Positions 1-64,000 of a stretch of 64,000 nt of DNA are shown in pieces (within the stretch, counting starts at the first letter, position 1; each line of letters opens with the position of its first letter). Source of the stretch: Halichondria panicea (lineage: Eukaryota; Porifera; Demospongiae; Suberitida; Halichondriidae); contig NC_087382.1 in the NCBI RefSeq assembly GCF_963675165.1, positions 1,550,001 to 1,614,000 on the forward strand, in the 5' to 3' direction. The notes under the pieces are model-generated. The model made no database searches and was not told the origin of the DNA. It worked only from the letters and a program-made list of their open reading frames with translations. Made by a program: the position numbers and the translations under genes.

Positions 1-386
1 ACCTCGAATCTAATAACTACTTTTGCGGTTCTTGTCTCGAGGATAATGAAGGATAATGAATCATTCTGTTTCTATTTAAGTGTAATCCAATTTTATTTGC
101 TAAACCACACCCAAAACGTCCTATCCGGCCGTATAATATACATATAAAAACCTTGTTTGGGACACAGCCAGCACTGGCCGGTAAACGGAATAGCGAGTAG
201 CCATACTTCAGGGTGAGTTTTGTGCAGAAAACATATAGATAGTATTCCGTGCCAAGCCAAATGGCCGGTATATCGAGGTGGCCGTACTTCAGAGAGCCGG
301 AATAGCGAGAGTCTACTGTATACACATGCAGAATTAATCCATTTTGATAATTAGATGATTATATTAAATCAATGCACAACTTTTAC
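1..386. other. Intergenic, no gene seen
   Basis: AT-rich sequence flanking the first array fragment. An open frame of about 100 codons on the minus strand has no recognisable domain and no paralogue among the other array units, so I do not call it a gene. From about 341 onward it matches 34.12-34.74 kb, showing a segmental duplication of array material. Confidence 0.5.
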
Positions 387-764
387 CGGTTGGGATGATG
401 CAAATCCGAGCACAAAGAGCAACCATGTGAGAGCATGCAGTGACTACAGCCAGGACCAATCCAATCTAACATGGTATATAGGTGCATGCTAACTTTGACG
501 TCAAAATGATCAGCATGCATGAAAGTATATTTTAGCTGTAATAATAATAATAATTATTATAGGAGCAATAGAATTCAATGTTGCATTCTATTGCTCCTAT
601 ACTATATCACTCCTGACTACAGTTAAAATCGCATCGAGGCATCATTACTGGTAAAACTGCTTTATACAAGCAGCTAACTTCAATGTCAGACATTTAATAG
701 CTATGCTAGTATAGAAGCAATAGAATGCAACAACATGCACCTTTCTTGCTAGTCCTTCCAACAT
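387..764 (-). pseudogene. Array family fragment (exons 1-2 only), frameshifted
   Basis: Exon 1 (741-764) encodes MLEGLARK followed by a GT donor. Exon 2 (387-465) encodes the first transmembrane segment of the four-TM array family. Compared with the equivalent exon at 27912-27986, exon 2 carries an extra four bases (ATGC/GCAT) in the run TGCATGC, which shifts the frame after about nine residues. Exons 3-5 are absent from the window on the downstream side, so this is a fragment or runs off the left edge. The surrounding 340-960 is nearly the same as 34.12-34.74 kb. Confidence 0.7.
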
Positions 765-859
765 CTTATTGCAGAGCGCAGTAGAAGCAACAGCAGAAGT
801 ATTCACTCAGTCAGTAGTGAACAGCATGTAAATTGTGAGACACTCTCCAAAAGGAATTG

Positions 860-868
860 TTTTTATAG
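860..868 (-). promoter_or_regulatory. TATA box of array fragment at 0.4-0.8 kb
   Basis: The minus strand reads CTATAAAAA here, about 96 bp upstream of the exon 1 ATG. The motif sits at the same place upstream of most array copies. Assignment as a TATA box is inference from motif and position. Confidence 0.55.
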
Positions 869-979
869 AGGCAACAGGCTTCATCTTCCACTAGCCTCGC
901 ACTTTCCCCATCTTCCTTTCTTCATTATATATAAGGAGGCTACATCTCCACCTCAGATGATTATTCTCAAGTTTCCCAT

Positions 980-1520
980 TAGCCTCGAGACCAGGCCGAT
1001 TAAAATACGCCTCGAGACCAGGCCGAGTCTCTATTGCATGGCCAGTATCTGGGTAACTCGTTATACTTTAGTAAATCTTTGTAAAATTATACCGTAAACT
1101 AGTTGTTTACTATTTTCTTTCCGTATCAAATATTTGTCTCCTGTGAAGCTGTGGCTTATGCTCTCTATTGCGTTGTCTAGAAGACTTGCTGGCTAGCTGT
1201 GGCCCTCTATGGTGTTGTCGAGAAGGCTTGCACACTAGTCTGAAGTCAGAAGAAGCTCTCATTTGTACAGAAACCAAGTTCAAAACATCACGACCATCCA
1301 ACCATCATAGAGGTAGATGAGAGCCTCTTTTTGTTTCAGACTAGTGTGCAAGCCTTCTCGACAATACCATTGAGTGCCACAGCTAGCTAGCTAGGCTATA
1401 AAGCTTCAAGTACATAGACTATGTCATAGTGGATAGTACGTGGGCGTGTATGGACCACGCCTATGATTAATTACACATGCATGCCAAGGCCGTATTTTAA
1501 TCGGCCTGGATTCGAGGCTA
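980..1520. mobile_element. TAGCCTCGA-family DNA transposon, 541 bp, perfect 9-bp TSD
   Basis: The element begins TAGCCTCGAGACCAGGCCGA and ends with the inverse, CGGCCTGGATTCGAGGCTA. It is flanked by perfect 9-bp direct repeats GTTTCCCAT (971-979 and 1521-1529). The interior has an imperfect inverted repeat around a 'gcaagccttctcgacaa' motif (about 1215 and 1348). No transposase frame is visible, so it is non-autonomous. A 9-bp target duplication is typical of Mutator-like elements (family knowledge). The paralogous locus at 34.7 kb lacks it. Confidence 0.75.
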
Positions 1521-1611
1521 GTTTCCCATAGGAACGCTGAAACAGTTTGTTTTAAATACGATCTTTACCTTATTGCGCGTTGTTGAACGCCATCCTACAT
1601 TGTAGCCTTTT

Positions 1612-1628
1612 GGGGGGGGGGGGGGGGG
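1612..1628. repeat. Poly-G run of 17
   Basis: An uninterrupted run of 17 G on the plus strand, followed by CCTCGAATCCCAG, a partial match to the TAGCCTCGA element ends. It may be a degraded element end. Confidence 0.7.
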
Positions 1629-1820
1629 CCTCGAATCCCAGAACTAGCTGCTCTCTCACAAGTATATCTTGGCCGCATATTCTGCAATAAAAAAGTACTA
1701 AGCCGATATAATTATATAATAATTATGTATAGGATTATAATTCTATAACACACATAATATTGTTGTTTTTATGTCATAGGATGAGTACGCAACTCCAATA
1801 GACTGTATCAAGAGTTCATT

Positions 1821-2405
1821 AGGAAGAGTACGCAACTCCACTTAAAACCATAGGGGGCGTTTCTCCAACCTGCGTCACAACCACATGTTGACAACATTGT
1901 TGTTGTATAAACTGTGAAATCAAATTTGCAATGAATAACATAGTGAAGATTGTGATAATTATCACTAATGTTATTCATTTACAACTGCCAGTAGGAAGGC
2001 AACGAATAACATAGTTACTCATTGCCTTTCCTGCTAGTTGCGGTTACAACAGCCAGTATCTGTGACGTAAGATTGGAGGAATGCTTTTTGTACAGTCTAT
2101 TGGAGTTGCGTACTCTTCCTAATGAACTCTTGACTATTACACAAAAAGCATTCCTCCAGTCTTACGTCACAGATACTAGCTGTTGTAACCACAACTAGCA
2201 GAAAGGCAATAGTAACTATATGCCTTTCCTATACTGTGGCAGTTACTGTGGCAGTTGTAAATGAATAACATTAGTGATAATTATCACAATCATCACTATG
2301 TTATTCATTGCATATTTGATTTCACAGTAAGTTTTATACAACAGCATGTGGTTGCGACGTAGGTTGGAAGAAACGCCCCCTATATTGGAGTTGTGTACTC
2401 TTCCT
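1821..2405. mobile_element. Long fold-back (inverted-repeat) element
   Basis: Two arms of about 260-290 bp are inverted copies of each other. The left begins AGGAAGAGTACGCAACTCCA, with GGGGGCGTTTCTCCAACCTG further in. The right end is its reverse complement, ending TTGTGTACTCTTCCT. The centre (about 2090-2135) also carries TGGAGTTGCGTACTCTTCCT, which repeats inversely at 1782-1830, so a second hairpin is nested across the left boundary. No coding potential. It looks like a fold-back or MITE-type DNA element. Confidence 0.75.
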
Positions 2406-2409
2406 CTTT

Positions 2410-2815
2410 TTTTTATTTAACCTGCATGGGAAAGGGTAGCACAATAGGCTGTTAGGCCTCTTAAGGGTGCTCCCCATAACACAAATAAAAACGCAAATAA
2501 AAATACTGTTTGAAATGCATGAGAGGTTAAAAGGTGAGATTGTAGGGCTACTTTAAAACTAGTGAGAGAACTACTACATACAACAGAGCTAGGCAGAGAG
2601 TTCCACAAAAAACAATTATTTACAAAAAAAGAATATCATTCTATAACAGTTAACTCCAGCATGTTTACAAAGTAATAAGGTATTTGTGTGATCTTATGGT
2701 GGATGTTGGGGGTATAAAAATGATTAAAGGACAGACAGTCTACAGGTTGTTAATTATCTTATAATTATATTTGACAGCTTGAAAGAGAAAGATAGTCTCT
2801 ACGCTGTTCAAGTGA
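2410..2815 (-). pseudogene. 3' end of a non-LTR retrotransposon (LINE) ORF2, degraded
   Basis: The minus strand encodes 'RRDYLSLSSCQ', then 'FFVNNCFLWNSLPSSV' and 'SLTSFKVAL', the pattern (RR..L.L...; FF..R...WNSLP..V; FK..L) typical of the extreme C-terminus of LINE reverse-transcriptase ORFs. Several stop codons interrupt it (for example between the two blocks). Upstream reverse-transcriptase motifs are not visible. It is a short 5'-truncated relic. Confidence 0.65.
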
Positions 2816-4549
2816 TAGCCATTATTATAATATCTTGATATAATGAATAAAAAATTATTATGAGAAACCGCCCCAGTGTGCATGTATATAGGGGAATCTA
2901 CCATCAATATTCATGGTGGGAAGATCAAAGACAAGATTCTGCATGGCAACAACAAGTATGCTCGGTATTTACGTCCTCTCAATTGATTTTTAAGAGTTGC
3001 TACATAATATGTTATTGTAGATCTATAACCCTTATTTTATGTTATGAACACTCAACACAATGCATGGCCATGCATGCATGCAGGCCACCACCTCTCAAGC
3101 TCACCAGCCATGCATGCAGCATGCAATATAGCAATCACTATGCATGATATGAAGAAATAAACTCACCGCAGAAAATAAACGTTCATTGTGGACAGTATAT
3201 ACAAACACAGCTTTTATAATCAGTTTTAGCATAATTATTGGTGTCTAAAGGGAATAATTATAATAGGCATCAATGTTCATTTTTGGTAAAGATCATTACA
3301 TTAAGTTTTGCATAACGATGTTCTCATTGCAAAAAAATTAATGGCTGAAAGTGAATATTCGTCAGCAAGATAATTAACACTGAAAATCTTGATTATAAAG
3401 TCCGTTGTGTGCTATATTTATGTCTACGTCTTAATTTTGTTATGTCACATCTTTTGGGAATAATCTGAGAATAATCGGATTTTTTATGAGAATACGAACA
3501 TTTTTCAGAATAGAATAATGAGTTAAAAAAAGCCTAATTTATCATAAAGGGCCTATATAATAGTTAGCTCTTATTGACTAGTGTACTATATGCCATGGTG
3601 GTTGATGCCCGGATAGCAAAATTAGCAGCACTCAAGCGGTTTGACATAATTATTATTAATTATGTGATTTAGCTATAATTATATAGGCGATACAGGATCT
3701 GTGGAGTAAGACGCTCCATCCTGGTTTTGTATATCGACGTTCCCATGGCTTGAAGGTGGACAGTTCCAGTCAGCTAGATAGTGCATGAACACTGACTCAG
3801 AGAATTACACTGTGTGTTTATATTATCTGCGTCTTAATTTTGTCTTATGTCACATTTTGGGGACTATATAATGTGGTGCACCATGCATGCACTTCATAAG
3901 TTATGCGCCTCGCAGATGTCGTAATTAGGAGTTGAAGCTAATATACATGATAATTATGTGTCTATATACTGTATTAATACCGGTATATATATAAGGTGCC
4001 ACTCATATACATGCAGTCTCTATATAATCTTGAAACAGTTTATACAATCTGTTTTGAATCTAGAGTTGCATGGGCGCCAAATGAAACCATCAAAGCTGGA
4101 ACTTTGACGTGGCCATTACTCTAAATAAGGCGACAGTTAAGTGAGGCTCATGTGTTTTTCTCCGTTCCCTTTGTGCGCTCATTTTTGTGGCGCAAAAATT
4201 ACAGTAAGAGCTGACCATGCACTATAAATGCACTTAAACTTTGCATGAGGAATGCAACACACCATTAGATAGACACTATACAAAGGGCAACACAATGCAT
4301 GGATGAGGTTTGTGGATCTGAATATGTATTTATACCTGCATGTTCTCTATAACAACATAATGGTGGCATGTACTGGGTGTAAGAATGTTGTGCGGGATCT
4401 AAAAGGAAACGCACCCACAACATATAATTATAATTAATATAGTAGACTATTATAAAGGTCAAGACTTTTTTGTTTTAAATTTCTGCTTTGCATGGACTGC
4501 ATGTAAAAAATAGTTTTATCATGGTGCTTGCTTGAGCACTTCATATAGA
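2816..4549. other. Intergenic, duplicated array flank
   Basis: AT-rich, without a convincing gene. A stretch at about 3030-3200 (CCACCTCTCAAGCTCACCAG ... AACGTTCATTGTG) recurs at 10.98 kb and 12.88-13.0 kb just downstream of array exon 5. The string GTAAGACGCTCCATC near 3700 recurs at about 12.8 and 28.6 kb. These are remnants of duplicated flanking DNA of the tandem array. The open frame at 2860-3147 lacks homologues and lies in this repeat. Confidence 0.5.
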
Positions 4550-4761
4550 TACCGTATATAGAGGGTATATTTCGAGGGTGTAAATGTTCGTGGTTTTTGC
4601 GGATTATGCATGAATCGCGAACATTTATAACCGCGAATTTAATATTCCATGCATGCATGCTGCAAAAAAGGCGCTATTCCACGAAAATTAAATCCGCGAA
4701 AACCTTTCTAAAGGCACATCCACGAAAATGTATACCCTCGAAATATACCCGCTATACGGTA
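4550..4761. mobile_element. TACCG-terminal MITE, 212 bp
   Basis: Terminal inverted repeats: left TACCGTATATAGAGGGTATA, right reading inward TACCGTATAGCGGGTATATT. They continue as TTCGAGGGT/ACCCTCGAA. Internal sequence has further inverted pieces (TTCGTGGTTTTTGCGGATT versus AATCCGCGAAAACC). No coding. Related copies lie at 25399-25603 and 48355-48579. Confidence 0.75.
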
Positions 4762-5207
4762 GTCCATATAATTTATTATCATCATGCAGACTGCATGTAT
4801 AATAGTCTCTATAATAAATGCATGTATCGATAGAGAGATCGAGGGGTGTACATGCATGCATGCACACAAAAACAGTATAATTATGATAATGTGCATGCAT
4901 ACATGTAGTGTTTATTCATAACATGCATGCCATGCTATTATATCAAGTGAGTAATCAGATAAACAGTTACCACACATTGTGCGAGCTGTTTTTCTATTAT
5001 TGGTGCTGTTGCTGCTGCCGGCCAAACGTTGCATTATAATTATCATTGTTAAAAAAAATTATTATTGCATACAGTAAAAGTATAATTAGCTATAACTATA
5101 ACACAATTGTTGTATTCTATTATCAACAAACTAAAAGTCAATAACAATGTTTGTTAAGTTTAAACAATCATGCATGCATGCAGGTTCAAGTCACTTTTCT
5201 GACTTTG

Positions 5208-6307
5208 CTAGTATTTTTCGCTGTTGCTGTTGGCTTCAGGAACTTCATAAAACGTCCATGACATCATCATACTAGTCTGCATGTATAATAAAATGATTAT
5301 ATAATTATATATAATTATAGAGACTGAGGGGGAGTTATTGGTATAATTATACAGTGCATGGTTATACATGTAAACTATATCCCTCAGTGCATGCATGCAC
5401 ATAATAGCTAATTATATATCTGTGGTTACTATATATATACAGTTGGTTTGTAGATCCTATATATATATATTAGTCTGTCTAGGATAATTATGGCATTTCT
5501 GCATGGGTATACAACAACAAAAACTACACTGCACAGTCCACACTCACCCATGACAGTGTGGCTAGTAGTGCACCAGCAAACTGGAGGTTCAGAGAATGGC
5601 TCACAAAACCAGATCTGATGGAAAGTAATCCTATCCCATTGATGTATAAGATCATTCCCAGACAGAGAAGAAACAGGACGCTGAAAAATGTTGTCTGAAA
5701 TAAACTGTTAAGGACCACATGCATGCAGTGTATATTGAAGACTATATAATAGTGTATGCACATGCATGCAGGTCTATAATATAATATATTCGGGCAAAGT
5801 AACTATAATTATATAGGTCTTATAATTATAACGGATACAATGGTCCCGATAATCTTAGCCACAGATCCTGACATGCTGAGAGCATGAACAACTCCCAGCA
5901 CAATGGTTGGAATACCCAGCAGGGAGATAATAAAATGAGGGAAGAACACAGAGCCTTGTGCAGCAGGTATACCTGAGAAATTCTGCAACAGAAATAACCA
6001 TGCATGCATGCAGTTAATTTTAATATTAGTGCATGAGCCATGCCACAGTATATAGCTCAGCTGCGTCCTCATGCATGCATGCACTATAATCATAGATTCA
6101 GTGTAGCAAGCTATACATAATTATATATAATTCTTGTATATACCGGGGCAGCCAATCCAAATCCAATCACGAAGAGCAGCCATGGGAGAGCAGTGACTCC
6201 GGCCAGGACCAATCCAATCTAGAATGGCAAATTATTTATAGCATGGTAAAAGTTAAGGAGCAATAGAATGCAACAAATGATACCTTTCTTGCTAATCCTG
6301 CCAACAT
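5208..6307 (-). CDS. Four-TM membrane protein, array copy A (complete, 5 exons)
   Basis: Unrecognised family, described from sequence. Exons on the minus strand: 6284-6307 (MLAGLARK), 6144-6218, 5839-5982, 5548-5694, 5208-5276. All have GT donors and AG acceptors, and every intron is phase 0, giving 152 aa. Exon 2 is one hydrophobic segment (IGLVLAGVTALPWLLFVIGF). Exon 3 holds NFSGIPAA then a second segment around FFPHFIISLLGIPTIVLG. Exon 4 holds a third (FSVLFLLCLGMILY) and, after a polar loop, the start of a fourth (LQFAGALLATLSW). The last exon is MMMSWTFYEVPEA plus a polar tail. This suggests a small tetraspan protein in a cellular membrane; substrate and role are unknown. The start is the first ATG of the conserved exon 1. 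A TATA box lies 85 bp upstream. Exon 4 is identical at protein level to copy C at 23.6 kb. Confidence 0.72.
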
Positions 6308-6388
6308 TTTTATTGCAGAGCCCAGTAGAAAAGGTAGTAGGAAATATTCAGTCAGTAGTACATGTAGCAATCACAAATTAAATCCATG

Positions 6389-6397
6389 TTTTTATAG
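6389..6397 (-). promoter_or_regulatory. TATA box of array copy A
   Basis: The minus strand reads CTATAAAAA, 85 bp upstream of the exon 1 ATG at 6307. It is positionally conserved with other array copies. Confidence 0.6.
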
Positions 6398-7182
6398 AGA
6401 TCAGAAGATCATACTGAGCATGCGCAGAAAGCAACTGCTATAACAACTATTTTTTGTCTGGAAATTTTTTTTGGAGGTTGCAGGGCCTTACCACCAGTCC
6501 GGAAACCTTGATCACTTTTTCCTAGGTGAATAGGCAATGGTCGTCACTACAGTAAACACATAAGCAAAAAAATGCTGTGAACTTCTTCTGCAGTGCAAAA
6601 CATACAAGCATGCTAGAACTATAAGTGATCAAGACTATTAGTCTATAAGTGTTGCATGCTATCATTGCTATGGCAAGAGAGAATCACTTTCAAGTCTTCC
6701 AGACCAAGCTCCCAGCTAACAATTTTTTGTTCCCCAAGCAATCATTTGAAAAGTCCAAACCAGTTCTGGTCTTGCAAAATATACAACTTTGCTGTTTCTC
6801 CATCATGATGAGAATCAAGATGTTGTGTTCTGTAACATTTGTGTTAGGCTAAATAGAATCTAGTCCAGCAGTAGCCTCGAATCAAGGCCGATTTTAATCG
6901 GCCTGGTCTCGAGGCTAGTTCAACAGTAGAGAAGGGGCGTAACCAACAATAACCTGAAGTGGGCGTGGCCCAGAAAAATTCTGCGCGCTGCGCGCGCCTA
7001 TTTCATAACTAGCCTGAATCCAGGCAGTTTTTTTGTTTTTTTTGCAGGCCCCAGGTGAGGTAAAAATAATTATTAGAGAATGACAAGGGTATACACGTAA
7101 AATAGTAGATTATTATTGTTACTGTCCTGTGAGATGGGGTTTCAGGTCGATCTCAATGGGTGTCCTGGCTGCATGTCCCACC
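6398..7182. other. Intergenic up to assembly gap
   Basis: No supported gene. Holds the 46-bp TAGCCTCGA element at 6872-6917 and a stretch with GCGCGCTGCGCGCGC near 6985. Such strings occur inside CAGGG-terminal elements elsewhere in the window, so a degraded transposon is likely. Confidence 0.45.
6872..6917. mobile_element. TAGCCTCGA-family minimal palindrome, 46 bp
   Basis: Begins TAGCCTCGAATC and ends GGTCTCGAGGCTA, almost a perfect palindrome. Flanks GTCCAGCAG (6863-6871) and GTTCAACAG (6918-6926) agree at 7 of 9 positions, consistent with an aged 9-bp target duplication. Confidence 0.65.
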
Positions 7183-7382
7183 NNNNNNNNNNNNNNNNNN
7201 NNNNNNNNNNNNNNNNNNNNNNNNNNNNNNNNNNNNNNNNNNNNNNNNNNNNNNNNNNNNNNNNNNNNNNNNNNNNNNNNNNNNNNNNNNNNNNNNNNNN
7301 NNNNNNNNNNNNNNNNNNNNNNNNNNNNNNNNNNNNNNNNNNNNNNNNNNNNNNNNNNNNNNNNNNNNNNNNNNNNNNNNNN
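7183..7382. other. Assembly gap (200 N)
   Basis: Two hundred N, probably a fixed-size scaffold gap. Open frames crossing it are artefacts. It lies at the edge of a tandem duplication, which may be why assembly failed. Confidence 0.97.
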
Positions 7383-8146
7383 TTGTCTTTATTTGCTCCA
7401 AGCTCATGTGATGTCTAACCTGCAACTACACCCAGTTGATCAGTCATAATGTGTCACAGGGGCGTGGCAATTTACACTACTACACAACAGAAACCAATAA
7501 AATCAGCTAAAATCACCATTTTTGACAAGAAGGGCCGCTCGAGCCAAGACAGAACTCTTTCAGCTACTGTGAGTTAGTACACACGAAAAGTATACTATTG
7601 GAGTACATGCTCTCCAAAAATCAGACCTTAACTAGCATGAACTCGAAAAATCAATGCCTAACACATTTGGCACTATAAATTTACAAAACTTTGTATATCT
7701 CAGAACTTACTAGTAGCCTGTGGTGATTTTGCTCCATTTTGCTGCTCTTTGCCCGTTTTTGCTGACGTAAGCAATGATATTCATTGATTTGTGACATCAC
7801 AAATCATCTTGTCTTTATTTGCTCCAAGCTCATGTGATGTCTAACCTGCAACTACACCCAGTTGTCAGTCATAATGTGTCACAGGGGCGTGGCAATTTAC
7901 ACTTCTACGCAACAGAAACCAATAAAATCAGCTAAAATCACCATTTTTGACAAGAAGGGCCGATCGAGCCAAGACAGAACTCTTTCAGCTACTGTGAGTT
8001 AGTACACACGAAAAGTATACTATTGGAGTACATGCTCTCCAAAAATCAGACCTTAACTAGCATGAACTCGAAAAATCAATGCCTAACACATTTGGCACTA
8101 TAAATTTACAAAACTTTGTATATCTCAGAACTTACTAGTAGCCTGC
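7383..8146. repeat. Tandem duplication, 426-bp unit
   Basis: The segment starting TTGTCTTTATTTGCTCCAAG at 7383 restarts at 7809 and is nearly identical through CTTACTAGTAGCCTG near 8146. One full unit (426 bp) and one partial unit are present, adjacent to the gap. No gene is seen. Confidence 0.85.
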
Positions 8147-8465
8147 ACTTCTGTAAGAGCTCAAAAAATGCGCAAGGTGATGAAGTACTTGCATAACAAA
8201 TTTCAGATCTTAACTCAAACATATAAGATAGTTCTATGCCTAACATATTTTCAATGTACACATATTGTAGCAGCCATCTTGGAGTGATGATGTCATATGA
8301 TGTAACAGGTGGTGGTCCAATGGAAGCGCCAAGAGTTGAACTTTCAGTACCTGCACTCAAATTGTTCCAATCACATTTAGTTTAGAAGATATTCACAAAA
8401 ACGTAAAAAATCAAAAGTTCTACTCTCTTTGGTTGTTGCACTGTAGGCACTATCAAGTAGCAACT

Positions 8466-8510
8466 TAGCCTCGAGACCAGGCATATTTATTTGGCCTGGA
8501 TTCGAGGCTA
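8466..8510. mobile_element. TAGCCTCGA-family minimal palindrome, 45 bp, perfect TSD
   Basis: Begins TAGCCTCGAGACCAGGC and ends GGCCTGGATTCGAGGCTA. Perfect 9-bp direct repeats GTAGCAACT flank it (8457-8465 and 8511-8519). Confidence 0.75.
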
Positions 8511-8566
8511 GTAGCAACTGTGAACTTTTATGTGGTTGTAGCAACTGCATGTGATCTACCAACTAG

Positions 8567-9184
8567 GAGATCTACCATGATGTTGAATTAGAGCCAACGC
8601 TGCAACCGCTCACCGGTGAAAGGCTATCTCACCGCATAGCAAACACAGAAGATGGAGTGAGGCTGGATGTTAAAGCCCGTGGGTTTTGGGACAGGATGCA
8701 ATGTGCATTTTTTGACATTAGGGTTTTTTACCCCAACGCACAAAGTAATCGCTCAGCCCAGTTATCCACAGCATACAACAAACACGAATCGGAAAAAAGA
8801 CGCGTATATGGCCACAGAGTCAGGGATATAGAACATGGCTCATTCTCTCCCTTGGTATTCTCCTCATCTGGAGGTATGGGCAAAGAAGCCAAGATTGTGT
8901 TCAAGAGGATAGCATCACTCGTGTCTGTTAAGAGGGACACCCCATACTCCAAAGTGATTAATTGGATTCGCTGCAGGCTCTCATTTTCGCTCTTAAGATC
9001 ATCACTTCTATGCATTCGTGGCACACGCTCCCACACCCACAATGCGCTGAAAAACAGTGACATTTCAATTTTCTGCGCACTTAAGGCCCGGGTCCAGATT
9101 TCACTACCAAAATTTACACTATGTTCATACTGCTGTATTATTTGCAATATACAGTGTATGCTGCATCAAAATGATCCAAAATGA
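8567..9184 (+). pseudogene. C-terminal domain of a mobile-element protein (RLDVKARGFW...FFDIRVF type)
   Basis: An open frame of about 205 codons bounded upstream by TAG at 8564-8566. Recognisable blocks in order: ANTEDGVRLDVKARGFW, AFFDIRVFYPNAQSN, HESEKRRVYGHRV, GSFSPLVFSSSGGMGKEA, and WIRCRLSFSLLRSS..CIRGTRS. I recall this arrangement as the C-terminal part of repetitive, reverse-transcriptase-associated proteins abundant in cnidarian, placozoan and sponge genomes. The D...FFD.RV spacing would fit a restriction-endonuclease-like fold, but that is inference. The first ATG in frame lies past the start of homology and there is no upstream polymerase domain, so this is a 5'-truncated element copy. 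The homologous part ends near 9040. Confidence 0.5.
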
Positions 9185-11229
9185 AGCTCAATGTTTTCTT
9201 TTTCCAAAAAACTAATTAGCTTAATTCAATTATGCTAATTAGTCCCATAAATGGTGATGACGTCATGCCACTTTCAGAAAGCAAATACGGCGTTGAAGAT
9301 GCTAAGATCAAGCTTCAAAAACAAGGCTAGATGAACATCTCATAGCTAGGTAGACTCTACTAGTATCCTTGATGGGAAGAGTAGGAGTTATTGTATTTTT
9401 GAGATACACAAAATAGCCTACCTCTAGGGTGGCTGTCAGAGCTAAAGAAGCTAGCATAGCTAAGAAAGTTTTGGACATTTTTACTTCCCATCAAGGAAAC
9501 ATAATCATAACAACATACTCTATCTTTTGAGGGCCTAAACAGCTACTCTTACCTTGTTTAAGTCCGCCGTATTTGTTGCCAAAGATAATCTATAACAAAG
9601 CAGCTAGACACAGGAGTTTCCTGCTGCGCAAGACAGAGTGCAGCCAAACAAGAAAGTTAGGAGGAGATCTCAGGGACAATTCAGGTAAATCTTAGCATGT
9701 TGTTTGTGTAGACCATGATTACCTATGAATCTGCTTTTGCGCAGCTGGATTTCATCAGTATATGATATGTACATCAGGATTCCAGGAAAAGATAGGATCT
9801 AACTAAGCTGGAACAAATCCTCTTTTTATAATTTAGTTTTACAAGGAAAGTTCATGTTAATTGGTCACATGATCTTTATTTTCATTTAAATTATTATGAC
9901 AAAACATTATGTGCAATTACTATGTTTAATATTGAATACTTTTCGATGTATGTGATGGCTAATTTTTGATTCTGGACGTGCCTTAATACCCCTGAGAGGC
10001 CGTATTTTAATCGGCGTGGATTTGAGGCTAGCATAAGACTATACCTATATAATTATAGACTGAGATACAATTGGCTCGATTATCTTAAAAGCACGAGCAT
10101 GTATACGTGGGTTGAACATGCACTGTTGCCGCATGTGTCACCTATATATATATATACTTTTGTGCTCTTTTCCATAATTATTGTGGGGTTTTCAATTTTC
10201 TATAGTGGTGGTTTGTATCTAGTTGGTTGGATTCCACCCAACTAGTTTGTACCAGAGATTACGTTGACTGTATTCCTGTAACTGTGTACTTTTAAGATTG
10301 GCAACAGTTTTCTTACGCTTTTGGGAGTCCTGGCTGAATGAACAGTTTATCTATTATTTTAAGATAACATTCATTCATGGACTGACTCTCAAACAACTAT
10401 AGAAAAGTGTTGAATTGTCAATCCTAAAGTACATTTGCATGCATATAGTTTATAGCACCTTATAGTTTGAAAGATTTTCCCAAAAGTTATATTCATGCAT
10501 GAGTTGGGGGCCAGTGTCATCATTGCTGCCTTCATGCACACAATTCTTTTTGGCACATATATCTTGCCTTTGATTTGGCAATTTTTTTACTTGCTATTCT
10601 CATTTGCTAGACCTGTTTGTGTTGCATGTATGGATTCTATTATATACAAACCCCTTATACATATTGACTTCATGGAATTGTTTACTCTGTGGTTGATAGA
10701 GAACTTCAGTGCTGCATAATCAGAGACAGGAGTGTGTCTATAAGGTATGTTGGGGATCATATACCCTGATTTTTAAGCCTTGTTTGCAATGTAGATCTAA
10801 TTTAAATTGTAATCTCTCTTTGTGTTATACATGAACAGTCTATAGGCCTCCTATGCCAAATATTCCGAAATAATTGTTTGATAATACGCAGCCTTTTTTA
10901 CAATTTGAAATAGGCACTGTGAAAATTGTATTTAATATTGTATGTCCATTACGCCTGTGCCAAATATTCACCTATTTATATTCATATTCGCCTCTCAAGC
11001 TCACCAACCAGCATGCAATATATATAGCCTGATATAATTTTATGCATGGCTATATTCAACTACAGTGTATATAGCAGCACTCTTTAAACAATAGTAGGCC
11101 TATATGGAGGTTGATTTCACCCATCAGAAATATACTTTAGTTAATTTTGACAATGCAGTGCGAACAATAATAATTATTGTTTTGTATAATGTTCAATAGT
11201 ATTAACAAATCATGCAATCAACAGCTAAT
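9185..11229. other. Intergenic, no gene supported
   Basis: Contains a 13-bp inverted pair CCTTGATGGGAAG (9370) / CTTCCCATCAAGG (9485) about 115 bp apart, a degraded TAGCCTCGA-type half element ending TTTGAGGCTA at about 10030, and from about 10.98 kb the duplicated array 3' flank. An open frame at 10495-10719 (plus) is hydrophobic and starts MHELGASVIIAAFMH, but nothing supports it as a gene. Confidence 0.45.
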
Positions 11230-11317
11230 CTAATCTACAGGACTGGTCACTGTTATTATATCTAGTATATACTGTTGATTGTTGATGATAGCTTCCTCTG
11301 GCATTTCATAGAAGGCC
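11230..11317 (-). pseudogene. Array family exon 5 fragment
   Basis: The minus strand encodes FYEMPEEAIINNQQY, clearly related to the last exon of copy B (TFYEEAIINN). It is cut off on its 5' side at 11318, immediately next to a TAGCCTCGA transposon end at 11319, so exons 1-4 and the acceptor of this unit are gone. Confidence 0.6.
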
Positions 11318-11318
11318 C

Positions 11319-12660
11319 TAGCCTCGATCCCAGGCCGAGTTTTCACTTTTATAAAGGTTAGGCGAACAACTATAGGCCTGGTACTAGTTGTCTGCGCATG
11401 CGTCAGTCGTTCGTCAGATTCTGCATGACGAATGGATATTCTCGTTCACTTTCGTGACATTTATATTCGTGTACTATCGTGTACTAGAAGTCAGTTCCCG
11501 TTTTATCATTATTGGAATGGCTCTTAGCTGAAGCTTCTCTCTTCTCTGAAGCTTAGAAAACATTATTCTGAAGACTGAACAACAAGGGAAGAGGTATAAA
11601 GCTTTGTCAAGCTTGTTAAGGTCAGATATTTTTGTGTGGGCCCTATGCTATCAAGTCTTGTTCATGTTTGGTATTAAAGATCTAGGTAGACTATAGTATC
11701 ATCATTAATATGGTGGATCAAGTGAAGAGTGTGAGCTAGAGAACTTGGTGCTGCCATCATCAGCTCGTCGACAATGACACTATAACCTGTTTAATACGAG
11801 AAATTTAATATGTATAGATCTACACGTATTTTGAATGTCTACTTCTCTGTACAGGAGCAATGGCTATACTATCCAGCTATCCCAACATTGTTCCTCTTGG
11901 CTATATACTAACGGACGAGACTGGACAGTTTAAGGTAAGGGTTGAACCGTGTTTGGTTTCTTTAATATTGTCCTATACTTACAGGACTGCATGGAGTATG
12001 ACCTGCTCGTTCGAGCGTTGCTGGGTAGCTCAGAGGCATCAAGAGAATCTACGTTTTCTCAAGCAAAGTTTAACTGAGTTACGAGTTGGGGCCTAGAATC
12101 AGAAAAGTCCAGCAGCCTGCTAAATCGTTGAAACGTAATTTGAAGGCATTCAATCATCTTGAAGTTGCCCTGGGTCACTGTAATCGTGCTGCAGCACAAC
12201 TGGCAACTCCCCAGGCCCTTGTGAAGCAGCTCCCTGTGTACATCTTTTGTGTACTCACTCTGTGCATTTTCTGTGTACAAATTTCGATTATTTCGAATTG
12301 CATTGCATTATAAGAAAAGTGTGTAAGTACTGTGTACATAAATTACAGACCGCGGTCAGCCTGTGAATATCATTATAAACGGATTTTGCTATGTAGTGCA
12401 GCAGCAAGAGAGCTAGGTTGAGCCAGAAAGAGCTAAAATGAATAGCTAGATCTTTGATGGATGTTGGTATACATCATGGAAGAGACTGTCATCGGTGAGG
12501 TACAGAAAGTTCTAAAACAGGAGCACATCCAGTCACTTTGTACAGAGAAAGTTTGCTAGACTTAGACTAACACATACTAGGCGTTTTGTTTTTGCAGTAG
12601 GGAGTCTTACTGGGGTTCTTAGAAGAGAGAGCTTACTACCAGGCCTATAGCTAGCTAGCT
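11319..12660. mobile_element. Candidate TAGCCTCGA-related insertion, boundaries uncertain
   Basis: Left end TAGCCTCGATCCCAGGCCGA, then GAGTTTTCACTTTTATAA and CTATAGGCCTGGTA (about 11380). The string TACCAGGCCTATAG at about 12638, the reverse complement of the last, suggests the far end. If right, the small spliced frame at 11860-12077 lies inside the element. No target duplication was found. Confidence 0.35.
11860..12077 (+). CDS. Small two-exon hypothetical protein (55 aa)
   Basis: Exon 11860-11934 starts at an ATG six bases after a good acceptor (TTCTCTGTACAG), reads MAILSSYPNIVPLGYILTDE and ends at AAG|GTAAGG. Exon 11985-12077 follows TATACTTACAG and reads DCMEYDLLVRALLGSSEAS to a TGA. 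The intron is 50 nt, phase 0. A further coding-looking stretch in another frame follows at 12086-12230 (KSLKRNLKAFNHLEVALGHC) and could be another exon or the result of a frameshift. Function is not recognised. It may belong to the surrounding candidate transposon. Confidence 0.35.
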
Positions 12661-13153
12661 AACTGTAGCTTTTCACTTTTATTGACCCATGCTTGGTAAA
12701 AGTGCACCGTCAGCTCAATTAGCACTCGCCCGCAGACCCACTTAGTGGTTTTGCATATAAGGTCATGCTTTGCAAACTTCCACGAGATGCGATTCTCGAG
12801 GTAAGACGCTCCTTCTGTAATGTGCTCCTGATGTTATGAACACTCAATATTTAATAAGATGCACATTATGGCCATGCATGCAGGTCATCACCTCTCAGCT
12901 TCTCAAGCTCGCCTGACATCTGCAGCACACAATAGCCTGATAAGATATAATATTATTATCAAGAGTTTATTTCACCACAGATTATGAACGTTCATTGTGA
13001 CAGCTATATAATTATAATAGTACGCAACAAACAACAATAACTCACTAAATTGAACTGCATGTTGAGTTTTAATAATCAGCTAACACTATAGCTCTTATAG
13101 ACGCTTAGCATGTTAACTCAATAAAGCTAATAGTGTACAAAATAGTGTATTGG
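12300..13153. other. Intergenic, array 3' flank
   Basis: No gene seen. The stretch 12.85-13.15 kb is related to 3.03-3.2 and 10.98-11.3 kb (downstream flank of array exon 5) and includes GTAAGACGCTCC, shared with 3.7 and 28.6 kb. Confidence 0.45.
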
Positions 13154-14660
13154 TTAGTTATTGATGATAGCTTCCTCATAGAAGGTCCATGCCATCAACT
13201 GACCAGTCTGTATAATTATTATAATTATAAGAGAGAGAAAGAATAACATGTTTTCATGACTGTGCAGTACAAGTAATTATAGCCAAACTTTTGCCGTTGT
13301 ATTTTGTAGTTATCAGAGTTATATAATAGTGCCACAATTAAGCTGACAATGCATGCACTTACCCAGGACACAGTGGCAATTAGTGCTCCTGCAAACGCCA
13401 AGTTTACAGGATGATAGAAGGCATGACCATAGGTTGATTGGTAAATAATGAAGCTTCCTGCACCGAATAAGATCATCCCAAGACAGAGAAGGAATAAAAC
13501 ACTGAACACTGTCGTCTGAGGAGATGTTAAAGAACACATGCAGTCATAAGTATATACATGTATTAATCGCATGTTGTCCTATTATTCACTGTGATTCGTA
13601 CAGTGATTAATTGCGTATCAGTAATTGCATGTCGTCATTAACGACGTGCAATTACTGCCTTGACGACCGCACGCTCGAATAACGGCCACGGCTAATTTTT
13701 TTACTGAAACTGCAGCTAAAAATGTCCTTAAAACTGCGTCACAAACGATTAACAATCAATAGTATGGCTATTATACTCGTGCAATAAGGGATTAATAGCA
13801 CTGGCAAGGTTAATAGCACTCGGCTACGCCTCGTGCAATTAGTAGCCTTGCCATTGCTTGTTACTCGTGCTATTAATCCCATAATTATTGCACTCTTAGC
13901 TAATTATACACATAGACATTATCATGACTGTGTATGTGTGTTGACAAATCACAGTTTGTAATGGGCAGAAAATACATTTTAACAGTATTAAACTAATCAC
14001 TCTCCAACAAAATCAGTTGGAAGTTCCAATGCAGAGAAATTGATCGTCTCTCCAGTCAGTGAGGTCTCTATAGATAAAGCATTAATGAGGATATACAATG
14101 GTCCTGAGGATCCTAATTGCAGATTGTGCACTGATAACAGCATGAACAGCTCCCAGCACGATGATTGGAATACCCAGCAGAGAGATGAACCAATGGGGGA
14201 ACCACGCAGAACCCACTAGTGTATAACCGTCGCCCTGGAAACAGGGGAGTAGAGTGCATGCACACAGATTATGGTAACACCAACTGAGTTACACATGCAA
14301 TACGTTCCAGTACTCTTGCAGCACTAGGTCAATGCCGGCATTGAATACGCATGCATATAATTATAACTGATATAGCTGTGTGTGCACACAGTCACATGCA
14401 CGCATATGTATACTTACAACAGTGGTCCATCCAAATCCGATCACAATGAGCAGCCAGGGTAGAATAGTGAAGCCAGCCAAGCCCAATCCAATCTGCAAGG
14501 TCAGAGATACATTAATAATTATTTCAATTCACAAGACTCTTGTCAAGAGCTGCATAAAATCATAAAAATTAATAAAATGCAACAACACCTTTCTTGCTAG
14601 TCCTTCCAACCTTTTAATTACAGCTGTAGTAGAAAAGAAGAGGCAGCAGGAAATCTTCAT
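13154..14660 (-). CDS. Four-TM membrane protein, array copy B (divergent, 5 exons)
   Basis: Same architecture as copy A but the most divergent copy. Exons: first exon ending at 14589, then 14418-14492, 14097-14234, 13363-13515, 13154-13207. All splice sites are GT-AG and phase 0. The usual exon 1 ATG is AGG here (14610-14612), so MLEGLARK becomes RLEGLARK. The frame stays open upstream to an ATG at 14658-14660, adding MKISCCLFFSTTAVIK and giving about 163 aa. Hydrophobic segments are kept in exons 2, 3 and 4. The loop in exon 4 is longer (QSTYGHAFYHP) and the end is MAWTFYEEAIINN. A TATA-like GATAAAAACA lies only about 30 bp upstream of the new ATG, leaving almost no 5' UTR, so the true start is uncertain. 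Intron 3 contains a hairpin repeat. Confidence 0.62.
13776..13894. repeat. Hairpin (fold-back) repeat in intron of copy B
   Basis: GTGCAATAAGGGATTAATAG ... and its inverse GCTATTAATCCCATAATTAT bracket a smaller inverted pair (ATAGCACTGGCAAGG / CCTTGCCATTGC). About 119 bp. Similar in style to 33914-34031. Confidence 0.65.
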
Positions 14661-14708
14661 AAAATTAATGTTTAGCACGAATATTGGTGTTTTTATCGAT
14701 GTCATCTC

Positions 14709-14753
14709 TAGCCTAGAGCCAGGCCGATTTTAATTGGCCAGGTCTCGAGGCTA
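14709..14753. mobile_element. TAGCCTCGA-family minimal palindrome
   Basis: Begins TAGCCTAGAGCCAGGCCGA and ends CCAGGTCTCGAGGCTA. Flanked by GATGTCATCTC and ATGTCGTCTC, followed by a partial repeat of the right end. It is the same insertion as 20214-20259. Confidence 0.65.
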
Positions 14754-15342
14754 ATGTCGTCTCGAGGCTAATGTCATCTCTAGACAACCTTTCCCCTTTA
14801 ATACTTTCTTGTGTAGAATTGTAGTGCATCAAAACAACATTCACAGAACAGGCACAGCATTGCATGTGTGAAACATAGATTTATGTGTTTGCATCTGTAC
14901 TCTGGAATTTGCAGTCCTCACAGGTATTGTTGCGGGGACTTAGCTTTTATGATATCTGTATTGCATTGCAGTAGCCAACAAAGTACTACCCAACAAAAAA
15001 TGTACAGAGCACTGAGGAATTATGACTAATTTGTATACAGAAGATATTTAATATAGTGATTTACCTCGACAGTCACACAGACATGATGTGATGATGAGTC
15101 TGATATATATAGGGTATCCATGGCATAGCATGTAATGAGTGTGAGAATTAAAGTTGCGTCAGGTCTGAAAAATCATACCCTCAACAATTGAATTTTAGGA
15201 GAAATACCTTGGTGTTCAAGTGGTTGTATATAGGCACTCTCACATTCAACATTGAAACTTAAGACACATGTATAGTTTCATGTGAGTGTTGAACTGTGAG
15301 TCAGGTTCTGTATCAGTAATACACGATACAACTGGTTAACTA

Positions 15343-15525
15343 CAGTGCAACCCCATGTTAGCAACCACATCTGAATAAAGGCCAGCTGCTATGTAACGGC
15401 CAGGCATCCAGGTCCCAAATGAACAGTTTGTGTATAAAACAACCTCTCAACAAAAGCCATGCACCTCTGTATAAAGGCCAAAACATTGTTCCCCAAAGGT
15501 GTCCGTTATAGAGGGGTTCCACTGA
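15343..15525. mobile_element. CAGTG-terminal MITE
   Basis: Left end CAGTGCAACCCC, right end GGGGTTCCACTG, with inverted internal matches (AACGGCC.. / ..TCCGTTATAG). A second copy lies at 20837-21015 in the duplicated segment, and a diverged one near 49440-49635. Confidence 0.7.
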
Positions 15526-15700
15526 CTGCATATCAGTTATTTAGCAAATTAATGTGTGCCGGCATGCACAACAATAAAGCAACTCAAGGCTCTTTACGTT
15601 CAAATGCACGAACGTATATTGAGTGAATTACTCAACCCAGAGCATCTATATATATATAAGTGCACGAGCATTAAACATTAAAACACTTATTGCTATAGAC

Positions 15701-16388
15701 AACAGTGAACAAGAAAGGTTAGCAAGAAGGAGGGAGCGAGAGTGACAGGCGTTGCAATTTTGTCTGTATGTATGTATATGTATGTTCTGCATCTCGAAGA
15801 CACTGCAGTTGTTTTTCAGGTGCATGGCCAATCTCTCCAGAACGTTATCATTTCAGACTCCACTATAGCCACAAAAATTGATCTCTGGAATAATGACATT
15901 GGAAAGTTGAACGTCGGATCGTCTTACCACTTCAAGCAAGTCATCGTCAGTCCTATCAAGATGAAAAATGTCTTCAGTTCCCAAAGCATGGAGCGACTAT
16001 TGAAGAGCTTCCTGATATTGGAACTGTGTCAGCTGATGATGTAAATACATACGACCAAATCAGTGACTCTGAAGTTGTAGGAGTACTATCATTTGACAAT
16101 TTTCTGATCTGCTTGGTCTGTAACAGCAAAATCCAACCAACAGATGACACATCTGGAACCTGCACAACTTGCTGTTTGGTTCAAAAAATCACCCTCTGCA
16201 AGAGACAAGTACAAGCTAAACTTCTACTTACCCGCCCCGGAGGAGACTATATCACACTAAGTGTTTTCGGTGATCATCTAAAGGAAATTTGTCTACAACA
16301 ACCAATAACTACAGATGCACTTCTGCAAGCCTCTCCTTTTAATTTTACATACAACCACCAGATTATCAACACTGTATCTCGGAATTAA
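15701..16388 (+). pseudogene. RPA/OB-fold ssDNA-binding-like protein remnant with frameshift
   Basis: Two overlapping open frames join by a single-base shift near 15980. The first (15742-16044 frame) contains TKIDLWNNDIGKLNVGSSYHF, a typical OB-fold strand pattern of RPA1-type ssDNA-binding proteins. After the shift the second frame reads PKHGATIEELPDIGTVSADD and then a zinc-ribbon pattern CLVCNSKI...CTTCC, followed by a second strand-rich segment. RPA1 C-terminal domains have such a ribbon in an OB fold (family knowledge). Just upstream, 15701-15745 encodes NSEQERLARRRERE then a stop, resembling the RLARRRER-type motif of Helitron-associated proteins; that link is weak inference. The segment has no counterpart in the duplicated copy at 21.2 kb, so it was gained or lost after duplication. 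Probably a mobile-element-derived pseudogene. Confidence 0.45.
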
Positions 16389-16830
16389 CTATTTCCCAGA
16401 ATTAACTGTGCTAATTCCATACTTTACTAATTCACTGTTTCAATTTTACAATTCATTGAAATGTTAACAGCAATTCGCTTGCTTGCCCCAAACATGCCCT
16501 GCATGCTCCTAGTCTATACTCTAGTTGTTCACCTAAAAGCGAAAACTCGGCCTATATAGTCTATGCCTGCGTGTTGATGAGTCTTAGGTATAATAATAGG
16601 GTATATCCATGGCATGGCATGCATATAGAGACAATTAAGATGGTGTGATGTACTGGGTGTGAGAAAGTTGTCTACATGCATGGGGAGGTCTAAAAGAGAT
16701 ATACCCTCAACAATCATAATTATTATGCATGCAAGATGGCGCGATCTATACTGGGTGTGAGAAAGTTGTGTCTGCATGCAGCCATGCATGGGGAGGTCTA
16801 AAAGAGATACCCTCAACAATCATATTATGC
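16389..16830. repeat. Intergenic with repeated TACTGGGTGTGAGAA motif
   Basis: Holds two copies of a roughly 85-bp unit (GTACTGGGTGTGAGAAAGTT ... GGTCTAAAAGAGATACCCTC) at about 16645 and 16745. Further copies lie at about 4370, 17605, 25190 and 35400. It is shared flanking DNA of the array units. No gene. Confidence 0.6.
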
Positions 16831-17580
16831 TAGCCTCGATTCCAGGCCGCTTGAAAAAGGCGGCCTGGTATACCTTGTATGCGCATGCGCGAAATAATTG
16901 ACAACAATTTCATCATACAAATTGTAAAAAAACGGCCAAATTTATACAAAAGGGTATGACAATGTGACCACAATGGCAGCTTTCAGAGACACTAATCAAA
17001 ATAGAATAATTATACTGCAGCAGTTCAGTGTTGCTTCTTCTAGCTCTGTTTATCAAAGAGACAGTTCAAGAAAACCTCCCAGACAGCTAGAGCTGCCAGC
17101 TAGGAAGAGTGGTGGACTTTTTAATACATCAGTAGATCTTGAGTGAATAACTTCCTGAGTGTCGAGTTAAAGCTTATTAAAAGCTTTCAGGAGTAATTAT
17201 TAGCTTCTTTATCTTCAGCAATGACTTCTTGTCGAACATAAAGGCAAGATTTAGTAGCAGAACACTTGCCTGGTCTATATTACCACAGCCTCATCAGGGG
17301 ACCCACAGGAACACATCATGCCGTTCCTATAACATCTGTAGCCTTACAGTGTAGGGTGTCGTTAAGTAGAGACTTGGCTTGATACAATAAAGGGCGTAAG
17401 AACTCAGTCATCTTTGCACAATACTCGGACTGTAAAATCAGAATACAAATAGTATACGGTTTATTTTACTGACAGTATCCACAAATACACGGATTACCCC
17501 CTTTTTGGGGTAATGTACACGCATGCGTAAACAAGGTATATACCAGGCCGCTTTTTTCAAGCGACCTAGAATCGAGGCTA
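16831..17580. mobile_element. TAGCCTCGA-family non-autonomous transposon, 750 bp
   Basis: Left TAGCCTCGATTCCAGGCCGC, right GCGACCTAGAATCGAGGCTA. Terminal inverted repeats extend about 60 bp, including GGTATACC and ACGCATGCGTAAAC-like strings. A short frame inside (16964-17146) has no transposase motif. It split two copies of the flank repeat described at 16389-16830. Confidence 0.7.
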
Positions 17581-17755
17581 AGTGTATGCTTGCAAGATGG
17601 TGCGATGTATATTGGGTGTGAGAAAGTTGGGTCTGCATGCAGCAGCCATGCATGGGGAGGTCTAAAAGAGATACCTTCAACAATTATTTATTTTTGGAGA
17701 ATTACTTTGCTGTGACCGAGTCTGTTTAACCTCGATCTCTCGTATACGTGTATAC

Positions 17756-17900
17756 GGTAGAATAGTGAAACCAGCCAAGCCCAATCCAAGCTGCAAGGTG
17801 TCGGACGTAATTATTAGCAACATGCATGCAATAGATACGAGAGCTGTAAATAGTAGCAATGTAAACGAAACAACACTTTTCTCGCAGGTCCTTCCAACAT
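17756..17900 (-). pseudogene. Array family 5' fragment (exon 1 and half of exon 2)
   Basis: Exon 1 (17877-17900) encodes MLEGPARK with a GT donor. Exon 2 begins after CTTGCAG and reads LGLGLAGFTILP, closest to copy B, but the match ends at about 17756 where unrelated sequence starts. Exons 3-5 are missing. A TATA box remains at 17998-18006. Confidence 0.7.
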
Positions 17901-17997
17901 TTAGAGTGTTTGAGTATAATATAGGTATAAGAAATCTTCAGGCAATCATGGATCAGTAGTTTTGCAGCATGTAAAATTATGAGACACTACTCTCATG

Positions 17998-18006
17998 TTT
18001 TTATAG
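17998..18006 (-). promoter_or_regulatory. TATA box upstream of 17.9-kb fragment
   Basis: The minus strand reads CTATAAAAA, about 98 bp upstream of the fragment's ATG, as in intact array copies. Confidence 0.5.
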
Positions 18007-18231
18007 AGGCCAGATCATCTCCTGAGACTTCTCTGGTGTCATAACTATGGTCCCTAGACACAAGAAGAATATGGCACTATATATACAGAATGTTGAATCA
18101 GTACTGTTCAGAGTATATCACTACAATCATGCAGGCTTCATTTCATGCATGCGCAAAAAGTCCGTGCACATAATTATACAATAGTCACACCCTATTATTC
18201 GTTTGTGTTGTTGACAATCTTTACCATAATT

Positions 18232-19003
18232 AACCCGAGGCGCGTGGGCGGCCACGGGTTATAGTAGTCGTTTGGTGTTTGTTTGTTTGTGACAGGTGAA
18301 TCTACTCACCTGGATGCCACAGCACTGCGTTTACAGCATGGATAGCCTTCATACAACAAGTTATTAATTTTAATAGTGGCAGAATTTCATGTTAAACCTT
18401 CGTTGTCAAATAAAAACGAGCAAAAGCTAAGAAGCTTGTGACTGGGTCTGCTTACCTGGATGCTCTAGCACTGCGTTTACAGCATGGGTAGCCTCCACAC
18501 AACAAGTCAGTACTTCTAATAGTGGCAGCTTTCGGTGTTAAAGCTTCGTTGCCTAATAAAAGCGAGCAAAATGTAGCTTGAACAAAACTTGCACATGCGT
18601 TACTTATAACTGAAGTGATTCTGTACCAGGTCCAGAAACAATGGAACAGGGTCACTAAAGTAGAAAGCTGTATATACCAGGAACAATATTGGAACAGGGT
18701 CACTAAAGCAGAAAGCTTGCTTTAGCTGACTGGGATCCATGCAGGACCTGGAGCCATACTTCTCTGAGACTCCATGCTTCTTTGCTGTCATCCTAATCCA
18801 CAGTGCATATATTTATAGTACTACTACCTGTTCTCAAATGTTTCAGCATGCCTCCAGTCTGGTTTAGTTTTATTGCTCCTGAGTTGCTGTGCAATTCATG
18901 CACGATGATGATAACAACATCACTATATGCACTGCATTATATCAGTCTTCTGGTTTCTTTATAATCATGTCACCAGCCGAGGGTTTGCACTTTAGTGCTC
19001 TAG
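18232..19003. mobile_element. Interspersed repeat, copy 1 (others at 43.7-45.1 kb)
   Basis: Runs from ACCCGAGGCGCGTGGGCGGC to GCACTTTAGTGCTCTAGTT. It matches, in inverse orientation, two copies in the attractin intron (43741-44462 and 44463-45125). Internal landmarks are ACTGCGTTTACAGCATGG and GAACAGGGTCACTAAAG. There is no long open frame; it is a non-autonomous element of unknown class. Confidence 0.7.
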
Positions 19004-20164
19004 TTATACTCCTTTGTAGTTTTAGCCACACCCTATAACGCGGAGAGTTTCACGCGAACATTTTCGTTTCCAATCGCTCTTACTGTTCTATCTATGGAAT
19101 CCAGTAGCTCTAAGAGAGTTATGCATGGGCCCTAGGCCTCCACCACACACATTTTTATTTAAACACATCTCATGCAATCTTTGAGGGATTCCTAAAGGTT
19201 ACTCGAATGACTTCTTGTTTTACTTACTGTAGCTTGTTCGAAAACCAAATTATTGTGTGCAGGCCTATAATAATTATATACTGTCTTGCTGATTCTGAAA
19301 CTACATTTTTGGGCACTATAGCCATGATGCGTAACAGCCGGACCTACATGCTTGTGGTTGATATGTGAGAACTCTATGCAGTGTGTGGGGGAATCTACCA
19401 TCAATACTTATCCCTTTCCAGGTCAATCGCAGGAACCTGGAACAGTTCCATCACTTTAGTTTGCATCTGAGCCCAACCCACCAAATTAGCTTGATGTTAT
19501 CGCCGCCCCCAATGAAGTGGCTATGGCTTGTAGAGATGGGCGTGGGTCAATGGCTGTGCACAAACTAATCATCGATTTTATGCCTTGCTGCTGCCTCGAT
19601 GGAAGTATGTGTGGCCTTTAAAAGCTGCACTCTGGTAAACTAAGCTGCTTAGCAAGCATGTAGACTATTGTAGAGCTTGTGTCCACTTGTGAAGTGCCTG
19701 CATGTGTAACACAAATGGCTTGCTGCTTCCTCTTCGAAAGCATTCTATGGCTACCAAGATAGTCCAGAGGGTCTACCAATTGATACTACTCAGTCCTACA
19801 CGCTGTAATAGCTTGTTTTAAACCTTTTTTTTTCAAGTGTCCTAATTGAACAGCTCAGCAGAACTTCAAAGGATAATCGGATTCATGATACTATCCAATC
19901 TGCCACAGAATCCAATATCATGCAACATTCACAAGTTGATAACACGCTCCCTCCCAGATTGTTGTTGTAAAATTTACAACAGTAAAGGGTTATCGGAGAC
20001 AAGAGTCTGCTTGGCAACAACAAGTATGATTACTAACGGTATATGCATGCATACGTCTTCTCAATTGATTTTTAAGAGTTAACTACTAGGTTACGTGTAT
20101 ATAGACCTAAACCCCCCTCTATGTTATGAGAAAAATCATATGAACACTCAATATTTAATAAGAT
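19004..20164. other. Intergenic, no gene seen
   Basis: No frame with recognisable content. The string TGGCAACAACAAGTATG ... TCTCAATTGATTTTTAAGAG at about 20010-20080 recurs at 2945-2998, another trace of duplicated flanking DNA. Confidence 0.45.
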
Positions 20165-21180
20165 TTAATAAAATGTTTAGCACGAAAATCGGTGTTTTTA
20201 TCGATGTCATCTCTAGCCTCGAGACCAGGCCGATTTTAATCGGCCAGGTCTCGAGGCTAATGTCATCTCTAGAACAACCTTTCCCCTTTAATACTTTCAT
20301 GTGTAGAATTGTTGGATTTAATAGTGCATCAAAACAGCATTCACAGGCAACACGCACAGCATTGTTTAGAACATAAATTTATGTGTTTGCATCTGTATAC
20401 TCTGGAATTTGCAGGTTTTGTTGCGGGGACTTAGCTTTTATGATATCTGTATTGCATTGCAGTAGCCAACAAAGTACAACCTAACCCTATACACCACAAC
20501 AAAAAATGTACAGAGCACTGAGGAATGACTAATTTGTATACAGAAGATATTTAAGTGTACCTATAGGGATTTACCTTGACAGTCACACAGACATGATGGC
20601 GTGATGATGAGTCTGATATAGGGTATCCATGGCATAGCATATGCATGAGTGTGAGAATTAAAGTTGCGTTAGGTCTGAAAGATCATACTCTCAACAATTG
20701 AATTTTAGGAGAAATACCTTGGTGTTCAAGTTGTACAGGTCAACATTGAAACTTAAGACACATGTATAGTTTCATGTGAGTGTTGAACTGCGAGTCAGGT
20801 TCTGTATCAATAATGAATGATACAACTGGTTAACTACAGTGCAACCCATGTTAGCAACCACATCTGAATAAAGGCCAGCTGCTATGTAACGGCCAGGCAT
20901 CCAGGTCCCAAATGAACAGTTTGTGTATACAACAACGTCTCAACAAAGGCATGACTGTATTATAAAGGCCAAAACATTGTTCCCCAAAGGTGTCCGTTAT
21001 AGAGGGGTTCCACTGACTGCATATCAGTTATTTTAGCAATTTAATGTGTGCCGGCATGCACAAGGATAAGGCAACTCAAGGTTACGTTCAAATGCACGAA
21101 GTTCAACGTATATATATTGAGTGAATTACTCAACCCAGAGCATCTATATAAGTGCACCAGCATTAAAACATGCACTTATT
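20165..21180. repeat. 1-kb segmental duplication, second copy
   Basis: Counterpart of 14675-15690, including the TAGCCTCGA palindrome (20214-20259, with 10-bp direct repeats ATGTCATCTC on both sides) and the CAGTG MITE (20837-21015). The array exon 1 that should follow is absent. Confidence 0.8.
20214..20259. mobile_element. TAGCCTCGA-family minimal palindrome, perfect 10-bp TSD
   Basis: Begins TAGCCTCGAGACCAGGCCGA and ends in its inverse. Flanked by ATGTCATCTC at 20204-20213 and 20260-20269. Confidence 0.8.
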
Positions 21181-21537
21181 GCTATAATTATAGGTGTTAT
21201 AACGGTTTTATTGCTGATCATGAAAAACTACCCTATATAGCTTCAAGCTGCACTTTTTAGATGGCAGAATGACTTAGATGATCATGAATCATGAGTATAA
21301 TTATTATTATATAATTATAAGGGGGAAAATAATTATATGCTGTAAAAACTTGCTATAATGTTGCACATGCACTTAACTGTTGACATTATGCATTATTCGA
21401 TAAATCTCATTATAGCTGCAAGTCACATGATCATGCATGCAGCAATATAGAGTAGTAATGTTTTGTTGAGTTTCATATAATTATTATAGCTATATCTATA
21501 GTCTGCATGCAAGTCCTTTCTTTGCATGTACTGTTAG

Positions 21538-22968
21538 TTAGTTACTGGCCCCGGGCACGTCATGATAAAAGTTCCATGTCATCATCACACCAGTCTGCAG
21601 AGAGAGAGAGTGCACAATGAATAAGTTTTAATAGTGTGAACAGTTTGCATACATGGCACAATATTCTCCCCTCTGTTATAACCCTTTCCTTGCCATTCGT
21701 GAAATCTGGAACAGGAGCGTCTTTAGGTCGATCAATTAGTGTGGATCCGGCCTCACCACGCCTCCAAGTCATTCTATTAGTCTAGATCCGGCTAGCAATT
21801 CTAGCTGGGACTCCCAGTTCTAGCTCCTTTTGTTTAGCGTGTCAGAGACTGGGAGAAGATGATTGGCACTCCCTGGCTCCTTTGGATGTACAGCTGTCCA
21901 GATCCCTAGAACATACCCTCCATTCTGACGAGTTATCAGTGCATAGGGTGCTTACTAGATTCTTGCCAGCCAGTACAGTTCAAGCTACACACAGCACCGC
22001 TCAACTATTCTCTACCCCATTATCTAGCTAAATCTGGTCCAACTAGACAGCAGACACAGCTAGTTAATTCAGTAAAGCCAGGGGTAGCCCTACTTCTACG
22101 GTTGTTCAGTACCCACGGTAACAATTCCTCTGGGCTGGGCTAACTAGTTGAGCCACGCCTCCCAATTCTCAAGGCTAGGTACATGTCTCTGTCTAGCTGC
22201 TTCTTCAGCTTCTTGCTCAGTTTTGTGAAAGGCCAGCTACTCAGGGGGAAGAGTCCAGATGAAAGTCTGGCAGCCAGGTGACGTCCAAACGGTCAGTTAT
22301 TCTTTCCACCAACTTTTTAATCTAGTCTAGTCCTGCTTGCACTGCTACTACTACTGCTGCCTACTGCTGCTACTCTTCCTAGCTAGTCAAAGGTTTCTTT
22401 TTTTTTTTTTTTTTTTTTTATAACTACATATGCACAAAGAGACATCAAAGCTTACATCAAAGGACACAGATTTTTAGCCTACTTGACTGATAAGGCGGTT
22501 ACCTAGACTACAGTTTGTTTGTCAGGGAGGAGCTCACATACAACTTCATCTAATTCATCATAACGATTCCTTACCCATTGTTGTAATTTCTACAACAGAT
22601 TGCCAAGGAAAGAGTTATGAAACAACAAATTATGCTATGGAACACTTAATAGACATGCATGCATGTAGTAGTTTAAGAATGTGGCAAGTATTATTATGTT
22701 ATGACATATGATAATAAGTTCCAGGAGTGGATCCAGCAGGGGTCCAGGGGGACCCGGTCCTTCTCTCTTTCTAACATGCATGCATGGGTAGTTCATTGGC
22801 ATGTCCACGATGTGGCAATCAAACTAGGATGCATGGCTATATATAATTATATATATATAGGCATGCAGACTCCATACACACGTATATATATATACTGACT
22901 ATAGTTTGATACAAAATGCATGACTGCATGATGAGAGCCATGCAGACTCAGCACCAAAACCCTCAAGA

Positions 22969-23017
<49 letters not shown>

Positions 23018-24471
23018 CACCAGGGGCGTAGCCAGGATTTTGGAGAAAGAGGTGCTATCACAGATAAAAGAGGGCGCAAAGCGCCCCATTTTTAGCCGCG
23101 CAGCGCCGAAATTTGGTTGACCGGAAGCCACACCTCTTATTAATGATGTCATAATTAACTTATCTGCCAAGTTGGGCGTGGCTGAACGTTTATTAATTTG
23201 CATAGAGAAGCTGGCCATGATCACAAAAGAGAACTAGTTTATAGATTTAAGCCAGAATACCTCACAGTTTAGAGACTAAATCGTTTTCCTTGCTATACTA
23301 GCTAGCTAACAGCCTAACTGCAGCAAGATCTGGAAGAGAAAGGGTGCTCAGCTGGACAATCAGATACATTTCTGTATACTTGACTCAGACTGCATGGTTG
23401 GGGGTGCTCGAGCACCCCTAGCACCCCCCTGGCTACGCCCCTGTGCACACACACACAAACCGACATAATTATATCCATCAATCACTCTACCTCTGCATGC
23501 GCAAGTACAAGTACAAGGTATTTATGAACATATGCATGCACGTATATATATACACTCACCCATGACAGTGTGGCTAGTAGTGCACCAGCAAACTGGAGGT
23601 TCAGAGAATGGCTCACAAAACCAGATCTGATGGAAAGTAATCCTATCCCATTGATGTATAAGATCATTCCCAGACAGAGAAGAAACAGGACGCTGAAAAA
23701 TGTTGTCTGAAATAAACTGTTAAGGACCTCAGTGTAATATACAGATACATGGCATGCTGCATATATAGATATAGATTCAATACATGCATGGAAACAAACA
23801 AAGTATATATCTAGTTTATATATAGCCATGCATGCAGTATATAATTATATACAGTTATACGGTAGACAGAAAGTACACACATTGGTGACATGCACTGCAT
23901 GCTGTTCCACTTCACTTATAACATAGCACTATACATGCAAACTGCATCCTCTCATTCATTGTATCCCTCGAGCTCATGCATATTAATAGTTAAAAAAAAA
24001 GATGATACAATGGTCCCGATAATCTTGGCCGCAGATTCTGATACACCAAGAGCATGAAGCACTCCCAGCACAATGGTTGGAATACCCAGCAGGGAGATGA
24101 TAAAATGGGGGAAGAGCACAGAGCCAGCTGCAGCAGGTACTCCTGACAAATTCTGCAATAAAATGATTTGTGCCGTATATAGGGCTATAATTATAATGCC
24201 TAAATAGCTAAGTTATAATTGCTATCACATTATATTGGTAGGCCAAGTTTATTTTACCGGGGCGGACAATCCGAATCCAATCACAAAGAGCAGCCATGGG
24301 ACAGCAGTGACTACAGCCAGGACCAATCCAATCTATAGCATATAATACAATAATTATTGATTATAATAAAACATACATGCTTAGGCTAACTTCAATGTCA
24401 GACATTTAATACCTATTATGCTATATAGCAATAGAATGCAACAACACCTTTCTTGCTAGTCCTTCCAACAT
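21538..24471 (-). CDS. Four-TM membrane protein, array copy C (complete, long intron 4)
   Basis: Exons: 24448-24471 (MLEGLARK), 24258-24332, 24009-24152, 23560-23706, 21538-21594. All GT-AG and phase 0; 148 aa. Exon 3 begins NLSGVPAAAGSVLFPHF. Exon 4 is identical in protein sequence to copy A. The last exon, TGVMMTWNFYHDVPGASN, fits the family pattern but lies about 2 kb away. Intron 4 has been enlarged by a CA microsatellite, a T run and a CAGGGG element. If that distant exon is not used, the protein would read into intron 4 a short way. Predicted four transmembrane segments; function unknown. TATA box at 24593-24601. The upstream region to 25.4 kb is duplicated at 34.4-35.6 kb. Confidence 0.65.
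22398..22419. repeat. Poly-T run of 22
   Basis: A 22-base T run inside intron 4 of array copy C. Could be the poly-A tail of a minus-strand retroposed sequence, but no SINE or LINE body is recognisable next to it. Confidence 0.6.
22971..23014. repeat. (AC)n microsatellite
   Basis: About 22 AC units directly before a transposon. On the minus strand it produces an artefactual VCVCVC frame. Confidence 0.95.
23021..23443. mobile_element. CAGGGGCGTAGCC-terminal hAT-like MITE, 423 bp
   Basis: Terminal inverted repeats CAGGGGCGTAGCCAGG / CCTGGCTACGCCCCTG, flanked by the 5-bp direct repeat TGCAC (23016-23020 and 23444-23448). The interior has the GCGCAAAGCGCCCC / GCGCAGCGCCGAAA strings common to this element group. 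No transposase. CAGGG ends with a 5-8 bp duplication suggest a hAT-type element. Confidence 0.75.
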
Positions 24472-24592
24472 TTTATTGCAGAGCGCAGATAGTAGTATAG
24501 AAGCAGCAGGGAGTATTCACTCAGTCAGTATATAATTATAGTTCTCCAGCATGTAAATAAAATTATTGTAAGGCACTCTCCAAAAGGAATTG

Positions 24593-24601
24593 TTTTTATA
24601 G
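24593..24601 (-). promoter_or_regulatory. TATA box of array copy C
   Basis: The minus strand reads CTATAAAAA, about 123 bp upstream of the ATG at 24471, in a block (CACTCTCCAAAAGGAATTG) that is conserved with 0.85 and 34.6 kb. Confidence 0.6.
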
Positions 24602-25331
24602 AGGCAACAGGCTTCTCCACTAGCCTCGCATTTTTTCATCTTCCTTTCTTCATTAGAGAAACAGTTTGTTCTAAAGACGACCTTTCCCTTTAATTAGAAA
24701 GAGTTTGTTTTAGACACGATCTTTACCTAATTCCGTGTTGTTGAACGGTGCATTGTAGATAACGATTGGTATTTTAATGATTACCCCAGAACAGAACTTG
24801 TTGCCCTCCCAAAAGTATTTCTGGTACCTTACGCTTTTCGTGAAATTAATGGATGACCTCAACCCTCAACTTAATTCAAATGCCAGTTACAGTATAATAA
24901 AACTAAACCGTCCTATAGAGGATTGTTCTCAAAAAATAAGATCGCAAGAGACTATGACATAATTATGATCACAATCTTTGTCAAATTTTCTGTTGATTTG
25001 ACTCATGTTTTGACTATAATATGGTTAGACGGGTTACACAGCATACAGTGTGCATGCATGCATACCGTAATGGTATATATAGGGCATGGTGTGATGATGA
25101 GAGCAGATAGTGGCAAGGCAGCCTCCTATCAGTGCATGCATGGGTATAATACACTGTATTATGCCTACTATAATGGTGTGGCATGTACTGGGTGTGAGAA
25201 TGTTATGCATATGTCTGCATGGGGTTTAAAAGGAAACACGCCCTCAACATAATTATGTACAATTGAATTTTAGGAGAAATAATATAGAAGAGGCCTTTGT
25301 TGTTTTCCTGCCATGCTATGGTAATTAGTTT

Positions 25332-25388
25332 TTATCGGTGCTTACTGCTGGCTTCGAGAATTTGATAGAAGTCCATAATTATTATCAT
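25332..25388 (-). pseudogene. Array family exon 5-like exon, possible alternative last exon of copy D
   Basis: After ACTATGCAG the minus strand reads MIIIMDFYQILEASSKHR then TAA, which aligns with the family's terminal exon (MMMSWTFYEVPEANS). It keeps an acceptor and an open frame in phase 0. It lies 440 bp downstream of the damaged exon 5 of copy D, so it could serve as that gene's alternative end, or be a duplicated relic. The equivalent at 35538-35594 in the duplicated block is also open. Confidence 0.5.
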
Positions 25389-25398
25389 CTGCATAGTA

Positions 25399-25603
25399 TA
25401 CCGTATAGCGGGTAATTTCCGTGGGATAAAAAATTCGTTCAACTCAAAAACGGTGGTTTTCACTGAGTAAAAATTTCATTGCCTGCACTGCATTCATACG
25501 TTCCGGTAAGCCACGCCTAGGTTAAATTTCGTGAAGGTCAGCTTGCCCATGAAAATAACGAATATTTTACCCCACGAAAATTATACCCGCTATATATACG
25601 GTA
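25399..25603. mobile_element. TACCG-terminal MITE, 205 bp
   Basis: Left TACCGTATAGCGGGTAATTT, right end TATACCCGCTATATATACGGTA read inversely; same family as 4550-4761. TTCGTTC and AACGAATATTTTACCCCACG form the inner arms. Confidence 0.7.
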
Positions 25604-25827
25604 GTCTCTATAATTATGTATAGAGAGAGAGGGGAGTACACAATAAACAGTGCATGTGCATCCAGTACTGGTATAATTATAATTATGCATATCCATAATA
25701 TGCGATGTTATAAGACTCATGCATGCTATATCAATACACTTCTAAAAAATGAGTTTAACAAACAATAAACATTAAGCGAGTTGTCTTTCTATAGTTATAA
25801 TCATCGGTGCTGCCGGCTTCGGGCACT

Positions 25828-28066
25828 TCATGCATAGAACGTCCACATCATCATCACACTAGTCTGTATAGAGAGAGAGGGAGTACAATATAAACCTCTG
25901 ATTTAATGACTACGATTATATAGGTATAATAATTATACGTATCTTAATTTTTGGGGAAGTTAAAAACTGCAAGAGGCAATCATTTGCGACATGATTTCTA
26001 ATGATTTTCTAGACTATATACTTCTATATCCAATCAGATTGCAGGATTTATGGCTGACACGAACATGTATATATACTGTGCACTCACCCATGATATAGTG
26101 GATAGAAGTGCACCATAAAACTCGAGGTTCAGAGAAATAAAACCAGGGGAGGATCTCGAATTACTGCCACCAGTCTGAGAAAGCAATCTTGTTCCATTCA
26201 AGTATAAGATCATCCCCAGACAGAGAAGAAACAGAACGCTGAAAAATGTTGTCTGATATTAATTGTTAAGGACCTCAGTGTAATACAGCATTATATAAAG
26301 ACCATGCATGCTTGCATGCATGAGTCTATATGACTGACTCGAGAAGAAAAAGAATCTAATGTACATGGCATTGCATATATATAGTTCTAAATTAATGATG
26401 CTGAATAGTATACGTGTATATATGGTGGATAGAAACTGCTATACACACTTTCCACTGCCAGTATATATACACTAGCATTCTGACTGCATGTATAATAGCA
26501 TTATAATTATATAATACATGCATGAGTATTTCCTTATTGAGCTCATATAATTTGTGATACAATGGTCCCGACAATCTTAGTTGCAGATCGTGACGTAAAT
26601 CTGTCAAGAGCATGAACCACTCCCAGCACAATGGTTGGAACACCGAGTAGAGAGATTGTAAAATGGGGGAAGAACACAGAGCCTACTGCAGCTGATACTC
26701 CAGAGAAATCCTGCAATGAGTAGAATCATAGCAGACTGTATATAGTATAGCGAGCCATGAATAATTATATATAGCCCGTTTGACACGAGGTCTTTTATCT
26801 GGATTTAAACTTCTGCGTTTGTGCATGTATATAAATGGGCCTATAATCCAGTGTCTAATAATTATAGTCCACCTATAATTATATATACCTCTGAAGGTGG
26901 TTTAGCTGTGCATGCATGAACATAGATTATTACTGTGACTCAGTCTATATGCTGTAAGTACAAAGGGCTTCTGAGGTGTAGTACATAATTGTGAGCTGTA
27001 TAGATACAGCTTCCTATCAGCCAATGTTTGCACAAATTCAATTAGTGGTGTTTTACTATGCCTTTGTATTTTGGCATGCAGAGGAGGTACGACATGCATG
27101 CAGGCAGGGTGCACAGCTCAAGCAATTAGCCCTTTGATTGGAGCATAATTATCTGCCCCCGCCCCGTCCACGTTGTATGTTTTTGCTGAGAGTATAATTA
27201 GAGGCTATAATTACTTGAGCTGCACTGCACCTGTCGTACCTCCTCTGCTATACAGTGGATTGCAGTGCAGACATTTGCCTGAGTGACAGCAAAACCACAA
27301 TTATACAGATATCATTATCAATTGAAACTATAATTCAAGCCTATAATTATATATAAGAGGTTGCACATTTATTATAGGGCCAAACTGAAAGATTTAGCGT
27401 ACATATAGTTGAATAATTTCGGCCACTTCTACAAAGATATTTATCTAAAAAGGGCAACTAAGCCACCACCCAACCACTAAGCCACACCTATTCTGTAATG
27501 CTGTATAAGTATACAAAGGGCTAATTCTGAGGTGTATATAGTATACATAATTGCATGCGGGCTGCATATGTATCAAAATATTCGTGGTTCAGCAATAATA
27601 TTGAGACCTTTTGTGGGTAATATTTTCGTAGTTGCAGCTTGCACTGCAGGTAAAGGTAGGCAAGGTCTCTTCATTTGTGGGTAAAATATTCGTGGTTAGA
27701 CCTTCAACCACAAAAACCACGAATATTTTGCCCCACGAAGATTACATTCTAGCCGGTAGCTTCCTATCAGCCAATGTTTACACTAGTGGTGTTTACTATA
27801 CGTACATGCATACACGCATGTATACTCAGACAAATGATTAATAGCTGAGCTATAATTGTATTTACAGAATTAATCCGATAAGCTATAATTATATCAATGC
27901 ACAAGTTTTACCGGTTGGGACGATGCAAATCCGATCACAAAGAGCAACCATGTGAGAGCAGTGACTACAGCCAGGACCAATCCAATCTAACATAGGTATA
28001 GGGGCATGCATGATGTCACTGTATAGGAGCAACAACACGTACCTTTCTTGTAAGTCCATCCAACAT
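25828..28066 (-). CDS. Four-TM membrane protein, array copy D (last exon truncated by 4-bp insertion)
   Basis: Exons: 28043-28066 (MLDGLTRK), 27912-27986, 26561-26710, 26088-26252, 25828-25863. All GT-AG, phase 0. Exon 2 ends FASSQP instead of the FGLAAP of copy A. Exon 3 (DFSGVSAAVGSVFFPHF) and exon 4 (longer loop QTGGSNSRSSPGF) are open. In the last exon the expected FYEVPEAGS is interrupted by an extra GCAT, giving FYA and a stop. The four hydrophobic segments are untouched, so a protein of about 161 aa lacking the polar tail could still be made, or the alternative exon at 25332-25388 could be used. The TATA region is weaker (CATAAAATAAATG, about 28170). Confidence 0.55.
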
Positions 28067-28099
28067 TTTATTCGTCAGATTATGTGTTAGCTATTATAT

Positions 28100-29022
28100 A
28101 TATAGACAAGGTAGCAGGAAATCTTTAGTCAGTAAAAGTTTGCAGCCTGTTAATGTGAGACACTCTCCAAAAACATTTATTTTATGGGGGGGTAAATTCT
28201 GATGTAATAACAATGATAAGTAAATGTATAGCTCTACTAAAAGTGTATTGCATGCCCTCAATCGCCCTTGATTTAATCATCTATGATCTCCCAGACCATG
28301 GGATGGTGATATCATAGACCATGATGTGATATCATAGCCCATCACAATCACAATCACAATAGTCCCCACACAAACTTTGACCTATGATCAATATTGTAAC
28401 TGACATGCACTGTGACCTATTATATAATGGCTACACATGACCCATGACATTGGTGCCCACACAACCACTGACACCAAACTGCATCAACCACATTTCCCTG
28501 TTTGTAATGTGCTAAGTGCTAAGTGCTCTGTACATGTGTGAGTAATGTTAGTAGCACTTACATGTAGCGGCATAATTATATGGCATAATGTACATATCCA
28601 GACGATACAGAATCCGCGTAGTAAGACGCTCCATCTCCTCATCTGCTCCTGCATGGTGATTATGTATGCAGTGCGTGGGGCTTCATGCTTTTACATGTAA
28701 GCTTCTAACAGGATGCGCTAGCTGTACAAGTACAACTTATCTTCTGGGAACCACATGTGAGGTCTACCATGCACAATAGGTTATGCCATTATGTGGTTGA
28801 TGGTGCCAAACTTCTCTGGCTAAGCGCATCCATGGTATATGTATATATGTAGCTAACACAAGTGTTCGTCGACTAGCAAAAGTATAGTGAAACAGAAAAG
28901 AGTGCAGCATCCATTAAACAGTGAGTTTAAAGATATTGCAGTTACTGTAACTATAATTATAACACATGCTTTGTAACATAACCATTCTTGGAGCAGCATA
29001 TAATTACGTTGCAATGCACCTC
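28100..29022. other. Intergenic, duplicated at 35.6-36.8 kb
   Basis: No gene. Contains imperfect palindromes built on ATCATAGACCATGATGTGAT (about 28290-28345). The whole stretch up to AAACAGTGAGTTTAAAG (28935) recurs at 35.9-36.82 kb, where it is cut by a CAGGGGCGGATCC transposon end. Confidence 0.6.
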
Positions 29023-32000
29023 ATGCAGATATGCTGTCTAGAAATATTCTCAGCTGCATGGTTAGTACTACTGACGCTATAGCTACTGTTACAAGGAGTG
29101 AGCACTATCACATCGTGCCAGTGGATTCAACTGATTTGTGCATGTCGTGACTATCAAAATGGAACTTGCTTCACTCTCGAACAACTTGTTCAAACAGACG
29201 GTGGAGACAATCTCACCTTGAGCTTTCTACCTGGAGATCATGTGTTAACTGAGCAGTTATTGATTCGTAATTTTTCACATGTGAAAATCACCGACCAGAA
29301 CACAAACGAATTTTGGACCACAAAACCAAAGTTTGATCATCATTGACAGTATTCACAATGTCTGTATCAACGACTGCATGCTATTTTATGGGCTTTGTAC
29401 TACTCAATCCAACGGAAACCAACGTAGTTAAGATTGCTAATACTCAAACTGCAACAATTGAAAGCACTCTCTTTATGAACAACACTGGTCGGGCACTGCA
29501 CGTTGAGGCTGATGATGTGTACATAACAAATAGCAAGTTCAATAGAAATGATGGAGGTGCAGTTTACATTCAATCAAATCGCTCTCTGATCAGAAACACA
29601 AAGTTTCACTACAACAGTGCTGAGAGTGGAGGAGCAGTAGAAGTGGTATCTGGTATGTAGTGATCACTTGGTGTACCTTCACAAATAACAAAGCTTTACT
29701 ATAGTGGAGCGATTAGTGTAGACTCAGGTAGTAGTATGTCCATCTTTGACGGTGAGCTGACAAACAACAGTGCTAAGTACATGCAGTGGTGGAGCGATTG
29801 GTGTTCTGTCAGGTAGTGTGTCCTTCTCCAACAGTGAGCTTACATACAATAGAGCTGGCCAGTGGGGTGGAGCGATTATTGTTCCAACAGTGAGCTGACA
29901 AACAACAGAGCTGACAATGGTGGTGGAGCGATTATTGTTGGCTCAGGCAGTGTGTCTATCTCCGACAGTGAGCTGTCAAACAACATAGGTGACTATGGTG
30001 GAGCGATTAGTGTTTTCTCCTCTAGTAGTGTTGATATCTCCAACAGTGAGCTGACAAACAACAGTGCTGACTATGGTTGAGCGATTGAAGTTCAATCAGG
30101 TAATGTGTCCATCTCCAACAGTACGCTGACATACAATAGAGTTGATTGGGGTAGAGTAATTCATATTGGTTCTGGCATCGGCAGTGGATACATGCAGTAC
30201 AGCTAGTAGTGTGTCCATTTCCAACAGTGAACTGAACAACAACTCTGGTAGATTGATTAATTTTTACTCAGGAAGTGTATCCATCTCCAACAGTGAGCTG
30301 ACATACAACAATGGTGAAGTGATTTGTGTTGGCTCAGCCAACACGTCCATCAATTCATTAACAGTACGATTCCCAACAACAATGCTTTCTATGGTAAAAT
30401 GATTTACATTTTTCAGTCTGCCTTGATCTTTGAAAGACACTAACATTACTAATAACATGGTCAGTTCTATGGAGGATGGAGGCATTATTTATGTTTTCGT
30501 CAGTCGAGTCGATTTTAATGGCCCTACAACACTCAGTAACAATCGTGGTGTGTTTGGTGGAGCTATCAGCGTTGACCGGAGTGAAATCTACATTAACACA
30601 GAAGGAGTGATCATAACAAATAACACAGCTACCTCTGGAGGAGGGATATTTCTGAGAGAGAGTACACTCTTTGTAAATGAGCCAATTAAGATCTATCACA
30701 ACACAGCACATGCACAAGGACGGTGGAGGAATTTATGAATATTCTAGCAGAGTTTTTTTTTCAATCATTAAGTGATTATTCAATTTTTTTGGACAAAGTG
30801 AGATTGTTCACAACATTGCTGAGAATGGTGGAGGTATTTTTGCAGTATCTTCAACTGTCGAACTTACTCAATCATAATTATGTCAACATTGACTTAAATG
30901 TATACACTGTATAGAAACAGCTATAATCGAGACAATCTTAACCATTTCAACACATTCATGACTAATAATACAGCTACCCAGTCAGGAGCAGAATGAGATA
31001 TCTATGGAGGTCTGTTGGACAGGTGTACAGCACATCATAATGCTGAATATAGAACTTCGAAAGGACTGGACTACATCCATAAAATCGTAAAATCTTCCAC
31101 CGAACCAACATCTATCTCCTCTATAGGCCTGTTCAGGTGTTGTTTTGTAACTATTCACAATAATTATTATGAAAGTCACTACGGTTCTACAAAAAAGGGA
31201 CATACGTTTACACTCAGTGTTATGGCTGTTGACCAAGTTAGAAATCCGCAACAATTCACAGTTCTGTTATCAGTGAGAGTGGACATGATCGTTTCAAAGA
31301 AGGACGGGCAAAACAAGAAGTTGGCAATCAGTGCACAGAATTAGAGTACAATGTATTCTCACAAGACAGCTCTGCTCAAGTGGAACTCTATGCCGAGGGT
31401 CCATGCAATAATTTAGGAATTTCAAGACGACTTATTAATATTTCTTTTCTACCCTGCACATGCCTTATCGGACTAAAACCAATTCAGTCCGATATTGAAT
31501 GCAAATGTGACTGTGATCAAGTCCTGCAACAAAACTTCCATGTAATGAACTGTTCTGAGGAAAATGGTACCATAAAGCTGGAAAGTAACATATGGATAAG
31601 ACTTGCAAATACCACCAATGGAACGGGGTATGTCGTTAGCAATTGTACATTTGATTATTGTGTAGAAAAACCAGTCAACATCAGTCTAAGCAACCCTGAC
31701 GAACAGTGTGCCTACAATCGAAGTGGTATTTTGTGTGGAGAATGCGAACCGGGACTCAGTCTTGTGTTGGCTACGTCAAACTGTAAAGAATGCTCTAATC
31801 TTCACCTTCTTCTGCTAATTCCATTTGCGCTGGCAGGCATATTGCTAGTTGCTTTAATTCTCGTGCTCAACATCACTATAGCAACTGGAAATATTCATGG
31901 CCTCATATTTTACGCCAACATAGTAGCTGCTAATAGAGCAATTTTTCCCTTACTTTAAACAACTTTTTAATAGTTTTCATATCATGGTTGAATCTAGCCT

Positions 32001-33027
32001 CGATCCCAGGCCGAGGCTAGGTTGAATCTTGACCTAGGAATCGAGACATGCTTTTACGGTGGAATGAACTCGCAAGCAAAAGTAACTCTTCTAATCATTT
32101 TGAGCAAGTACTTTGACTCACTTGCAAAGCTCTTCTTGAAATATCCTGACGGTTCAACCAAGACTGTTTGGTTGTTTGATGGTAACGTGCAATACTTCAC
32201 TCCTAATCACATCCCTCAGTTTGTTGCTGCTATCATAATTCTCATTGCTGGTGGATTGTTCACTGTACTGCTCTTCTTTGGACAATGGTTTCGAACATGT
32301 TCCAAGGTTATGACATGGACCAATAACACAAAGTACAATGGCTTCATGGATGTATACCATGCTCCATTCACTCCCAAGCATCGCTACTGGGTGGGACTGC
32401 TCCTGTTTGCTCTCATTGCTCATAATCTAGTAGCTGCCATGGCTCCAGACACATCTCTCCCTGAGTTGCAGTTGGACTGATATCATTGAACAACCGAGTG
32501 TACAAAAAGCAACTCAATGAATATCTAGATTATACTTAATGTCAGCATTCTATCCATCGGAACTTCCTATGTTGCTGAAACACACCGACAACAAGAAACA
32601 CTGACTATTGTTTCAATGTCTATAGCTTTCATTCTCTTTGTGACAATCATCAGCTACCATTTCCACCGCTTCATACTAAAGAACACCAAAATATGGCTCA
32701 AGATAAAACAAGTCACAAATAACTTGTTCACTGGTGTTGCAGACAAAAAGAACGGACACCCTAACAACGCCATGCATGGTAATTCATCAGCTGGCAGCCA
32801 ATGATGATGAAGATGATCAACTTAAAGCTGAACAAGTAAACATTGTGGACCCACCACAGGATCAGCTGAGAGAGCCTGCCCTGGACGTACTAGCCCCCCT
32901 CATCACAGAGGACTACAGAAGACCAGCCCCTCCCCCTCAAAGAGTTACCGTCGTCCTGTTACGCACACAGAAATTGGCCCCATACGCAATGAAGTGTAAA
33001 CCGTGTCTTATTTACATAGCTGCATGA
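29023..33027 (+). pseudogene. Beta-helix / Cys-rich / multi-TM surface protein (polymorphic membrane protein-like), disrupted
   Basis: From ATG 29023 the frame gives a signal peptide-like MQICCLEIFSAAWLVLLTL but hits TAG at 29080. Coding then continues in pieces: DYQNGTCFTLEQLV..., repeated beta-helix units of about 75 bp (SVSISNSELTNNSADYGGAI type, about 29.7-30.4 kb), ATSGGGIFLRES, a Cys-rich juxtamembrane region (ILCGECEPGLSLVLATSNCK), several TM segments (LLLLIPFALAGILLVALILV; AAIIILIAGGLFTVLLFF; IAFILFVTIIS) and an acidic/proline-rich tail. I know this layout from a family greatly expanded in demosponges and annotated as PmpB-like. At least eight frameshifts or stops (near 29345, 29658, 30079, 30400, 30720, 31344, 31956, 32480, 32800) and a 25-bp transposon insertion at 31995 make it a pseudogene or a very poor assembly. 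Confidence 0.7.
31995..32019. mobile_element. Minimal TAGCCTCGA palindrome inside the 29-33 kb gene
   Basis: 25 bp, TAGCCTCGATCCC..GAGGCTA, with perfect 9-bp direct repeats GGTTGAATC at 31986-31994 and 32020-32028. Removing element and one repeat restores the local reading WLNLDLGIETCFYGG, so this is a clean insertion into coding sequence. Confidence 0.85.
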
Positions 33028-33380
33028 GGTATACTTTTATACAACTTAAAATAATGTTTGTAGACAATGCATGATCTGTATAATAGTTCCAACATGCAGT
33101 TAGCTACTGTTATTGGCAATTATTGTTACTAGAGAGAATTTTTGTAGAGTCAAAAATGGTTGAGCTACGTGTATTGATTGTATACTTATTTCGATTCCCA
33201 CAAAAAGAGTTTACACTACATATGGCATTAATTTTGAGGTCAATTACGGTATAATAATATGAAAAAAGCATTCATTGTTCATGCCGACAATAATGATCAC
33301 AAGACAAAATTATATAATACCGTTACATAGTGTATATAATCCCATTGCTATGCTGTTGCTATGTGCAATATGCACCATAA

Positions 33381-33444
33381 TGCACTGAATCTTATATTCT
33401 GCACTGAATCTCATATTCTGCACTGAATCTCATATTCTGCACTG
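33381..33444. repeat. 19-bp tandem repeat, about 3.4 units
   Basis: Unit TGCACTGAATCTCATATTC repeated three times plus a partial TGCACTG. The first unit has one change. Confidence 0.9.
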
Positions 33445-33913
33445 ACCACAAAGCCTTGAGGGATTTAATGATATACATGGCATTCTTACAAAAAAATTAA
33501 ATGCCACATAGCACATGCAGGCTTACAGTATATCTATAGGTTTGTCCAGTTCTTTACTGTCTGCTTGAACAGTCCTAGGACACAATCACTGCGTGGTTGG
33601 AGGCATGTCAGAGTTGAGAGTGGCTTTTTTCATTGAGGTGGGCTGCTCGAGTTGCTCTGTAGCTTTGCCTTTGGGGTGGGGCTGTTTTGCAGCAGTAGCG
33701 TAGGGAAGATAGTGTTTTTGCAACATTCAGGGGGTGGGGCTGCTTTACTCTTGTAGCGTCAAGCGAGGAGCCCAACGTTTTGTGACAGTAATCTGAACGG
33801 TCAGATACTGGTGTCTTTGAACAGAGATGCAAGCAGCTGCATGTGACTAGTCTCTTTCAGTAATTTTTGTAGAAGCTGTGGTGTATTTTGTGTTACTATA
33901 GGGATATAAACTA

Positions 33914-34031
33914 GTTATAACACATGCACTCGGGATGCATCATGGTGTATATTGCACTCAGCCCTTGGGGCTGGCGCCCTCGTGCTTCAGTGAAATATAC
34001 ACCATACAATCCCTTGTGCCCATGTTATAAC
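33914..34031. mobile_element. Hairpin MITE, 118 bp
   Basis: GTTATAACACATGCACTCGG at the left and its inverse (CCCTTGTGCCCATGTTATAAC) at the right, with inner arms ATGGTGTATATT / AATATACACCAT. A GGCTGGCGCCCTCGTGC-like loop resembles the other hairpin at 13.8 kb. Confidence 0.7.
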
Positions 34032-34167
34032 TATTACATATTCCTACTATGATAATACATAGCTATACATGTACTCAGAAAAATTATAATAGGTGAGCTA
34101 TTATGTGTATACATGCAGAATTAATCCATTTTTTGATAAGCTAGACAAATGAATGCACAAGTTTTAT

Positions 34168-34532
34168 CGGTTGGGATGATGCAAATCCGATCACGAAGAG
34201 CAACCATGTGAGAGCAGTGACTACAGCCAGGACCAATCCAATCTAACATGGTATATAGGTGCATGCTAACTTTGACGTCAAAATGATCAGCATGCATGAA
34301 AGTATATTTTAGCTGTAATAATTTTATTATACGTAGGAGTAATAGAATTCAATGTTGCATTCCTATACTATATCACTCCTTACTACAGCTAAAATCGCAC
34401 CGAGGCATAATTACTGGTAAACTGCTTTATACAAGCAGCTAACTTCAATGTCAGACATTTAATAGCTATGCTGGTACAGAAGCAATAGAATGCAACAACA
34501 TGCATGCACCTTTCTTGCAGTCCTTCCAACAT
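34168..34532 (-). pseudogene. Array family fragment with frameshift and lost splice donor
   Basis: Exon 1 (34510-34532) is one base short (MLEGLQER instead of MLEGLARK). Exon 2 (34168-34242) is open (IGLVLAVVTALTWLLFVIGF) but its donor reads AT instead of GT after CCG. No exons 3-5 follow. TATA box at 34625-34632 (TTCTATAAAAC). Two independent lesions make it a pseudogene. The surrounding DNA is the duplicate of 0.34-0.96 kb, and 34.43-35.6 kb duplicates 24.4-25.4 kb. Confidence 0.75.
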
Positions 34533-35537
34533 CTTATTGCAGAGCGCAGTAGAAGCAGCAGAAGTATTCACTCAGTCAGTAGTGAACAGCATGTGAATTG
34601 TGAGACACTCTCCAAAAGGAATTGTTTTATAGAAGCAACAGGCTTCATCTCCACTAGCCTCGCACTTTTTCCTCTTCCTTTCTTCATTTATAGAGGCCTG
34701 TGAAGGAGACTACATCTCCACCTCACCCAGATAGGAACGCTGAAACAGTTTGTTCTTAAGACGACCTTTCCCTAATTCAATACAGCAAGACAACTGAAAG
34801 AGTTTGTTTTAAAGACAATCTTTACCTAATTCAATACAGCAAGCCACTGAAAGAGTTTGTTTGAAAGACGATCTTTACCTAATTGCGCGTTGTTGAACAC
34901 AAGGATTGGAAAATGATATAGTAATACCCCAGAGACAGAACTCGCTACCCTCCCACAAGTATTCTTGGCACATAATGTTAACCTTACGCTTTTTGTGAAA
35001 TGAATGACCTCAACTAATATCATACAGTACAGTATAAAACTATTGTAAACCCTAGAGGATTGTTCGCAAAAATAAGATCGCAAAAAACTATGACCTCAAT
35101 TATGATCACAATCCTTGTCAAGTATCAAATTTTCTGCATGTTTTGACTATATGCATGATTAGACGGGTTACACAGCATACAGTGTGCACATTTTGTATAC
35201 AATAATTATAGTGGTATAATTATATAGGGCATGGTGTGATGATGAGAGACAGATAGTGGCAAGGCAGCCTCCTATCAGTGCATGCATCATCCGCGTGTCA
35301 TCCGCGTGTCTTTAACACACACATTCCGAACTTTGACCTAAGGAATGTGTGTCCTCTGGGGTAATATACTGTATTATGCCTACTATAATGGTGTGGCATG
35401 TACTGGGTGTGAGAATGTTATGCATATGTCTGCATGGGGTTTAAAAGGAAACACGCCCTCAATATAATTATGTACAATTGAATTTTAAGAGAAATAGTAT
35501 AGAAGTGGCCTTTGTTGTTTTCTGCCAAGCATGTAAT

Positions 35538-35846
35538 TTAGGTGCTGGCTTCGAGCACTTCATGCATAGAAGTCCGTATCATCATCACACTAGTCTGTAC
35601 ATAATTAGAGAGAGAGAGAGGGAGTACAATATAAACCTCTGACTTAAGAGCAACCATGTGAGCTAGCTAGAGCAGTGACTCCAGTCAGGACAAATCCAAT
35701 CTATAATCCAATCGTGACATCAAAGTTAGCATGGAGATGCACGCTAACTTTGATGTCACAGTCACATGCATGGATCCGAAGTAGATTTGAGTATAGTACA
35801 TAAGCAGCAATAGAATGCAACGCCTTTCTTTATTTTCTGTCCAATA
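35538..35846 (-). pseudogene. Degraded array unit (exon 5, exon 2 and exon 1 relics)
   Basis: 35538-35594 is an exon 5 homologue whose GCAT insertion is offset by an upstream 1-bp loss, so the frame stays open (TSVMMIRTSMHEVLEAST). About 35646-35704 is an exon 2 relic with an 8-bp CTAGCTAG insertion. About 35823-35846 is an exon 1 relic with ATA in place of ATG and GC at the donor. Exons 3 and 4 are absent. Confidence 0.6.
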
Positions 35847-36042
35847 TTTTATTCATGGCAGAGTAGTTAGTATAAAAATTATATAGACAAGTTTGCAGCC
35901 TATAATTAATTATTGTGTGAAACACTCTCCAAAACTATTAATTTTTATTTATCCTCTGATGTCATATAACAATGATAAGATTTAAGTAATAGCTCTCTAC
36001 AAAAGTGTACTGCCCTTATAATCGCTCTTGATCTAACCATCT

Positions 36043-36127
36043 CTATGACATCACATCATGGTCAGGCAGTGGGAGATCATATAGATTCTATGATCTCCCA
36101 CTGCCAGACCATGATGTGATGTCATAG
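36043..36127. repeat. Near-perfect hairpin, arms about 40 bp
   Basis: CTATGACATCACATCATGGTC ... GGCAGTGGGAGATCATA faces TATGATCTCCCACTGCC ... GACCATGATGTGATGTCATAG. A looser version is at 28.29-28.35 kb in the duplicated block. Confidence 0.8.
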
Positions 36128-36290
36128 CCCACCACAATCTCGCAATCACTATAATAGTCCCCACACAATTTTTGACCTATGATCAGTATTGTAACTGACA
36201 GTGTCACTCACTGTGACATTATAATTATGGCTACATATGACTCATGCATTGGTATACCCATGCACATGCACAACGTACCACAAACTGGAT

Positions 36291-36412
36291 CATCGTGACT
36301 CATGCATCGTGACATGTCAGCATCAAACTGCATCATCGTGACTCATGCATGTGACATGTCAGCATCTAACTGCATCATCGTGACTCATGCATCGTGACAT
36401 GTCAGCATCAAT
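36291..36412. repeat. Three tandem copies of a 40-43 bp unit
   Basis: Unit CATCGTGACTCATGCATCGT followed by GACATGTCAGCATC(A/T)AACTG, three copies with small changes. Confidence 0.8.
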
Positions 36413-36816
36413 ATTAAATTAGTGTGGTTGCACATGATCAAAGCAGCATTACACTAAGAATGAATGGTTTATCACATTATTATTAGATAACATAATTCTC
36501 TAACTTGTGCATGCATGGGAGGACAGCTAATCCAGGTCAGTAAAATGTTATAATTATGATCTCACAGCTTCATGCTTTTACTCCCAACAGGATGTTTAAG
36601 CTCCCAACAGGATGGCCATGTACAAGTACAACTAATCTTCTGGGAACCACGTCTACCACAATAGGTCATGCCATTATGTGGTTGATGGTGCCAAACTTCC
36701 CTGGCTAGGTGCGTGGTATATGTATATGTTGCTAACACAAGTGCATGCTCGATTGACTAGCAAAAGTATAGTGAAACAGAAAAGAGTGCAGCATCCATTA
36801 AACAGTGAGTTTAAAG

Positions 36817-37915
36817 CAGGGGCGGATCCAGGGGTGGTTTTGAAGGGCTGAAGCCTGAAGCCCCCCCTTTTGAAAACTACCTATGTATTGCTAGTCTAGG
36901 CCGGAATTCCGACCTGACCAATCAGATCAAGGATTGAAGGAAAAAAGAATGACAAGAAGCGTATGCGTTCTCTATACAGTAGGACGTATTTATAGCTAGC
37001 GCTATAGTCAGTGGCTATATACTGTTATAGCCAGTCAAGGATCTATAGTTAGTTGAGCTGACTGCAACTAGTGCTGTGCAACCTTAGCAACGTTCTTGGA
37101 GCAAGCCAAACAAAAATTCATAGCTGCTAGTCAAGCATTCGCGGTTGACCTTTTGCATGCAATTGGTTTTGACACTGACGTAATGACAATTAACATTCCA
37201 TTGTGGAATGACTAAAGTGCTCAGACTGACTCTCCAAGGCAGGCTGATTCATGAGACTATAGCACTCTATAATTATGATGCCCATGTTTGTAGTAAAATA
37301 TAAGGAACCATGGATAACTTAACATATTATAGAGATCATATAAAATGTGTTACTGATGGTTGCACCCGCTTCAGTTTCAACAATAAACTCTCACTGTCAA
37401 AGTCAATATTACAGAGCAAGTAAACACTTTTACCTCGTGCAATCGTATGATTGGAACTTAATTGCATGATGTCCATGCATGCATGCATATAATTATAGCA
37501 GCGCACCATTATTATACTCACCCTAGCTCTATAACTATATCACTATATACTTCTGGGAGTATACTTTAAATTAACTCAGTCAGACAACCCTGCATGCCAT
37601 GCATCTATACTTATACCATGCACTTATGATGTGCATGCTCATATGCTAGCCTCGATCCCAGGCCGAGTTTTCGCTTTTATAACGTGTACGATTATAAAAG
37701 CGAACAACTACTGGGATCGAGGCTAATGCTCATGCATATAATTATGGCAGAGAAAGTTGAGTTTTGAATAAGGTTCATTGCATGTCAGTAAACATTATAT
37801 GACACAATTAATTGTTGTATTCTATTATTACAGTTCACTAACTATAAAAGTCAATAAACACAATCAGGTACACTCACAAGTCACTTTTCTGACTTTGTTT
37901 TTTTATACTGCATGG
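36817..37915. other. CAGGGGCGGATCC element end plus intergenic
   Basis: At 36817 the duplicated array flank stops and CAGGGGCGGATCCAGGGGTG begins, the same end as the hAT-like element at 59.5 kb. The opposite end was not found, so the element is truncated or diverged. A TAGCCTCGA palindrome lies at 37646-37725. No gene. Confidence 0.55.
37646..37725. mobile_element. TAGCCTCGA-family palindrome, 80 bp
   Basis: TAGCCTCGATCCCAGGCCGA ... TACTGGGATCGAGGCTA, with inner arms GTTTTCGCTTTTATAA / TTATAAAAGCGAAC. The left flank ATGCTCATATGC and right flank ATGCTCATGC suggest a target duplication altered by an extra ATGC on the left. Confidence 0.75.
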
Positions 37916-39005
37916 TTAATTGCTGCTGCTGCCGGCTTCAGGAACTTCATAGAATGTCCATAACATCATCTGACTAGTCTGTGTATATATATAATTATAG
38001 AGGGGGGAGTACAAAATAAACAGGTGTGCAGTGATGACATGTATCCCTCTGGCTCTCAGTGCATGTATCTGCTAATCAGCATGCATGGATAATTACGGTT
38101 AAATTAATAGTCAAATTGTGTGGCACATATATACAGTATATTATAGTGCACACATTTTTGTTCATTAATGTTAGTAAAAACACTTCTATATGCATGCATG
38201 CATAATTATTATACTGCATGCACGTATACATGTACTCACCCATGACAGTGTGCCTAGTAGCGCACCAGCAAACTGGAGGTTCAGAGGATGGCTCACTAAA
38301 CCAGAACCAGAACTGGAGACTAATGCAATTCCATTGATGTATAAGATCATTCCCAGACAGAGAAGAAACAGAACACTGAAAAATGTTGTCTGAAATAAAC
38401 TGTTAAGGACCACAGTGTATATTGAAGACTATATATAATTATTTATGCATGCATGGGTCTATAATATATATTCGGGCAAAGTAACTAATATTATAGGTCT
38501 TATAATTATAACGGATACAATGGTCCCGATAATCTTAGCCACAGATCCTGATACACCAAGAGCATGAACCACTCCCAGCCCAATGGTTGGAATGCCCAGC
38601 AGGGAGATGATAAAATGGGGGAAGAACACAGAGCCTTGTGCAGCAGGTATACCTGAGAAATTCTGCAACAGAAATAACCATGCATGTATGCATTAACTTT
38701 AATATTAGTACATGAGCCATGCCACAGTATATAGCTCAGCTGCGTCCTATTACATTGCATGCACGATAATTATAGATACAGTGTAGCAAGCTATATACAT
38801 TGTATATACCGGGGCGGCCAATCCAAATCCAATCACGAAGAGCAGCCATGGGAGAGCAGTGACTCCGGCCAGAACCACTCCAATCTAGCATGGCAAATTA
38901 TTTATAGCATGATATATAAAAATTAGAACTTAAGAAGCTATGATATATAGCTGAGGAGCAATAGAATGCAACAAATGATACCTTTCTTGCTAATCCTGCC
39001 AACAT
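37916..39005 (-). CDS. Four-TM membrane protein, array copy E (complete, 5 exons)
   Basis: Exons: 38982-39005 (MLAGLARK), 38810-38884, 38519-38662, 38240-38389, 37916-37978. GT-AG, all phase 0; 151 aa including TSQMMLWTFYEVPEAGSSSN. Closest to copy A; exon 3 differs by few residues and exon 4 has one extra residue in the loop (VSSSGSGLVSHP). Predicted topology: short N-terminus, four TM segments with the largest loop between TM3 and TM4, and a short polar tail. TATA box about 101 bp upstream. It is the 5'-most gene of the array in transcription order and directly follows, tail to head, the attractin-like gene. Confidence 0.72.
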
Positions 39006-39105
39006 TTTTATTGCAGAGTCCAGTAAAAAAGGTAGCAGGAAATATTCAGTCAGTAGTTTTGTAGCAATCAAATTAATAATTGTGAAATACTCTCCAAAAA
39101 CATTG

Positions 39106-39114
39106 TTTTTATAG
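39106..39114 (-). promoter_or_regulatory. TATA box of array copy E
   Basis: The minus strand reads CTATAAAAA, about 101 bp upstream of the ATG at 39005. Confidence 0.6.
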
Positions 39115-39791
39115 AGGCCAGCGCTAGCGCATCACTCCCTGATGTCAACCCACCTCCTAAATAATAGAAGTTAATTTAGCGATCTCTACCAAATATTTAT
39201 CAAGAGAGCCTAGCTTGATTCCAGGCCGCTCTCAATTGTGAGAGGGGCTGGGATCGAGGCTATTATCAAGAGTTCATTATCTTGTGCACATGTGAGTCTT
39301 GGATCCAGTGGCATTATCCCTGTGTTAAAAAAACCCATAGTAACCTGAGGAGATCTGATTCTCTTCATGCATTTGCTCCTGTATTTTATCTGCGTGCAAC
39401 AGCCATGCATGCAAGAGGATTTTTGGCTACGTTATACATGGTAAAGATGGTGATGATTGTGATGTCATATTGCCCATCACAATCATGCAGGTCCAATAGC
39501 CCACACATACTATATACACTGATCACGACCATGAATTGATATCATGTGTACTCTAGCTATACTAGCTACGTACTCTGCCACATGAGATAATTATATGACC
39601 ATAATTATATTCATGAGAACCTTGACCTATGACGTGTACACTTTGAACTCCACTATACATGCATGTACTTTGAACAATGCCCCATGACATAATAATTGAT
39701 AATTGCAATAGGTATTATACCCACACATGTACTACATGACACAAACTGCATCATCGTGACTCATTGTGACACATACATACAACAAACACTA
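39115..39791. other. Intergenic between array copy E and attractin-like gene
   Basis: No gene. A TAGCCTCGA-type element lies at about 39207-39262, with direct repeats TTATCAAGAG on both sides. The rest is low-complexity TG/CA- and ATGC-rich sequence. Confidence 0.5.
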
Positions 39792-42700
39792 TTATAATTG
39801 AGTTGCTGTCTCTAGGGGCATGCAGCGATTGTTCCTCTTCCATCTCTTTGCTTCCTCCACTTTAGGCCGATGTACGAGACAAGTGCCTGTATTGAGTACA
39901 TGAGCTTTACTGACCTTGCTCCTCGTGGGTAACTTCACCAGCACTGTACTAACAGATACACCACCATCATTGCACACCTCTTGAGCTATCGGCCATGGCT
40001 CTATACAACCAGGTTCAACAATCCTCTTTATATCCCGCTTTCGATATTTCTTTGTAGGTAAGTTCGTAGTTCGCAACGCAATTGCCTCTTCTTTAGTCGT
40101 GTGTAATGCTACACCGACAAATGATGTCTCTTTCAAAGGCTCCTTAAGCAATAAAAGTGGATTTGATTTTTTCCAATCAATAAGTTTTTTTCTATCAAAA
40201 TAGACTTTCACCTTAGCAAACGGTCGATTGGCACGAGCTTCTCGTAGTCTCCTGTTATTAACTCGAGCCCTCCTCCTTATCTCAATCTTTATTGCCTTCC
40301 AAATAAACAGCGCAATTGCAAAAGTCAGGAAAAAACAAGACAATAAAATACTCGAGAAAACGAAATAGTTCAATCGAGCCACTTCTTGGTCGTAATAAAC
40401 ATAGAAGTGAGCGCCCAAAGGTCCAGTTACGATTGTCAAAAAATGTTGCAATGATTGGAAATCAGTCTGTTCATGTGATATTACTAAAGCCAGTTGATTA
40501 TCAGTGGAAAAATCGCGAACAAAAACGTCAGAAATCCCCAAAACTCCTTCAGCCTGCCTCTTTGATACGACTTGTTTTCTTACTCTAGTTACTTGAAAAG
40601 CCGTTCGAATATTTGCCACGTGCTGAAATGTATCAGCATCAACAGTCACTGAAACTGCTCTATTATTCAGGGCATCATAAATTGTCATATCTCCAAACTG
40701 TCGCACAAAATGCACTGTAACGTCGACATTTGATGCAATGTAGTCAAGACCGATGGCCAGAGCTATTGATTGTCGCGGGAGGATTGTGAAGTTGGCTATT
40801 TGATTGATTAAGAGTTGTTTATAGCACTGGTTGTTGTTGGAGGGGGCGCCAATGTAGCCAGTCACACATGCAGAGCACTGTGTGTGTGCATGTGTGTGGG
40901 GTGTGTGAGGTATGGGGTGTGTGGGTGTATGGGGTGTGTGAGGTGTGGGGTGTGTGGGTGTATGGGGTGTGTGGGTGTGTGAGGTGTGGGGTGTATAGTT
41001 ATTAAGTGTTTTGTACACACATAGCTAAAATTACTGTAAGTTAAGTATAATTATGGTTATCTACAAGCTTAGTTCACAGTGTATAATTAAATTAAGCTGT
41101 AGAGACCTGCACACAGAATATTAAGCTATAGTCTGTATTACACACACTGACAGTATTATATTATTATAACCCTGTATATACATGTACTGTGTACCTGTAT
41201 ATTAACGGAGCAGCCATCGCACGTTGTGGTTTGGTTCTGACAAGAGCAGGCTCCAGTCACGGGATGGCAGGGACCATGACCATTGCACTGACACCTGTAC
41301 ACACAACACACATCATTGTCAGTATACATCTCACAGGCTCATCAAAGCCACAGCACACAGCTGTGATTATTCCTCAGCCACAAGCATGCCGATTAACAAT
41401 TGTTGTAAGAGGTCAACTCTGGCTAGACATACACCCACACATACTCCGGAACCTATTCCAACTACAGGTACAGTTACATGCACAGGCGGGACAATCAAAT
41501 TAGTGCCTCAAAAATGTGGCCATGAAATCATTGTTGATTTAAGCACAAGAGCTACAGCTGTGCGTATGAATGAGCGGTATAAAATGCACATTACAAACTC
41601 TCTGTTGTTGCTCACAATAACTACCATTTGCTCATAAGAGACTGTATATACTTTAAAAAATGCACATTCAATGGTGTGGCTTTAAAGCATTTACATGTAC
41701 CGTAGTTTTGCGAGCATCAAACATTTGCGAACTTTGCGATGGTTGATCAATTTGCAACAATAAAATCCGCAAAACCTATTATTACTAGTAAATACACACG
41801 ATCCTTGCCAGAACGCAATAGTTAGATCACAAAGGGTCAACATTTCTGCTGATTTGGCTTATTCGCAAAAGTTTTTCACCCGCAAAATATTCTAGTAATA
41901 ATTATGGTAATATTAATACCACACTAACTATACACTAACTATATACATGTACAATGTACTTACTCAACACATCTCGTGGACTGTCCGCTGAAGTAGTCGT
42001 CATAGTAACCAGGACGACAGCTATCACACAACTCCCCAGTGGCACCACCCTCACACTCTGCACACACCGCCTCCGTCTCATCAGGCCCACTCGTCACAAA
42101 GGAGTCAAACTGCACAGGGAACAAGAATTAAGTGATACAATGAACACAACGTACTTTGGCCTCTGAGATCAAAGGAATAGCAGTGCCAATATATGGCATA
42201 TTGCACTGTGGTATGGCATACAGAAATATGACCTTTTGGTTAAGTTATTTATATACTACTAAGTATTAGTTAGACCATGTGTAGTAGGTTTCTTAGCTGG
42301 ATAGTGGCTTGCAGAAGCCACTAATCACTCCTGAAAGAAGCGGTACTACACATGGTCTATCTACACTTAGAAAAAATTTGCATATTCAAGCTTTGAAGTG
42401 GCCACTGCTAATGAGGTGTCTATCCAACTAAGAAACCTGCTAGCAGGTCACTATCTGAGTTAGTGACCTGCTAGCAGGTTTCTAACTAGTACCCACAGGT
42501 TTCTAACTAAAACCACAGATGCATGAATATAATTAAACTCAGACAGATTACAATCATTTTTAAGCACAAAATTAATTAGAAGACAAATTGATTGTTATAT
42601 TAGTTCCACCAGAAATAGAAATAGTAGGCAGCATGGTCTTCTGAGCAGTTAGGTCATTGATAGAGGTGCTGAATGCGTTTTCTCCAGCTAGTAGCGCTTT

Positions 42701-45700
42701 ATTTCTTGACATAGCCCAGTCAATCCATAACTTGACAGCCCATTGTGTACAACTCTTAGTTTTTTGCGGAATGCTGCTTTTCTTAATACTATCAATATAT
42801 TTTTGTTTTTTTGGGGAAGCGTAACGAGAAACTGTAGCTGTAGTAGAGACAGCAGTGACAGCAGTGGTGGAAGTAGTACCAGTAGTGGAGTCAAAGCTTG
42901 CAGTTTGAGAATTGGTTATAGCAGCATCAATTAAATAGTCGACTTGAGTGAGCAAATCATCACTTATCGGAGGGAAATCCAATAGATTTTCTTCAAATTG
43001 GTTCAAATACTCGTCAGTTTGTTGCGTTGACAGGGCCTTGTAGGGATCGCCCATTTGGGAGCTGGTTACTTGTATTCCACCAACGATACGGTCATCTGGT
43101 TCATCAAAAACTGACTCCCAATTAAGTCTGATGGGGTGCTCCGCTCTCCAACTACAAAAGGTACATCCAGGACCAGTACAGTCATGGTACATTGAGCTAA
43201 AATCTTTGGGCTCTCTAAATTTGAAAGACATCTCTTTTTACTAGCTTGAAACTCTCTTTTTTGCATGAAACTAATCTCATTAAACCTTAAAAATGCATTT
43301 TCTAAGCGAGATAGACCATGTGTAGTACGGCTTCTTAGCTGGATAGTAACCCTCAGGAGTGGTTAGTGGCTTCTGCAAGCCACTAATTGTCCTCGGCTGC
43401 GCCTCGGGTCAATTAGTGACTTGCCTCAGCCACTACACTCCCTCAGGTTTACTATCCAGCTAAGAAACCTACTACACATGGTCTAACTAATACACTATCT
43501 GCTTAGAAAATGCATTTTTGTGGGTACTAGTTAGAGCCCTGCTAGCAGGTCACTAACTCAGATAGTGACCTGCTAGCAGGTTTCTTAGTTGGATAGACAC
43601 CTCATTAGCAGTGGCCACTTCAAAGCTTGACAATGCAAATTTTTTCTACTAAATAGCTTCAAAATGGACAATCCCAACTTAGTCTAGGTATACAATATGG
43701 GTTGTAAAAGATAGCTCTCGAAACAGGCTAATTTCAGAGACTAGAGCACTAAAGTGCAAACCCTCGGCTGGTGACATGATTATAAAGAAACCAGAAATAT
43801 AATTCAGTGCATATAGTGATGTTGTTATCACGTATGACTTGCACAGCAACTAAGGAACAATAAAACTATTTAAACCAGACTGGAGGCGGCATGCTGAAAC
43901 ATTTGAGAACAGGTATCTAGTGGTAGTATATGCACTGTGGATTAGGATCACAGCAAAGAAGCCTGGAGTCTCAGAGAAGTATGGCTCCAGGTCCTAGATT
44001 CCAAAAGCAGGAGCTATAATTGAAGCTTTCTGCTTTAGTGACCCTGTTCCATTGTTCTTGGTATATACAGCTTTCTACTTTAGTGACCCTGTTCCATAGT
44101 TCTTGGTACAGGATCACTTCAGTTATAAGTAACGCATGCGCAAGTTCTGTTCAAGCTACATTTTGCTCGCTTTTATTAGACAACGAAGCTTTAACACTGA
44201 AAGCTGCCACTATCCAAAGTACTAACTTGTTGTGTGGAGGCTACTCATGCTGTAAACGCAGTGCTAGAACATCCAGGTAAGCAGACCTAGTCACAAGCTT
44301 GTTCAAGCTTCTTAGCTTTTGCTCGACAAAGAAGCTTTAACATCAAAATCTGCCACTATTTAAATCAAGATATTGTTGTGTGAAGGCTATCTATGCTGTA
44401 AACGCAGCGCTGTGGCATCCAGGTGAGTAGATATACCTGTGACAAACAAACAAACAAACAAACTAGAGCACTAAAGTGCAAACCCTCGGCTGGTGACATG
44501 ATAATAAAGAAACCAGAAGAGTGATAATGCAGTGCATGTAGCATGTATGACTAGCACAGCAACTCAAGAGCAATAAAACTAAACCAGACTTGGAGGCATG
44601 CTGAAACATTGAGTGGTACATGTCACATTAGACATGCACTGTGGACAGGGATGACAGCAAAGAAGCCTGGAACTTAGACTTAAAGAGGTATGGCTCCTGC
44701 CAGGCTGGAGTATAGGATCCAGAGTCAGCCAACAACCAGTCACAATTTTAGCTTTCTACTATAATTATATTTGGTAAGGATCACTTCAGCTGCAACTACG
44801 TAATCAAGGCCACGTGTAGCTAGCTAGCTGCCAACGTGGAAGTTCAAGCTTCTTAGCTTTTGCTCGACAATGAAGCTTTAACATCAAAATCTGCCACTAT
44901 TTAAATCAAGATATTGTTGTGTGAAGGCTATCTATGCTGTAAACGCAGCGCTGTGGCATCCAGGTGAGTAGATATACCTGTGACAAACAAACAAACAAAC
45001 AAACAAACAAACAAACAGACCAACATACTACTATACCCGTGGCCGCCCACGCGCCTCGGGTAACAAACAAACAAACAGACCAACATACTACTATACCCGT
45101 GGCCGCCCATGCGCGCCTCGGGTAAAAACACAAAAAGGATATTTGCACCAGAGTGCACTACTGTCACAACATGTATGAACATACTATATAGGAGGAGGCT
45201 TACCCCAGCTCTGTCAAGGGAGATGTTGCGTTCCATGGCTTCTCTGAACTCTGACCTCCGCACACACAAGTCGCTGTTTCCATGGCAATGTTGCCGACAA
45301 GGGACACAACCAGTTCCGTTTCCAGGGCTACCAACAGAGAACGGTCTGCACTGACCACAATCAGATCCCTGTGTGTAGTAAGAAAAAACACAACTGAAAT
45401 TAAAATATTAATTTTAATGACAGTCATGCATGGTAGACTACATCAGGAGGAGTATGTAACTCCAACGCACATTCCAATATACGTCTAGGTCACTAACACT
45501 TGTAGTTGTGTAAACTGTTAGCCATGAATAAAATTTAATGTGGCCACTACATCTACGCACCCACTTAAAATGCGGCTGAGAGTGGCTGGCGTGATATGAC
45601 ACATGACATACTTGTACCGTAGCGTAACTGCCACAGTTGAATACTCCTCTTAATGTACTCGTGATTACATGTGTAATTAGTATCTATAATGTAGCATCTT

Positions 45701-48700
45701 TGAGTAGCTACGTGTACATGTATAACGTGCGTTACAATGAACATATAAAAAGAATCACAAAGTACAACTGACAGATATTCTTCTAATCTTTGCCGATAAG
45801 CCAATTATAATGATAGCTTAGAAAGAGCTCTGCCCATACATGTACAGTGCACATACAGCAAACATGTACATGTACTACAGTGAGTGTTCAAAGGCTTAGA
45901 ATGAGCTATATTCTCTTAGCTGTCCATAAAAATAACAATAACATACCTGAGTGTTTAGCCGACACTGCAGACAGGTGTTGCGTCCAGGGACACTAGAATT
46001 AGCGCAGTAGCTGAGCTGGTTACACCCACACTCGACACTACACTGTTCCCCAATATAGCCCAGGTCACAGTCACAGCTCAGGGCACTGATAACACACACA
46101 CCACGCCCATTACAATTGTCAGCACACCCGGGGCACTCTGTAGTGTAATACTGCCGTAGTTCAAAGGTCGAATACAAGTCATCAACCAGTGTAGATAGCG
46201 TGTCCAGTGAACGTAACTCATCCGTGCAATATCCAACTATCTTATTATCAGTAAATCCGAGATACCACGAACATTTCGGGTCTGTTTGACATGAGGTACA
46301 ATCTAAATGCGCTGAGCACGGTAGGGGGCATTGTTCCTGGTTGTTGTTGGTTACGTACCCCCCACACAGACCCCCTGCACAGATCAAAGGAGCTACGTCT
46401 TGTTGAATACACATCTGCGAGTAGGTCTCCCACACACAGTTTAAAGGTCCGGCAGCGGAGGCCCTCGATTGGACGCATTCATGACATGTCCTAGCAAAGT
46501 TACAAGGTGACGGACAGGTTGCTATGGTTGCAGAACGAAGTATCTCATTACTTACAATCGAGTTGATCCCATTCCTATAACATCCCCATTCTCTGCCTGT
46601 AATAATGATAGTAGTTTGTAGAATGTTAGGTTGTATTTTAATGAAACTCCAACCACAAATTGGATCGGAAACACATTCTTGACACGACGCTGAAACACAA
46701 GCATCAACTGGGCATACACTAAACTGGTCGTCATAGTTACTCGCCGTTCTACTGCATGATACATTACTTGTAGAATTGTCTGTACAGATTCCAAAACATC
46801 CATTCCAAATACAACCGTTGTCCTGGGCAACATCGGCACTCAAACATTCGAGACAGTTTGAAAATTGTGAACACACCTCGGTTGTGCTGACTGTGCAGTT
46901 ATTAGTCGATTCGATTAGAGTGTCACTACATAACCAGCTCTCGTTGCTATGGTAGCAGCCGATAAACGTTGTAACATTGACGACGCAAGACTCACAAAAA
47001 GGCAATAATTGACAGGCCTTTAGAGTTTGGGCGATGGAGCACGAAAATATCGGAGGTTCGATAGTAAATATAGAATCAACTGGAGCACTGTTAAAACCAC
47101 CACTCACGATAATTTTAGCATTGTATTCAATATAGGCAACTATTGAATGGCCCCATAAGCGGATATCATGATCGGCTATTAGTACAGTTTTGCCAGTGTT
47201 GCATTGCGAGGTTAGGTCGATCAGTACGGAGTTGTTGGCTGGAGCTAGACCAGCTAGTCCGGGATATGGAGTGGGTGTGGCTTGTGGGTGTGGTTTAGTG
47301 AGGCCCCCGCTGATGTAGAGGGTGTGGTTTAGTAGGAGCATTGCGTGAAACAGTCGACCAGGAGGCTATAGGGGAGATAGAGAAATGTATGGCAGTGCAT
47401 TTATAATAATTACGTGTTTTATATTGTGATGACCCTTTACCAAATCATGCCTTGAGGCTACGCAACCGTGTAATAAACAAATATAACATCACAGAAAAGT
47501 GACTGTGATATATAATTACGGTCATTATAAGTCATTATAATCATGATGAACGTTTTTATAAGTTTGGCTGGCATGCAGAACAGAGAAACTCAACAAGTGG
47601 GTAATGATCAACCATAATTGTTGTTACAATGTCAAAAGTCCAAGTCTGGAATGATCTGAATGGCTGCATCAGCAGAGCGTTGCAGCTTGCAGCTACCAAT
47701 AGCTAGTGTTCTAGTGCAGAGCTAACTAGTAGCAACACTCTATGGACAAGTTTGGCTACGCACTCTTCTGAAAAGGCTGCAATGGCATTCCAAGTAAGCA
47801 AAAGCAGGCATATCTCAAGAATGAAGCATTATTTTGTAAATCCACGAATTACAATCCAAGAAAACGTTACTAGAAGCCTATAGAAACTCTTCATTGATCC
47901 TTGAGCAGCTGTAGCAATCTACACAGACAGACAGACACGCACACACACACACACACACACATACACACACACACACAACACACGTACCTCAGTGGATAGT
48001 ATCACTTTTGCCCAGTTTCTTGTAGCCACGTTAATGACGTACAAAGAATTGCTGAGGTCAGCAACGGGACGAGAGTAAACCACACCCCCAAACAAGTACA
48101 CAGAGTGCGTATTGGCGTCGTACACTGCAGAGTGACCATACATTCCTGGAGGGGGGAGGGCAGAGATCAAAGCATGCTCCAATTGATTTAGTCAAATTAG
48201 TCAAATTTTCCCAGACAAAACGTCTCTATCATGTGTGTCTAACATCTAAACAGACATTCAATGGATGTGGCTAGAATTGTCAAAATGGTTGTAACCTCAA
48301 CATGACACACACGTTTACCTCTTTTATAGCCTATAATACGTATATTATGAATGGTACCGTATTACTAGAATGTTTTGCGAGCATCAAACATCTGTGAATT
48401 TTACGAGGGTTGTTCAATTTGCAACAATAAAATCCGCAAAACATAAATTATTACTAGTAAATACACATGATCCTTGCCAGAACGCAATAGTTAGTTATAG
48501 ATCGCAAAGGGTCAAATTTTCTGCTGATTTGGCTCGTTCGCAAAGGTTTTTCACCCGCAAATATTCTAGTAATACGGTATAGGCCTAAGAGGTAGCCCAG
48601 TGTGGGCACACACGTCCTCGATAATAATTAATTATGCTGTCAGCTCAGGAGTTGGGGTCGGTGTGGTTACAAGTAATAATAATATACCTAAGAGCTGCAA

Positions 48701-51700
48701 AATGTGTCCTTTAGTTTTAAACTAGGTCATTGTATTTAGACAATAGTTGTTATACTGACTCACCAGGCATGTTTGTGCGGCTCCAAGGCTCCCAGTGATT
48801 GCTATGGAGATCGTAGCTTATCACCTCTGAAGAGATCTGTCCGTCCTTCACACCTCCCACCACCAACATCGATCCGTTACCCGTGGCAACAGCGGAGTGA
48901 GCAGCCAGGGAAATAGGCTAGAAAAAAACACAAACTTATAATTATAAACAGAACGTAAAAATCAAAAAATTGATCTGAACACAAAATTAATGATGGTCTC
49001 TCAAAGATACAAAACAATAATTGAATTTAGAAACGACTTTTGTTTAGGATTTCGACTAATCACAGAAAGATCATCCCAAGAGCTATAGAATATTGGACCA
49101 CTAGAATTAAAGTTATTCACATCACGCAAATGATGAATATAATTATAATAACACGTACCAGATAAGAGACTAGTGTAACACTCACCGAGTCTTGTAGTAC
49201 TGTCCACAACTGGAGGAGATGGTTGTACAGCCACAGCTCACTACTGGGCGTGCTCAGATCCCCCACAGAGGGGAATCCCCCAAACACCAACATGCAACCC
49301 CCCACAGTCGCATTAGGGCACTGCAAGGAAGAAGAGCATTATAATAGCAATAAAATTCTAATTATGTGGTATTTTAAGTTTTATATGTGTGTACTGTGGA
49401 ACCCTCTGAACCTGAAGATAGGCCAACTGTGATAACCATAACGGTCAGGCACTACTACATTCTTCAGCGGCCTGACCTCGAGGACACCCGGCATAATTAC
49501 CCACAACCCCCGGTTTGACCTCCACAACTTACACAACTAACAATAAATATTAAACAAATCAACCCCTCAATAAATGCCACTTATGTGTATAATGGTCTGT
49601 TCCCCAATGGTGTCCGTTAGAGAGATGTCCCACTGTGTCCACTTACGGGAGTAGCCACTGCAGTATGCAAGTAGCGGCCATCGGGCTCCACACCATCACT
49701 TCTTACACGCCACACACACCCCTCACACGACGTATCCATGGTAACCAGAGACGTATTAACGGCCACTAAACCTCGACACACAACACCTTCCAAATCTAGA
49801 CCACCAAGTAACCATAGCAACTCGGAGTTGGTATCATACACAGACGAGTGCCAATATCGACCAGAGCAATCTGGGTACGAATAATTTTTGTTCAGGGTAG
49901 AATTTGAAGTTAAATTAGCGTCTTGATTTTGATTGGACGGATAGTGAATAAATTGCTGACTCAGTAGTTTTGACAGGGAGGATACGAGGAGGTGTGGTCT
50001 TAGAGATGGGATTTCCCCAGCAATTACATCATAGGGTGTCTGTGCGAGAAATATGAGCTGTTATAATAATGTTATATAAGCGTGTAATAACAGTCCTTTC
50101 CTCATTACAATGTCATGTGCTTTTGCCTCCATGAACAATATCTTATAAAACACTCAGTCTTATAATTATGCCACACGTTGTATATCTAGCTACTACATAC
50201 AATAATATGGCATTTTTGGAATTGTGCCAAATTCAACAATCAACACCATAACATTATCCAAGATTGATTCAATAATTATCATGCCATGATCCACGCACCC
50301 AATATAGAGTTCAGAGCGTGAGGCGCTAACAATGAGTGGTACCATTATTTATTTTTTACTGTAGATATATAATTAAAGCTCACCTGATTCAGGTCCGAGC
50401 TGTTGTCCCCATTCCATACGGTCACGCTCACGTTGAGGGCGGCCCTGTCCATTCCAGTTCCGTGATACAAGTACACCAGCGTAACGACATCGTAACCATT
50501 GACAACGACGAGAGGATTGTCCAGCAAACGATCTCCAGCGAGCGATAAAAATAAATTAGCACGAATATTCGTCGTAGAAATTGAGTTTTGGTTTAGTTGA
50601 GATTGATGGGTGAGAACTGACTGATTATATAATATTGAGTTCGAGAGTGCAAAGTTTAAAAATGACGGCAAGCCTCGATAGATTAGCAAGGTCTTGTTGA
50701 GACTGGAAGGATTTGTGCTGATTTGGAAACGAAGAGATGCATTGTTGTTTGAATTATTATGAGTCTGAAAAGTATTTGAGTCATCGAAAGGGTTGAGATG
50801 AAAGGGGTCGATAATCCACAAGCAAATGTTACCCCCTGACTTTGGGGGGTTGTCCAGTAAATGTTGATTGCTGACCCCCACACCTCCAATGGTGAAATGA
50901 GTGAGGTGTTTTGAGCGACCACACGACAGGTAGCAGAGTCCACCGTTGCTACGGGGAGGCGGAAATATATATTCCTGTACAATTTAAGCTAGCTATAATA
51001 ATTATAACATCAGAGATGGTTGGAGGTGGTTGGTACTAGAACCAACCTCTACATTAATTTTATGCAAAAATAACCTTCTAGGCCTAGCCTATGTAACAGG
51101 CATACATTTGTGTGTTGAATTGAATTGAGATTCAGAATTGAAAACAGCCACTACCGTAACACCTCTATTTAAGGCGACCCTCTAAATAAGCGACACTTGG
51201 ACATTTCGCCCATATAGCACCATATAAATTCATTTTTTTGTGTACATTAAAACTCTACTTTCGCAAAACGTAATTATTTAAAAGTGTCGCTTTAAATCGA
51301 GTATTTGGGCACTTCACTGTTACTATTAAATACGTACATTGGGTTGCCGTAGTAGCCGTGATTACAGGTTTGACAAGTATCCCCAGTGTATGGCTCCTGG
51401 CACACACACAGAGTGGAGTTACCAGGTCCCCCTCTAGCCGTACCGTGACCATTGCAGACTAGGACCGCTGTACAGGGACGGGGGAACAAGCATACAAACG
51501 TTAACATTTTACAACGATATTCACATTAAATAAACCGGGATGCATGAATACAGATAACTGTCATACTTACCAGGTACGTACATATATAAGATCTAGAGAC
51601 TCCACTAAAAGGTGATCGCACACACGTACTTGTATAGGTACGTACCTCCAGTTAGTGCTTTAGTAGCAAGCAATGAAGACAAAGCCGTCCACACCAACAG

Positions 51701-51733
51701 ACAGGTCCAGGGAGAGCTAGCCTGTGTGGTCAT
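39792..51733 (-). CDS. ATRN-like: Attractin/MEGF8-like receptor, 12 exons, 1512 aa
   Basis: Exons: 51646-51733, 51338-51467, 50384-50948, 49647-50039, 49186-49320, 48764-48917, 47988-48145, 45947-47365, 45204-45368, 41964-42109, 41195-41294, 39792-40877. All introns GT-AG with matching phases. Layout: signal peptide (LLVWTALSSLLATKALTG), EGF-like (about 32-75), CUB-like (about 75-200), Kelch repeats (about 310-690; LLWLLGGL, VYLFGGV), at least five PSI-type Cys clusters (about 640-950), EGF/laminin-type repeats (NCNGRGVC, CNGHGPC), one TM (about 1320-1344) and a 168-aa tail. The tail has RRRARVNNRRLREARANRPF and CIEPWPIAQ...VLVKLP blocks that match the attractin-family tail as I remember it. 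No C-type lectin domain was seen, unlike vertebrate attractin. Family role: cell-surface receptor or E3-ligase partner. Intron 9 is 3.1 kb, filled by transposons. Which of ATRN/ATRNL1/MEGF8 is the true orthologue is open. Confidence 0.85.
41698..41909. mobile_element. TACCG-terminal MITE relic in attractin-like intron
   Basis: TACCGTAGTTTTGCGAGCATC at the left and CGCAAAATATTCTAGTAATA at the right; homologous over its length to 48355-48579 but with a worn right end. Confidence 0.65.
42370..43655. mobile_element. Inverted-repeat-bounded element carrying a recombinase-like frame
   Basis: Arms of roughly 150 bp: left from GAAAAAATTTGCAT through CTGCTAGCAGGTCACTATCT, right its inverse ending ATGCAAATTTTTTC. 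Each arm has its own inner palindrome (GACCTGCTAGCAGGT). Separate hairpins with TAGACCATGTGTAGTAGG ends lie at about 42268-42362 (outside the left arm) and 43310-43485 (inside). It sits in intron 9 of the attractin-like gene and contains the frame at 42572-43231. Confidence 0.6.
42572..43231 (-). CDS. Transposon-encoded DUF3504/Crypton-recombinase-like N-terminal fragment (219 aa)
   Basis: Uninterrupted frame starting MSFKFREPKDFSSMY. An N-terminal CTGPGCTFCSW Cys cluster is followed by a Thr/Ser-rich linker. Then SPKKQKYIDSIKKSSIPQKT and TQWAVKLWIDWAMSRNK follow, which resemble the start of the tyrosine-recombinase-derived domain in ZMYM/QRICH-type and Crypton proteins. The catalytic R..HxxR..Y part is missing: the frame ends with a hydrophilic TISISGGTNITINLSSN. 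It is therefore not an active recombinase by itself. It may be a transposon accessory protein or a decayed copy. The family match is by memory of motifs. Confidence 0.45.
   Translation of the reverse strand: MSFKFREPKDFSSMYHDCTGPGCTFCSWRAEHPIRLNWESVFDEPDDRIVGGIQVTSSQMGDPYKALSTQQTDEYLNQFEENLLDFPPISDDLLTQVDYLIDAAITNSQTASFDSTTGTTSTTAVTAVSTTATVSRYASPKKQKYIDSIKKSSIPQKTKSCTQWAVKLWIDWAMSRNKALLAGENAFSTSINDLTAQKTMLPTISISGGTNITINLSSN
43741..45125. mobile_element. Two inverse copies of the 18.2-19.0 kb repeat
   Basis: CTAGAGCACTAAAGTGCAAA starts at 43741 and again at 44463. Both share the body of 18232-19003 in opposite orientation. The second ends with two tandem ACCCGTGGCCGCCCA...GCGCCTCGGGT modules and (AAAC)n tracts (44448-44462, 44980-45075). 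Located in intron 9 of the attractin-like gene; any open frames here are repeat-derived. Confidence 0.7.
47939..47978. repeat. (AC)n microsatellite in attractin-like intron
   Basis: Simple AC repeat just downstream of the exon 7 splice donor (donor at 47986-47987). Confidence 0.9.
48355..48579. mobile_element. TACCG-terminal MITE, 225 bp
   Basis: Terminal inverted repeats TACCGTATTACTAGAAT / ATTCTAGTAATACGGTA are perfect over 17 bp. Inner arms TTTTGCGAGC / TTCGCAAAGG. It lies in an intron of the attractin-like gene. Confidence 0.8.
49440..49635. mobile_element. Diverged CAGTG-type MITE in attractin-like intron
   Basis: Ends CCAATGGTGTCCGTTAGAGAG ... CCCACTG, matching the right end of 15343-15525. 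The left end is worn (ATAACGGTCAGGC). Confidence 0.5.
51154..51303. mobile_element. TACCG/TTTAAGGCGAC-type MITE in attractin-like intron 2
   Basis: TACCGTAACACCTCTATTTA followed by GGCGACC, with CGCTTTAAATCGAG at the other side. This block is absent from the duplicate of the same intron at 61.1 kb, which gives an empty site. Confidence 0.55.
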
Positions 51734-53953
51734 TGTGTGTACTCAGTGTACTGTAAGTAGCTCAGTGTAGGATGATGAATACTCTCAGTGGCAAGAATGG
51801 AGCAGTTCTTCCATTGTCGACAGTGGCTATGAAAAATGGTTCCCAAGAGGTAGTTAGGCTAGGTGTGGGGTTAGAGCTTGAACACTGAAGATATCTATAC
51901 TTCTTTTTTTCTATAAACAAACAATTCCTTTATTAGAGGGCGGCGACACGCTTAGACTATTCTCATTTAAAGGGCGGCGGCTAACTAATTCCTTCATTTG
52001 AGGGCGGCGACACGTACACCCTACATTTCTACAGTACATGCATGTCACAATTAATTTTGTTCATTTTTATTGCGAAAAGTACACTAGGGAGCCAGTAATT
52101 ATTGGTGAAGTATATTGAAGTTAGATCAACTTGAAAACCCTGGGATCCACTATATGCTAAGTTACAGTCATTTTTCCTGGGTGAAGACATAGATAGTAGA
52201 GGAGAGGGATTGGAAACGCATATGTAAATGCCCGGCCCATGCGTGTCACGGTTAAATTTCTTCCTTTCCTGCCTCCGTCACTAGAAATTGACCTTTGTCC
52301 TATGATAATTTTAGTATTTTAATCTTTAACAGCCAAAAGACAGGCAGGAAGGCTACTACTGACTAGCCAGAAAGAGACATGAGACAGGCAGGAAGGCTAC
52401 TAGGATCAAGTTAGGCTACTAGCTTCCAATCGTGTTTCAGAAGTTAGTATTAGAGGAGTTTTCGCCATTGTATGAAATAGTTTACAGTGGGATCAGACAC
52501 AGTGTTAATAGAAGTTCAAGAACATGTTAACTTCTCTTTTATAGATCTAGATCATAAACAATTCATTATACAAACAATTTAACGTATGTCTACTCGTGAT
52601 GTAAAGACAGAAATAATGATGCAATTTTCTTGAACGTCCTCTTTGGTATATAGTGGTTCAGTGAACGTGCTACAGTCTGCCGATGTAAACTCTGAAGAAG
52701 CATCATCAGATGCACACAATCTGAGATTAAAAACAGTATCAGTTTGAGATAACAGTTACCTTGGGTCTTCCACAACTGACACTTCCGTCGTTTATTCTCT
52801 CATAACTCTTCCCCAAAAAACTTGCCGATCCATTCGTATAACTACAAATAAAGTGTACAATAGCATGTAGTAACATTAAAGGGTCACTTCTAGCCTATAT
52901 ACATTTGCTACTTCAACACCTACACTTCCACAAAATCCCACAAGTGAAAGTCATGAGTGTGATAATAAATTTGTCAGCAAATACTACCATGGAGAGTCAA
53001 TCACAAAGTTGCTACATTTAAAAAACACTTAACATACCACTGTACTTGTCTTCAATCTCAAACAGGCTGTACTTCTTTTTGGAGAGATAAAAAATCCCAC
53101 AATCCTCAGCCAGTCAAGGAAAGCTTAAAAAAACTCATGAAACTCCTTTAGTAGACACTTCTAGGTTAAGGTTACAACTATACTAGGTACTAAGAGCATA
53201 GTACTAACTGGCATAGCCCTGTGCAATATCCCTGAGGCCAAGGCACCACTTCTCTGTCCTTCTAAAAAGATGCCTTGCTTCAGTTACCGCTACAGCATTG
53301 CGTGGGCGTAGGCGAGACACGGATGGGCCGAAATTGTACTGAGTCCCACGCATGCGTTTCCACTATCTATGGCGAAGACCAGTGACACGTTTCCACTAAG
53401 GCCAAGCAAAGTCAATTTGTAGTTTCTCAGGCTATTATTCCTAAAATAGCAAGCGGATGGAGGCATTTGATAAATATTAATGATAATGATATTCATAGAA
53501 TTTTAATTGAAAACACACCCCTAACTTCCTCAATAAGCGGAAGTGCATAATTTTTACCTATTAATTTTAGTCATTAATTTATATTCATGACCAAAAACCA
53601 TACAAATTTATCCTTTTCTTTTCTTTTAGTGCCTTTAATTTGAGGTCACGTGATATTTAACTTTTTTGTAAAGCTGCCAATTTCCAAGCGCGAGGGCCTG
53701 AGAAACTACAAATTGACTTTGCATGGCCTAAATAAGACAGAGAGAGTACTTTATGTGTGTGTTCATGTGTTAGAAACATAACACATAATAATTATATTTA
53801 TCTTCATAATGCAAGTACTACACAATGTCATATTAAAGGTTGCGAATTAGCAAGTTGTGTCAATTATTACTCGATCGTCTTTATATATATATCATATAAA
53901 AGGAAGGTTAACTTCATAAGGTGTTCGAATTGGAGTTCGTTCTTTCAAAGTAA
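51734..53953. other. Intergenic upstream of attractin-like gene
   Basis: No gene seen. A short degenerate repeat GAGGGCGGCGACACG occurs at about 51936, 51970 and 52000. An inverted-repeat element lies at 53397-53731. The promoter of the attractin-like gene should be in the first few hundred bases, but no clear motif stands out. Confidence 0.45.
53397..53731. mobile_element. 335-bp element with 35-bp terminal inverted repeats
   Basis: Left arm TAAGGCCAAGCAAAGTCAAT then TTGTAGTTTCTCAGGC; right arm GCCTGAGAAACTACAAATTG then ACTTTGCATGGCCTAA. No coding. Confidence 0.8.
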
Positions 53954-55564
53954 TCATAGTAATTTCTCCATTTCTTCTTTTTTCCTCTTTTTCAGTCTCT
54001 TTCTCCAGGCAGGTTCAATTTTATCTTTTGCATTGATGAGAATCTGAACAAGTTCGTGTTTGTCGTGCTTGAAAAACAGTTTATAGGTCACAGCCGTAGT
54101 AATCAGTGCCAATATGGTTTGGTTAATACTGTTGATTCGAGTTGGACCATCTTCAGTAGCTAGGTTGATAGGCACAAACAGGAGAAGAAGATATATGATT
54201 ACGAAGCCAGCAAAAACGATAACAGACAACACCATTAAACATAGTATGACATAGAGTTTGCACTGAACACATTTTCCTAAGCAGTGATATGTGGATCTCA
54301 TAGCAAACATGTACACAAAAAAAGCCACAGAATACAGCACCAAGATGCTCGTTGCATGGTACGGTGCATGGATGAAACCAACAAGAATATGAAATGAATG
54401 AACAATAATGCAAGAGACAGGACCGAGAATAACATAAGCATTGCTAACCTAGCACAACGCAGACAAAACTTCAAACAAACAAAAGCAATAGTTAGTGCCA
54501 TAAGAAGGTCTTCAAACAGCATTAAGATAGGGATGCCTAATTGCACACCAGCATACCCTCGTAAACTTGAGAACCAATGGAAAATGTTCCCTCTGGTTAC
54601 AGCGGCACTTCTCCATAGAGCAGCAATATCCAAGCCTAGCACATAGACAACAACCGTGCAAGAGCAAACACACATAATAATGCCGTTCATCCTATTACTA
54701 GCTGAATTATGATCACTCTCAGGTGTATTATTTGGACTGTCGCCGTTACTTGTAGGAGATGCAATATTTGTAATGTCACTTGGATTTTACAAGAAAAATA
54801 TGCTGCTACAAAAAACCAAGATAAGAGGAAATACAATTTGAAAACCAAACGCATATCCAGAGCTAACGTCCCCAAACATCACCGACTGACCAGAATAGTA
54901 GCGAGTTATTGTACTTACGCTCGCTGCTTTTGGGCTGTATCCATCATTAATCACAGCAAAAGTGCTCAATGGCCGTATTGCAAATAGCTTCAACTGTGAA
55001 AAAGGAATCAGACAGATAATAAACATGACATTTATTGTACAGCAGTATATAATCATAGAAAGTTTTATATACCCCATGCATTCACAGGCTTACCCTTTGA
55101 GTTAGAAGTTGTATCATTTCATCCCTTTCAATGTCGTTCTCTTTGTAGCAGTTACGTGGCATATAGAGAGTTAAAAATTCCTTTCGCAGTTGGTTGTCCG
55201 TGAATAGTAGAGATGTGAACTGAAGAGACTCAATTGGTTGAAAAAGATAGAATGTAGATTCGGACCAATACCAAGCTTCACCTAATGAAGTATCAGAGTA
55301 GTTTGTACTACCATTCGCAAGATCATTCAGAGAAAAGTAATACATAATCTCAATAAACACAGGATTTGCTTTGTTGGGAGGAAAGAAGGCCTTTTTCATG
55401 TTGTACTGATTTCTACCGTTCGTTATAACGTCCTTGACAAGATGAGGGAAGCAACGGCAATCTTCTATCTCTTCAGAGGTACATGGCATAGAAGTAGCAC
55501 CACATCCTAATATCAACAGGGTTACGGCAATCACAAATTCGAGAACAATGCGTCGTGAGCTCAT
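53954..55564 (-). pseudogene. Multi-TM membrane protein, one in-frame stop and one frameshift
   Basis: Unrecognised family, possibly sponge-expanded. Exon 1 (about 55093-55564) starts MSSRRIVLEFVIAVTLLILG, a signal peptide or anchor. A luminal region with CTSEEIEDCRCFPHLV and N-glycosylation-like sites (NGSTNYSD) follows, ending at AGG|GTAAGC. Exon 2 begins at about 54993 (LKLFAIRPLSTFAVIND) with a TM segment (FPLILVFCSSIFFL), then an in-frame TAA near 54787. The same frame then resumes as NPSDITNIASPTSNGDSPNN and four further TM segments. Near 54385 the frame shifts to HAPYHATSILVLYSVAFFVY and ends in a basic tail (KIEPAWRKRLKKRKKEEMEK). Only two lesions in about 500 codons means sequence error or recent decay are both possible. 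Confidence 0.55.
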
Positions 55565-55904
55565 CTTGGTTGAGTGAGATCAAAATGTCTGTTGCAACTA
55601 GCTATATTATAATAGCTGCAAGCTAACCACACACAACAGACTATAGTATTGATCTAAGCACTGGAACAAAAATCAAACTAAGAAGAAACTGAAATGCGAA
55701 ATTCTATTTTCTTTTTCAACACACGCTGCTAGAGTAGAGGGAATACCAGGGAAAATCCTCAGGCATACGTATACACTTCCGCGACACTGAAGGTAGTCAG
55801 TACATGTAACTGCATGTATATACTGGAATCAGTCACTGGTCAAGCACTACACAGAAGGCTTCAAGGAAAGCAACTTACAGTACCTATATATGTCACGGGA
55901 ATCT
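55565..55904. other. Intergenic, upstream of multi-TM gene
   Basis: No gene or clear motif seen. Confidence 0.4.
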
Positions 55905-57368
55905 CCGGTATGTGTCATAAAATTTTGGGCCCCCCCCATGTTTAGGCCCCCGGACCTAGATTTTAAAATTTTGGGCCCCCGGGCTTAGAATGTTAACAGT
56001 TTAGGCCCCCAGGGGTCCAAATTGTTAACATTCTAGGCCCCCACTGTGAGATTAGGCCCCCCTCTTCTGCTATCGATAGAACGAAGTCAAAGAGATATAA
56101 TAATATGGTAAGGTTAGCTCTATTAGTTGACAAAGCATCAAAGAGACTGCATGCATGCAAAGACTCTGTATCAAAGTAGCAAAAATGTTTGCATTATTAT
56201 TCTGAATTCAAAGTGAAGGAAGATTTACCTTTCAAGTTACTCATGCTTTACCTATAAGAGTTAAATGCTTTGATGCAGCTCTGCAATGTTGGATCTGCCT
56301 GTAAGACAATCGATGTTGTTGCATAGCTATCGCCATATTTGCAACTTCGTGCTTACTTTCTCAGCCAAATTTCAGGACAAAAAAAGTATACAACACACAA
56401 TTTCAGTGCAAAGACAACAATTCATATCTTCCTCCATGTTTTCCTATACATAGAAGATGTAAATTGTTGTGGGGATGCTCCAATAGCATCACTGGCTCAG
56501 CTCTCAAGTAATGTGGAATCACAGATAGAAGTCAAGAGAGAAACTGTTGTATCATGGTGGAATCACAATAGCAGTTCAGGGGCGTAGGCAGGAATTTGAG
56601 GAAGGGGGGGCTGAGCTGTTCGCGCCAGAAACTACTTGGCGCGGAGCGCCGAAAATTCCGGTGACCAGGAGCCACATCCCCTAATTAATGACTCATTGCG
56701 CATGTGCAAGAAATAGCCACACCTTGCTTCAATTAATAATACTGCTAAAGCTAGCTAGCTAGCCGTAGCTAGCTAGCTTAGTTCTGTTGCACTAAAGAAT
56801 CAAAGTTACTAGTATAGTATAGCTAGCTCTTGGACATGCTGTTTGTCTGCCACTAATCTATACCAGTAATTCCCAGGCTGAAGACTCATCAGAGAAGGTG
56901 GGGCTCTTAGTGTAGTTTTTGCAGAGAAAGGGGGGGCTCCAGCCCCCAAAGCCCTCCCCCTCCCTACGCCCCTGGCAGTTTCCTTTTGGGACAAGGGTAA
57001 TCTTAGACAGTCCTGACCAATTCGGGACAGTTGGCACCTATGTGCTTCGTGCTGCATGAGGCCTGATTCATAGAATGACATGGTGCAGTGTGATGGCTGT
57101 GAGACCAGTGGTATACTACTGTATACATGCATGAAATGTGTGTGTGTGTACACGTGTGAGGAGAGCTGCATTCAGTAACTGGCACTGCATAGACTGTGAA
57201 GACCATAGAAGACTGTATTGGTGTATTTTGAGAATGCACTGTCACATAATGTTACCGCTGTTGCGCTGTTAATGGGGGGCCTAAAATTTTAAGAGGGGGC
57301 CTAAAATGTTAAAATTCTAGGCCCCTGGGGGCCCAATCTCGGGGGGGCCTAAAATTTTATGACACCGG
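55905..57368. mobile_element. CCGGTGTCATAAAATTTT-terminal element, 1.46 kb, with nested MITE
   Basis: Left CCGGTATGTGTCATAAAATT (with a 4-bp TATG interruption) then GGGCCCCCC; right end is the inverse of CCGGTGTCATAAAATTTTAG. Multiple GGCCCCC/GGGGGCC blocks lie at both ends. A CAGGGG MITE has inserted at 56577-56974. Short frames inside show no transposase. The CCGGTGTCATA end recurs at 61502. Confidence 0.65.
56577..56974. mobile_element. CAGGGGCGTAGGC-terminal hAT-like MITE, 398 bp
   Basis: Ends CAGGGGCGTAGGCAGG / CCTCCCTACGCCCCTG with a perfect 6-bp direct repeat GCAGTT on both sides (56571-56576, 56975-56980). Contains GCGCGGAGCGCCGAAAATTC. Confidence 0.75.
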
Positions 57369-58938
57369 TCATTCCTATTATAGAAACAGCCTCGGTTAGG
57401 ACGCCCTTTTTTTATAACACCCATATACCACCATATAAAATCTTTTTTTTGGTACATTGTTTCTAGAAAAATAATTATTTTTTATTGGTTCTATAATTAG
57501 AACGATTACGGTAGTAGAAGAAAGAGCCAGGATGAAGAACAAGGTTAGTAGCAAGGTAGCAATGAATCAATATGGCCAGTATTGGCGAGGCAATAGGTGA
57601 GCCAAAAACTGAGCCGGGACAAGCAGGGCACTATCTCGACTTGCACATGCGCACAAGGGCAATTCTAGCTGGAACACAATCCAAGCCGGGACAATAACTG
57701 AGCCAGTAACTGAGCCACATGGCGGGCCATATCCTGGGACACAATCTAGGGCACATGCATGTGCGTAATATAAAATATAAACCAGAGAGAGTTTCTGATT
57801 ATTTCATTCTGCCAAAGTGCTTCCATGTTCTATAATTTAGAGGACTTTGTATAAGAAAGGATTGGGTGCATTAATGGTGTGCAATGAAGACTGGTTGGAA
57901 GTGCCTAACTAGGCTACACTGTTGCAAGTTCACTAAGTTATATAGCGATCTTTACCCACTATTAAACAGGAACTTTCTGATAACCTTAAGATAACCTTAA
58001 GATACCTTAAGGCAATCTTTTTATCTCTCTCGGCAGACCAAACAGTGTTGTATTGTGCTCAGGAGGAACATTATGACTCTCTCTTTGCTATTAAAACTCT
58101 GTTCATTTTATTGTTATGGTCAGAGTATTGTTAATTGAACATTTTATAGAACAAAACAGTAAAACTTTTCTATAGATTGTGTCCTAGGAAATGGCCCGCC
58201 ATGTGGCTCACTTATTGGCCCGCCATATATGGCTCACTTGTTGGCTCAGGTAGTATTGTCCCGGCTCAGATTGTGTCCCAAATGCCCTTGTGCACATGCG
58301 CAAAGAGATTGTGCCCCGCTATTGTCCGGGCCTGGTTTGGCCAATACTGGCACGGATACCGCTCCATAAAGCAAGCTCCATAATAATTATTCATCCTGCA
58401 TGTAGTAGACACAAGTGACGGCTGGAATGTAGACCTATCCGACTAGAAAAATATTTACAATGCGTTAAAAAATTGCAGGATTGGCCGGGGGAACCACCAA
58501 AAAGCGTGGAAACAAGAAACTTGACGAGAGCATAACTCCAATCCGTTACAATGTTATTCACATGTACTGGTAGTTTTCCATATTTTCCCGGCCAATCCAA
58601 GCAAATTTTTACTGGTGGGGTGATGACCGATCTTATATATTATATAATAACTATAATAATATCAATTTTGGAATGTGCGGGCATATAATCATGATGATTT
58701 GTGATGAATTGATGTTCCTAATACACCCATTGGGGTAGAATAATTTCATACTTGTAACTTTCGTATGATGTTTTACATCACGAAAAATATGAAAATTTCT
58801 ACCATACGAAAATAACCAGTGTCACAAAAACTCAATTCATTTCAAAACTGAAACTACATGCAGTCATGTAAAAGCACAACACAAAATCACAAATATCCTT
58901 TACCAAGTTGTTATGGTAACTACTGGTCGCTAGGGGTG
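57369..58938. other. Intergenic, mostly a fold-back element
   Basis: 57567-58360 is bounded by inverted arms of about 190 bp (GGCCAGTATTGGC..., GCACATGCGCACAAGGGCA..., ACTGAGCCACATGGCGGGCC and inverses). The remainder includes an inverted pair GGATTGGCCGGG / CCCGGCCAATCC (58480-58597). No gene. Confidence 0.6.
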
Positions 58939-59108
58939 TCAGGTGACCTCGCTGGATTGGCCCCCACCAGCCGAGCAATGAGAATGAACATACTTCCAAT
59001 ATCCTGCCAGATCCTGGTCTCTGGAATACTCACTGAGTGAGCCACGCCTTCCCTACACGAAATACAAGTCATGTGATATCACAGCTCACCATACACTCAG
59101 AGGAGGTT

Positions 59109-59219
59109 TGACACGAGTACCTCGATTAGGCTAAAAAAATTGAGTTAATTAGTCACAGCAATAATGACTTTACTGTTGATTTTGCACGTGACCAATCGTA
59201 ATCGAGGTGCTCATGTCGC
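59109..59219. mobile_element. Hairpin MITE in CaMKII-fragment intron
   Basis: GACACGAGTACCTCGATTA faces TAATCGAGGTGCTCATGTC about 75 bp apart. Confidence 0.7.
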
Positions 59220-59693
59220 ACCAGTACACTATACATGATATGTACATGTACATTAATATATAAAGTTATTTTAAACAGACCTTTCGAAAAGCTCTACAAA
59301 ATGCAAAATTAGACAATACTTATCAAGTTACGGGCACTCAAATGGAAGTTACCTCTCAAAACAGGCCATTTTTCGACAACAAAAAAAACACCATGGACTG
59401 TGAGATAATTATATGATTGTGCTTACTTGACGACTGTTTGGATGAGGCGGATGTAGGCACAATAAGCACCTGAGTCCGGCCAGGGGCGGATCCAGAGGTA
59501 GTTCGTTGGGTTTGTACGAACTACCCTTCCACTAAGTTGATACTTTATATTACACCTGGCTAGCTAGCTTACTGTCATGACAATAGGGTACAAAGTTCTC
59601 TCTGTATAATGTGAGGGTGGGGCTGGTACTCTCTGCATAATATGAGGGTGGGGCTGGCTATATTGACTCATCCAGCCGTGGTCGCAGTGATAA

Positions 59694-60250
59694 TTGAGCC
59701 TGGCCACAAATCCTAACAAAAGGTCTAGATTGCAACCCTCCATTGACTCCTGGTTTAAGAAGAGTAAAGTTTCAGGTAAGGGAGAGTTCATGGCACTGCA
59801 TACTGAATGATAGACACTGTATAGATTAATTATAATTGCTATAATAATTATATTGACTAATATAATAATCTAGATGATGCGTCAAGTCTACAGCCAGTCT
59901 CCTCTTCAAGAGAACCACCAGCCACCACCGTCTCTCCTCCAGTCATCAACGTCTCTCCTCCAGCCACCACCGTCTCTCCTCCAGCCACCACCGTCTCTCC
60001 TCCAGCCACCCCTCCAGCCACCACCGTCTCTCCTCCAGTCACAACCATCTCTCCTCCAGTCACAACTATCTCTCCACTGGAACCACCAGCCACCTCCATC
60101 ACCCCTCCGTGTTCATCGAAGCAAGCAACGAGATCTTCCGCTGAGGATCAGCCAATGGACATTGGTGCTCTCCTGAAAGAGAAGAAAGTGCAATCACTAT
60201 CCCAGAGCATGAGAATGGCTTTGCCTTGTGTTCTTTCAGATATTATATAA
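59694..60250 (+). pseudogene. Two-exon transposase-like N-terminal remnant inside the hAT-like element
   Basis: Block 1 (59694-59775) reads SLATNPNKRSRLQPSIDSWF then KKSKVSG and ends at a GTAAGG donor. Block 2 (59874-60250) follows TAATAATCTAG, joins in phase 1 and reads DDASSLQPVSSSRE, a (P)PATTVSPP repeat tract, then SSAEDQPMDIGALLKEKKVQ and a stop. Basic SID.WF-type N-termini occur in hAT and BED-finger transposases (family knowledge). The codon where an ATG would be expected reads TTG (59694). I infer an internally deleted transposase gene, but a captured host exon is possible. Confidence 0.4.
59925..60085. repeat. 21-bp minisatellite (CCACCACCGTCTCTCCTCCAG)
   Basis: About seven units with small changes and one truncated unit. 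In the plus-strand frame it encodes PATTVSP-type repeats. Confidence 0.85.
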
Positions 60251-60663
60251 TTAATTTTCTGTTTTTTTGTATAATGTTTTTGTTGAAGGGGAATGTGGTT
60301 AATTAATGGGCGTGGCACGTAAAAGGGGGCGTGGTCAGCCGAAAAATTTCGGCGCTATGCGCCGAGTAACACTTCTTATTTGCGCTTCGCGCGGCCAAGA
60401 AGTAAGAACCCCCCTTTCCTAAATCCTGGATCCGCCCCTGGTCCCCCAACATCTGAACCTTGGGTGTGATCATGGACTGTTGTATGGCAGAGGGGGACGC
60501 AGGCACAGCGTGTGTGTGGGTGGGTGGGTGGGTGGAGTGTGTTAAGGTAGGGGTGGACAGTGTGTAAGGTGTGTGGAGAGTGTGGGGGTGGACAGTGTGT
60601 GTGTGTGTGTGGGGGGGTTGGAACTTACAATGATGGTCAAAGTAGAACTTGTGGAACTCCATT

Positions 60664-61503
60664 CCAGTGACTAGTTGAGTCCACCGTTGCTACGGGGAGG
60701 CGGAAACATAATAAATATATACTCCCGTAGCTATAATAATAATAATATAAGATCAGAGATGGTTGGAGGTGGTTGGTACTAACCACCCAGGGTGTCATAC
60801 AGGATTTTGAAGAAGTACAGGGGGGAAATAAGAAAAGTAACTAGAAAATTTTGCTAAAAAAAAGGTCAACTGTTATTTCAATACCCTGTTAGTATGTAAA
60901 ATTGCCAGCTAGGACTCCAACTAGTACCTAAATGCAAATTTTAGGGGGTGGGAATGTCCCTCCCTGTATGACACCCTGCCACCTCTACACATATGCAAAA
61001 ATAACCTTCTAGGCCTAGCCTGTCTACTATAATAATAGGCATACATTTGTGTTAATTGAGATTAAGGATTGAAAAATAGCCACCACTTTGAAAATTCTGG
61101 GCACATCATGATCTGTTACTATTAAATACGTACATTGGGTTGCCGTAGTAGCCGTGATTACAGGTTTGACAAGTATCCCCAGTGTATGGCTCCTGGCACA
61201 CACACAGAGTGGAGTTACCAGGTCCCCCTCTAGCCGTACCGTGACCATTGCAGACTAGGACCGCTGTACAGGGACGGGGGAACAAGCATACAAACGTTAA
61301 CATTTTATTAATAATATCAATGATATTCACATTCGTGAGGCATGAATACAGATAGCTACTTACCAGGTACGTATGTATATACATGTAAGATCTAGGAACT
61401 CCACTAAGAGGTGATCACACACACTTGTATAGGTACGTACCTCCAGTTAGTGTTTTAGTAGCAAGCAATGAAGACAAAGCCGTCCACATCAACAGACAGG
61501 TCC
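60664..61503 (-). pseudogene. Partial duplication of attractin-like exons 1-2
   Basis: 61149-61278 repeats exon 2 of the attractin-like gene (VCNGHGTARGGPGNSTLCVC) without visible change, with the same splice signals. About 61440-61503 repeats exon 1 from the donor inward but stops before the ATG, at AGGTCC|GGTGTCATA, where a CCGGTGTCATA transposon end begins. At 60664-60690 only the first bases of exon 3 remain, joined to the CaMKII fragment. Introns are retained, so it is a DNA-level duplication of about 0.8 kb. It has its own MITE (60788-60978) and lacks the one at 51154-51303. Confidence 0.85.
60788..60978. mobile_element. CAGGGTGTCATACAGG-terminal MITE, 191 bp
   Basis: Inverted ends CAGGGTGTCATACAGG / CCTGTATGACACCCTG, flanked by CCACC on each side. 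Absent from the corresponding original intron at 51.0 kb, which serves as the empty site. Confidence 0.75.
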
Positions 61504-62091
61504 GGTGTCATAGGAATGAATGACTCCCCTAAATAATGACTCCCGGTCACTCCTACCTAGGCACCAGTGACTCCCGGTCACTCACGCCTAGGAATAAATG
61601 ACTCCCCCGGTCACTGACTCCTAGTCACGAATGACTCCCCCCTGGAAAAAATGACTCCCCCGAAATTTATATATGAACACTGATCCATAGAGCTAAAGAG
61701 ACTTCAGGGGCTATACTAAGTACATGCATCCTCAAAACCTGTCACAGTGTGACTATACAATCAAGCTCAAGACTGTTATCAGGACTGCATGCATGCTATC
61801 TGTGAGAGACCTGTTTAATACATAGTATGACTATAATTACAGCTGTTCCTTATATACTGTAAACTGGTTCAGTTTAGCTATTAGTACCTATAGTACTTAT
61901 ACTACATTGTACACTCTGTTCACATTTTCACACGTCTCACGGTCACTGTAAAGCAAAACTTATAATACAACAACATCCATCAAAATAACAAATAGATCTA
62001 CAGTGCATGAAAAACAAACAAAACAACAGTGCAAATTAACAGTGTATAAACAAAAACAGCTAGTGGAAGATAACGAAATGCTAAAAAAATT
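61504..62091. other. Intergenic; tandem ATGACTCCC-rich element end
   Basis: Starts with GGTGTCATAGGAATGAATGA and then a degenerate series of (A)ATGACTCCC(CCGGT) repeats to about 61665, similar to the ends of the 55.9-57.4 kb element class. The rest is unremarkable AT-rich sequence. Confidence 0.55.
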
Positions 62092-63986
62092 CTATCTAGA
62101 TCTACAAGTAGGACAAAACCAATCTCCAAGTGGAGATACTTTAATACGAACACATTTATAATGATACCACACAGTACATGTGTCGCACTGGACCATTTCA
62201 TCATAACAGTCAGGGCGGAGACAAGGGCAGTATATCGTAATTACTATGCTGGAAAATCTTTCTGGTCTCTTGCGGCTACTAACATCTTTTGACTTTGGAA
62301 ATCTTCTGAGTTTCTCATTTTCAAAGCAACGCACAAGATGTGGCCTCATTTTGTCTTCATTTAGGGTGATGGTATCCAGATTGTCTCCTTGCAATGCGTG
62401 GTATGCAGCGGCAATTGCAAACAAACCACAGTTGTTACTGCCACTGCTCTGCTGTTGAATGGAGGCCACAGATAGTAACAGCCCATTGTGCGCTATTAAA
62501 GGCTTATACATCTGTGCGATTTGCAGCTCAGCACTTGGCTCCAGGTCTTTCCCATATTGGAAGCAGCTATCAAAGAGGAAAAGTTCCCCCTTGATCTTGA
62601 TGAGTGCTGTCGCAATCCAGTGATGCCTCTCTGTTACAAAGAATATCTGCACGGCTGTATAGGATATATATGATATAATTATTATACGGTACGGCCAAGG
62701 ATGAGGATGAGGTATAATTATACCAATACTATAATAATACTACTATTAATTTAAGTAGAAATTATACCTGTGGCTTCACTACTAGTGACTGCAGGAAAGG
62801 ACATCTTCTGAACCAGAAGAGTAGAATAACAGCCTTCAATATTTGGAAATTGCATTCGCATCAGTTTGTGCGCAGCATACATATGACGGTCAGAAAGCAT
62901 CCCGCTCTCAGCAAGAACTACATCCTTGTCTCCCGTCCTCAGGTCCAAATCCTTCACCCAGTAACTTGAATTCTGTCGAATGTGCACACAATAATAATCA
63001 TAATGAACGGTTTATAGTGTGCATGCACATAATTATTAATAATAATTGTAATTAACGATAGCTCCTGTTAACAAGTATATAACTATATACCTTTCTTGTT
63101 ACAGATTGAGTAGTCCTTTGCTTCTTCAAAGGTGGCTCCATAGAGGATGCAGTCTTAACCTGAGAGAAGGGGGCGTCTCGCTTGCGAGAGGAGTGAGCAT
63201 CTGGCTTGTGAGAGGAGGGGACGTCTGGCTTGTGAGAGGAGGGAGCGGCTGGCTTGTGAGAGGAGGGGACGTCTGGCTTGTGAGAGGAGGGAGCGGCTGG
63301 CTTGTGAGAGGAGGGGACGTCTGGCTTGTGAGAGGAGGGGACGTCTGGCTTGTGAGAGGAGGGAGCGGCTGGCTTGTGAGAGGAGGGGACGTCTGGCTTG
63401 TGAGAGGAGGGAGCGGCTGGCTTGTGAGAGGAGGGGACGTCTGGCTTGTGAGAGGAGGGAGCGGCTGGCTTGTGAGAGGAGGGGGCGTCTGGCTTGTGAG
63501 AAGAGGGAAAATCACAATTTTTTTCCCACAGCTTCTAAAAATGGAGTGTATAATTATAAAGAAACATGAAACATTAAATTAATATCGTAAAGAGAAATGT
63601 AATGTAATTATAATTAGCTTCAAAATCTAGAGACACATGCATTATACCTTGCTTGGGTCTTTCATAGGAGTACTCGTCAAAGAAGGGTTAAACTGATCGA
63701 GAGATTCATCGTGATGGTTGTCTGATAATTCGGAAGGATCCGAGAGAGAACTATGTTGATCAAAGATAGGTTTTTCGGAGTCTGAGCCATGGTAATGCTT
63801 TAACCGCTGTTGGTTAACAGCCTTTTTTAAGGTCTTTCCAGTCTTAGGGTTGGCAATCTTAAAGACTCCCTTGTCCAAGCACTCCACCACCGTGTATGGG
63901 CCTAACCACCGAGGCTTCAGCTTGTCTCCCTTCTTACATTCCCTGGCTGAATTCCTCAGCCAGACCAAAGTCCCAGTCTTAAACAC
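62092..63986 (-). CDS. Integrase GPY/F - repeat linker - Ulp1 protease - PHD finger protein (5'-partial), Ginger-like
   Basis: Four exons, all phases matching: 63648-63986, 63091-63534, 62768-62972, 62092-62654, for a 515-aa C-terminal part. The exon at 63648-63986 begins VFKTGTLVWLRNSARECKKG, then KLKPRWLGPYTVVECLD and RLKHYH. This is the GPY/F module at the end of Ty3/gypsy-type integrases, preceded by an acceptor, so the catalytic core is beyond the window. Next is KLWEKNCDFP with 8-residue PSSHKPD(A/V)/PSSHKPAA repeats and KTASSMEPPLKKQR. Then come NSSYWVKDLDLRTGD and the C48 protease pattern HHWIATALIK (His), LFDSCF (Asp) and SGSNNCGLFA (Cys). A PHD zinc finger ends the protein (CPCLRPDCYDEMVQCDTC, WYHYKCV, WFCPTC). 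Ginger DNA transposons are known to combine such integrases with Ulp1 and PHD domains. A domesticated gene is also possible, since the frame is intact. Confidence 0.8.
63185..63505. repeat. 24-bp coding minisatellite
   Basis: GAGGAGGGAGCGGCTGGCTT and GAGGAGGGGACGTCTGGCTT variants, each completed by GTGA, alternate about 13 times. On the minus strand they encode PSSHKPAA and PSSHKPDV within the integrase/Ulp1 gene. The plus-strand frame over it is a shadow. Confidence 0.9.
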
Positions 63987-64000
63987 CTATATAATTAGAA

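What the first reader, a model, noticed from the sequence alone, without database searches (positions are those of the whole stretch)
387..39005. Tandem array of an undescribed five-exon, four-TM gene family
At least eleven units or fragments share the same exon structure: 8-codon first exon (ML.GLARK), 25-codon TM exon, 46-50-codon exon, 49-55-codon exon, 18-23-codon last exon, all phase 0. Four are complete by eye, one has a damaged tail. The hydrophobic cores and exon lengths are kept while loops vary (SIRSG, SSSGSG, QTGGSNSRSS, QSTYGHAFY), a pattern expected under constraint with diversification of the TM3-TM4 loop. I recognise no known family. It could be a sponge-specific multigene membrane system.
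Basis: partly seen in the sequence, partly recalled or inferred. Interest (0 to 1): 0.75.

Follow-up and report, generated by a model that had tools for sequence, protein, structure and literature searches.

The report
Tandem array of undescribed membrane genes
A eukaryotic chromosome carries sixteen copies, fourteen of them in a row, of a small gene for a probable four-helix membrane protein that matches no family in the protein libraries searched; half of the copies look usable, the membrane-spanning parts are conserved, and one outer loop is variable and partly exchanged between neighbours.

Summary
The window's minus strand has eight units with the MLxGLARK exon, plus relics. In this genome I find 16 (a lower bound), all on contig C6 minus: 14 in a 91-kb array, one each at 1.30 and 2.69 Mb. 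Eight are complete five-exon, phase-0 ORFs (in this window 6, 24, 38 kb); the 14-kb copy lacks the usual ATG, the 28-kb copy has a short tail, six are broken. In nine modelled copies 36 of 36 introns are GT-AG; 13 of 16 upstream regions have a TATA-like box. Pooled membrane segments are constrained (dN/dS 0.34-0.41); outer loops (0.69-1.5) and the inner loop (0.9-2.0) are not clearly so. One close pair differs at 20% of loop-2 coding sites but 3% of intron sites. The 6-kb copy has the 24-kb copy's exon 4 unchanged, which suggests gene conversion. No credible Pfam, NCBIfam, PHROG or PDB sequence match. New: two intronless, probably 8-TM genes on C9 are remote relatives (hhalign 52.5 and 60.4; shuffles at most 19.6). 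Best reading: a functional birth-and-death family of small tetraspan proteins with variable loops. Role, expression and taxon were not tested.

The parts
37916..39005 (-). unit 38 kb, complete: e1 38982-39005, e2 38810-38884, e3 38519-38662, e4 38240-38389, e5 37916-37978; 151 aa
35533..35700 (-). relic: exon 2 pieces (35646-35700) and exon 5 piece (35533-35594)
34168..34532 (-). unit 34 kb, broken: exon 1 with a 1-nt loss, exon 2 with donor AT in place of GT; no exons 3-5 found
25828..28066 (-). unit 28 kb: e1 28043-28066, e2 27912-27986, e3 26561-26710, e4 26088-26252, e5 25828-25863 with early stop (shortened C-terminus)
21538..24471 (-). unit 24 kb, complete: e1 24448-24471, e2 24258-24332, e3 24009-24152, e4 23560-23706, e5 21538-21594 after a 1,965-nt intron
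17756..17900 (-). unit 18 kb, broken: exon 1 (17877-17900) and a truncated exon 2
13154..14612 (-). unit 14 kb: e1 14589-14612 (AGG where other copies have ATG), e2 14418-14492, e3 14097-14234, e4 13363-13515, e5 13154-13207
11270..11315 (-). orphan exon 5 relic of the B type
5208..6307 (-). unit 6 kb, complete: e1 6284-6307, e2 6144-6218, e3 5839-5982, e4 5548-5694, e5 5208-5276; exon 4 identical to that of the 24-kb unit
387..764 (-). unit 0.4 kb, broken: exon 1 741-764, exon 2 387-465 with a 4-nt insertion; no exons 3-5 found

Best explanation
It is a functional, tandemly duplicating family of genes for small (144-161 aa in full copies) four-helix membrane proteins, remotely related to two intronless, probably 8-TM genes elsewhere in the same genome. 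A unit has five phase-0 exons and, in most units (13 of 16), a TATA-like box about 100 nt before the start. Shown here: exon models, canonical splice sites, constraint on the membrane segments as a whole, birth-and-death of copies, one exon-4 exchange tract, and remote homology to the C9 proteins. Inferred: N-terminus and C-terminus inside the cell (positive-inside rule), loops 1 and 2 outside. Inferred and less certain: the helices form a fixed scaffold, perhaps paired or oligomeric, and the two short outer loops give each copy its own partner or ligand, so that the cluster works as a repertoire of surface recognition or adhesion proteins. Loop variety arises through duplication, small in-frame changes and conversion between neighbours.
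For: 16 units with exon 1, all on C6 minus strand (genome searches). Eight full ORFs: W6, W24, W38, U1517, U1531, U1537, U1540, U2687. GT-AG in 36 of 36 introns of nine modelled copies. TATA-like YATAAAA at -88 to -129 in 13 of 16 upstream regions, 0.076 expected per 170 nt. Pooled membrane-segment dN/dS 0.35 within subfamily A, 0.41 within B, 0.34 between, nine copies. Neutral simulations reach the observed pN/pS or less in 0-18 of 1000 runs for W38-W6, W38-W28, W38-U1517 and W38-U1537 and in 30 for U1517-U1531 over the whole protein, and in 0-39 of 1000 over the membrane segments for 7 of 8 pairs. Loop-2 coding DNA of W38 against U1540: 9 of 45 sites differ, against 25 of 757 intron and UTR sites (Fisher p 4.5e-5). 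W6 against W24: 28 of 243 differ in exons 1-3, 0 of 147 in exon 4 (p 1.7e-6). K/R counts fit an N-in topology. C9 relatives: hhalign 52.5 and 60.4, against at most 19.6 and 19.0 in 100 shuffles each.
Against: Half of the 16 units are altered: six broken, two doubtful. Some pairs fit neutrality over the whole protein: W38-U1540 pN/pS 1.18 (720 of 1000 simulations at or below), U1537-W14 (167 of 1000), U1531-U1537 (155 of 1000); W38-U1540 also over membrane segments (731 of 1000). Single segments are less constrained: TM2 0.76 within B and 0.74 between groups, TM4 0.65 within A and 0.74 within B. The inner loop has dN/dS 0.91 within A, 1.96 within B and 1.25 between, so variability is not confined to the outer side. 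TM4 is weakly hydrophobic in three copies. Pooled values use overlapping pairs. Eight of the 19 matches of the short exon-1 pattern lie on other contigs, with 3 in its reversed control; they were not followed up. No transcript or protein data were available, and nothing tested bears directly on recognition or adhesion.
Confidence: 0.6

Rival explanations
1. The genes are real and the membrane scaffold is constrained, but the loop variety has no function: short Ser/Gly-coding repeats in loop 2 slip, loops drift under weak constraint, and conversion moves loop variants about by chance. (This rival shares the gene part of the best explanation; the two confidences overlap.)
For: Synonymous sites are also raised in loop 2 (pS 0.394 against 0.163 in membrane segments within subfamily A), and the inner loop is as unconstrained as the outer ones. 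The loop difference between W38 and U1540 includes a 15-nt in-frame indel next to repeated GTTCTG-like words. The closest B pair, U1537 and W14, has the same loop 2.
Against: Loops 1+2 reach dN/dS 1.52 within B, though I did not test whether this exceeds 1; in the W38-U1540 pair the loop differs six times more than introns, which relaxed constraint alone does not give.
Confidence: 0.45
2. The array belongs to an already described 4-TM superfamily (for example MARVEL-like, claudin-like or CD20-like proteins) but is too divergent for sequence profiles.
For: Size, four helices and inferred N-in/C-in topology are those of several known tetraspan families (recalled); sequence profiles miss remote relatives.
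Against: Best Pfam-A match of eight members E 0.031 (DUF6044); none of the named families is listed at max E 10, where HMMER's filters drop most matches above about 0.1. No PDB sequence match with the profile. The loops of the nine copies contain no cysteine, which the tetraspanin, claudin and connexin/innexin definitions need.
Confidence: 0.2
3. A family of dead or dying repeats: duplicates of one old gene that persist without function.
For: Six of 16 units are broken and two doubtful; three of eight pairs fit neutral expectation over the whole protein.
Against: Eight full ORFs, all 36 splice pairs intact in nine copies, TATA-like element in 13 of 16, membrane segments constrained in 7 of 8 pairs. 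Neutral change of the observed size put a stop in 83-98% of simulated copies for the five most divergent pairs, but the copies compared were chosen as intact or nearly so, so this last point is partly circular.
Confidence: 0.07
4. The units are copies of a transposable element.
For: Repeated units with conserved flanks; transposon-like sequence lies in the window.
Against: In three genome searches all array-type matches are on one contig and one strand, and each full unit has canonical introns. Terminal repeats and target-site duplications were not looked for.
Confidence: 0.01

Closest known systems
Two intronless genes on contig C9 of the same genome (L009:444-1382 +, 313 aa between stops; L010 minus strand, 327 aa from its Met)
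   Same: Profile similarity over the whole 4-helix unit, from GLARK to the FY after helix 4.
   Different: 8 and 9 hydrophobic peaks, apparently two 4-helix halves; single exon; only two found. No credible Pfam match either (best E 0.022 and 0.058, below cut-off). The internal repeat itself is weakly supported: hhalign 22.7 (N against C halves) and 25.0 (array plus C halves against N halves, best of 100 shuffles 21.1).
Claudin / PMP22 and tetraspanin families (recalled definitions)
   Same: Four helices, inferred N-in/C-in, two outer loops.
   Different: No loop cysteines; not among the Pfam matches.
MARVEL-type small tetraspan proteins (recalled)
   Same: About 150 aa, short loops, four helices.
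   Different: Not among the Pfam matches of 8 members at max E 10.
Sea urchin 185/333 genes (PMC1988830: only the listing and start of abstract were seen; recombination and immune role recalled in part)
   Same: Diversification of an invertebrate gene family; tandem arrangement and sequence exchange are recalled.
   Different: Unrelated proteins; here membrane-embedded, far fewer copies, no evidence of an immune role.

Membership tests
Tetraspanin | CCG motif and paired cysteines in a large second outer loop (recalled) | tested here: not met
   The only cysteine in each of nine copies lies in helix 3; loop 2 is short, about 15-25 aa
Tetraspanin | Pfam profile match | tested here: not met
   Not among the matches of 8 members at max E 10; filters drop most matches above about 0.1
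Claudin/PMP22 | W-GLW-C-C motif in the first outer loop (recalled) | tested here: not met
   No cysteine in loop 1 of nine copies; not among the Pfam matches
Connexin / innexin | Two or three conserved cysteines in each outer loop (recalled) | tested here: not met
   No loop cysteines in nine copies; not among the Pfam matches
MARVEL and CD20-like | Pfam profile match | tested here: not met
   Not among the matches of 8 members at max E 10; filters drop most matches above about 0.1
MARVEL, CD20-like or any known tetraspan fold | Same three-dimensional fold | not tested
Family shared with the C9 8-TM genes | Profile similarity across the 4-helix unit above composition-matched controls | tested here: met
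   hhalign 52.5 (C-terminal halves) and 60.4 (all halves), reversed 15.9 and 13.5, best of 100 shuffles 19.6 and 19.0; N-terminal halves alone only 25.9, probability 16%
Tandemly duplicated protein-coding family | Same-strand copies sharing upstream, exon and intron structure | tested here: met
Sponge-specific family | Present in sponges and absent elsewhere | not testable with these tools
   No eukaryotic collection beyond this genome; the prokaryotic search (C9 alignment only) and viral searches (both alignments) confirmed no relative

The most novel reading that the evidence does not exclude
A self/non-self, symbiont or partner recognition repertoire of an early-branching animal built from tiny tetraspan proteins: a fixed four-helix scaffold presents a short hypervariable outer loop encoded on a single phase-0 exon, and neighbouring genes exchange that exon by gene conversion.
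Probability: 0.12. Interest if true: 0.8.

Novelty: new variant of a known kind. Interest (0 to 1): 0.45.

Why it matters
Tandem families of surface proteins with variable outer parts are how several invertebrates build recognition repertoires, but the known ones use Ig, SRCR, lectin-like or large repeat ectodomains (recalled). A family whose only sizeable variable ectodomain is a loop of some 15-25 residues on a four-helix scaffold, with a visible exon exchange, would be a compact and testable new design. Even if it is no repertoire, the array and the C9 genes together define a membrane-protein family without a credible match in Pfam-A (array and C9 genes) or in NCBIfam and PHROGs (array only), with a possible 4-TM to 8-TM (or reverse) step.

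Tried and rejected
Pfam-A with single copies and with eight aligned copies: best E 0.031 (DUF6044, 3 of 8 members); C9 proteins best E 0.022 and 0.058; all below curated cut-offs. NCBIfam best E 0.097, PHROGs best E 0.17, eight array members each; the C9 proteins were not run there. PDB sequences: array E 4, C9 (L010 protein) E 0.85, both profiles none. Prokaryotic genomes with the C9 alignment (36 candidate stretches) and viral contigs with both alignments (203 and 61 candidates): none confirmed, so a bacterial or viral origin has no support. Transposon explanation disfavoured (see rivals). Papers: six searches listed no title or abstract start describing such a family; one paper (PMC5450542, Amphimedon grafting transcriptome) was searched for four terms, with no occurrence; no other paper was opened. 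The species was not identified: none of the 11 sponge genome notes listed gives 131 Mb in the abstract start shown, and helped no further.

Structure prediction was not used: its rule covers proteins that contiguous DNA gives letter for letter, which a five-exon product is not, and the C9 loci were not fetched by the tools it names.

Counts to handle with care: pooled dN/dS uses all pairs within and between groups of nine copies, so pairs overlap; counts for four chosen pairs are. Left out before dN/dS: the six broken units; U2687 was added only (whole-protein dN/dS 0.56-0.75 against four copies). W14 and W28 were kept although one lacks the usual ATG and one has a short tail. The A4 alignment used for searches holds eight copies, without W14 and U2687. 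Searches of G000 score only the best candidates, so 16 units is a lower bound.
Full report
What is there. The window is C6:1,550,001-1,614,000 of a 131-Mb assembly in 39 contigs. The exon-1 pattern occurs seven times in the window with up to one mismatch, against 0.08 expected. Placing reference exons on every unit, and blastn with nine copies' exons, gives eight units with exon 1 and two clear relics. Three units are complete in the window (6, 24, 38 kb). The 14-kb unit is complete except that its first codon is AGG where the other exons 1 have ATG; an in-frame ATG lies further upstream. The 28-kb unit has an early stop just after helix 4. The 0.4-, 18- and 34-kb units are broken.

Extent. 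Whole-genome searches with an exon-3 query (13 of 13 matches on C6), a subfamily A query (42 of 44 on C6, two on C9) and a subfamily B query (42 of 42 on C6) give only minus-strand matches on C6. Only the best candidates are scored, so counts are lower bounds. Sixteen units have exon 1: 14 between 1,498 and 1,589 kb, one at 1,298 kb, one at 2,688 kb. The 17-base exon-1 pattern also occurs 8 times on other contigs, 11 times on C6, and 3 times as reversed control; the eight were not followed up. Eight units are full ORFs with canonical introns (W6, W24, W38, U1517, U1531, U1537, U1540, U2687), two are doubtful (W14, W28) and six are broken (U1298, U1498, U1523, W0.4, W18, W34). Subfamily B (IGLGLAGFTILPWLLIVIGFGW type) separates from A (IGLVLAxVTALPWLLFVIGFG type) on a FastTree of ten copies with support 1.0.

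Are they genes? In the nine modelled copies 36 of 36 introns are GT-AG. Thirteen of 16 upstream stretches have YATAAAA 88-129 nt before the start, expected 0.076 per 170 nt; two more (W14, U1537) have GATAAAA in the same place, and U2687 has none. Pooled membrane segments show dN/dS 0.35 (within A), 0.41 (within B) and 0.34 (between); loops 1+2 show 0.85, 1.52 and 0.69; the inner loop 0.91, 1.96 and 1.25; TM2 0.20, 0.76 and 0.74; TM4 0.65, 0.74 and 0.24. Against neutral simulations (1000 each, eight pairs, whole protein) the observed pN/pS or less arose in 9 (W38-W6), 18 (W38-W28), 30 (U1517-U1531), 155 (U1531-U1537), 0 (W38-U1517), 1 (W38-U1537), 720 (W38-U1540) and 167 (U1537-W14); for membrane segments alone in 0, 5, 8, 34, 0, 1, 731 and 39. 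So constraint on the membrane core is shown for most pairs, and not for W38-U1540, which has only six differences there.

Loops and exchange. W38 and U1540 are close duplicates: 25 of 757 intron and UTR sites and 11 of 411 other exon sites differ, but 9 of 45 aligned sites of loop-2 coding DNA differ, plus a 15-nt in-frame gap. W6 resembles W38 in exons 1-3 (13 of 243 differ), yet its exon 4 is identical to that of W24 over 147 nt, although exons 1-3 of W6 and W24 differ at 28 of 243 (p 1.7e-6). Identity of W6 and W24 breaks down a few bases into intron 4 and some 25 bases before exon 4, where however W38 is also nearly identical, so the upstream limit of the tract is not sharp; intron 4 of W6 resembles neither W24 nor W38. 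This is what gene conversion of the loop-2 exon would leave. However, synonymous sites in loop 2 are raised too, so positive selection is not shown.

Topology. Positive charges are 2-3 in the N-terminus, 0-1 in loop 1 and 1-3 in the middle loop, which suggests N-terminus inside, loops 1 and 2 outside. Helix 4 is weak by hydropathy in W38, W6 and W28. Four of the five A copies have a glycosylation sequon in loop 1 (NFS or NLS); W28 has one at the start of loop 2, and the four B copies examined have none.

Relatives. Two intronless ORFs on C9 appeared as weak matches (E 0.003 and 0.005). They are 36-38% identical to each other and searches with each found only the two. The array profile aligns with their C-terminal halves over 130 columns (hhalign 52.5) and with all four halves together (60.4); reversed controls give 15.9 and 13.5, and the best of 100 hydropathy-class-preserving shuffles 19.6 and 19.0. 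Against the N-terminal halves alone the score is 25.9, probability 16%, and the N-to-C internal repeat is weak (22.7; 25.0 for array plus C halves against N halves, best of 100 shuffles 21.1). One protein shows eight hydrophobic segments, the other nine peaks. So an 8-TM relative made of two 4-TM halves is likely but not proven; direction of change is open.

Known families. No library search gave a credible family, and no prokaryotic or viral relative was confirmed. The cysteine-based definitions of tetraspanins, claudins and connexins/innexins (recalled) are not met. Six paper searches did not list a description of it. The collection of papers is partial, and no eukaryotic proteome could be searched, so "undescribed" holds for these sources only.

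Mechanism. Most likely each intact copy makes a small surface tetraspan protein. The scaffold is conserved and the outer loops vary, so I place specificity in the loops: a modest repertoire for partner or ligand recognition or adhesion. That last step is inference, with roughly one chance in four, and the inner loop varies as well, which it does not explain; that the family is functional coding sequence I hold at about 0.9. The neutral-loop alternative is at present at least as likely as the repertoire reading and is listed first among the rivals.

Noticed in passing
G000:C9:2,277,455-2,278,381 (+) and C9:2,199,671-2,200,651 (-): Two intronless genes for probable 8-TM proteins, 36-38% identical to each other, without credible Pfam or PDB match, remotely related to the array.
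   Followed up: yes
window 29337-32480, + strand: ORFs on the opposite strand inside the array: right-handed beta-helix (PF13229 E 2.6e-7; polymorphic membrane protein-like repeat below cut-off), then a DUF7630-like stretch (E 2.8e-4, below cut-off) and a hydrophobic ORF without match. One gene is my inference.
   Followed up: partly
window 45896-47365, - strand: Long cysteine-rich ORF with a Teneurin-like EGF match just below the curated cut-off; further ORFs at 49.6-51.0 kb, untested.
   Followed up: no
window 62092-62739 and 63642-63986, - strand: PHD-finger ORF (E 3.8e-8) and a Tf2-1-like SH3 stretch (E 1.3e-5, below cut-off), which look transposon-derived.
   Followed up: no
window 1760-2410: Long inverted repeat (fold-back or MITE-like element), seen by eye; not tested.
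   Followed up: no
window 22960-23460, within intron 4 of the 24-kb unit: Repeat-like insert (GGGGCGTAGCCAGGGGGGTGC...) and a long GT microsatellite lie in the 2-kb intron; seen by eye.
   Followed up: no
window 63052-63582: In-frame minisatellite coding SHKPDVPS-like repeats, open in several frames.
   Followed up: no
window 7183-7382: Run of 200 N (gap or withheld stretch), followed by a 281-nt direct repeat pair at 7440-7720 and 7865-8145, 99% identical.
   Followed up: no
L001 rc 2160-2390, L003 rc 1540-1570, L005 near its low end: Long CT/CTCC tracts before exon 5 in several units, a possible source of instability.
   Followed up: no
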